Below are positions 1 to 64,000 of a stretch of 64,000 nt of DNA, one piece after another. The stretch is taken from positions 186,001 through 250,000 of the forward strand of contig OZ017761.1 in the NCBI GenBank assembly GCA_963969365.1, written 5' to 3'. The first letter of the stretch is position 1, and every line of letters begins with the position of its first letter. The notes beneath the pieces are model-generated. The model saw only the letters and a program-made list of their open reading frames with translations. It made no database searches and was not told the DNA's origin. The position numbers and the translations under genes were made by a program. This DNA is from Asterochloris sp. CNOR1 (taxonomy: Eukaryota; Chlorophyta; Trebouxiophyceae; Trebouxiales; Trebouxiaceae).

Positions 1-3000
1 CAGACAAGGTGCTAGCATACACCTAGCTCTGCAGTCTGGTCAAGACCAGAGCCCTGCACCTGAGCAGGTGCCATGAATCATCGTGCAACATGCAACACTC
101 ACGGCATGCACCTGCAGAGGCACGCACATGTTTGCACAGTTTCCATCACTGTTACACTGTTTGGGTCCTGGGTTTGAATGCGCAGCCCCCACTGCAACAG
201 CCATGACTTCTCTGTTTTGCAGCCCCTGGAGTTGAACCCTTGTTCAGGTCAGCATCGCACCTGTCCCGCCAAAAGGGCTTTTCTTCAGCCTCAAGGCCTT
301 TACCAGGGCTGCATCACAGCCAGGTCCACGCAGTTCAATGCGCCGCAGGTCGTGCACCCTGCAGACCAGGCGTGGCTGAGAATGTCGCAGATGGCACTGC
401 ACAGATGGCTGCCGGTCACTGGCTGGAGCATGACTGCTAGCCCCTTGTGGGACCAAGCACGCCAGCAGCTGACCATGACTGCTGCCGAGGGATCATCTGG
501 TGCAGGCCATGCTCACAAGCCATGTGCACACAACTGCTGGCCCACAGACGCCTGCAGAGCACCAACCTCGGCAACGACCAGCTTGGAACAGAGCAGCGCA
601 CCTGGTGACAAAGGTGGCGCCATGCTGCGCACTGGCCGCTGCCAGTACCGCCTTGGCCTCATGCCAGGCCCCAGGGTGCACCCACAGCAGGGCGTCCATG
701 GTGCCATCTGCAGCCTGCAACCTGTCAGCGTGAGGAACCTGCCTGCTGCTCGGTTCTGCATGGCTGGTGGCATCAGCAGCTGCCCGCTGCCTGCCTGTCA
801 AGGACATGAGCAGCTCTGCGGGGCAGAGCAGCTGCTGGGGGCTGCAACCTGGCCGGTGCAGCAGGAGCTCCACTGCCTGCTGGCCCTGGAGGACTGGCTG
901 TGATAGCCTGTCGCTCTGACCTGGGCTGCAGGGCACAGAAAGTGCAGATTGGGCATTGAGGAACGTCTAGGGTCTGTGAGGGGTTTCAAGACTCTGCACA
1001 AGGGCCTGGAGCATTGCGGGCTGCAAGAATCAGGCACTGGCCTGCCCACAGCTGCAGCATTTTAGAGCAGGCTCTGCTCATGCAACGACGGGGAGCTGAA
1101 CACATTGCCCAGACAGGCATGGCACAGCCATGTTGACCAGGGCAGCCATGCTGCGAGAGCCATGCCCCAGCTGCCAGATTCTTGCGCAGGAGCCAGGCAA
1201 GCCCCTACGCTCACCAGATCGAGCGCAGGAGCTGTTGCAGAGCCAGAGCTGTGCCCGTGAGCTGGATGGGCAGCAAGTAGGAGGCGTCATGCATGATGAA
1301 CTTGGTCTTGAGCTTCTCCAGCAGAGCCCGGCTGCCTAGGCCCTTTCCAGGAAGGCCTTCTGCCAGAACGTGGCCAAACCTGCGCATGGAGGCAAGCCCT
1401 GTGACAGTAAGGTTGCAGAAACATTTGAAAAGGCAGGCTCTTGCTAGACACCATCTGCCAGACGGTGTCAAACCTGCACAAGGAGGCCACTCCTGTGAGG
1501 GTAGATGTTGCATAAATGCTCAGCTGTTCAGGGCAGGCTGCGCCGTAGCATGGTGAGCAAAGTGCCGACTGACAAGATGCTGGCACCAGAACAATTTTTG
1601 AGACAGAGGACGCACCATGGCAGCAGCAGGAGGCACTACACATTCTAAGAAAACCTTGTCACAGTGCCTGATATATCTAGAGATATGGACTGGCCTTGCG
1701 CCATGAGCTGCACATGGCATGCCCAATCACAACTCTTTTTGGACCGCACAAGGCACCTGCCCTTCACCACACAGCATTCTGTGGCACCAAGCCCAGTACA
1801 GAGGACTCAGCCCTGTTGCATGAGGCATCCATGGGCAGTCATGCTCACCTTCGCACCATCTTCATGCGTTTGGCATGCCACACATGTGTCTCCAGCCGCC
1901 GCGGCGGCTGCTGGCAGGCAGTTGGCCTGTCAGCAGCAGTCATCTCAGTGTCAGCCAGTTCCCATGCCTCATGCTCAGAAACTGCCTGCGTGGCTGCCGG
2001 CGAGTCAGGCCCGGCCGCCTGCACACCATCTGTCTCTTTCATCTGAGGTTCAGAGTGCGCCTGTCTGGCTGCTGGCCGGTCAGCCCTAGTCATCTCATTA
2101 TGAGCCTGCTCCCCTGTCCCAATATCAGCGGTTGCCTGGCTGGCCCTTTGCATGCCATGTGCTTGAGCGTCCCCTGCCTGATCCTTGCTGCGATCATGGC
2201 TGGGCTCTGCGGCTGCAGCTGCTTCTGCTGCGACAGTCAGAGCTGGGCCCCCACCCTCGGCTGCTGCCTGTGCTGCCCCTGCTGCTGCTGCTGGCAGATG
2301 GTTGCCATCAGCTCGAGCCATGTCGGCTGCTGCAGCAGCAAGAGAGCGCGATACCCACTGGAACCTACGCCTGTGGTAGGCTGACAACTCAGCAGGTACC
2401 AAGCAGGAGCAGACACATACGGTTAAATGGATCTGTGAGCCTTAAAGAGCGCCTTGCCATGCTGAGTGATGGCAGCCAATGATGCTGATGTGACCACAAG
2501 CCAGGCCGCAGCTGTCTCACATGTTGCACGGGGTCAGAGTCAGGTGCCAGAACCTGCTTGGTGTTGGGACACCCAGGGGCCTACCAGTGGCTGCCTGGAT
2601 CATGCCCAGTGAGAGTAGGCCTCCATAGGCCCTTTGAGCCCTGACTGTTGTCAGGTGCACCTGCTGAGCCCAAGATTCCCAAGGCTGTATGACAGAGGCT
2701 CACTCAGAGGGGTGTCCATGCGATGGCTCAAACACCTTGCCTCACACCCTGCCCCTTCCCCAGCCAACTGCAAGGTGTGGGCTTGCAACCCTCACCCGCG
2801 TGAATTTGCTGGCAGCTGTTTGAGATCTGCTGCTGCCAACATCCAGGTCGTAAGCACATGGTCCAAGACATCACCTTGTGCACAGATGCTGCGCAAAAAC
2901 ATCACTAGTCTGTGTGGGGCATAGGCCTCACCATGTCACCAGGCTGGGGCGAGGCATACCAGGGCTCACCTGTCGGGGGTTCCTGCTGACAGCTCTCCAA

Positions 3001-3649
3001 GATCTGCTGCTGCAGCCGTCCTGGCCGCCGGCGCATGGCCCGAGACAGAAGCGCCTGCAAGCAAACCACGAGGTGATGCCCTGCTTGGTGGAGTCTGCTG
3101 TGTGCACATGGCTGTGTGGCCTCTGCCTGGCTGCACCTTCAGCACTTTGGTGCAATGCGCGTCCATGAGGTTGAGCAAATCCGTGCAGCCCTCACCTGAC
3201 CCTCGGGGGTCTCGGTGCCGCCAACATCCTGGCGCTTCTGCTGTAGCTTGACATTCGGTCTGCGCACATGCTTGTAGCTGTTGTGGCTCCTGGCCCGTCT
3301 GCCGGGAAGCAGAGTTGCAATTTGATCTGTCCAGCATGGTGTTGTGAACTGTATGCAGGACGCCAGGCACAGCAAAGCATGACATGCCTTCTCAGCTGCC
3401 GGGGGAGGGCCCTTGCTCCAAATTGTTGAGAGCTCTGCTCATCCTGGAGATTGGCACACAGAGCCCTGACCTGCAGGCATATCTAACTCAGTGAACAGCA
3501 GCATCAAAGGCCTGCAGATTTGCGCAGCTGGCAGTCACCTCAGGCTCTCGAGCAGCAGCAAATCGCTGGACTTCAAGGACACGAGGCAGGTCGGACCCAG
3601 ATGCCGTGCTTCCAGCCATAGCCTTCAGATCCGCCGGAACATCATGCAT
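1..3649 (-). CDS. POP1: POP1-like RNase P/RNase MRP protein subunit, partial (C-terminus beyond left edge)
   Basis: Likely the large protein subunit of nuclear RNase P/MRP, which matures tRNA 5' ends and processes pre-rRNA in the nucleolus. Exons that join in frame: 3539-3649, 3196-3348, 2970-3054, 1849-2380, 1215-1379, 602-925 and 304-358, about 475 codons so far. Family landmarks in order: LPRVLEVQRFAAARE at the N-terminus, RRARSHNSYK, then ETHVWHAKRMKMVRR running across the splice into FGHVLAEGLPGKGLGSRALL, then HDASYLLPIQLTG, then MDALLWVHPGAWHEA, then RRIELRGPGCDAAL. The 1849-2380 exon carries an unusually long Ala/Gln/Glu-rich low-complexity stretch before the WHAKR motif. The start chosen is the first ATG of the first homologous exon. 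It faces the histone deacetylase gene across a 151-bp gap. Assignment rests on motif order known for POP1; the two N-terminal exon junctions are less certain than the rest. Confidence 0.8.
1425..1495 (-). repeat. Echo of a POP1 exon start inside the preceding intron
   Basis: On the minus strand this stretch repeats the acceptor and first ~45 bases of the POP1 exon that begins at 1379 (cgcaggtttggccacgttct in the exon, tgcaggtttgacaccgtctg in the echo). It lies upstream of the true exon and keeps a TGCAG acceptor. The protein frame of the echo no longer matches the family. Confidence 0.65.
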
Positions 3650-3800
3650 GAAAACAGAATCAGGTTTTGTAGGAGGGTCGAGCTGGCCATGCAGGCATCT
3701 GGGCCCCAGCACTCCACCCCATCATAGCTCTGGTAGTCAGAGGCATGCCACTCCTGGAGGCTGCTGCTGCATTTGGCATGGGTTGACAATCTAGGACACC
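3650..3800. promoter_or_regulatory. Shared divergent promoter region, POP1 (-) / histone deacetylase (+)
   Basis: Only 151 bp separate the two inferred start codons, so this space must hold both 5' leaders and the core promoter elements. No clear TATA box was recognised. Confidence 0.5.
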
Positions 3801-6800
3801 ATGACAGTTAAACAGAAGGTTAATGGTGTCATGTCCTGTATCTCAACTGCATGGGGCTCCATGGTGCCTCCCCATGCCCTGCCTGACTACTTGTGACTCT
3901 GCATGCAGGTGGCCTATTTTTATGATGCAGATGTGGCCACTTATTACTATGGCCAGCACCACCCCATGAAGCCCCACCGAATCAAAATGACACACTCCCT
4001 CATCCTGAACTATGGCCTCTACAACATGATGGAGGTCAGCAGCCAAATACTGTTGTGCACCAGAGCTTGGGCCTCTTCCTGCAAACCCTTGATCGCTGAT
4101 CCAGCCTGCCTGCCTTGCCTTGAGACAGTCGGGCCTGATGGGATGCCTGCTGAAGGGAGACTCCCACAGCAAGATGGAGGGTGGCAGCCTTGGTGGACCT
4201 TGGTGCAGAAATGCAAACCACCCAGCACACCCTTTCTGTGCAGTGCACACCGAAATGTGCCTTGCCCATTGTACTGCATTCGTTGCCTTTTTCGGCCCCT
4301 GCAGTGCTGCAAGGCCCTGCCGGGCACCTGCCACAGCCACCCCCTTCACCTGGAGACTGAGCTACTGCTTGGTCCCCCTGCAGTGCTACAAGCCTCTGCC
4401 GGCCACCAAGGACGAGCTGGCCACCTTCCACAGCACCGACTATCTGGACTTCTTGCAGACGGTGACCACCGAAAACAAGGTTTGTAAGGCTCAGAGGCCT
4501 TAGTCTTGGAGGACTCAGGCTTTGAAGGCTGCTGCATGACAGCATTGGGGGAGCTGCACAGGCCAGGCACAAACCCAGGGTCCGAGCAGGCTTTGGCAGC
4601 CTTGTAGGACAGAAGACAGAGCAGGTGTTGCCGTCATGAGCTGCCTGCTGCATTGGCAGTCAGATGTCACTGCAGCCCAACTTCAAATTTGCCTTGACAC
4701 CTTTGACCTTGCTAAGTGCAGTGTGGATTGTGCCAGGGACCAGGGGCACAGCAGGGTTTGAGCTGCTGCAGGGGTGCAGGAACCAGCAGGGAAGCCACTG
4801 CAAGTCAGCCCTGAATGCTTGAAAAGCATGCTTCTCTGCAGGACCAGTTCCTGGGTGAGATGAAGCGCTTCTGTGTGGGAGAGGACTGCCCTGTCTTCAA
4901 CGACATGTACACCTTCTGCCAGGCAAGAAAGAGAGGCTCTTTTATTTGCCTGCCCGCACAAGGGCAAGATGGACTCATAAACCTTCTGCCTGGCAGCACG
5001 TGCGCAAAATGGACAGATAGACCCTCTGCTGCTCCTGGCTCCTCAGGGATCATGGCGAGGTGCCAGGGCAGTCCTTGACTTATTCTGCTGCAAGTCAACA
5101 AACTCTGCCAGGCAGAGCACCAGCAGGCCCCTGCACTGGACTCTTGCTCCAGCCCGCTCTCCTTGCTTGAGGCAATCGCATGCCTCAGCAGGGATTGTTC
5201 TGAGCCTGCACCCTGCACGGCCAAGGCGCCACATCCGTAATGACTTTGTGCCTGCAAGCTTTGCTGCTGAGACACGACCACTGCAGTGACAGTCACAGGC
5301 TGCACTGACCAACTTGCTCCTGTGCAGAAGTATGCTGGCGGCTCAATTGGCGGGGCAGTCAAGCTCAATCAGCAGGCCAATGATGTTTGCATCAACTGGG
5401 CTGGGGGTCTCCATCATGCCAAAAAGGCAGAGGTGCGGTCATCCAGCTGTCTAACTGCAGTTGGCTGTGGCTCAGCACGTGTTGACAGGTCCCCAGTCTG
5501 TGCAGCAACCTCATGCATGTCAGGGCGGCTGCACTTGTGGGTGGCACAGCACACGTCCTGCAGGTCCCCAGCTGTGCAGTAACCTCTTCACATATCAGGG
5601 CAGCAGCACTGAACTGGTGCCTTCAGCAGCCCTTGGAAAGCGCTGCCTCGAGCATGACATGCCTAGGAGCGCTGCCTTCAGCACCATGTGGTTCCTCATA
5701 GCTGCACCAAAAAGTGCAGTTGCGGACCTCAGTGTGTTTACTCCTGGCGGCTATGTCAGACATTGTCCTGGCTGGCCGTTTTCAGATTGGAAGGGCAGTG
5801 GTCGCCTCAGATCTTTGCCCTGCCTGCAATCCTCTGCCCTGCACCCTCAAATTGATGCCAAGTCAATACATGTATTCTGCCTGCAGGTCTCTGGCTTCTG
5901 CTATGTACTGCTGCCGTGCTGGTCCACCTGAAGCTGCCTGCAGGCCTGTTTGCTTCTGCTATGTCAATACATCTGCCATGCCTGCAGGCCTCCGGCTACT
6001 GCTACGTGAATGACATCACGCCGACCTGGAGCTGCCTGCACCCCTTCGCTTTCTGGTATGTCAAGATGTCTGCCATGCCTGCAGGCCTCCGGCTTCTGCT
6101 ATGTGAATGACATTGTGCTGGCCATCCTGGAGCTGCTCAAGTACCATGCCAGGTGTGCCTGGCCTGTCATGCATGCATGTGTGAGCCTGGGTCTCATGTC
6201 TGCATGCACCGGCCAATCTGAAGCTTTAGGCAGCTCCAAGTGCCACTCTCGGCAGTCACTGGCCGTGCTGCGTACTGCTGCAGCGCTGCAGATGTCATCC
6301 AGACATGGGACAATGTGCAGACATGGCACTGCCTTGTGCTGCTGAGCACATAGTGAACAAGGGCTCGATTGCCTGTGATGGCCAACATGAAGGTGCCTGA
6401 GTGTCAATCGCCTCTCGGCAGCCAATGCCCCTGCTGGCCAGCAGGTGTCGATCATGCCTGCACAGTGCGTTGCCATGTGCTGTCATGCACACTGTGACCC
6501 TCTGTCCCAGTTAGCACAAGCCATCTTGACGGTGCTCAAGGATCAGCGGCCTTCCTGTGGTTGCACGTGCTGCTGTCTGCAGCCTGCAGATGTCAGCCAT
6601 GCCTGCACAGGACGCCGCCCTGTGGTGCTAGGCACTGTGGAAGCCTCTGGGATGCGCTGATGCAGGTCTTGATCTGCAGGCAGGGCTGCATCAGTGCTGC
6701 CATGCACACGCTGTGCTGCACATCTGCCCCACTCTGCACCCGTCATCTGTTGCTCCCGTCTGCTGATGCACAGACGGCACCTTGGACGTCCAGCAGCAGC

Positions 6801-9800
6801 ACCATCTGCTGATGCACAGACGGCACCTTGGATGTCCAGCAGCAGCAGCAGCAGCAGCGCTGAGTGACACTCTGCAGCATCATGTGACGCTTGCAAAACC
6901 TCTTACACTGACGTTGATATTAATGATTGCAATTGGCCTCTGTATAAACAAAGGCTGCTTGTGGTTATCCTCCTGTTGGCTACCCGCAGGGAGCCTCATC
7001 CCCCTGTTTCTGGTCCTTGGCTGCGTGCTCCTCATCGGGGCCAACTGCAGAGCAGCACCTTGCATGAGCCTTGCCTGCCTTGACTGCCTGCAGGGAGGCT
7101 CGCCTTTTGTTTGTGACTCATGGCTGTATGCTCCACAATCGAGCCACCTGCAGGGCAGCACCTTGTCTGAGCCTCAACTGCCTGCAGGGTACTGTATGTG
7201 GATATTGACATCCACCACGGCGATGGTGTGGAGGAGGCTTTCCTGACGACCGACAGGGTCATGACGGTCAGCTTCCACAAATACGATGGCGAGTTCTTCC
7301 CAGGCACAGGACGCCTCAACCAGATAGGGCATGACAGGTGCGGTACTGGTCCTCTGGACTGATCCAGGGCTCCACCTGCATGTGCTGGCACAGGGCGCCT
7401 TGATCAGGTAGGGCATCACGGGCCTCCACACGTACAGTGAAGCAAGTTGCAGGCAGCCCCATGGATACAGTCATAACTTTTTGTAAGCCTTTTCCTGCAG
7501 AGGCTGCAGCCAGCAAGCCTTGCGGCTGAGCAAGCCATCACCAGCAAGTTGAACAGGTTTGCCCTGCCCTGCAGAGGGCGCGGCTACGCCATGAACATCC
7601 CCTTGAACGATGGCATTGACGATGAGTCATATGAGCAGCTGTTCAAGCCCATCATGCGCAAGGTGGTTGAGGTCTACAAGCCAGAGGTCATCGTGTTCCA
7701 GAGTGGTGAGTGCGTGTTTCATGTTTGTGGTGCTAGTCTAGGGTCAGGGAGTACGCTGTCTCACGCAGGAAGGATGCTCTGTACCTGAGACTGCATTGCC
7801 ACCTCCCTGCAGCAATAGGGGAATTGTGGCACAAACCAGAGGGGTGAGCCAGGCAGCTCTGTGCAGTGGGACTCAGGACACTGAAGCCCTGTCCTGCCTG
7901 ACCTCTCATAAGGGTCCTGGGGGCCGAGATGCTGGGGCCTGTTAACCCCAGCCTCTACCCTACACGCACCAGTCCTCTCTCCCCATCATTGCAGGGGCTG
8001 ACTCCCTGGCGGGCGACAAGCTGGGGGCCTTCAACCTGAGCATGCGCGGCCACGCGGCTGCCCTCATGTCCATGAAGGCATTTGGTATCCCCATGATGGT
8101 CTTGGGGGGTGGGGGCTACCGCATCAGTAATGTGGCGCGCTGCTGGGCCTTTGAGACCGGCCAGATCTTGGGTGGGTTCTGTTGCGCGCTGCTGAAACAT
8201 GCCAGGCAGGTGCTCTGCAGACCCAATGTGCTCTGCAGACCCAAGGCGGGCTCTTTGCATAGCTTGCACGCTGCTGAGCCTCCAAGACGGTCCAGTCGCA
8301 CGCCGGGGGACGAGAACAAAAGGCACCTTTCTGTAGCTGCTTACGCTGCTGCAGGCATGGAAATGGACAACCAGCTGCCCCCAGACCCCTGGCTGCACAA
8401 CTATGGCCCCGACTTCCACCTGCACATCCAGTCGCGCACCGGGAAGGAGAACCAGAACACCCCGGAGCGTCTGGGACGCCTGCAACAGCACGTCATAGAA
8501 AACCTCAAAAGGTGAGCGGGGCTGCGCAGAGGGGAGTGGGGCTTGAGAAGCTTCTCAGGGAAAAGCAAGGTTGCTGGGGGAGGAAGGGCTGAACATGGCC
8601 ACTGGCGTATGGGGTTCCTGGAGCACGATTCTCTGCACCTCGCTGGACATCCACCTGTCCTGTCTGCCCTGGCGTGGCTGAGAGTTGCCCTGTGGCTGTG
8701 GCTGGGGCTTGATGCCTGCCAGATGGGCTTTTAACTGCGCACACCTGTACCTGACCTTGGTGGCTGCCAGGGTCAGACATCCTGCAGGCAGTGCCTCTAT
8801 GAAGGTAACAGTGTGGGCTGGCATTCGACAGAAGTCATCCGTGTGAGAGAGATGTGTTGAAGACCTGCAGCAGCTCCTCATACAAGCTTCCGAAAGTGAG
8901 CTTTTGCAAGGCTTTATTGCGATAAGGGGCTGCTTGCGCCCTCAGCATGCCATTCAAAGCTGAAGGCACCACAACACATACGCTGCATGATTGAGGTGAC
9001 CCGCGTGCTCCTTGATGAGCGCGCCTGTGATGCGATGGGAGTGGATGATCTGCAGAGCTCTCTTCATTGGAACCTATCTCATAGCTCCCTAATGTCCCTC
9101 TCCCCTACCATGCCCCTGATACAGCTGCAGTGGAATGTCTGCAGCCCCCTCGTCATTGCAACCTGTGGCCAGCTCTCCCATGCATGCCTGTGCAGGAAAA
9201 CGCCCCAGCACGCCCTAAACCCTGCAACGGCCCTGCTTTTGAAGGCCCCAGCATCCCCTTGAAAGCATGTCCTGCTGTATTGTATGTCTCACGGCGCCGT
9301 TGGAAGCACATGCTGATAGTGACTGAAACTGATGCCCCTTGCGCAGGATCCAGGCTCCTAGTGTCCCCTTCCACGACCGTGCCCCTGATGCGATGGCAGT
9401 CGATGACATGCACACCACGCTGCCCACAGCTGGGGACGACACCCTCCCCGCTGACGACGTCGAGAGCAAGCAGGGGCGCAGCAGGATGGACATTGACAGC
9501 AATGCAGGTGAGGGCTGGCACTCCCAGGCAAGCACCCTGGCTGATGTGCTCCCAGCTGCAAGCAGTGGGTCACTCAGTGGGAGGGTGGAAGTAGGCCAGG
9601 GCGCGGGAGAAGGGGCACTGGCAACAAGACTGATAAGAGAGCAGCACTGTTAATCAAGCTTGTGGCAGATGTGCTCTCAAATGCAAGGAGGAGGTCACTC
9701 AGGTTTACTGGAACCGGGGTGCGAGTAGGCAGGGGCGTGGAATGAGGCAAACAGGCAGCATTTGACCTAAAGCCTGCACCGCCAGGCAAGCCTCGTGGCG

Positions 9801-10888
9801 CACATGCTCTGAGCTGCACACAGGGCTTTAGTCCTACAACTGGAGCTTGCAAGTTGCACACACTGCACGGCAGAAGTGCAGCATAAACATGCTGGTGCAA
9901 GTCTCCTTCCATGTTTTGCAATCTCTCCTTGGTGTGCTGAGGCCTCCAGCAACTATGCTGCTGCGTTCTGCACATGCTGCTTTGCTCTGCACAACCCCTG
10001 TGTGTATGAGGTGTATCAAGCCATGTGCAGATTCTTCTCCTCAGCTCAGGCAAAAATAATAAGCTGTTGCTCCCCCTTTTGCTGCAGAGCACACCCAGAA
10101 GCCTGCAGAGCCTGAGGAGGCAGTCCTGAAGGTTGAGTTGGATGAGGCCAAGGTCAAAGTCAAAGTGGAGCTTGAGGAGGCCCAGCATCAGGTGTGCACG
10201 CATCACAGATGCATCAGGCCTGGATGCATCACATACATTGTTATTTGCTATATCTGCATCTTTCAGCTATGCCAGGGCTGGAGTGCTTGAGGCGTCCAGC
10301 ATCCTTAGGTCTGCGTGCTCATGTTTGCATGTACAGCTTGCAGCTGTCCTGGCTTGCGACAGAGTTGCAACCCCAGCACCAGGTGTGTGTGCATCATGCA
10401 CATGCATGAAGGTGCATTCATGAACTGATGCTAGCTCACGTCAGGGACAGTAAGCATGAGGGCAGATCTCAGGTCACGTGTGCATGGTCAGTCTCCACCT
10501 GTGCAGCTCTCAGCAGCTTCTAGCTCACGCCAGGGCTGAGCATGTTCAGTGTTTTGTGTCCATGTTTACAAGTTGAGTGCAGTAGACAGCATGTTTGCAC
10601 AATGGTGAAGTACATTTATGTGTTAGTGTACATTGATATTGCAAGGTCCCCTCTGGACGACCAGGGCAGAAGCTCCTGAGGCCTGCTCCTCTTTGCTTGC
10701 ATTGACTGTCTGCATGCACAGGAGCCTATGGACTTCAGGACCTATGCGTGCTCAGATGTCGCACTTAGCCTTCTGCAGGACATGGTCTGCACAGTCCCTG
10801 TCTGCGCTCCCTGACTTCTAATATGTTGCTGCTGTTGCAGGGAGAGCACCGCCCCGCAGCCTCAAGTTTGATGAAGGACTTCAGCTGA
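3801..10888 (+). CDS. Class I (RPD3/HDAC1-type) histone deacetylase, complete
   Basis: Zinc-dependent lysine deacetylase acting on histones in nuclear co-repressor complexes. Thirteen exons join in frame: 3801-3818, 3909-4034, 4384-4479, 4842-4922, 5328-5432, 6085-6152, 7188-7337, 7575-7705, 7995-8171, 8355-8511, 9347-9507, 10088-10191, 10841-10888, giving 473 aa, the usual class I length. Conserved features: [20 protein letters not shown] near the start, the catalytic His pair in [10 protein letters not shown] (about 136/137), [19 protein letters not shown], zinc ligands in DIDIHHGDG (about D172, H174) and GADSLAGD (about D261), and the catalytic Tyr in GGGGYRI (about Y300). All expected active-site residues are present, so it should be active. 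The tail (about 390-473) is divergent, rich in acidic and K/E-V repeats. Intron 4 starts with GC (AG|GCAAGA at 4923). Several introns carry copies of flanking exon edges. Confidence 0.95.
4960..5035 (+). repeat. Echoes of HDAC exon 4 end plus donor
   Basis: The exon ends tacaccttctgccag followed by the GC donor at 4923. The intron repeats aaaccttctgcctggcag (near 4979) and a weaker form near 5027. Short and degenerate, but in the expected place downstream of the donor. Confidence 0.45.
5475..5625 (+). repeat. Two-copy ~80-bp tandem repeat in HDAC intron 5
   Basis: Both copies share the order cacgt..., caggtccccag, ctgtgcag, aacctcttca/aacctcatgc, tcagggc. The second copy starts near 5552. 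No coding content recognised. Confidence 0.55.
5881..6036 (+). repeat. Three degenerate copies of the start of HDAC exon 6
   Basis: The true exon starts at 6085 and encodes [10 protein letters not shown]. Upstream are three earlier copies of acceptor plus exon start: near 5881-5910, 5936-5972 and 5980-6036. Each begins with a CTGCAG acceptor, followed by a version of tctggcttctgctatgt. The third keeps SGYCYVND before it diverges. These are the clearest exon echoes in this gene. Confidence 0.8.
6761..6858 (+). repeat. 48-bp near-perfect tandem duplication ending in a CAG microsatellite
   Basis: The unit starting gctgatgcacagacggcacc occurs at about 6761 and again at about 6809, differing at very few bases. 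The second copy runs into about six CAG triplets at 6838-6857. It lies in HDAC intron 6 and is recent by its low divergence. Confidence 0.75.
7378..7420 (+). repeat. Echo of HDAC exon 7 end
   Basis: Exon 7 ends with ggcacaggacgcctcaacca, then gatagggcatgacag before the donor at 7338. About 75 bp into the intron comes ggcacagggcgccttgatca, then ggtagggcatcacgggc. Similarity is high over roughly 38 bp. Confidence 0.7.
9007..9130 (+). repeat. Echoes of the HDAC exon 11 start in the upstream intron
   Basis: Bases 9007-9058 resemble exon 11 bases 9365-9415; the exon encodes [14 protein letters not shown] and the echo reads [15 protein letters not shown] second echo near 9090-9125 repeats the stretch around tcccctaccatgcccctgat. 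A weaker third lies near 9239-9262. Confidence 0.75.
10283..10399 (+). repeat. Echoes of HDAC exon 12 end plus donor
   Basis: The true junction is cccagcatcag|gtgtgcacgc at 10191/10192. Near 10371-10399 the intron has cccagcaccaggtgtgtgtg followed by catcat. A weaker copy (gtccagcatccttaggtctg) lies near 10294. The echo keeps a usable-looking GT donor. Confidence 0.7.
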
Positions 10889-11056
10889 GTGTGAGATGCA
10901 TGCTGCCCAACTGACCCCCGTGCGCCCTGCTGCTTTGTGAGTTTGATTTATTTCATTTTACAGCAGATGTCAGAATGTTGATTTCAAGGGAACCTGAGGT
11001 GCCAACTCTAATCCTAGGAGTCCGGACTGGTTCTCTGCGTCAGTCAAGCCTCCTCT
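10889..11056. other. Convergent 3' flanks of HDAC (+) and RNase M5-like gene (-)
   Basis: A 168-bp gap between two stop codons, locally AT-richer (gagtttgatttatttcattt near 10940). It must hold both 3' UTRs. No separate gene seen. Confidence 0.5.
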
Positions 11057-12878
11057 TCAAGGCGCCAGGTCCTTCAGGGCTTCCTCAACTTCAGCTCTGG
11101 AAAAGTCAAATCTGTTGAGTTGCTGCAATAGCTGCTTGCCGTCGCAAGGACCGAGGCCCAACTTCACACACAGCTGATGGCGTCGCTGCTTGCACTGCAG
11201 AGCAACATGCATAACTGTGGCAGCAGGTATTTCCTCAGTTAAGTAACTGGGCAGAGCTACAAATGCAGGCTGAACCCTGCAGGGCACAGTGTGCCTGCAT
11301 TCAAATCCTGCATCCGCAGCTATGCACATTGACACAGCTTTGCACTGCATTGCAGAATGCGAGCGCATCAGATAGCTGCTGATCAGCAGGTGTACACTGC
11401 TAGCGCCCGCAGAGCAGGTTTGCTCTGCAGCATGCAGGCTGCGCCGCGAATTGGTGCTGCAAGCAGAAGGTCGGTCTGCACTGCATGCACTGCATGGGCA
11501 GCTGCACGGCTTTGGAATTCGCTCTTAAAACCTTTTGCTCACCTGGGCAGGTTGCTCTGCGCCATGTTGGGCAGCCAGCCCCCAAGCCAAGATGTCTGAC
11601 CGCGAGAACTCGTGGCGGTCTGGGGTGGCTAGCCTTGCCTTCCCCAAAGCCTTCCTGCAGACTAGGCTGGCAACGCTCAGCAAAGCTGCCACAAAGTGCG
11701 CTTGCAGAGTGCTGGCTGGTGTTGCCCCCGGCTGGTGCTAGAGACGCAATCTAGAATTGAACTCTGAGTCAGCAACAAGAGAGCAAGCACAGACCTCATA
11801 AGGCCCTACTGCTCTGCTTGACGGCTCTGTGCCTACAGCATGAAGCCGTGACCATACAAATGCATGCAGCACCCAAACAGGAGGCAATGCAGCTGCTGCA
11901 ATAAGAGGCTGTGTGCACCTGATGGTGGCCGGGCCAGCATCCTCCACGCCCACCAGTGCCCTGCAGAGCAGATGAAGCTGGCAGTCAGGGCAGGGGGCCA
12001 CGCTGCTGCTTATGTGACCGTGCTGGGCACAGAGCCAGCAAGCAGTGGTGCCACACAGCGCTGCCTGTGGTGGCTGCCCTCGGCGGCCCTGCCTAGTGGG
12101 GCCAGCAATCCCGCACACCAAGCGACGGTCACACAGAGCAGGAGGTGCATGCAATCAGAGCAAGGTGCCATGTTGCCGCCTTGGCGGCCCTGCTGTGCAG
12201 GAGCGTCACGACGCAGAGCTGGCATCATGTGCTACACAGCTCCTTCCAGCAGCAGCCAGCAGGTCAGCTTGCCTGACAAAGGCAGCAAAGCTGGCCAACA
12301 GGTTGGCCCTGCCTGGCGAGGGCAGCGATGCTGCACGATAGGGTGGCCCTCCCTGGCAGGGGCAGACATATGTTGGCCCTGCCTGGGAGGGGCAGCAATG
12401 TAGCTTAGCAGGCTGACACTCTTGGCACTCTGCAAGTTGGGCTGCTCATGCAACTGACTGGGGACCCCCACGCATCGACTGACCTGTCTGCGTCCTCAAG
12501 AGTGAGGGGAAGGAAGGCATGCCAGCAGGCTGGCAATGCCTGGTCCAGCACCTTGCGGCCCTGCCTGCCGGCTGTATCATTGTCCAGAAACACGACCACC
12601 CTCTCATGCTGTGCTGCCTGCTGCTGCAGAGCTTGCAGCGTGGCAGCGCTCTTGCTTCTGTTGGCGCTGTGCAGCACAAAAACCTGCAGCAACTGCAGAC
12701 CATGCAACATCCTCCAGTGCTTGAGACAGCCTGGAGGTCCCAACAGGCATCTCAGAATCACCTGGCATGCTGGCAAGGCCCTCCTGACAGCTCTCAGATC
12801 CTGGTTGCCCTCCACAACAACCAGAGGACCGGTGTTTGAGGCGTCTCGCTGGCGCTGAGCATGAGAAGCGGTGCCACT
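11057..12878 (-). CDS. RNase M5-like Toprim ribonuclease, 5' end unresolved
   Basis: Bacterial RNase M5 matures 5S rRNA; the eukaryotic algal copy probably acts in the plastid (inference). Exons in frame: about 12484-12878, 11919-11960, 11543-11654, 11057-11194, about 230 aa versus 186 in Bacillus. The Toprim domain shows LVVVEGNQDLRAVRRAL with the catalytic Glu, then VVFLDNDTAGRQGRKVLDQA with the D-x-D pair, then HAFLP. Next come GVEDAGPATI, matching the family's GVEHASPEDI, and a SRSDILAWGL segment. The C-terminus LGLGPCDGKQLLQQLNRFDF corresponds to the DUF4093 end of RNase M5. The first exon with ATG and any transit peptide is not identified; a three-codon exon at 12974-12982 followed by an acceptor at 12879 would fit but is speculative. 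The neighbouring DOMON-b561 gene ends close upstream. Confidence 0.8.
12258..12410. repeat. Minisatellite-like repeat, unit about 45-50 bp, in the RNase M5 intron
   Basis: Three to four degenerate units share ttggccctgcctgg, then gaggggcag, then ca-atg (near 12303, 12343, 12374), with an older unit near 12258. Purely intronic; no link to an exon edge could be shown. Confidence 0.55.
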
Positions 12879-13084
12879 CTGGCAAGACACACGAGGACCA
12901 GCCAGGCAGACAATGATTGCTCAGATTTAGCAGATGAAAGCAGAGTTCATGGACAGCTATGGTCAATGTTGACCTCAGGCATAAACAAACAGTTTGATCT
13001 GCAATGGAAACATTACTAGGGCTATCTGTCTAGCTGCAAATGCACAGCGCAGGACTGAAGTAAAGGTGCTCCCCGGCTACTGTC

Positions 13085-16000
13085 CTAGATAGCTGTGCCG
13101 TCCTCTGGCTTGGTCATAGCCGGCTTTGGTCCCAGGTGCTGCCTGCGCCTCTGCTGGCGTTGCCGCCAGAAGTCAAAGGCTGTGCCCAGCACTATGAGGA
13201 AGGCCATCACCCCCAGAAAGGCCGCATAGCCGGCTACAAAAGCGCCGTAGCCGTCTGGACGGGCTATGTGCAGCCCAAGGAAAACGTTTGCTGCTGCCAG
13301 AGCCACAAGGCTAGAGCCCAGGATGCGGTGGACCTGCAGCAGCAGGGACCTGTCTGAGAATCCAGCTTTCTCATGGCTGCATAACACTCTGTCCCACAAC
13401 TGGCAGCACTGCGGGCCGCAGCTGACAGGAGAAGGTGCTTCTTCTGCCGTGCTGGGCTGCATCTCCAGTGCTGCCAACCAGCAGCTTTCCATTCGTCTCT
13501 GCTGCAAGCCAGCAATGGCCACCTTGCCCTTGACCGATGCGACTGTGGCTGATGCTCTGAGGGGGACCTCAAGGGGCTCCAGCGCGGGGCACAAGCAGGC
13601 AGCTCACCCAATGCACCTGCCATCAGCTGCTCATGTGGGTGTCACTGCATCATAGCTATCAAGCAGGGGCTGCCGAGACGCACACCACCAATATGGGGCA
13701 TGCATGCCCCAGTAGGTGCAGACTGCTGCAGGAGCCATCCCAAGGCATCCTAAAGACAAGCAGGTAAAGCACGGCCAAACTGCTGCAGCTATGCATGTCC
13801 TCTAGCTCCGTTTGCAGCCCAACTCCCGGTGCCCTATGTCCCGCTGCTTCTCCTGTGTGGCAGGGCATGGCGCTCCGCACAATGTTCACCCAGTGACACC
13901 GCTGCGCCAGGTTCAGGTGAGATTGTGTTGCTCACCCAGGCCCAGTGCATCCGCCACCGGCTGCCCTTGTGGATCCTGAAGAAGCCCATGAGCGTTTGGA
14001 AGATGCCCAGGCTGAAGACAGCAATGCCTATGCCACGGTGGTCTCGAGTGGTGTCATCTGGGATCTCCAGGGTTAGCGCAATGCCAAAGCCCACGATGCC
14101 AATGATGACTCCCACAAGCTGCAGTATGATAAGACAGTTGGTTCATGCGTTGGTCACGGCATGTTTGGCTTGCCGTGTCCACCTTGCACCTCATCATGAC
14201 GCCTGTTGATCTGCTTGACAAGCAACAGCCACGCTGGCAGCCACAACACAAGAGCTGCCGGGTGCTGCATCAGCTGTAGCGCAACACTGCCTCTTGTAGG
14301 TGCACCTCAACAGCAAGGTGAGGCCCATATCTGGCTGGCCAAGCACTCTAAGAGAGCCCACAACTGCTGCACTGCACTGCACTGCATTGCATTGAAAGCA
14401 GGTTGCAGGCAGAGCTGGGCCCACCTCACCTGCAGAGCCAGGTGTCCCATGAACCACCAGGGGTCCAGCGTCTTGAAAGAGCGAGCCACCCAAATGCCGA
14501 TGGGCAGCACGATGCCCCTGCAGGGGATGGCAAGCTTTAATGGTGTGGGACCACATGAGAGACAACATCACAAATGATGGGGCTGCTGGTGGACAGGCCA
14601 GAGCATTGCTGCTCAAGGTGTGGCTGTGGCATGGCGCAGGCAGCCAGCATGTTCAGGTGTGTGCCTGACCAGCTCACAGGCACTGTCAAGTCTGCTTGAT
14701 CCATGGAGCCCAGCCACAGCAGAAATGTGACTAATGCACTTCACATGTCACTTCCATGCTTGTGGGCAATATGCCCAACAGGGGGGCACTCATGACGCTA
14801 TTGGGGAGCACACCCCCACCGCAGCTCAACAGGCTTGACAAATGTTCAGCCAACTGTGCAGAGACGAGTTCAGCAAGCGCATGTGCGCGCCCCTCATGCA
14901 CTGCAGTGCAGCGCCCTTACCAGCCGACAGTGACGAGGATTCCATGGACCTGCACAGCAGCAGAGGCAAGTGCTCAAAACAGGTCAGCTGTGTAGGAGGG
15001 AAAGGAGTGCTGTCCAAATGAGACCTAGGTCTACAGCAACCAAAGGGGTGGCAAGTCATTCTGCGGCTTCTGCTGCTTTGTATGCCGGCATCAATTGCGG
15101 GAATGCGCAAATTGTAGCAAAGCACATCACCACTGCTCACGAGCTTTGATGGCCAAAGCCAACTCCAGGCCTTGCCCCCATTGCAGCTGCAATGCATTGC
15201 AGCTGCAGGAGACAGCGCACTCAGCCTCACCTGCTCCCAGTACTGGCTGGGCGCCTGGCTAACAAAGTTTGTGCTGGGAGAGGAGCTCTCCGGCATTGTG
15301 CTGGGAGTAGAGCTCTCTGGCGCAGCCGAGGGCCCAGAAGCTGTGGGCGTCGAAAGAGCAAAGGTGAAGGTACCGGCAATGCTGTCGGACAGGTCGTGCT
15401 GCTGCAGCGCTCCAGAGCTGACTGGTCCATGTGCAGCACTGCAGGGGGGGTAGTGTTTCAGCTTGATGTGACAAGCCGCATCAGGGTTGAGCAACACAGC
15501 CCTTGTTCTGACACTTAGGCCATAAAGCAGCAGGGCGGCATCCTCAAGGCTTTGCAATGGTGTGCAAGCTTGGTAAATAAAGCAGCACAGACGCCCTGGG
15601 GCAGCAGACTGACAAGCCAGCAACCAACCAAGAGCGGCCAATCAGCACCCAGAAGATAGATGTAACATGGCTTGGGTCCCCTGTCTGTGCCAGCTGCCAT
15701 TCTTGATGGCACAGACACCCAAAGGCAGCAGCTTCGCAGGATGGCGTGCGGCGCAGGCTGCACACACATTGTCAAGGAGATGCCTTTCACAGTAGAGTGG
15801 CCAAGATGAGATGAGATGGGATTGCGATGGGGCAGGCTCGCACAACACATGCCCATGCACAGCAGGCAGGCCTCACATGATGGCTCGGGCACCAGTCTGA
15901 GCCAGCGGTGTTGAGAAGGTGCCCACCAGGGTGCTTCCGCTGACACTGGCGCTGGTGTTAGAGACTGTGAGCTGGCTGGGCACTGTCACGCTTGAAGTCT

Positions 16001-17814
16001 GGTATCCTGCCAACCGATAATCATTGATTGATGCCCCTAGAGGCAAACAGGAGGCAGTCTGAGCATCAAAGGAGGCTGCTTAGCAGCAGTCTGTGTGGGC
16101 AGCTGCAGCTGCAGCGTGTCCTGCAAGCTGAGCATTGAGCCGGTAAGGAGCATGCCATGTGGGTGGAGCTTGCTGATGGCGGCAGCATTCTGTGGAACAG
16201 CGCTGTCCCCTGTAAAGAAGAGATGAGAAGCTTCACTTCTGCACTTAAGTGCGCACCAGGTTGACGGCAGGGCTACTGGCCTAGGAGCAGGCCTTGCCCA
16301 CAGCTGCTGTTGACAACGTTGCAGCAGAGCAGTGCATGCGGCCTGGTGAGGAACATGTTGTGTTGGCATTGACTGTTGAGGCTGCCCTGAGCAACTTTGA
16401 CCTGTGGGGAATTATGATGTTTCCCTTGCAGCAAACAGCCTACAAGTGCATACCAACAATTGTCAGCAGCCAAACCAAGGCAGCTGAGGGACATGTCAGG
16501 TGTACACCTGATATGCTGAAGGCATCCTGCAGGCAAGCTGAGCTCGCTTGTGCGCCAGGCAAGCAGGGCGAGGCAGCACATCGATGTCAGATATCTGCTG
16601 GTCATCTTGACACGCAACATACGTGCATTGATGGGGGCCAAAATGTTGCATAGCAACCATCACAGAAGACTGTGAGGCAGCAAGCTACAGTGATGGAGAT
16701 GCTGCCAGCACCATACTAGGATGACCAGCTGCTGCAGCTGGCACCTCAAGACAATGTGTCAGCAGGCTGAGTTCGCAGCCTCAGCTTGACGCTGACACGC
16801 GGCCTGCACCACTGGGATGTGTGGGAGCACCACAATTGTGCAGTCGGAACCAGATGCGCCATGTCAGACATTACACTAGCGACTCACCTGACCTGGCTTA
16901 AAGGCAACCCAGCCTCTTCCCTGTCACACGATGTGCTTGCCGTGGGCCTACCAGGGGCCCACCAGGTCGAGCGATGATGAACCGAGTCACTGGTGAGGGA
17001 TGCATCATATGATCATGCCTGCAGTTTGCTTGTGCCGGCCGCAAAGTCAGCCATGGCTGTCAACGTTACCTCATAGGGTGCAGCAGGCTCAATCACCACA
17101 AAAAGGGCCATTTAACCTTGACACCAGCTGGTCTCCTGCAGGAGAGGCACCTGCGGTGGTCAGCCGCGCAATCAAGTTGCTAGCATCTCACCTGTGCTGG
17201 CAGTGGAGTCAGCCTTGACAATGATGGCATTCCCTGGCACCATGCTGCCCGCAGAGTCTGGGAAGCCAAAGCCTGCCCAGCCAGTGGTACTGGGGCCAAT
17301 GATGGCTCCGTTGAGCACTGCGCCGCCATTGCTGCCAGCGTTCACGGTCCAGAGTAATTGCATCCCTGTCACCAGCGCCTGGCAATTTGCGTAGGTGGTG
17401 GGTGCGCCATTGACCGTGACTGCCATGTTGCATGACCCCTGCAGATATAACATGTTGACAAGGTGAGACCTGCAGGGCTTTGCCTGGCAGGCGAGCAAGG
17501 GCAGTGCATAGCTCTGATTGGCTGCACAGGGGTCAGCATCAAGGGGCCAGGAGCATAACTTGCATCTTGTAAGCATAGGTGATGGTCTGTGCACGCTCAC
17601 CGAGGACTGCAACAGGTGCCTTCCCGAACCGATGATCTGCAGCACAGCACAGGGTTGAGTTCACAAGAATGCCTCACACATTGGACTGCTCAGTCCTCAC
17701 CTGATCGGCCTGAGCGTTATGGGCAGGCTCGACCAGCCTGCCTAAAGCCGATGCTGGACATCTCCCGGCAGTCGCAGCCCCGAAAAAGAGATGCAGCATG
17801 CTGAGCACGCGCAT
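13085..17814 (-). CDS. DOMON domain plus cytochrome b561 transmembrane protein, complete
   Basis: Predicted ascorbate-linked transmembrane electron-transfer protein: an outside DOMON domain followed by a heme b561 core. Nine exons in frame: 17701-17814, 17601-17636, 17192-17438, 15877-16036, 15231-15438, 14921-14949, 14430-14517, 13936-14118, 13085-13333, giving 437 aa. The N-terminus MRVLSMLHLFFGAATAG looks like a short signal peptide. DOMON covers roughly 50-215 (CQALVTGMQLLWTV, TTGWAGFGFP, then AAHGPVSSGALQQHD). A Ser/Pro/Thr-rich linker follows. The b561 core starts near 256; its four heme-ligand candidates are H257 (VHGILVTVG), H290 (WFMGHLALQ), H321 (DHRGIGIA) and H357 (VHRILGSS). The C-terminal tail is basic and cytosolic by prediction. 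It lies 161 bp downstream of SYF1 on the same strand. The start at 17814 was chosen over an ATG at 17868 because it gives the signal peptide. Confidence 0.88.
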
Positions 17815-17975
17815 CACGGCGGCAGAGCTCAGATCTGATCGGCGGCATGCATAACAACGCAGGCACATGGCAGTGGCCAGTGAAAATGGACTTTGATGAT
17901 GCAAGCTTCTGGGAAGAGGTGTGGGGTTGAAGTCTCAATATTTCATGGTTTGTGGCAAAATTAGTACGGAGCATG

Positions 17976-20900
17976 TCATGTCTTCCTTTTCTTAAATCTG
18001 TCCAGTGCGCCCATCGTGTCCTGCTCTGTGCCGCCAGCAGAGCCAAACACAGCAGCTGGCACTGCCTTCTCCTGCAGCCTAAATTCTCGCGGAGGGGATG
18101 CAACCGCAGTTGCTGCAGCAGGGGTTGCCTCCTCAGCTTCCTCTGCTTCATCCAGATCCAGTTCCATTTCCTCTGGATTGGCTGGGGCAACAGCTTTTGC
18201 TGCTGCATCTGCAGCCTGCCCTGCTGCGTCCTCTTCCTTCCCCTGCTGGATGGTGCCTGCAGCAAGGAGGATGTCATCAGTGATAGCTGCCAGAAGTGGA
18301 CCACGTTTGCAGCCCCTTGCATGGTGCTAGGGCAGGAGCATTGCATCCAATGCAAGACAGTTCATGCTGAATCAGACTCAGTCGCTATGCCCCAGTTGCA
18401 GCAGAAGCTGGCCAGCAAGCCTCTCCCAGGCTGAGTGCTCCACTGCAATGCCAATCTCCTGTCCATAAACACAAGGTTCGTTGCATGCCATACATCCCAG
18501 AGGTGATGCTATTCCCTGAGCAGCTCAGAGAACAGACCACACTGGACGTCACAAGAGCTCACCTGCACTGACAAAGTTGGGCACCCGTGTGCCAGGCGCT
18601 GCTGCAGGGCCAATCTCCTCTTCCAGTGCGGCCATGTCATCGAGCTTGCGCTTGTTGCCCACACCTGCACCTGCTTCCACAGTGCCTGCAGAGAGTTGAA
18701 GGGGATGAGGTCACCAGCTTGGCTTGCCAAGCTGTCCAGAAAGCTATTCTGGGCTGCCATGCTTTGCTGAGTCTGCTGAGCTGCAGGTGACACGTCAGCA
18801 GACGCTGTGCTGCCATGCACATACAGCACAGCATGGCAGCCTGTGACATCATCTGTCCCATCTGGTCATGCTTTGCATCGCGCCATGCTATGTCGCGCGT
18901 GCCCTGGGGTAAGCACAATCATGATCCAGCACAGTGCGACCACACAGTGCCAGTGAGGGCCATAGCTGTGCAATCTGAGGCCTTGGTGGCACACACAAGC
19001 CCCATGAGTAACGAGCTGTGGCTGCCACACTTCACAACTCAGTTGGGGTCCCACCCAGCATAACTCAGCGTTCTACTTGTCTGACAGCATGTCTCCCGAT
19101 TCATACAGTTTCAGTGAGACGCTCTGTCAGATGAGACCCAACCCTGCAACGATATCACGCTTGCCCCACCAACTGCTCTGGCTGTGAACATGATGCCGGT
19201 GTTGCAGTGCACCTAGATACGCCAAAGTTTTAATGGCTCTCCAGCTGCACTATACAGGTGCCGAGCCCCGTGCAGGCGCCAAGCTGGCTAATTCAGCAGC
19301 ATCTGCACAGTCATCTCAGTCTTACATTGTAACCCAACTCAGCTGAAGAACAAGAACAGCCCCACAGGCACTGTGCGTGCACTTGAGAAGGCGCTGTAGT
19401 GCATCTGCAACAGCTCGCTGTGCACGGGATCAACCAGCATGGCGCCATCGGCCCAACATCATGACGACCATGCATCTCTGCATCCTCCCCATTGCTGTCC
19501 GAGGTAATGCACACCTGTGACTGCGGGCGCTGTGGTTGCATCGATGATGGTGGTGTTGTAGTGTGTCTGGGAGAAGGAGGCCGCCACAGAACGCTTGATG
19601 CGCAGCATCTCTCTGAAGGTGTCCTCGTTGCCATGAGCCACCTACAAGCATGTGCAAATGGAGAGGGCTTGCCTCATGCACATAGCAAGAGTGCACTGCT
19701 GGGGCTGAAGCTTACCATGAGACATGTGCGCCATGGCATCTGGCACCGGCTTGTCAGGGCAGCACTGCATGATGCGTAGGTGGGACCCCCAATGAGGTGC
19801 CCAGACGTTATCGCAGGAGCTGAGCAAAACGACCTGCTGAGGGTATGGTGCCCCATCAGCTGACCATGACCTATTGGCCCCACAAAGAGGTGCCCAGCAG
19901 TCCTGCCCTCCTCCAGGGCAGTCCTGCCCGCTGTGCTGCTGCCCGCAGTTTTATTAGCACCAGAAATCCATCACCCGGCCACCAACACACAGTGCGCTGT
20001 ATGAGACCATGCCCTGGCCCACAGAGACTTGTTGCACCCACCTCAAAGGCATTCCAGTCAGCCCAGAAGCCAGGGTCCCGGCGCGGGTCGGCCATGCTGG
20101 AGGCGTGCACATAGATGGCGCGGGCGCGGTCGACCTCCCCAAGCCCCCGCTCCACCTTGGCATACCTGCAGATATCACATGCTGGTCAGAGGGGGCTCTG
20201 TAGGCATGGCAAAGTCTTGTTTTGATAGTCTCTGAAACCTGGGCTGTGAGGCCTGGGCTCTTGGCCTGACCTAGTAACAAGACGTAGGGTTGCTGCTGCA
20301 CCAGGAGCAGCTTCTGATGTGCCATGGCAGGTAGAGCACTGCACATAACCTCCCAGAGACGCAGCTGGGGTCCTCCTTGGCCTGGTTTCACTTTGCAGCA
20401 GACCTGCCAACATGCCATGGCAGATCACAAAGCCATGGTGCTCAGCACAATGCAGAGACAAAAGTCATAGAAGCCGGGCAGCACCCCTGTGGGCAGAGCT
20501 TCTTGTAGCAAAGTGGGGCAGCGCACTATCAGACAGAAGACCTTCTGCTGGAAAACACACTAGCAGAGACACGTCACGTGTTCAACCAGCCTGACAGCAG
20601 CAGACTGGCGAGATGAACTCCACCCTGAGGCAGAGCCTCTTGCAGCACTGCACAGCCAGGCACAGATGGAGGGCAGCCCTGACGCTGGAATGGACTAACG
20701 TGATTCACTGCCTGTTGGCAGCAACTTGGTGAGGTCTTGCCCACCTGAGGCAGAGCTTCTTGCAGTCCTCGTCAGGCAGGCCGTAGGGCTCCTCAGCCTC
20801 GATTGCCGACTCATAAATCTCCCGCACCTGCAGGGTGCAAAGGCGTGGCTGCTGGCTTGAGTCTGCAAGAGCAGGCAATTGCAGCTGGACACCCCAGGCG

Positions 20901-23900
20901 AGGCACCTGTGCCAGGCCATGGCAGCAGAGCACCCCAGGCGAGGCACCTGTGCTGTGAGGCATGAGCAGCCCTGCTCGGCCCCTCTCCAAACAGCTGATT
21001 GGCCCCTTGAGACTGCTACTGACATGGCACAGATCCTTGACTTATGGCGCTGAGGCTGGCTGCATACCTTACAACAAGTCATGCAGAACACCTCCCTTCT
21101 TGCCAACCTCAGTGAGCTAGCTGGCCCAGACCTGTACAGCATCCAGCATCAGCACTGCGCCTCAAGAAGCATTGCAAGGGCAAGGCACCCATTCTAGGCC
21201 CTAAGAAGCCTGGCGGATTCCCCTTTCATCAATCAAGCTTGCCCACTACAAGAGCTGGCGGGCCCAAAGCACACAAGAGCTGGCTGGCCAAGCCTCCAGC
21301 CCCAGCATTGCACCCCAATAGGCATTGCAAGGGTGCGGCACTCATGCAGGGCCTTAAGCAGCCCCAAGACTCCCTCATGGAGCAAGTCACCTTGCCGACT
21401 CCAAAGAATTGGCTCGCCCGCGAGACAAAGAGGTTATACACCTCTAAACGCTCCTCTGGGGGCACAGTCCTCACAGCTGCGTCATACACTTCCATGCTGC
21501 GCTTGGCCAGGCCATAGGTCTCCTCCAAAGCAGCATGCCCCAGGAACAGCTCCTTGCTGTTTGTGGGAGGCGCCTGCAGGCAATGTGGAGGGTAAGCAGT
21601 GGCTTTGTCGGGCTCTGCCAGGCAGATGTGGAGTCCAGCCACCCTAGCCCCGCTTGCTGGGCCTGCCTGTGCAATTCATCTCAAGGCGGGCAGCAAGCAA
21701 AGCACTACCACACAGCAGGCCCCACAACCAGGCGCTCCACATCCCCAAAACCCACCGCCTCAAGGGCCTGCTTATAGAGGTCACGCGCCCGCTCCAGCTT
21801 GGTTCCCTTGTACCGCTCCACGAACTGGGACAGGTAGGCCTGCCAGATGGAGCCCACGTGGGGCCAGCGGAACATCGTGCGGCTGACAGCGCGCTCATAA
21901 ACCTGGAACGACTCCTCCCACCGCTTGTGCTCCTGCAGCAACGCTCATGAGCAGCCGGTCCAAAAGGCAGCAGGACCCTGGAGACCAGTGTCGCATGTGA
22001 TCAAAAAGGGCTGTTTCTGCGCTTCACCTCCCACAGCACGTGACAGATGCTCATGGAGGAAGAGGTGCAGCCAGCTTGAGCAAGCAGGATGTGCTCATCT
22101 GGCTGTCTCCAGGCAGCGACAGCCCCTGTGCTGCAGTCTGCTGCTCAGCAGCAGCTTGCCTGGGTGAGTGATGCCAAGCAGGATGCCTGGCCACATGCAA
22201 TGCTGGAGTTTGCCTCACATGTCAACAGGACACCCCTTACCTGGAGGAAGGCGGCATAGTTCAGCACGATCTGAGGCGTGGCCAACTTGAGGTCCATGAT
22301 GCTGTCGTAGACAGCCTTGGTGGACTCCAGAGTGCCCAACGACTCCTCCAGGTCGCAGTAGAAGGTCCACAGCTTCAGGCTGCGGTACAGGCGTCCCTGC
22401 ACAGGGCCAGTGCGCTCTGTGCCCTCCGCCTGCAGCATTGCATGGGGAAGATGTGCCAAAGGCTTAGCACAAGGGTGGTTCATGCGGCCCTGCACACCAT
22501 CACTAGCTTGGCGCCCGCCGCCTGTAGTGCATGTTGACCTCATTGGGGGCACATCCTGGATGCTCATCCAAACAACACAGGTCGTTCGTCAACGGCTTAG
22601 CTGCTTGACACCCAGGCTGGTCAACATAGGGCACGACGTGCACATGCTCATCATATCGTCACAGCTCACCCGCCGCTGGCCCAGGTTAGCAGGGGGTGTT
22701 GTGGCTCGCCGCAGCAGGTCCAGTGCCCTCTTGAAGTTCTTGTGTCTCAACTCCATCTCTGCCCACTCACACCAGATGGTGGCCAGGTCATCAACATACT
22801 TGAAGGGCACCTGCAGCGGCACAGCTCCTGGTTCAGCTCAGGCGTCAGCTTGACCAGGTGCAGTGCTTGACTACTACACAACCAGTTTGCAGGCCTGCTT
22901 GTCGGCAGCTCCTGCAGCAGTTGGATTGCGAGCAGGTTGCAGGCTGGAACCTGTTGCATGGGTGGTCAAGGACAACATTTGCAGCACTGGGCGGTGCCCA
23001 GTTGTATAGCAACTTGGACAACAGCTGTTGGGGACAGCTCAATGCCCTCTAGACTTGTCCCATGCCCTGCACAGCTGCAGAGCAGATGCAGGTGGGACAT
23101 GCAACCAGAGGTCATGGCATTATAAAGAGTGGCCAGTGCACGGCATTATTGCAGGTAGCAGTTTTGCACACGCTGCATCCTTACCTCGGTGGCCTTCTCA
23201 AATACGACGCGTGCATTGGGAAGGTCCCCGTGCCTCTCATAGAACTTGGCAAAAGCCGTCCACAGGGAGTGCAACTTGCCCACAGCCTGCAGGCAGAAGG
23301 CGGACTAGAGATCAGCCAGAGATCCAGAACATTCCCTGCAACAGCAGCAGGAGTGCTACAGGGAACAGAAAGTCCTTCGCCGCCTACAGCAGCGGTGCTC
23401 CAGCTAGGCAGCTTGAGATGCGCAACAGTTTAAGTCTGAAGGATGCAAATGCACAGCAAATGCAGCATGCAGGCCCCTGCTGAGCTTGCCTGCAGCCTGC
23501 AGCCAGATCAAGTGGTGTGCTGTGCTGGGCCTACGGGTCACAGGGCACAAGAAGGATGGACAAGGGCCCCCAGAGGCAGTACTGTGCTTGCTGCAGGGGC
23601 GCTGTCACGCAGGCAGTTGAGGTCCAGCACTTCTGCGTGACAGAGGGACACAGGGCACCCAGCAGGCACCCAGCAGAGCTTCAGCAGCTGCAAATCAGTG
23701 GCATCAGTTGCTTGATGCATGCACATGGCAGGTCTGCTGCTCATGTCTCCATGGATGGGTCAACATCTGCAGATGTGCGCACCTGCGCTCTTAGAGTGAA
23801 TACTCACCTTCTCACAGCGTCACAACTCCACTGCCTGCTGGGCGCCACAAATTGAAAGGATTTGCTGCTGTTGCCTCCACACAAAATCTGCTTGTGATCC

Positions 23901-26900
23901 TGTTGCAGTAGCGAGTCGACACCCACCTTGTCAGGGTCCACCGTCTTGACTGCCTCGGTGTAGGTCAGGATCTGCTTGGTGGGGTTCCCGGTGAACAGCT
24001 TGACCCGCTTGTGCCACTCATGCACCGCGTGGGGGTTCTGGCGCAGCATGACGCTGCTCAGCAGCTCTGGACGCCGCTCAATGAGGTGCTCCAGCCGTGC
24101 CAGCCTGCGCATCAGCACAGTCGGTGTTCACACACAGGGTTCAGTTCAGGTGCTGTCAGGCCTTACGAGACAAAGATAGGGTTCCAGGTGCAGAACGCCG
24201 ACCTGCACAGCCACAACAAGACGCAGCATTTGGGTTAGGTCTATATCAGTGCGGCTTGCAAATAAGCCCCTGCTGGTGCTGCTCGGGACTGCCATTCACA
24301 CAGGTGCGCCAGCCTGCACAGGAGCAGAACGGGTGTGTACTTGCAGGAGTAAGGGCTTGCACAGCATGTACCAAAGGCTGCTGTGAGGCTTGCCATAGAG
24401 GCAGATTGCTTCAGGCGGAGGACGCCGGCCTGCACAGCGCAAAGAGGATGCAGGCAGAGTGAGAAAAGTGCCAGTACAGCTGCACAAACAAGCCCCTCCT
24501 GGTTAATCTTGAGGCGCCCTCTGATCAGGTGATATAGGTGGACCAGCCTGCACAGCACTACAGCCGGGCTTTGCCAGCATGACCATTGGAAGCACGGCAC
24601 AGCAGGCACGCATCAAGCTATGGTGCAGACTGCCACAGAGAGGCTGCCAAGCCTGCAGCTAAGGCGCAGCATTGATGGTGCATGCTGTCAGCCTGCACAG
24701 TACAACAGGCTCAGACCCATCAGTCCAGCAGGGTCAGATGCTCCGGCAAGACAGCCTTCAGACACCCTGCTGTACGCACATGCACAAGCAGTCTAGGGCT
24801 GTCAGTCAGGAACTCCAAAATAACCTGTTACTAAGATGGGCCTACACAGTGCAGACTGCACAGTCCAGTCTGACAGGATGCCTGTGCAGCAGCAAGCCCA
24901 TTGTGGCGCTCTACTTGTGACATGTTGCCTCGCCCAAAGCTGTTGCAGCAAGCAGCTTTGCACCTGAGAGCTGAATGACCCCACTGCCACCATTCAGCGC
25001 ACCCACCACAGAGAGCTTGACATACATGCTTGGCTGCAGCAGGGGTGGTGAGCCTGTATCTGAGCTTGAAATGTTGCGCATCACTGTTCAGCAGTGCACA
25101 ATGCCCCACATGATGCAAAGGCCTTACAGAGCACCAAGTCAGTGCTGCTCTTCACTGCAGTGCTGTGCCTGCACCTTAGCTCAATGTCCCGCCCATCATC
25201 GTTCAGCAGGAAGTCCTCCCCGTCGCCCTCGTCCTCCTTCTGCTCCTCTTCTGTCTCGTCCTCAGGAGCATTCTGCAATACCACTGCAGCCTCAGCAATC
25301 ATTTTGCAAAGAAGCCTGTGTATTGCAGAGCCAATGGAATTATGCCAGCCCTGACAATGAGACCACATCAGCTGCCAGCCTCAGACGTGGAGCATCTGTG
25401 CTACCAGGCAACCCCACCGCAAGGGCTGGCATGCCAGGCAGCACCAGAGATGAGAGCACAGTCTGCGTGCTGTGGCGGAGCAGACCCAGCAAGGAGCGCC
25501 TAAGTGCACTGTCTTGCATGCAGAGCTGCCGCCTGCAGGTGCTGAGGATCTACAGTGCTGTGCATGCTCAAGCAAAATGTGCGTAAGTTGGCTGCCCAGG
25601 TGATGCAGCATCCCTACACTCCCCTCCCACGCAGCCATCCTGCATGCAGCCAGATTGACACAGGTGCAACAGCCCTGCTGGCATGTCTGCTAATACTAAC
25701 AACAGCTTCTCAGACTCAGCCATCTTCTATGCTGGACTTAGATTCTGTGTGTTGAACAGCAAGCTGAAACTGCGCACAGTGCACATGATGAGGGCTTGCA
25801 ATGCCTGCCAATACACGAGCCAGAGCCCCCACCTGCATCTTATAGCTCAGCAGGCTGGACTCAAACTCCGTCAGCGTGTCGAAGAGGAGGCTGAAGTCAC
25901 GCACAGTCACCACCGTGGTCAGCCCCTCCTCATACACGTCCCGCGCTTTCTCAATGAGGCCCCGCCGTATGTAGTAGTCTGACAGGCTGGTCCACAGGCG
26001 CCCAACCTGCAGGCAGAGTGCAAAATGAAGGTGTATAAAGTGCTTTTAGCATGCAAATGTCCCTGCAGAATGGCTTGGATGTGATAGTGCGACAGGCTGG
26101 TCCACAGGTACCCCAGCCGCAGGCACCGAGTTAGTGATATTGTACACATTGCTTGATGCAAAGCTGTCCCAGCACAAGGAGCTGCAGAAGGTGATTGTCT
26201 GACAGGCGGGTCCACAGGCGACTCGCCTGCAGGAGCGTGGTGATGAATGCTGTTGCTTGCCTTAGGGGTGACTTGCGCATGCAGGCAGGCTGGTTGCAGG
26301 CCGCCCTCCTGCATGGGGCGAGCCAGCAGCCATGCATCTCACTTGCGCAAGTATCAATTGGAAGGGATGCCACCTCACCCACGCACATTGGATATCCTTG
26401 ACTGCAGCAAGGCGTCCATGTTGACGCTGTTGATCTCTAGGGCATACCATGGGAGAGTGGCCAAGCAGCCACTGGCAGCCATCCTTTCAGCTCTGCGCTC
26501 TGACAGAGGCCAGCTCCACCTCAGACACACAGCCACCCGCACACTCCAACATGCATAGCAGCCCATGCATAGGGACCAGCAAACATGAACAGGCAGCCCA
26601 CCTCATCTGTGAACTTGCGGATGCCGCTGCGCAGGACAGCGTCCACATTGATGCCCGTGACGTCGCCGGGGTGGCGCGTGATGATGTGGCACAGCTCCAG
26701 CCACAGCTGGTGCTTGCTCTTACCCTCCAGGCTGCGGAAGGTGTCCTCATTCACCACCTGGGCCAGCAGCCGAGCAGCCTCACCCCACGCCTCCTGCAAG
26801 TGTGAGAGGCAGTGGGCACCTGCTCGCAGCTGCATGGTGCAGGGGCAGACCTCAGGGCTCAGTAATCACCTGTTTGGCAAGGAGCCGACTTCAGGGCTCA

Positions 26901-28579
26901 GCAGCTACCTGCTGGAGCAGGGAACTAGTGCTGCCCCTGCAATGTGGGCGCTGCATGTTGGCAGTGGCGGTCACAGCTTGCGGAACACAGCCTGGCGGAC
27001 CAGTGAGAGGAAGATGAGCAGGCAGGTCCGAGGCTTCAGCAGGACATGCCAGGATGAGATGCAGCTGAAGCTGGGCCCCCAGCTTGAGATGAAGTACTTC
27101 GTGCAGCACAAGCATAGGCACCCTCAGTCCTGCCGAGCGCTGTCGGGAGAGGTGTGGTCACCTTGTTGCGCAAGTAGGCGATGTACTCCTCCGTGTGCAT
27201 CGGCTCCAGCTGCAGGTAGCGGCGGTAGATGCGCATGGCTGTCTCTGCCGGCATGCCATCTTGCATCACAAATTTCTGCAGCAAAGAAAGGAAAGAGGTG
27301 TACAGATGGAGTGCACAACAGGGCTCATGCAGCAGTGCAGGGTGAGCTCGCTCACAGTTGCGGTGCCGGGAGGCGTTCAGCCCCAGCATCAGGAAGGTCT
27401 GCAGGACAGAGCGACCATGCAGGGTGAGGGGAAATCGAGCATGAGCCGCAGTTGAAGCTGCAGAAAGGGCCAAGTCAGACCTGACAAGGGCTATAAATCT
27501 CCGAGACAACAACCTTTGCAGGGCAGGGCAAGCAGGTTGAAAAGGGCAAAACACGCAGCTGCATGCATCTCCATGTCTAGCAGCCATGATGGCCTGGGTG
27601 CAGGCAAGACCATAACAGCTTCTGAGCTGCACTGCTTGCAGTGTCCTCAGCACAGGAGCCTGCCCTCCCCGTCACCCGGCAATACACACTCACCAGGTAC
27701 AGTGGCCACACACGATCGTGCTGCGTGATGGGCAATGCCATCAGCGCCCGGTCAAAGGCCCGCCGCGTGTGGGTCAATCGGTGCTGTCCAACCAGGAACT
27801 CAAGGTAGTCCAGCCAGATGCGGGGCATCTTGTGCATGGAGACCAGTGCGCGGTCAAACGTGTGGTTCAGGGCTGCCACCGCTGGGTGGGCAATGGACAA
27901 GCCACGGACAGCTTCCAGGCGCTCTTTCAGATACGAATTCCACAGCTGCAGCAGGGGCACGAGTGCAAGGGTATGACACCACCCAATTACCATAATGCAC
28001 ATTAATGATGATGCAAGGCACTGCAGGCTTCCTGCTTAGATTTGGGTGCACAGCAGATGACACACACAAGCCGGTCACACAGCAACAAGAGCACTGGGAT
28101 GGGCACATCCACAGACGACCACCCTGCACACCTTGTAGCTGCCTGGCAGAGCCTTCAGCGCGCGCTCGTACAGCAGCGTGCGCCGCCGCACAGGAGCCTT
28201 CTGGCGTACCTCCAGATAGCGCCACCACATGCGCAAGCTGTAGGGGTTCCTCAGCAGCTCCTCTTCATACAGCAGGTCATCGTCCTGCAGGCATGGGAAC
28301 AGCAGGCTGGACAAGGCCCGAAAGGCTTGGCATGGCTGCAGGCGCTGCAGGAGGCCACACTGTACAACCAAGTCTTCCAACGATACTGGATCAGGCACCG
28401 CACAGCAGGGTGCAGCCAGACAGTGTTGCTTGCTGAAAAGTTGTTTGGGCTGAGGTGACTGTCCCTGTGGCAGGATTAGCCACAGCATTGGGGATGTGCT
28501 GCCTGCAACAGACCTGCGGCATGAGATCCTCCAGCAAGTTGCCACCATTCTGGGTGGGGACTGTGAGGCCTGGTGCCAT
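17976..28579 (-). CDS. SYF1: Pre-mRNA-splicing factor SYF1/XAB2, complete
   Basis: HAT-repeat scaffold of the NineTeen/Prp19-associated complex, needed for spliceosome activation. Eighteen exons join in frame: 28514-28579, 28132-28284, 27694-27945, 27162-27275, 26602-26793, 25833-26006, 25175-25272, 23927-24104, 23185-23286, 22670-22810, 22241-22429, 21756-21932, 21391-21573, 20745-20827, 20042-20165, 19515-19641, 18563-18685, 17976-18256. This gives 918 aa versus about 855 in human XAB2. Landmarks: [122 protein letters not shown] and, near the end, VPAAVFGS. An acidic insert ([17 protein letters not shown]) precedes the LRQNPH repeat. The extra length is mainly this insert and the Ala/Glu-rich tail. 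Intron-rich, with exon echoes in at least two introns. Confidence 0.95.
24180..24720 (-). repeat. Array of echoes of the SYF1 exon 8 acceptor region
   Basis: The true acceptor edge, on the plus strand, is tgctccagccgtgccagcct then gcgcatcag (to about 24115). Upstream in gene direction, the intron repeats it near 24188 (cagaacgccgacctgcacag), 24300 (gtgcgccagcctgcacagga), 24418 (gaggacgccggcctgcacag), 24530 (ggtggaccagcctgcacagc) and 24690 (gtcagcctgcacag). Spacing is irregular, about 90-160 bp. All keep the CTGYRCA core that forms the acceptor on the minus strand. Confidence 0.65.
26081..26235 (-). repeat. Two echoes of the SYF1 exon 6 start
   Basis: The exon start encoding [13 protein letters not shown] lies at 25972-26006. 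Copies at 26081-26127 and 26191-26235 repeat gacaggctggtccacagg (GRLWTSLS region) with their own acceptors. The repeat period is about 110 bp, and identity of the core is nearly complete. Confidence 0.85.
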
Positions 28580-28909
28580 GGCAGCGTTTGCTGATGGCCT
28601 GATGTGCTTCAACTGTTGAGCTGCTTCAGTGGGCCAGATCCAGACGTGCTTGCAACACAGACATCCCCATACGGGCTTCAGCACCGCATGTAGACGCCGA
28701 ACCGGAGCCGCAGAGTACAGGCCATGTCCTAGGTGTGAGCAGGTCTGGCTTAGACAAGAGGGCACTTGAGTTGTTATCTCGGACTGTTGACCACAAGGCT
28801 TGGGACGACTTACTTCGCTGCATAATGATGCTGTGAGCACCAAAGACACCAATCTAGGGCCTCCTGCAGCAAGAGATGTTCATTAACTCGCCATAGAGAG
28901 CCTTTCACG
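28580..28909. promoter_or_regulatory. Divergent promoter region, SYF1 (-) / phosphatase (+)
   Basis: A 330-bp space between two inferred start codons pointing away from each other. No motif was recognised with confidence. Confidence 0.45.
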
Positions 28910-31900
28910 ATGAAGAAAGCCGAGGCCAGTGCTTCATCACTGACAGGTGGTTGTTGCAGGGTCTGGCCAGCAGCCAAGCTAAACTATGCATGGCATGCAC
29001 GACATCACTGCTGTAACCTTGACCCTCATCGTTTGCATTCTGCTGCTACAGTGGAGCAATCTGCAGCCATTCTGGGCCGGCTGGAGAATGTCCACAACGC
29101 CAGGGACCTGGCGTCAGCCAGCTCCAAAATTGCTCCAGGCATGTATCCCGTGCTATGCATACTGAATCAGCTGGCCGTCCGTGCCTGATGCAGTCTCATG
29201 TTGCCTGCAGGCCGCATCGTGCGCTCTGCCTGCCCCACAGGCGCCAGCCAGGCAGATATTGAAATCTTTAGACAGCAGCTAGGGATCACTCACCTGGTGG
29301 GTGGACATGTTAAGCCTAATCCTACCTGCGTGGTGCACCAAAGTGCCAGCTGCTTGCAAGCAGAGATCCAACTCACACGCAGGTGACCCGACCTTCACAT
29401 GCTTGGCTTCAGGCAACTCCATGCATACAGGTCCTAACTGCAGCTCCCAAGACATGCCTTGACCTTTGCTGTTCACTGTGTGCAATACTGTGGCGAACCC
29501 AGGGCAGTGCCTATGAGGCCAGCAGCCTGTTCAGGCTGTGTCTCATTCCTGCTGCAGATTGATCTTCGCAGTGACCAGGAGCGCAAGCTTGACAAGCAGC
29601 CCCTGCTGCTGGAAGGGGCTGAGGTCAGGACTGTCAAGAGGAACGGGCGCATGGCTGAGGTGGGTCAGCTGCATGCCTGTCTGTGCAGACAACTTTGGCA
29701 GGAGCACAGGGCATCAGCTTCGTTCTTTCTGGTGCCGGCTGTCTGCACTGGCAGTGTGTGCAGCAGGCCAGCATGACGGCTGTCAAGAGGCTCTCCTGTA
29801 CACTTGCCTTCTGCCTGCATCTGGTGTCTGTGTTGATATGCCTGGCTACCCACAATCAGCACTCCAAGCCAGCCCCACTGCCTGCTGCTCGTACTTGAGG
29901 CTGTGTGGGAAGGCAGTCTGCATACCTTGCGCCAGAACAGAGAGCTTGACCTTTGCTTAGCATCAGCGCACGCGCAGAGGCGCTCACACCTTGCATCTAC
30001 GCTGCTGGCCTGGCCGATGCATGTGCTGTCAGCAACTCACTGCCTGCCCTGCAGACAGAGGTCTTCCAGCCAAGTGGCAGCGCAAAGGGGACTGAGCCCC
30101 TTGTGGTGCACCATTGCTCCTTCGTGGACAAGTACGCAGCTGCAGTGTAGCCCTGGTCAGCTGCAGAGTGTCATTGTGTCACTGATCTCGCATGTCGCAG
30201 CTGCATCAGGTGTGCGCATCTGTAGCCAGGCTGACGGGAAGCTGCCTGATTGCTTGCATGGCACGCCTTCAGCAGGCCGCTGCAATGCCATGTTGACTCA
30301 GATGTGTCTGGCTTGACCAACTGCCTCCAGCTGACTTGGCTGTATACGACCAGACTACCTGCACCAGGCAGGATGGCTGCAGCATTTTGATCCAAGCGGG
30401 TCCCAAGAACTGACGTCATGGGCCCAGGCCGCTGTTTCCAGTGAAAGGCACTCACGGGGATGTGACACAACTGCCCTGGTGGCTCACATGGCATGATGCC
30501 CCTCAGCAATGCACTGCGGCACCTTGCCTGCCACTGCGCAGCCTGCATGTGACCTGCAGCCAGGCTGTCTGCTGTTTCAGCGGACTCGTTGCACCTCATC
30601 CTGCCTTCGAAACGTCGGGAAACTTTCAAGCAGGAGGCTCACACAGTGCAGCCTGCTGCTACAGAAACCGATACTACCAGGCCATGATATGGCACATGCC
30701 GTACCTCACAACCGCATATGCATTGGTCACCCGCTTCATCAATGAGGACTGGTCAAAGGCAGCTGTCATCAAGTGAGCTGGGGTTTGGTGTCAAATTTCA
30801 GGGCGGCGGCCTGATGCCAGATAGGGGCGTGCGTGTCAGCTGCTGCAATGTGGGCAACTGTCTTGTGCCTGCTGTCAGTTGAGTCAAAGTTTGCCTTGCT
30901 GCCAAAGATGTGCTGTCTGAGATGCTGCCAGAGCAGGCTGCCGCAACATCCTGCTGCAGTGTCATTCCTGCTGCTCTTGACAATTGTCATGTCCTTTGCG
31001 TTCCATATTAGTTGCTGTGAAAGACCCTCTCCCCCAGTCTGGGGTTCACCACTCAGCCTTAGGTCTCTGCTGCAGCCAGATCAACATAGGGGGCCTGCCC
31101 TTGATGTACCATTGCTTACTTGACATTGCTGGTGAGCTTTTCACCAGGAAGGCTCCTCGTCACCGCTGTGTGGTCGCTTGAGCTTTGCCGGGCGAATCCG
31201 CCAGTCTGTTGAGTGCTTTGTGGACAACTGGTGCCTCATGTTATAAGTCAGCGCATGCTGTTAGACGTCCCACTTGGCTGGCTCAGCTGATTGCTGAAGA
31301 CTGAACTTAATTGCAACATCTGTCTTGGGCCAGCAGCATGTGACCCCACCTGCTGTTAGCCAGAGATGCCTTCTATGCAGCAGGGCAGGCTGCTTTGGCA
31401 GCAGCACATCAGGAGTGCAGCACAGGCCCATTGAATTAGATTAGAGCCCCAGATGCTGCTTGCAGCGGGTGTCTTCTGTGCAGCTTGAGGCAGGGGCTGC
31501 CTGCCTGATCCAGTGCTGCCATGCTGCAGGTCCCGAGATCAAGTATGCTCTGGAGGTGAGGACTGCCCCTGCTGCCTGCCTGAAGTCTAGGCGGCTGCAA
31601 AGTCTGGCTTGGGCAAGCATGCATTGTGCCTTTGGCATTGGGCCAGCACTTGCATGCCTGCCAGCTGTTGACTGACAATTGGGAGTTGTTGTGAGCCTGC
31701 CTACTGTGCACAGGAAGACCACACTCAAGGCCACTATGTCTTGTTTGTGGCTGGCAGTCTTGCAGCTTGCTTGCTGTGCCTTTTCAGGTCATGAGGGAGG
31801 CATGCTGGGGCAGACAGTGCCGGGGCCTCAGCTTGCCTGCTGTGCTGCTGCAGACCATCACAGAGGCAGCTGAGGCAAACAAGGCCACCCTGTTCTTCTG

Positions 31901-33053
31901 CAAAATTGGAAAGGACCGGACGGGCGTGCTTGCTGCCATGGTGCTTAGCTGCTGTGGGGCCACGCGGCAGGAGATCATTGATGACTATGTAAAGTGAGGA
32001 CCCACCATGATTGCAGGGCGTTGTGAGCATCTTCTCAAGCAGTTTGCCTCGCCACTACCATTCTGGCATCCTTGCAGCACAACACCCTCTACACGGTGCT
32101 GCGGCTGTGCATTTTCAGCTCACCTTGGCACCAGATCGGCATCCTCTCAGTGCCCTGGCAGCACATTGCCCCGCTCGCAAAGCACCATCATAGCACCTTT
32201 GCTTGCGTGGATCACCTTCACCGAGCACCAGATGATGCAAGAGTGGCTGGTTCTGGTGCCTGGACGGCGCAGCTTTGCAGTCTGTCTTAGCCATGGTGCA
32301 TGCAAGCTTGGCTCAGCTGCAGGCCATGTGCCTCCCAGGCAGGAGACATTGTCTGGGCAGGCGGCTGTCCAGAGGCCATCATCGTGTGCCGCTTTGCAGC
32401 GGGGGTCACACAGGCACCTTCGATACCGATGTGACAGTGCACCGCCACTGTGACTCAGTTCACAGATGCTCGAGTCTCTGCTGCCGCCTGCGGGGAGTGC
32501 TCACACAGGCATTGATGTTGATGGGTGCTGACCAGGCTGGATGCAACAGGCCAGGCTGTGACCTGCAGGTCTGACGATGTGCAGGAGGCCGCTGCAAAAG
32601 TGATCAAGCATGAGAAGGCTGTAGCCAGGCTTCTTTGTCAAGATTGGATTCTGATGCCTCAGCTGCTGCCTGCAGGTCTGCCAATGTGCAGGAGCTTGCT
32701 GCGGAAGTCATCAAGCTCCTGCTTATCGAGCTTGCTGCGAAAGCCATCAAGCGTGAGAAGGCTGTGGCCCAGGTGGGATGCTAAAGGCCTCAGCTGCTGC
32801 CTGCAGGTCTGACCAGGTGCAGGAAATTGCTCTGGGGGGCATCGAACATGACAGGGCCCTGGCCAGGCTGGACACCGTAAAGTTTGCAAAGGCGCCGGCA
32901 GAGGCCATGGCGCAGACTCTGGACTACCTTGATCGCCGCTATGGCGGCGTCAAGGGGTACCTGTGCGCAGTAGGCTTTAGAGCGGATGCCCAGAATCGGC
33001 TGTTCAGGGCGCTGAGTGCGCCAGTCCGCTCTCCTGGTGGACCAAAGCTCTGA
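28910..33053 (+). CDS. Y_phosphatase3 / IphP-type tyrosine (dual-specificity) phosphatase, complete
   Basis: Cys-dependent phosphatase of the bacterial IphP-like family; the substrate is not predictable. Ten exons join in frame: 28910-28946, 29052-29138, 29211-29296, 29558-29659, 30055-30131, 30665-30772, 31076-31131, 31530-31555, 31854-31993, 32807-33053, giving 321 aa. Landmarks: RIVRSACPTGAS near residue 43, GITHLIDLRSDQER, NRYYQAMIWHMPYL, then the CX5R loop FFCKIGKDRTGVLAAMVLS with Cys209 and Arg215, then EIIDDYV and a C-terminal helix region LDYLDRRYGGVKGYL. The residue before the catalytic Cys is Phe instead of the usual His, so activity may be altered. Intron 2 begins with GC (29139). 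Exon 10 is preceded by two echo copies that stay in frame. Confidence 0.85.
32566..32772 (+). repeat. Two upstream copies of the phosphatase last-exon start
   Basis: The real exon starts at 32807 (SDQVQEIALGGIEHDRALAR). Copy A (from about 32571) reads SDDVQEAAAKVIKHEKAVAR and copy B (from about 32685) reads SANVQELAAEVIK with an internal partial repeat and ends KREKAVAQ. Each is preceded by ctgcctgcag and is in the same phase as the real exon. Copy B ends in a CAG|GTGGGA donor, so it could be spliced as a cassette exon. Confidence 0.85.
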
Positions 33054-34364
33054 GGAAGGGGGACCCAGTTTGGCTGTGATCGCTTTGTGCTGCCAGCCCT
33101 TGCTGGCCTGCTGTGTACGGTGCAGAGTTTGGCCCCCATTCTCTTCCCTCCTGTTCCGGACAATCCCTGTTGCATCACAAACTTACCTGACATGCCCAGC
33201 TTCTGAAAGACCGCTTGACCTCATTCTGGCATATATAGACATGTGTCTGCCCGTAGTGAAGTATGAGATGCACTGGAACAGATCACAACAATGCCTTGTG
33301 AGGAGCGCGTGTCCAGTTCTCGACTGCTGCCCAAAAGACATTTTGGATTGAGAGCTAAAAAGAGGAGTGGTGCACTCGAGTGCCTGCGGAGCTGAAGGCC
33401 TGTCAAAAGTTGCGCACCATGGTGTCGGGAGTCTTGACCTGCTCTGATCACCGAGTTTGGCACAGTCATGTCATCAACAGTGGCTATGCGAAGGTGAATG
33501 AAGCTGGTGCTACCTTGTCATTGCCTGCCAGAGCTGAATGACTCCAACAACATTGGTGTTATGTAGGTACCTCAATTACAAACATGTCGTTGTCGCCACT
33601 GGAGAGCCCCTAGACCAGGCGCACAGTGGAGGTCTGCGAGTGTTGCCAGAGATGCAGCCCAGAGCTGCAGGACTGGGAGGCTAGCAGTGTGGGCTGCAGC
33701 AACCACAGATGCACCACAGGTACCATTAGGCTTTGTGGAGCCGTTGCGATGTGCCTTTGCACCTTAGCAGTGTCCTGCAATGGCCTCTGGGACCATCAGG
33801 CTATGAGCTCCATGTCCTGCACAGGCTTTACTGGGTTCTCATGCGGCAGCCTGCTGCACAGACAGGTCGCCTTCACCCACACAACCCCTCTAGAAACTCC
33901 CTTGATGATCCAGGCAGGGTGCCTTTTGAGGGTGGCCACCCCCGTCTCTCTGCAGGCAGTGTGGCAGGTCTCAGTCAAGCAATTGAGCTCCTGAGGATTC
34001 CTGGGATCGTTCCCTGCTGTGGGGCAGGCCATCCCTATGTTGCAACAGCGCCCACTTCGGTGAAGTCAGCACTTCCGGGACCACCCTTGCTGTTCCTGTG
34101 CAGGCCACAAAGAAGTCCTCATCTATGCCGTTGTCTTTGTGCTTCAGCATCCAGCCGGCGATCTGGACTGCAAGGCATTATGGCGCATTTTACTGACCTG
34201 TAGGTCTTCACAGCTTGTTGACTTGGTACGCAGTGCGGCAGGTGTCAGTTGCGCTTGCAACCATCCATCTGGAGTTGCTGGCTGGCAGCCCAGACATGGG
34301 CCTCTATAGCGCACCAATATAACCTTGAGATGCATGCTACAGCAACTCTACGCTGTCTGTGCAG
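33054..34364 (+). other. Intergenic region and unresolved 5' end of ArsA1
   Basis: The phosphatase 3' flank, the ArsA1 promoter and at least one N-terminal ArsA1 exon must lie here, because the first recognisable ArsA1 exon starts in phase 0 with no ATG. I tested several short ATG-led candidates (near 33538, 33803, 34036, 34124, 34178). Only the one at 33803 keeps phase, and it has no supporting homology. Confidence 0.4.
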
Positions 34365-44600
<10,236 letters not shown>

Positions 44601-44966
44601 TGTTATGCTGCAGGCTGCAGTTGCAAACCATTGGCCAGCTTCTGGCCTAACCCCAAACAATCAATTCATCATTTTCTTAACGCTTGACATAGGCAATCAC
44701 CAGTGATCGCACAAGTTGCCTGCCTGTCCCCCAACAACCAGATATCACGTGCAAAGATTGGAACCTGGACAATCAACTTATTGCACCTGCAAGATCAACC
44801 CTGCTGGCTCACAGCCATGTCTGCTGCCATGACACCAACCTCAGGAGCCTGAGTTGCCAGCAGACTGGAGAGGTTGATACTATGAGCAGGACTCGTCTGC
44901 TGATGCGCATAACGTGTACTGATTGTTCAGGCTCCAGAGTGCAATTGCGGCTGTAACAGTGAAAGG
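44601..44966. other. Intergenic: ArsA1 3' flank
   Basis: Holds the 3' UTR of ArsA1 and the leader of the next gene. No ORF with family resemblance. Confidence 0.4.
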
Positions 44967-45753
44967 ATGGAAGCAGGGACCATAGTATGCAACAATGACC
45001 TTCCTCTGTATCTAGACCCTGCTTCAAATGTCCTTGTCACGAAACTGGAGATAGATCGTCTCCAGCCTTGCTGCTCCTGGTGGCCCTTCTCCCTGGTATC
45101 AAGACAGGCCACGGCAGCTGCTCCTGACACTACTCTGGCTGTCGTTCCGGACCAGGTTCAACAGGAAAACACAGCTCATGGGTCTGAAGTACCTGGAGCT
45201 CACTTTAGAGGAACCAGAGGCGCCTGCAGACTCGGAAGGAGACTACTCAGAGGAGGAGTCCTCTAAGTTTTGGCACTCTCCCTGGTCCCGCTTTCAGTGT
45301 GACCGCATCTGCATCAGGGAGAGGGTGACAGCAGGGACCCCAGTGCACGTTGTGTTCCACTACTATGGCACGTTGCTTCTGCTGGCTGCTGCCCTGTGTC
45401 CATGCCCATTGAGCATGCTGTGACCACTTCCTTCACCAGCATGCTGAGATGCCAGCTGCCCTGCAGACAACTACTGTGACTGTGCAATGGCCTTTGTCAA
45501 GCGTCAAGAGGCTGAGGCCTACTTTGCACAGGAGGAGAAGAACACCCTGAAGTGTGTCCAGCAATGGAAGAGCCATTGGAAGGCTGCTGTTCTATCAAAG
45601 GAGGATGCATTCCACTGCGATGCGCTGGTCTGGGAGGGCAACGGTCGCACTGGGAGATGGGAGAGGCCAGACAAGGGGGACACCTGGTGGCTCATGACAC
45701 TGTGCGTGAAGCAGGTGGCGGAGGGCAAAATCCAGACTGCAGAGTCGCATTAG
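44967..45753 (+). CDS. Unrecognised small protein gene, copy 1
   Basis: I do not recognise this family. Two exons are supported by comparison with the neighbouring copy: an exon ending at 45367 (MGLKYLELTLEEPE, then a Ser/Glu-rich acidic patch, then CDRICIRERVTAGTPVHVVFHYY) and 45467-45753 (CDCAMAFVKRQEAEAYFAQEEK, then a Trp-rich end with RWERPDKGDTWWLM). They join in phase across an intron that begins with GC (GCACGT). Upstream, an ATG at 44967 opens a frame similar to copy 2, but relative to copy 2 there is a 2-base loss near 45136 that puts it out of frame with the downstream part. So either translation starts later, for example at 45178, or copy 1 is also damaged. Confidence 0.5.
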
Positions 45754-45984
45754 ACTTGGGAATCAGACCCAAGTGACAAGCCTCCATGCTGGATGCTCCA
45801 GTGTCGCAGGAGCCTAGTCTGCAGTGCCACTGGGCATGGACATGGACATGTACCTGGAGACCCAGAGTTGAATGACCATGATTGTCTGTGTTGTCCTTTT
45901 CTCCAGATCTCTGCATATGTGTTTAAGAATAGTGGCATGCACACAACAGAAAACCACAGATCTGATCTGTGAGCCCACTCGTCC

Positions 45985-46690
45985 TTGTCAAATTATCGAT
46001 CATTCCAGTCCTATTGCTTGTTCCTGGACTTCTTCTTGCAGTCAAAAGAGGCCATGGCAGCTGCTCCTGACATCATTCTGTGGCTGTCATTTCGGGCCAG
46101 GACCAAGAAGACTGGGCTCCTGGGTGTAGAGCACCTACAGCTCACTTTTGAGAAACCAGACAGGCCGACAGACTCAGAAGGGCATTCCTCAGAGGAGGAT
46201 TCGCCTGTGCCTGCGCACTCTGCCTGGTCAAGCTTTGAGTGCAACCGCATCTGCATCAAAGACAGGGTGACAGCTGGGACTCAAGTGCATGTTGTGTTCC
46301 ACTTCTATGGCAAGTATCCTCTGGTGGCTGCTGCTCTGTGTCAGCGAGCATAGTGTCTGTCCACATGTCTCACAGCATGTTGAACTGCCAGCTGCCCTGC
46401 AGACACCTACTGTGACTGCGCAATGGGCTTCATCAAGCGCCAAGAAGCAGAGGCCTACTTTGCACAGGAGGAGAAGGACACCATAGAACGTCTTGAGCTC
46501 TAGAAGAGCTATGCGGAGGCTGCTGTTCTGGTAAAGGAGGATGCGTGCCACTGCGAGGCGCTGGGATGGTGGGACGGGAGATGGGCAAGACCCGACAAGG
46601 GGGACAGCTGGTGGCTCAAGACACTGCGGGGTGAAGCAAGTGCCGGAGCGCAACAGCCAGGATGCAGAGTTGCATTGAGTTCTGTTGATG
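45985..46690 (+). pseudogene. Tandem copy 2 of the unrecognised gene, truncated
   Basis: Matches copy 1 over both exons: 45985-46309 (EAMAAAPDIILWLSFRARTK, EDSPVPAHSAWSSFECNRIC, VTAGTQVHVVFHFY) and from 46403 (CDCAMGFIKRQEAEAYFAQE). The intron donor is a GC site (G|GCAAGT). A stop at 46501 replaces a conserved Trp codon, ending the frame about 60 codons before the end of copy 1, although homologous sequence continues to about 46677. Copy 2 keeps an open N-terminal part that copy 1 has lost, so neither copy is convincingly whole. Confidence 0.6.
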
Positions 46691-46914
46691 AGAGCCGCAT
46701 GGCAGGCCATCATGCCGGATGCTTTGAAGTGTTCCTGTGTGAAACACACTTCTGCTTTAGAGTCGTGCAGACAATCACCTCGTCTGAGCTTAGGAATGTC
46801 TGGATGCTGAGGCCAACTTAGGCAAGCAGTTCATAAGGGAGCTGGACAGGATCAACAACCATTACCATGAGGCTCTCATCCCTGTGGAAGGTTACAGGAT
46901 CATTGTGAGGTTAC

Positions 46915-47185
46915 TCAAATGGTAGGATCAGCACTGGAAGGGACTAGCCAAGAGTGCCACCTGGTTGATATGAGCACTGGAGGTTGATAGAGGACCAAAA
47001 ACTATGGTGAAGGCTGCAATAGAGCCGGTAAAAGGTAGCCCTTTTTGTGCCGCCAGCACTACTACCAGCTGTTACACTACTGGCTGTATTTAGTGACAGA
47101 TTTCATTGCTGGGGTGGGATCAGCAGTGGGCAAGACTAGACAAGGGTAGCCGCCTGGTGGCCGTTGACACTGGAAAAGAAAGCAC
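46915..47185 (+). repeat. Further decayed copies of the last-exon end of the unrecognised gene
   Basis: Near 46922-46985 and again near 47108-47175 the pattern of the exon end (tgggatggtgggacgggaga, caagacccgacaaggggga, ctggtggc) recurs in degraded form, for example gcagtgggcaagactagaca at 47124. They look like older units of the same local tandem array. Confidence 0.6.
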
Positions 47186-47777
47186 TGCAGCCAACCACCT
47201 GCTTCACCAAAGGGTGCAATGAAACTCAATTGGTGCCATCACACATGCCACTGCTCAGCCCAGTGAAGTTGAAGGCATACTGCACTGTGTCATGTGTCTG
47301 ATGCTGTCATGCTGACTGGCTGTGGGCAGCTGCACATAGAGAAATGTCACAAGCAACGCATGTGTTACAGTGTCAGCAGCATCACTGCAGCCATTGAGCC
47401 CATGTTCCAAGCTCATAAACGGTGCTGCATGCCCCTTATCGGGTTTCTTGCTGCCATGCAAGAGGCTCTGCAGCTGATTCTGCCAAACCACACTCAACTG
47501 CAGCCCTACCAAGCACAGTGGCACAGCTGCCTTGGCCCTGTTACCACATCTTCCCTGCTCAGTGACCCTGATTGCTGCTGAAAGCTACACTGCAGCATGC
47601 CCCAGCATCCTTGACTAAGCAGCCATGCAGCTGCCACAGCTGAGCCTGACTGCCACAGGGTCTGGTAAACAGCTGCTGCCTGTCACTGCTGCATGCACAC
47701 CAATCAGGCTGCATGGCAAGCATCTGAAAATGAAAAATGCTGTATCAGTCGGCAGCTGAATTGTGTGTGCACGATCT
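47186..47777 (+). promoter_or_regulatory. Leader and promoter region of the first PTB-like gene
   Basis: About 590 bp with no supported gene. The last ~60 bp weakly resemble the sequence before the second paralogue's start (tatc-g-cggcagc...), suggesting the duplication reached into the 5' flank. Confidence 0.35.
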
Positions 47778-50700
47778 ATGGCCCAGGCCTTCCTATGGCT
47801 GCTCCTCCTGGGCGCAGTTGGCAGCTTCACCCTGGGATTCAGCTGTGGGGCCGTTACGTTTGCCCTGACATGGGGCCCGGTGATTGGAGCCAAGGTCTGT
47901 GTCTGCTAAGGCATGGTCTCTGTTCACAGTCTCACGACGTTACCTCTGTCTGGTCCCTGCAGGCCCTGTCCCACTTACGATGCACTGTCATTGGATGTGT
48001 GTGCATACTCATTGGCGCCCTGGCGTTCCAGCACCAGGACGTCCAAGCCTATCTAGGCGTTGCCCTGCCTGGCAGCTTCACGAACAAGCCTGACATTGTG
48101 AGGCACAGCTCAGACAGCTGCACCTGGTTGGCTGCAGAGACATACCTTGCTCCGTGCCTGCTGCTGCCCTGATGTATCTGCAGCTTCAGGGCCCCAGCTG
48201 CCATCAGGGGTCTCACATGCTTCTGGCACCTTGCTCACCTCTCAAGTGGCAGCATGTTGCACGGTGAAGCTTGCAGGGGGCAGGGCACTGCACAGGCTGC
48301 TTGTACAGCAGACGGCAGCTTTCATAGTTGCCTGCCGATGCCTTGCTGCTTCAGACCACCTTGTCGTTGGTGGCCGATCTGGCTGAGCGATTCCGTGCGC
48401 AGCAGGGTGCATGTGAGTCATGGCACCGCAGAGGCTGCCTGCAGCCTCACACAGCGTGCCATTGCACTGATGCACCGCCGCACTGCAATTGCAGACCATC
48501 TTCTGCTGTGTGGCTGCCACGCCTGGTGGCAGAGTCACACACCAGAGGCCATTGCTCAGCACGGCACTGCAGATGTCATGCACACCACCGCAGCCTCACC
48601 AGCTTGCACTTGTGCTGAGCACTGCCTTGCTGCTGCTGCACATCAGCTTTCACTGCCTGGCAGCCACGACTTGCTGAGGTACTGCCCGGCTGCAGCTGTG
48701 AACCTCATCTGCTGCGTGGCCGCCATAGCATGCAGAGGCACTCGTTTGAGGCGGCTGCAGACCTTCTTGCTGTGTAGCCACAGCATGCTGAGGCACTGCC
48801 TTGCTGCTGCTGGCACTGCAAACCAGTCTCTGCTGCATGGCTGCCGCGCAACACGGTGAGGCAGCACAAATGCCGCATGCAGCACCACAAGCCATCTGCA
48901 GCCTGCACAGCAGTGTGGTGAAGAGCTGCTGTGCTGCTGCTGCAGACCATCTTCTGCTGCGTGGCAGCCACAGCTGTGAGTGGAGCGGTGCTGGTGTTCT
49001 TCGGCTGGCATGGCATCCCTCTGTCGCCCTCCCAGCTGGTCGGTGAGCGTGTCTGTGCACAGCTGATCACCGACTTGGGATTGTCCACGTGCTGCTGGCC
49101 ACTCAATGTCACCTGATAAGCTGACAGTGTGCATTTGCAGCCTGACTGTGCCACCATGCTGTCCTGCTATGAAGCTGGGCAGCGTGAATGTTAAGCAAGC
49201 ACGTGTGGTAGGCAAGGCACAATAGGGGCTGTACTCCCAACTGCAGGACAAGGCGGGGACATTGCTCGGCTGTCATCCTCTTTCACTTTTTGAGGAGTAC
49301 TAGCCCCTCGCCATCCCTACTGCAGCTGCGGCCCTGCTTACCTGTCATCTTCTCTCACTCTTTTGAGAGCACTCACCCCTCGCCATCCCTACTACAGCTG
49401 TGGCCCTGCTTGGCACCATCCTGCCCGTGCATGCCGGCGGAGTGCAGTGGGGAATCCGCAACGTGCCCAGCTTCCCCTTTGTCACCGGCGTGGCCAAGCA
49501 ACTTCTGCTCACGATCGTGTCTCCCCTGTGGGCCGCCATCCTGGCTGCGCTGGCCTTCTTGATCCTGCGCAGTGCCCTGCTCCGAAGGGAGCACAGTCTG
49601 CACCTCACCCTGCAGGTGAGGGTGGGTCTGGGGGCTGTGATACTGTGAGGGCTCTTGAGCAGCAGACTGCAGTGGGAAGGAGCACTACCTGAGCCATATC
49701 CTGTAGCGTTGCAGGCCCCCATGCTCCTATTTGGCTGGATCTGATCTCGCTAACTGCCCAGCAGCTCTGGCCCAGATGCCAATGCCTGCATGGCCTGCAG
49801 GGTATGGCCCTGGTAGCTGAGCCGACCTCTGCCTCAGTCGTCTGCACTGCTGCCGCCGTGCAGCATGGCACATGCCTGCATCACTGCTTATGCCTGCATG
49901 ATGCCTCTGCCCTGCACATCATTCCCCCTGGTACCTGTGCCGACCTCTGCCCCGGTCTTCTGCACTAGTGCTGCAATGCGTCGCTGCTGCTTGTGTCTGC
50001 ATGATGCCTTTGCCCTGCAGGCCATGCCTTTGTGGGCTATGCTCAACTTTGTCGTGGTTGCCTGTGCCATGCTGACATGCTTGGCACCGTCCCGGACCAC
50101 ACTCCTGCTATACACTGCGCTCACCATGCACGTGATTCCCCTATAAAGCCTGCCAGCATTTCTGCTGTTGAGCGCCACACCATCCGGCACCTGTCATTCT
50201 CACCAACTGGCCTAACTGCGCTGCAGGCCATGCCCTTTCTGGCCACGGTGACCTTTACTCTGGTGGTCTGCACCATTGCCAACATGCTGAGCACAGTTCA
50301 GGACCACTACGTGCACGTGCTGAACCTGGACGCCAAAATGGTGATCCTCATCAGCGGCGCGGGCGGGATTGTCTGCAGTGTGGGACTGGTTGCGGCAACG
50401 CCGATGATTCACAGAAAAATGGAGGCGGCCCTGCAGTCGGACAACCAGCAAGACAAGCTGAAGGCTTCGGGCAAGGTGCGGCAGCTGCGCACGAAGTTGG
50501 CGGGGGGGGTCCGTCTGCAGGCCTCCCGGCAACTTCATGATCTGCTGCAGGCCTGCTTGCAACGGCAGGTGTGGTGCAATCGCTCTGCCGCTGTTCAACT
50601 GCCTGCAGCAGGCTAGCATGCACCAGCAGGTGGGGAGTGGCTGCTCAGAGGCCTTGCTGCTTGGGAAGGGATTTGCTGAGCTGGTCGCACTGATGCCGCT

Positions 50701-53700
50701 GATCCGAAGGCGCAAGGAGGCAGACATGCAGCCAGACAGCCAGCTGCACGCCAAGGTAAGCAAAATGCAGCTGTGTGCATGTGGGGGAGGTTGCTCTGTG
50801 CTGCCAGCAGTGCTTCTCATTGAGGTGCAGCAATTGTGGACAGGCAGAAGTCTGAGGCAGAGATCATTTATATTCACAGAGGGCTGGTCCTGCAACTGAA
50901 CCTACCAGCTGTATGCCAGTGTTGAGGGCCTTGGGCAAGGTCTGCATGCCGATGGGGCTGCCTGTGCTGCAGACAGTGCTATGCGTCAAGACGCCGCGGC
51001 TGTAAGCATGTGGAAGGCTGAGAACCGGATCACAAACGTCAGGGCTGGGCTGATCTGCAGCTAAGGCAGCATGTAGCATGCAGCTCTATGTTGCCCTGTG
51101 CATGGTGGGCCCTTGCAGGGGGACCGCATGCCATACACAAGGCCTCTGCCAATGCGCAGCAACTGGAGACACCCGACAAAGGGCGCACTTGCAGACACGA
51201 AGGTGGCTGTGCAGTCATGGAGCCTGCAGCAGACTGGCTTGCAGCGGGTGGGGTGCGGTGGCATGGGGTCTTGCCGCCCAACGGTAAAAGAGCGTCAAGG
51301 CCCCCAGAGTGCCTGTCTGCAGCATGTGATGAACAGCTGCCTGAGCAATTGGACGAGCTGGGCCTGGACGTCCCAAAGGGAGCGTCCTTACCAGTATGCC
51401 ACTTGTTGACGCCTGCGGCATGCAGAGGCACAGCTGAATGCCCGTTGGCCGTGCTGCATGAAACTGAGGTGCAGCTGCCTGAGCAGCATGAGGTGCTTGG
51501 CAAGCTTGCTGAACGCTACCTTGCAAGTCCTGAAGCAGTGCATGCAGCATGCAGAGGCGCGTGCTGCTCAGGCCTCGCGACTGGTGCACCCCCCTATGGA
51601 ACCCTGTGACATCACGCTGCAGAACATTGATGCAGGGGACCAGCTGCCCAGGCATGTTCGAGGAGATGGGTACCCGAGCTACTTGCACAGGGCGGAGGCG
51701 CAGTATGTGGAGGGGCTTGACTGCATGCTCCCTCCGGGGCACCATTGCCACCTGCTAGGAGAAGCTGAACTGCAAAGACCACTGCTGCCTGCAGAACATT
51801 GAGGAACGGCTACCTGAGCAGTTTGAGCATCTAGGCCTGGATGAGACGCCAGAAGGGAGCGCGCTCAAGACCACCACCCGCTTTCTGATGCGGTTCTTGC
51901 AGCATGACGTGCACGCAGCAATCCAGCAAGATAGCCGGCTCAAGATCATGCACGGGTCGGCTGAGGTGTTCAACCAGGACACAGAGGCGTGCTTCCAGAA
52001 GCTGTCGGTGAGACTGCCCACCTTGCTTGCCTGCGGGGCCAGTTGTAAACGCTGGGTGGTCAGGAGCAGCCTGCTTTCGACCCCTGCTGGATAGCCCATA
52101 TCATCCCTGCTTCATAGTGTACGTCAACTTGAGGGCTGACCGGCGACTTGCAGCAGTGCCACATTCCAGGCATGCTTCTGTTCCTGCTGATCACTTGGCA
52201 AGACAACATGCCACTTCAGCGTGGTGGGTCCAGTCTGAGCTGTGGAGTCTCCATGAGGAGGCCTGCTTTCAGCCGCTGCCGCTCACCAGCAACTGCTGGT
52301 GAGCGCTGCAAAGTGTGGTGTTGTGGGTAGTCTCCTCCTCTGTGAGGAGGCCTGCTTTGCTGTTGGTGAGCAAGGGCAGATGTGGTGGCAGCCAAATGTG
52401 GGGAGGACCCTCAATGTCCGCAGAGGCTCGCTGCAAGCGTTCAGAGGGCTTCTCAAGTGTTGCAAGCTCTGTGCACATGTGCTGGTACTTTGGGACATCT
52501 GCTGTCTGCGTGTCATGAGTTTCAACGCTCACTTGTTTGGCCAGACATGAGCTGAGTGCTAGCACATGTATGTGTGGACATGCAGAGAACGACTTGATAT
52601 GCTGCCTCTGTGCCAGTCAGAGTGCTGGCTTGCCAGCGGACCCCACTTTGGGTTGCCGGTCCCATCACCAGCGCCACCTCCTCGTGGTGATGTGCAGGTC
52701 CTATTGGCAGCCACCCTGACGGTGGTGCAGGGCGCTATACTCATTGGCTCGGCTGCTGGCGCCTATTCGCAGGCAAGCGCAGGCGGCTTGTTCTAGAACC
52801 TGTCCTGAGTTCTGTCCACGGCAAGAGCACCTGTTGTGCTCACCTCTTGCTGAGAAGCTTGCTGCTATTGAATGTTGCAGCACTGGTTCCTTGTGGGAGT
52901 GCTGCATGGCTCATGCCTGGCAGGAGTTCATGCTTGTATTGGAAGCTTATAGTTTGGCCCTCTCTGTGAGCAGCACGCAGCACAATTTGATGAGGTGTGT
53001 TGGCGCCATGTCTGAAAACCACCCTGTGTGGTGGCCATGGAGGTCTTTCACTGACACACACGACTTGCAAGAGGGCCAGCTTGCTGAGATCAGCCCGACT
53101 CAGTCACAGAAATAAGGAGTTGTAGTGACTCTGCAGGCCATTCAAGTCTCTTTTCTGGACTCAGTGCCAAACGATCTGGTAATCCCCTGGGGCTTTGGGT
53201 GTGTTCCGGCTGTGGCCATGGGGGTGGGCACCGTGTTTGGCAGCCAGCGCATGACAACCACCGTCGGTGCGTTCCCCATCAAGCTTGCCTGCAATCCTCC
53301 TTTGATTTTCCCATGTCATCCCTCAGCTTCATACCATGAGGCCTCTTGCACCGCATGATTGTGAGACAAGGCATGCCTCAGGCCCAGCCCTAGTTGAGCA
53401 CTTGTTGATGTGGAGCTTCAGTGTGGCTGCACTACCACAAATGCCATGGGGCAATGCGGAAGACTGCTGCTATGGCTTGTAACTGCATGACCACCGCAGT
53501 TCGTTGCTCGGAATGCGCAGGCTGTTGCTTGTTGCTTGCTTCTCCTGCGTAGCTGAGAGGGGTGCCATAGGGAAAAGTGCTGCCCTGGCCTATCACCGGT
53601 GTACCACACAACAGCCTCAATCCATCTGGCTCTTGTGTTTTCAGGCGTCCGGCTGATGCATTTCACCCCAGCTAGAGCTTTTGCAGTCCTGACGGCCGCT

Positions 53701-55267
53701 TGCCTCTCGCGCATCACTGCCAACGCCGTCAACATCTCACTATCCCACACATACGTCCAGGCGAGTGACCGTCCCGCTGCTCTCGCCATGCAACAGCACT
53801 TGCACAGCATTGCACTCCTGCATGTTTGTGCCAGGGTTTGCATCTACAAATTCTGCTCCGAGGCTGTTGCCTGCGCCTGCCTTTGCAGCAGCATCTGGGC
53901 ACCTGTGGCGCACGCAAGCTGCATTGCAGTGCGCATGCTGGAGCTGCGTGTGTTCCTGCAAACCAATGGCGTGCTCATGCTGGTCAGCACTGCACCACCC
54001 AAGTCTCTGTCCGAGCACTGCACCCTAACCCTAACTCACCTGGCAGTCTCAGCACCCTGGCCGCATGGGCATTCTGAGCAGCAGTTTGAGATGGCTGATG
54101 CACACTCCAGCCTCCTCATCCTTTTCAAGCCCACCAAGCTGCTTGTCACCCATGACTACTGCTGTGCTGTGGCGCCATCTCTATAGAGGGCGTGAAAAGG
54201 AGCTCAGAGTTGTAAAAGTCATGTGTGTTGTTGCTGCTGCAGCTGGGCGCCATCTTAGTGGTTGGTGTTCTGGACGGGAAGCATGGCTTCAACTTCTCGC
54301 TGCTTGTCAGGATACTGTCCAGTCTGCTGCTGGCCTGGCCCATTGTTGTGGTGCTTGCAGCTTGTCTGGTGGCCACGTGAGTGCTGGCTGCTGACATGCT
54401 GTGCAGTGCCCCATCTTGGCTCCCTGCTAGCCTTTTCCCAGCCTGGCATGTGGATAAGGCGACGGAGTGCCGCTGTTGCTGTCTCTGCCTGCTGCATGCC
54501 TGTTGCAAACTTGGTCCAGCAGCATGCTGGATCGGCGGGTTGCCATGGCGCTCACAGCTGATGTCATGCCCGCGTGCCAGCCCCAGCCTGCCAGAGTTGC
54601 CATTGTCTCAGTTGTTGTGTTGGTATGGGCGCTGGCTGCACTACTGGTGACTATAGTGCTCACCTGGCCTGTTACTGCCTTGGGCAATCTCATTGGGGCT
54701 GCCCTAGCTCAACGCTGTGTGAGCCTGGCTTTTGTGCCTCCCAACATGTCTAAAAATCCTAGGAAATGGTCGTAGACTCACTGCATCAATGCATCTATGT
54801 GCCTGTTGCTTGTGCAATGGCTGACAGCTCTCTCAAGCAAGCCTGCCGTTGCATGGCCTGACTGACTGTCCTGGCTGCTGCAGTCAGTGTGGCAGGTGCC
54901 TGAGCGCTTGTTGCGCCCTTCTTCATATGCATTATGACATCTTGAGCTTTGTGATGGCAGTATGTGAAGGCGCTGCACCGCCTGCAGGGTGGCCTTCTGG
55001 CCCAGTAGCGTGGGCATCCAAGATTTCGACACTTCTCTGGCAGCCCTCCACTTGTTTCTTAGTGTTGCCGACAACGCAACAGTTTTTGCCAAGGTAGAGC
55101 GCGGACACGTCTGCTTCGCTGGGAGTCCCTTGTGCTCAGGCTGCAAGATCCTGCCTGGCATCTGGTGGTTGCAGGCCCAAGCAGTGGCCCTTCTGAACTC
55201 AACAGCGGAGCTTGCCCCCGATGACCGCTTCCAAGCAATATGTGTAGACTCATGGTCAGATCAATGA
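47778..55267 (+). CDS. PiT/PTB phosphate-transporter-like membrane protein, paralogue 1, complete
   Basis: Polytopic membrane protein with the PiT (Pho4) layout: an N-terminal repeat, a hydrophilic loop, and a C-terminal repeat. Twelve exons in frame: 47778-47894, 47963-48097, 48946-49042, 49398-49615, 50227-50475, 51795-52007, 52698-52772, 53137-53266, 53645-53760, 54243-54376, 54988-55093, 55175-55267, giving 560 aa. The first repeat GAVTFALTWGPVIGAKAL aligns without gaps to GANDVANAFGTSVGSKAL, so the substrate-binding Asn/Asp are Val/Thr. Further matches: GWHGIPLSPSQLVGALLG (family S-T-T-H replaced), AAILAALAFLILRSALLRRE, loop segment FLMRFLQHDVHAAIQQDSRL, TLTVVQGAILIGSAAGA (second signature region) and HFTPARAFAVL. 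Introns after 52772 and 53760 start with GC. Family placement is by alignment pattern; transport of phosphate is doubtful given the lost residues. Confidence 0.75.
48320..48900 (+). repeat. Array of about six to eight echoes of the PTB1 exon 3 start
   Basis: Exon 3 begins ctgcag|accatcttctgctgcgt, then ggcagccac. Related units, roughly 60-100 bp apart, lie near 48345, 48488, 48690, 48757, 48826 and others, sharing ttgctgctg, ca-accat-ttctgctg, tggctgccac and gaggcactgcc. Several keep a GCAG acceptor. Confidence 0.75.
49287..49345 (+). repeat. Echo of the PTB1 exon 4 start
   Basis: The sequence cccctcgccatccctactgc then agctgcggccctgctt repeats the true junction at 49398 (cccctcgccatccctactac, agctgtggccctgctt) about 76 bp upstream, with a better TGCAG acceptor than the one matching the reading frame. 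Confidence 0.85.
49790..50110 (+). repeat. Echoes of the PTB1 exon 5 start, including an exon-like copy
   Basis: The real exon starts at 50227 (AMPFLATVTFTLVVC). Near 50022-50110 an exon-length copy reads AMPLWAMLNFVVVACAML but has no phase-compatible donor. Two shorter units (tgcctgcatgatgcc...ccctgca) occur near 49890 and 49995, and an older one near 49792. Confidence 0.75.
51313..51515 (+). repeat. Two echoes of the PTB1 exon 6 start
   Basis: Exon 6 (51795) starts aacattgaggaacggctacc, then tgagcagtttgagcatctag. Copies near 51325-51385 (gaacagctgcctgagcaatt, ggacgagctgggcctggacg) and 51460-51515 (actgaggtgcagctgcctga, gcagcatgaggtgcttgg) precede it. Confidence 0.8.
52245..52370 (+). repeat. 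Two echoes of the PTB1 exon 6 end plus donor
   Basis: The exon ends cacagaggcgtgcttccaga, agctgtcg|gtgaga (52007/52008). The intron repeats gaggaggcctgctttcagcc with ctg|gtgagc (52255-52310) and gaggaggcctgctttgctgt with tg|gtgagc (52341-52368). Both keep a donor. Confidence 0.85.
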
Positions 55268-55718
55268 GGCAGTGCAGAGAACAGCATTCAGCTGCAGCGT
55301 CCAGTAAAAGCAGCCTTGCAGTGTCCAGCACAGCGAGATGTGGCCACCAGCTCTGCAGAGTTGGGGCAGATTTGCTTCTAATTCTGCGATTGTGGCACTG
55401 TGAAGGTCCGCCGCAGTAGCGCTCTGGACCAAGACACAAACATCTCCTTGTGCTGGGGCAGCCTGCAGTACTGCTAGTTGCACCATGATTGGAGCCATGT
55501 GGCCCATGAAATATTTTGCCCAATGCGTGCCCTCCCACTGTCAGCACATGAAAGCACTTCTCCATGTAGTGGATGCAATTGAGACACCATCTTAGAGTGG
55601 TACCTAAGAATCTGTGACGCCCCATGATAATCTTGCTGGGATTGCATTTTCCGAATGCACGGTGCAATATGATGATGATTCTCCAAAAATATCGTGACGG
55701 CAGCCCAGCTGGGCGTAC
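55268..55718. other. Spacer between the two PTB-like paralogues
   Basis: Its first ~80 bp (ggcagtgcagagaacagcat onward) match the sequence just after paralogue 2's stop at 61608. So the duplicated unit includes the 3' flank. No gene seen in the spacer. Confidence 0.6.
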
Positions 55719-58700
55719 ATGCTGATGCAATCCTTCCAATGGCTGCTGATTGTAGGCGCATTTGCCAGCTTCTTCTTGGGCTTTGGCTGTGGGGCTGTCA
55801 CTTTTGCCTTGACATGGGGCCCAGTGATCGGAGCCAGGGTCTGTGTCTGCTGTGGCATCCTACCTACTCACAGTCCCATGACAACACCTCTGTCTGGTCC
55901 CTGCAGGCCCTGTCTTACTCGAAATGCGTTGTCTTTGGATGTGTGTGCATACTTTTTGGTTCCTTGGCATTTCAGCAGCAGGACATCCAAGCCTTTCAGG
56001 GCATTACCCTGCCTGGCAGCTTCACGAACAAGCCTGACATTGTGAGGCACACCTCTGGCAGTTGCACCTGCCCGGCTTGATACAAGTGCACTCCCCTGTG
56101 CCTGCTGCTGCTTTGATGTTTTGGTGGCCCAGATGCTGCAGCTATTGGAGTGGTCCAGGGAACAGGGGTTTCACATGCTTCTGGCACACTGCCTGATACT
56201 CGAGGCCTTATTCACCGCTCAAGCGGCAGCATGTTGCATTGTATAGGTTGCAAGGGGCAGGGGACTGCAAAGGCTGCTTCATGGCAGACTGCAGCTTGAA
56301 CAGTTGCCTGCTGATGGTTTGCTGCTTCAGACCACCTCCTCATGCGTGGCTGACCCGGCTGTGTGTCTTGCATGCGCAGCAGGGCGCACGTGAGGCCTGG
56401 CATCGCAGAGGCTTCGCAATTGCAGACCACCTTCTGCTGCATGGCTGCCATGCCTGGCAGTAACAGTAGCACACAGCAGAGGCCATGCCATGGCAGGCAC
56501 TGCAGATGTCGTACGCACCATTTGCAGCCTCACACCAGCCTGCACTCGCGCTGAGGCACTGCCTTGCTGCTTCTGCACATCAGCCTCTGCCACCTGGCAT
56601 CCACATCTTGCTGAGGTATTGCCCAATGACAGCTGCATATATTTCTGCAGGATGACAGCCAAAGCTGTGCGGATACACTGCTTTGCTGTGGCAGCAGACC
56701 TGTTCTGCTGCATAGGCACAGCATGCTGAGGCACTGCCTTGCTGCTGCTGCCGCTGCAAACGACTTCTCCCGCGTGGGTGCTGCGGCAGGCAGTGTAGGA
56801 GCACAGAGGCCCCATGCAGCCCCACAAGCCATCTGCAGCCTGCACAGCAGTGTGTTGAGGAGCTGCTGTGCTGCTGCTGCTGCAGACCGTCTCCTGCTGC
56901 GTGGCAGCCACAGCTGTGAGTGGAGCAGTGCTGGCATTCTTCGGCTGGCATGGCATCCCTCTGTCGCCATCTCAGCTGGTCGGTGAGTCTTGCTGACCAC
57001 GTTGGAGTCTGTTCACGCGCTGCTGGCCAACCATTGTTGCCTAATGAGCTGACGGTGGGACCTGCAGACCTGACTTTGCCAGCACGCTATCCTGCTATGC
57101 TGCTGAGCAGCATGTAAGATGAGCGTAGCACAGAAACAGTCCAGAGGGCTGGACCTAGCTTTTGAAAATGCACTCACCCGTCACCACTCCTACTGCAGCT
57201 GCGGGCCTGCTTGGCGCCATCCTGCCAGTCAACGTGGGCGGGGTGCAGTGGGGAATCCACGACGTGCGCGGCTTCCCCTTCGTCACGGGCGTGGCCAAGA
57301 AGACTCTGGCCACGTTTCTGTCTCCCCTGTGGGCCGCCATCCTGGCGGCGCTAGGGTTCCTGACCCTACGCAGCGCCCTGCTCCGAAGGGATCACAGCCT
57401 GCACCTCACCCTGCAGGTAGGGGTGGGCCTGGGGGACATATACTGTGTGGGCTCTTGGGCAGCGGACTGCAGCGGGGAGGAGCACAGCCTGAAGCACATC
57501 CTATACGGCTGCTGCTCCCATCCAGCTAGACCCCATCGCCCCAACTACCCAGCAGCTCTGGCCCAGATGTCAGTGCCTGCATGCCACGCAGACATGCCCA
57601 ATACTGTGCTGACCTATGCCCCAAGCTTCCGCACTGGTGCTGCCATGCATCGCTGCTTATGCCTGCATGATGCCTTTGCCCTGCAGGCCATGCCTTTGTG
57701 GGCTGCGCTCAACTTCGTCGTGGTTGCCCGCTCCATGCTGACATGCACTGCACAGTCCAGCGCCTGGCTTGCTCATGACGCCTGCCAGCATTCCTGCTGT
57801 CGACTGCCACATCATCCGGCACCTGTCATCCTCACACACCGGCACACCTGCGCTGCAGGCCATGCCTTTCTTGGCTACGGTGACTATCACTCTGGTGGTC
57901 TGCACCATCGCCAACATGCTGAGCACAGTCCAGGGCCACATTGCCCGCATGCTGCGCCTGGATGCCAAGATGGTGATCCTCATCAGCTGCGCCGGCGGGA
58001 TTGTCAGCAGCGCAGCAACGTTTGTGTTCACGCGGCTGTTTTACAGGAAGATGGAGGTGGCTCTGCAGATGGACAGCCAGCCAGACAGTCTGAAGGCTTT
58101 GGGCAAGGTGCGGCAGCTGTGCAGGGGGTTAGGCGAGGGCTGTCATCTGCAGGCCGCTTGGCAAGCAAACAATCTGCTGCATGCCAACTTGCAACATGAG
58201 ATGGTGCTGTCGCTCTGCCACTGTTTATTTGCCTGCAGCAGGTTAGCATGCACCAGCCCGTGGGGAATCGCGCCTGCTGCTCTGGCCTTGCGACTGGTGC
58301 ATCCACTATCGATCCTTGTGACATGATGCTGCAGAACATTAGTTCAGGGAGGACCAGCCGCCCAGGCAATTTTGAGGAGCTGGGGACCCTCGAGCTGCTT
58401 GCAGAGGGCAGAGGCGCAGTTGGTGGAGCTGCTCAACAGCATGCTCTCCCCACAGCACCACTTCATCTGTCACAAGACGCTGAACTGCAAAGAGCCTGCC
58501 TGCAGAACGCTGAGGAGCCGCTACCTGAGCAGTTCGAGCAGCTGGGCCTAGATGAGACGGCGCAGGGGACCACCACCGGTTTTCTGAAGCACTTCCTGCA
58601 GCATGACGTGCATGAAGCCATCCAGCAAGACAGCCGGCTCAAGATCATGCAAGAGTCGGCTGAGGTGTTCAACCAAAACACAGAGGCGTGCTTTCAGGGT

Positions 58701-61608
58701 TTGTCGGTGAGACTGCCCACGTTGCTTGCCTGCTGGGCCCATTGTGAAGGCTGCGGGAAAGGGGCAGCCTGCTTGCAACCCCTGCTGGACAGTCCATATC
58801 CCTGCTTAAAGTGTACATTGAGTTCACGGCTGGCCGGCAAGTGGCAGCATTGCCACACTTCCTCAGGCATGCTTCCTGTTGCTGTGGAGCACTGGGGCAA
58901 GACACCATGCCACTGCAGCGTGGTGAGTCCAGTGTGAGCTGTGGAGCCTCCGTAAGGAGGCCTGCTTTCAGCCGCTGCTGGTGAGCGCAGGAAGGTGTGA
59001 TGTTGTAGCCCCCCGCATGCTGCAGCTGTGTGGAGATGGCCAGGGTGCCCAGTCTCCCCCTCTATGAGGAGGCCTGCTTTGCTGCTGGTGAGCACCGGAA
59101 GTTGTGGTGGCAGCCAATGTGTGGGGAGGAGCCTCCGCGTCAAGTGTTGCAAGCCCTGTGCAATTGTGTGGGTTAGGTCATCTGCTGTTTGCGTGGCATG
59201 CGGTATTACTGATCGCTTGTGGGGTGCATTGGTGTTGGTCCTATTGTGAATCTGCTGCACGCACACGTGTGTGTGCACATGCAACCATGCAGGGAATGAT
59301 ATGACATGCTGGCTCTGTGCCAGTCATACTGCTGGGCCTGCCAGAGACTTCAACCCGGGCTCCCAGTCCCCTTCACAGCTCCGCCTTTCCCTGTGGTGGT
59401 GTGCAGGTCCTCTTGGCAGCCACCCTGACAGTGGTGCAGGGCGCTTCGCTCATCAGCTCCGCTGCTGGCGCCTTTGCTCAGGCAGGCAGCGGCCACCGTT
59501 TCTGAAAACTGTCTGGAATCATGCATGGCACGGGCACCTGTGATGCTCACCTCCTGCTGCCCTGCTGCTCCTCAAAACTTCAGCCTTGTTTTCTACGGCA
59601 TAGCAGTCAGGCAGAAGCCCCGTGGCAGTCATGTTCTCAGCTAGTTGTTTTGACATGCCTATCTGTGAGCAGCATGCAGCACATCTCCCGGTGAATTGTG
59701 TTGGCGCCGCCACTGAGACTCAACTGTTGTCTGGCCATGGATGTCCTTCATCAACCCGTTTGGCCTGCATGACAGCCAGCTGTCTGCAAACAGTCACAGA
59801 ACCAGGTGATCGCTGTGACCCCTGCAGGCTGTTGTCATCTCCTTTGCAGACTCAGTGCCGGACGTCGTGGAGATCTCCTGGGGCTATGGCAGCATTGCAG
59901 CTGTGGGCATGGGGCTGGGCACTGTCCTTGGCAGCCAGCGCATGACGACCACAGCCGGTGCGTCCACACTCAACACCTTGCCTGCCGCCCTCTCTGGTTC
60001 TACTAAATGCCTTAAGTCCATGCTATGGGGCCTCCGGAAGCCAGCGCATGACCACAAAACGATGCACGCCGTGGGCTGGCCCCAATTTGAGCACCAGCTG
60101 ATGAGGACCCTTGTACCTGGGGCGGCATTGCTACAGATGCCCTGAAGCCATGGGTTCGTCTGGGGCCCACAGCTGGCCACTGCATGACCACCGCAGTAGG
60201 AGCATGGAGTGCGCAAGCTGCTGGTTGTTGCTTGATTTTCCAGGGCAACTGAGTGGCCTGCCAGCGCACATCTACCTGGCCACCACATATTCATCCTACA
60301 GGCAGCTGATCCACTCCACCCCACTGACCTGTTCGTTTTCAGGCGTCCGGCTGATCCACTTCACCCCATCCAGAGCATTTGCTGTCCTGGCGGCCACCTG
60401 CCTCACGCGCATCACCGCCAACGCTGTCAACATTTCACTGTCCCACGTGTACGCTGAGGCGAGCACCCCTCTGCATTGGCTATGCATCGGCACTCTGCAC
60501 AGCACTGGTTCTTCTGCATCTTTGAGCCAGGTGCTGGTTTCATGCATCCTGCCCAAGGCTGGGTGCGTGCACCTGCCTTTGCAGCAGAGCCTGTGCACCC
60601 TTGGCGCATGCAAGCTGCATTGCAGTGCGCGTCCTGGAGCTGCATGTGTTACTGTAGACCAAGGGGCATGCCCACACTGGTCAGCACCGCCACCTGAGTC
60701 TCCAAGCGAACACTTGCACCCCAAGCCTGATGCCTGGCCATTTCTGGCCCCCGGCCACGTTGTGGGCAGGCTTGAGGTGGCTGTTGCACTCTCCAGCCTC
60801 CTCAGTGTTGTCAAGCCCACCAAGCTGCCTGTAGCCCATGCCCGCTGCTGCTTCTTGGCACCATTTGTTTGGTGGGGATGAGAAGCAGCTCAAGGTTCAT
60901 TCAAGAAACCTGTATTGTTGCTGCTGCAGCTGGGCGCCATCTTCGTGGTTGGTGTCCTAGACGGGAAGCATGGCTTCAACTTCTCGCTGCTTGTCAGGAT
61001 ACTGTCCAGCCTGCTGCTGGCCTGGCCCATTGTCGTGGCGCTTGCAGTTTGTCTGGTGGCTGCGTGAGTGCTGGCTGTGTACATGCTGCACAGTGTGCCC
61101 CATCCGGCTGCATGCTACCCTCTTTCCAGCCTGGCCCATGGACAGGTCAATGCAATGCCACTGTTATGGTCATCGCCTGCTGCATGCCTGTTGCAAACTT
61201 GGTCCGGCATGCTGCTGGATCGGCCAGTCGTTGTGGCGATTGCCGCTGGTGTGGTGCGCGCATGCGCCTGCCAGTTGTGGTAGCAGTATGTGCAGGTGCC
61301 ACTTTGCCTGCAGGGCTGCTTTCTGGCCTAGTATGGTGGGTATCCGAGATTTTGATGCTTCTCTAGCAGGCCTCACCTTGTTTCTGAGTGTTGCCAACAA
61401 CACTACGCTTTTTGCCAAGGTAATGCGCAGATATGTTGCTTGCCTATGTTGCTATGTTGCCATGTTTCATTAGGAGTCCCTTCTGATGAGGCTGCAAGAT
61501 CCTCCCTGGTTGCAGGCTCAAGCAGTGGCCCTCCTGAACTCAACAGCGGAGCTTGCCCCCGACGCTCGCTTCCAAGCAATATGTGTAGACTCTTGGTCTG
61601 ATCAGTAG
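55719..61608 (+). CDS. PiT/PTB phosphate-transporter-like membrane protein, paralogue 2, complete
   Basis: Tandem duplicate of the preceding gene. Twelve exons in frame: 55719-55838, 55907-56041, 56886-56982, 57199-57416, 57859-58107, 58506-58706, 59407-59481, 59828-59957, 60343-60458, 60930-61063, 61314-61419, 61516-61608, giving 557 aa. Ten of the twelve exons have identical length to paralogue 1 and all intron phases agree. Differences are one codon in exon 1 and four in the loop exon. The first signature region is again eroded (GAVTFALTWGPVIGARAL), as is the second (TLTVVQGASLISSAAGAFAQ). The C-terminal extension after the last membrane segment (GIRDFDASLAGLTLFLSVAN, then LLNSTAELAPDARFQAICVD) is strongly conserved, suggesting protein-level selection. 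Introns after 59481 and 60458 keep GC donors. Both genes being open argues for function, possibly not phosphate import. Confidence 0.75.
56300..56880 (+). repeat. Array of echoes of the PTB2 exon 3 start
   Basis: Units near 56322 (tgctgcttcagaccacctcc), 56412 (gcaattgcagaccaccttct) and on to about 56750 echo exon 3 (ctgcag|accgtctcctgctgcgt). The array occupies the same intron as in paralogue 1. Confidence 0.75.
57640..57770 (+). repeat. Exon-like echo of the PTB2 exon 5 start
   Basis: From the acceptor ending at 57687 the copy reads AMPLWAALNFVVVARSMLTC, parallel to the true exon AMPFLATVTITLVVC at 57859 and nearly identical to the echo in paralogue 1. No phase-compatible donor was found. 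Confidence 0.75.
58940..59095 (+). repeat. Two echoes of the PTB2 exon 6 end plus donor
   Basis: The copies aaggaggcctgctttcagcc, gctgctg|gtgagc (58952-58986) and gaggaggcctgctttgctgc, tg|gtgagc (59066-59093) follow the true donor at 58707. Number, order and sequence match paralogue 1. Confidence 0.85.
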
Positions 61609-62880
61609 GCAGTGCAGAGAACAGCATTCAGCTGCAGCCTCCGGCAAGAGCAGCCTTGCAGCGTACAGCACTTGATGTCAGACCTGTGCTGGACGGGTAG
61701 TGTAGCCAACAGCTGTGCACAGTTGGGCTGTTGATACTTGCTCCTGATCACACTGTCGTGAGCATCTGCCGCAGCAGCGTATTTGAACCATGACACAAGT
61801 GGTGTTCTGTGCCAGGGCAGCTTGCTGTTGCGCCTCAAGTGAAGCCATGTGGCCCACTATGCAGTCTGCCTAAAAGTGGCCCTGCCACTGTTGGCACCCT
61901 TGATCACTTGTACAGTGCTCCATGTTGTGAACATGCACTAGTCTTTTTTGTATCTGACTTTCCATGAGCATGTTGCTGGGATTGCCCAAGTCGCTGGTGA
62001 TTCCAAGCAAGCAAAACTCAGCAGAGACCAGGCTGGGTTCTCCTCCTTGTTCACCTCAGCAGGTAGACGCCGAAGCCACGGGTGAAGCTGGCCCTTCCAG
62101 CTGCCACTGTTTCGTGGCCACCGCTGCATGACCACTGCTGCAGGCTGGCATGGCCAGGGTGCTGGCCCTGACGGCAAAGCAAGGAGTCACCCAAGCCTAA
62201 TGCAGCTGCAGCTGCAGTCTATGCTGCCCAACCATGTGACTTGCAGAAAGGACATCAGTAATGCAGCAATCAGCTTTCCACAGGAACTGCATATCCGCAC
62301 TGCGTCATACATGCCTGCTTCAGAGGCAGTGGTGTCAATTGAGTTGACCTTGCAAGGGCATGGGCCATGATTGTGATGCTCAGCTGCAGCTTGAACATCC
62401 CTTGCTGTCTGGGTGGCTCATGCATAGCTGCCCTCTTGGTGCAGGCTCCATTGCGTCCTTTACATGCAACGTTTCTTGTGTAGGATTGCAGCTGTTGTAG
62501 CCTAACTAAGAATTTTTGCACCTGCACAATAGCTGGCTTGCAGAACACCACATCTGGCAGAAGTCTGTAGCCAGTCCAGCTTACCCCATACCACAGCCTG
62601 TACTCTGCATTTGCTCAATGGCTGGCCGAGCAGACTTACAGGCGCAAGCAGAAGTGGGCGGCCACTTCCCCATGTGTTGCATGGCCTGTTGTGCGGACTG
62701 TGTCTAACTGCCTGCATTGAAGTACACCATTTGTACATCATTGCCCACAACATCTTGATGCAACTACAAATTGAATCACAAGCGCGACTGCAGTCGTTCA
62801 GAAGAGGGAACAGGGAGCCACCACTGTGACTCGGCATATGATATCTATCATACACATAGTCCTGGGTGAAAACATTGGCA
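61609..62880. other. Convergent intergenic region, PTB2 (+) / EamA-like transporter (-)
   Basis: About 1.27 kb. The first ~300 bp are the duplicated 3' flank of the PTB unit. The rest shows no supported gene on either strand. Confidence 0.5.
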
Positions 62881-64000
62881 TCACTCTTGTGTTTCACTGG
62901 CGCTGTCATCGTCATTGTTATTTGATATTGCATCACCGACACCTACAGAAGCAAGGACACTGTTTTCAGTCTCTTCAGGTACCAACATCATTCAAGCTAC
63001 AATTAGCATGGCTTGCATGACAAGATGCCAGGAACTTTTGCTCACCTGCAATGATGCACGCAACTATGAGCAGGATGCCACCTGCCCAGCCCTTGAGGCC
63101 CAGCTGCTGCTCTGCAGCGCTGATGAAGCCAGCGAAGAGCACTGAGATGAGGGGATCGATCGACAGAATGATTTGCGCCAACGCCGGCGATATCCTGCTT
63201 TGTGCCAGTATCTGGGAGAGCTCGCCCAGGCTCCAGGGGCCCACTGCCGGCCACAGCAGGATCTGCAGGCATGGCAGAGGCTGCTAAGATGCACTAATTT
63301 GGAGGTCTCGAGGAGTGCTCAAGATAAAACACAGAAAGCAGGATTTAGAGGCCACCAATGCATGGCACCAAGCCCAGAGTTTGTCAGCCAGCTGGGTGGA
63401 ACATCGAGGTTGCTCCTGGCACACCCATCACCGAGCTAGCTGCCCAGAGCACAGCAGCGCTCACCAGCCAGGGCTTCACGGCTTCCCGCCACCCCGGCCA
63501 CACGGCAGAGGCTGGGCGCCCCTGGTGAAGCGCCAACAGGATGCTGCCTGCGAGCCACAAGCTGCTGAGGGCGGCCATCATGCTCAGCTTGGTGGCCGCC
63601 AGGTCAAGGGCCCTGCAGGGGGAAGGAATCGAGAGCTGCCATGCACAGCCAAGCACCACTGCTGGAAATGAACATGCTGTGCCTGCTGATTCTGTTCTTG
63701 GTTGCTAGAGCAGATCGAGCAGGCAGACTGCCCCGAGCAGTATGCACAGCAGCCGCTGGCCTTGCGCCATCTCCACTGGGAAGGAGATTGCAGCTCCCAC
63801 TGACCTTGCAGCTATTTCCAACAGGATGCAGAGGGCATCAGAGTTGCTGTGTACTGCATGGCAGCAGCCCGCTTCACCTGAAGCGCGGGGCGTGGATGGA
63901 CTGCCGCACGATGACGAGGCAGTAGATCGCCGCCGAGGCGAGGACTGCAGCGTCCCCTGAGAAAGCCCCCAGGCCAGCGGCCACCCTCTGACTGCCGGCC
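62881..64000 (-). CDS. EamA/DMT-superfamily transporter, partial (N-terminus beyond right edge)
   Basis: Drug/metabolite-type membrane transporter; the substrate is unknown. Four C-terminal exons join in frame: 63878-63956, 63432-63612, 63046-63262, 62881-62942. The first shows GDAAVLASAAIYCLVIVRQS, typical of the loop into a DMT helix. The second has a helix MMAALSSLWLAGSILLAL and another VKPWLVSAAVLWAASSI. The third has AQIILSIDPLISVLFAGF then GWAGGILLIVACIIAG, the standard final EamA helices. The tail VGDAISNNNDDDSASETQE is acidic and hydrophilic. The intron upstream of 63956 runs off the window. Plastid or plasma-membrane location cannot be judged without the N-terminus. Confidence 0.75.

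Follow-up and report, generated by a model that had tools for sequence, protein, structure and literature searches.

Do the introns of this Asterochloris genome contain decayed copies ("echoes") of the adjacent exon edges and their splice sites, and if so, how did such copies arise? The window is the whole 64,000-nt stretch of DNA analysed here (bases 186001-250000 of contig C16), taken from a genome of 56.4 Mb in 21 contigs. For Asterochloris glomerata, a genome size of 56 Mb with an average of nine introns in each gene is reported (PMC6652019).

Exon models and genomic samples

One gene of the window, encoding a class I histone deacetylase (HDAC), was modelled by hand as nine exons (3909-8511). 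The rebuilt protein is 96% identical across the entire query to a JGI model named with Astpho2, a prefix that presumably denotes Asterochloris; the next named matches, at 70% and 64%, are from Trebouxia. The HDAC exon 4842-4922 ends at a GC donor (gcaaga). At the end of this exon the Astpho2 protein carries other residues, which match the translated intron preceding the next exon; they probably reflect an error in that gene model.

The Pfam profile PF00118 gave 67 exon matches genome-wide, of which 57 are in eight fetched TCP-1 loci. These loci were modelled to 55 exons, nearly all with TGCAG acceptors and GT donors; the ten matches beyond the eight loci and two of the seven in locus L030 are outside the models. 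Profile searches for proteasome, HDAC, AAA and DEAD proteins were used for the choice of loci, and no counts depend on them. An exon finder combining codon periodicity with splice matrices was trained on HDAC and the eight TCP-1 loci. With one locus left out at a time, 55 of 64 exons were recovered exactly. Inside the gene spans it made 63 predictions, eight of them without a matching model (several of these in profile gaps), and on the antisense strand it made none. Its predictions comprise 38 exons of the window and 87 from other pieces of the same genome, 200 kb in total (20 pieces of 10 kb from 17 contigs, at round coordinates chosen by hand and not at random). Together with the TCP-1 loci this gives the full set of 182 exons.

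For each exon, the 45-nt head and tail were compared with the exon's own flanks, and the match was ranked against flanks from other loci; p≤0.01 was considered positive. Flanks shorter than 100 bases were omitted from the exon-edge tests of the window, predicted and pooled sets.

Copies of exon edges in adjacent introns

In the pooled set, 37 of 180 heads match their own upstream flank and 35 of 181 tails their own downstream flank, while the controls (wrong side, mid-exon, inverted) yield 0-3 positives of 143-181. Thus, about one fifth of the exon edges of this lichen-type green alga have a decayed copy of themselves in the neighbouring intron. After masking of CTGCAG, CAGGTG and CTG/CAG-type words, 34/180 heads and 32/181 tails are retained, with 0-4 positives in the masked controls. 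Shared CTGCAG-rich composition was rejected as an explanation on the basis of this masking, the other-locus nulls, and the wrong-side and inverted controls. Duplication of whole exons was rejected as well, given that mid-exon segments are positive in 1/143 and 2/143 cases (4/143 and 2/143 after masking).

The same pattern holds in the subsets. In the window, 14/38 heads and 8/38 tails are positive on their own side, compared with 0/38 heads downstream, 2/38 tails upstream and 1/31 mid-exon segments on each side. For the 125 predicted exons the numbers are 27/123 and 21/124 (controls: 0/124 heads downstream, 2/123 tails upstream, 2/100 and 2/100 middles); the predicted exons outside the window contribute 13/85 and 13/86, so that the phenomenon, originally described for the window, extends beyond it. 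In 47 introns of HDAC and the TCP-1 loci (8 of 55 were excluded for lack of adjacency in the profile), positive matches (p≤0.01) were obtained for 12 heads of following exons and 14 tails of preceding ones, and 23 introns have at least one edge echo. Other segments give 0/33, 0/33, 2/39 and, for the middle of the next exon, 5/39; the last is a less clean control in this smaller set and counts against the explanation preferred below.

According to the original prediction, copies upstream of an exon repeat the acceptor and the exon start, and copies downstream repeat the exon end and the donor. This rule is confirmed by the near-absence of wrong-side matches and by the identity of the copied splice sites: 0.54 for the last and 0.47 for the first six intron bases, against 0.27 and 0.29 in slid controls. 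Exon-edge and splice-site sequence are copied together, as in a duplication crossing the junction. The comparison that the prediction called for, with mid-exon segments and unrelated exons, came out in its favour, the edge matches being far above both. Two further details stand in part. The predicted spacing of 45-185 bp covers some of the range, with the strongest copies at 74-342 bp. The statement that the copy matching the protein family always adjoins the exon body finds support from homology in HDAC; for the other genes, the finder selects the coding copy by construction, so that its position there is set by the procedure and is not an independent test.

Echoes and related duplications catalogued in the window (shift, distance between the copies in bp; percentages, identity)
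Feature	Span	Strand	Details
Acceptor-side echo 4296-4328	4296-4407	+	HDAC exon 4384-4479; edge copy 4375-4407; shift 79; 88%
Acceptor-side echo chain 5853-5915, 5954-6026	5853-6123	+	HDAC exon 6085-6152; tandem period 97; 85%
Donor-side echo 7385-7422	7301-7422	+	End of HDAC exon 7188-7337; shift 84; 79%
Donor-side echo 20620-20661	20620-20781	-	End of predicted exon 20745-20827; shift 120; 79%
Acceptor-side echoes 26077-26125, 26177-26233	25957-26233	-	Predicted exon 25833-26006; shifts 110/220; 80%/75%
Acceptor-side echoes 32549-32605, 32654-32716	32549-32847	+	Predicted exon 32807-32969; nearer echo 79%
Donor-side echo 34837-34908	34502-34908	+	Predicted exon 34365-34577, first ArsA-type ATPase gene; shift 335; 79%
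Acceptor-side echo 35813-35885	35813-36074	+	Predicted exon 36024-36149; shift 189; 74%
Donor-side echo 39625-39690	39451-39690	+	Predicted exon 39361-39515, second ArsA-type ATPase gene; shift 174; 77%
Two-copy 72-bp tandem duplication across acceptor	49263-49406	+	Exon start 49398; echo edge 49326
104-nt insertion relative to paralogue, itself a local duplication	49802-49905	+	Spacing 118
Old acceptor-side echo 50011-50070	50011-50276	+	Predicted exon 50227-50475; common to paralogue
Paralogue counterpart of echo 50011-50070	57677-57736		Before exon 57859-58107

The neighbouring ArsA-type ATPase genes (34365-43300), which we take to be GET3-like, have the same exon echoed on the donor side in each, at different spacings (335 vs 174). 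Elsewhere in the window, 45086-45797 and 46029-46723 form a direct duplication of about 0.7 kb with 78% identity and no insertions of at least 15 nt between the copies.

Possible birth, decay and shape of the copies

The window contains two paralogous genes (48-53 kb and 56-60 kb) whose alignment has an identity of 76-79%; we call them PHO4-like provisionally, from a Pfam match below the cut-off and the reading of the translation. Six insertions of at least 20 nt between them were tested. The longest two, of 119 and 104 nt, duplicate flanking sequence (p=0.01); the other four do not stem from local duplication (p 0.09-0.88), which counts against the explanation preferred below. Within the 119-nt insertion is the extra unit of the head-to-tail duplication that spans the acceptor at 49398. 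In the paralogue the unit is present once, at 57199 (predicted exon 57199-57416), and this homology sets the exon start at 49398. Since the two 72-bp copies are 81% identical, somewhat more alike than the paralogues, a gain in the first gene is more likely than a loss in the second, and the site would then record the birth of a junction duplication. The ends of the unit, read by eye, carry TGCTCGGC and TGCTTGGC, which would be consistent with slippage on a short repeat.

The intronic copies have decayed, as had been predicted. Differences between echo and exon at the three codon positions amount to 0.24, 0.25 and 0.27 for 30 acceptor-side echoes and to 0.26, 0.19 and 0.25 for 22 donor-side ones, so that no coding constraint is seen by codon position in either group. 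Among edge-reaching echoes, AG is retained in 9 of 17 (9.8 expected) and GT in 4 of 11 (6.8 expected), about as neutral decay predicts, and, with a spacing divisible by three in 13 of 43 echoes, there is no frame preference. In general, the echoes have no sign of retained function. Coding-constrained copies, such as duplicated mutually exclusive exons, were rejected on the flat codon positions, with 49979-50078 as a possible exception.

The region 49979-50078 and the matching part of 57648-57744 are 91% identical between the PHO4-like paralogues, while the adjoining stretches are 71-77% identical, and the echo that it contains, before a PHO4-like exon, has an intact acceptor in both genes. It may represent an alternative exon and an exception to neutrality. 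This region is one of two observations that would agree with selection on the echoes as functional alternative exon edges or decoys. The other is that splice-site scores are plausible for 11 of 28 edge-reaching echoes, seven of which equal or exceed the real site; by these scores the suggestion that echoes supply potential decoy sites holds as a prediction from sequence. Such selection is nevertheless very improbable for the echoes as a class, as it disagrees with the even codon positions, with splice dinucleotides at or below the neutral expectation and with the absence of a frame preference.

BLAST self-comparison may lose pairs near the main diagonal, and therefore the ages of repeat pairs were estimated by an ungapped shift scan. 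At scores of at least 100 it yielded 203 pairs, after exclusion of the 44 of 247 pairs below 66% identity and of low-complexity segments. Full-length tandems, with the unit equal to the spacing, account for 34 of the 203; such head-to-tail units are found at 49263-49406 and 5926-6113. For exon-ascertained echoes, intron-side homology exceeds the 95th percentile of controls in 13 of 43 cases (0.30), and score-matched simulation of neutral tandem decay predicts from 0.39 (indel/substitution ratio 0.6) to 0.70 (ratio 0.05); it supersedes a simulation without score matching, which predicted 0.63-0.94. The low intron-side homology and the small number of full-length pairs count against a simple tandem picture. 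Moreover, certain blocks of high identity end abruptly and are separated by unrelated sequence (L014 1656/1740 and window 4296/4375). All this would suit templated insertions, that is, nearby blocks of 30-70 nt pasted in direct orientation. However, repair by template switching is expected to produce both orientations and inverted copies are at the background level, the duplication at 49263-49406 is head-to-tail, and a high indel rate could mimic blocks (0.39 expected at ratio 0.6 vs 0.30 observed). Hence we regard templated insertion as quite unlikely.

The positions of the echoes bear on yet another origin. In the intron gain of the Rogers type, an intron is born when a piece of exon with AGGT in it is duplicated in tandem, which leaves a tail copy at the intron's 3' end and a head copy at its 5' end. 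Exon sequence is indeed included in the local duplications, and two of the 16 head echoes are closer to the far end of the intron. But the other 14, like all 13 tail echoes, are closer to the edge that they copy. The introns measure 237-1067 nt; the distance between the start of a head echo and the acceptor that it copies is 79-266 nt, that between the end of a tail echo and its donor is 74-325 nt, and neither kind sits at the opposite intron end. This origin was rejected, its probability being negligible.

Local duplication and the peak at junctions

Local direct repeats are present away from junctions too. Exact 14-mers recurring at 20-300 bp in the window include 23 direct and 2 inverted cases. 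Of 2859 tiles, 5.2% have a match with a score of at least 90 within 150 bp, 2.4% at 150-300 bp and 0.2% at 3 kb, the background being 0.14% for inverted matches and 0.14% for another locus. Positive tiles make up 51/469 in introns, 13/47 and 14/47 at exon edges and up to 5/43 in exon interiors. The position profile over the 182 exons has its maximum at the edge and reaches the background 40-60 nt into the exon; with 40-nt tiles and scores of at least 85, 10% are positive at edges against 1.5-2.6% in flanks, a ratio of about 5. The repeats that had been tied to splice junctions do peak there, and are not confined to them, as they occur inside introns and in other tiles of the genome. Dispersal of the introner kind was rejected, since matches are local and those to other loci are at the background, both in the tiles and in the echo ranking.

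Probably, the echoes are remains of ordinary short local duplications across splice sites, silent because the copy adjoining the exon was kept in splicing. Short direct duplications, mostly spaced at 70-300 bp and some truly head-to-tail, would arise in many parts of the genome. One entirely within an exon would alter the protein and be selected against. One spanning a junction would produce two edges, and splicing at the edge of the exon body would leave the mRNA unchanged, so that the event would be silent at birth and could drift to fixation. The exon copy would then stay under selection and the intronic copy would decay neutrally. Due to this one-sided divergence, exon-edge pairs would remain recognisable for roughly double the time that intron-intron pairs do, and junctions would stand out. 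The molecular step may be replication slippage or microhomology-mediated tandem duplication. The positive tiles in exon interiors count against this explanation.

How much of the peak is due to visibility depends on the ages of the pairs. The numbers of pairs are 7 at identity of at least 92%, 17 at 87-92%, 22 at 82-87%, 42 at 77-82%, 55 at 72-77% and 60 at 66-72%. Young pairs (7/203) are too few for a constant rate of duplication, a further point against the preferred explanation, and a past wave is the plain reading. In simulations, freezing one copy instead of letting both diverge increases visibility 2-fold for uniform ages, about 3.4-fold for a linearly rising age density and about 6-fold for a quadratically rising one. 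One-sided decay and the rarity of young pairs thus yield a peak of the observed size, so that targeting of junctions is not needed, and much of the approximately 5-fold peak can be attributed to visibility.

Age-matched counts were compared with expectations whose low and high values correspond to the unit length taken as the matched length or as the spacing, respectively. We observed 3 echoes vs 1.3-3.1 expected at t≤0.12, 5 vs 2.0-5.7 at t≤0.15 and 13 vs 3.4-10.0 at t≤0.18. With the matched length, the excess is 2.5-fold at t≤0.15 and 3.8-fold at t≤0.18, which counts against the visibility explanation and, along with the sharp edge peak, would fit splice junctions being hot spots of duplication (through the CTGCAG-rich acceptor, R-loops or chromatin) or places where echoes are retained longer. 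With the spacing, however, 5 echoes are set against 5.7 expected and 13 against 10.0, and one-sided decay with a rising age density alone suffices for the 3.4- to 6-fold range. At matched age the excess therefore lies anywhere from none to about four-fold, according to the way in which the unit length is counted. Exon echoes are also more widely spaced than intron-intron pairs (median 159 vs 101), which counts against the preferred explanation. We consider hot spots unlikely. Of the proposal that a recurrent local process targets or tolerates junctions, recurrence and tolerance stand; targeting is not demonstrated, repeats of the same kind being found elsewhere. A wider reading is that a past genome-wide wave of 50-200 bp duplications, perhaps favoured at junctions, built much of the intron DNA and left exon-anchored halves as datable fossils; we put it forward tentatively, as doubtful but worth considering.

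Local direct duplication is a usual source of short insertions. The copies in this alga differ from short tandem-duplication insertions in general in being old, decayed and anchored on exon edges. A tandem duplication across the boundary between an intron and an exon, with doubled splice signals, is reported for a potato RdRp gene (PMC4974935), which is the arrangement seen here; that report concerns a single event in one gene, with a new intron, whereas in the alga about one fifth of the edges have decaying intronic copies and no new intron is shown. Novel intron positions in Drosophila were ascribed to tandem duplication and intron sliding (PMC2891723). There, too, coding sequence and splice site are duplicated locally and one copy is intronic, but a few selected cases are reported, in which intron positions change, and in the alga they stay. 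Introners (PMC9860276) resemble the echoes as a repeat-related change of introns; they are reported to insert into many genes, unlike the echoes, which match their own exon but no flanks of other loci. Among the papers listed by a limited search of CC-licensed PMC articles, which is no proof of absence, junction-crossing duplications appear as single cases, with no genome-wide account of them. The exon edges serve as a fixed reference by which decayed intronic duplications can be recognised, so that a single genome provides a fossil record of intron growth. Under the preferred explanation, real splice sites should be accompanied by a burden of old decoys, a prediction that RNA data can test.

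Multi-copy tandem arrays with units of 42-77 bp were observed in the arbitrarily placed pieces L009 (2229-2369 and 7215-7398), L003 (6177-6394) and L011 (5914-6109); they are consistent with widespread local duplication. In L024, a five-copy array with a spacing of about 64-76 bp (1982-2303) enters the start of a TCP-1 exon and offers the clearest example, beyond the window, of an acceptor echo built in several steps.
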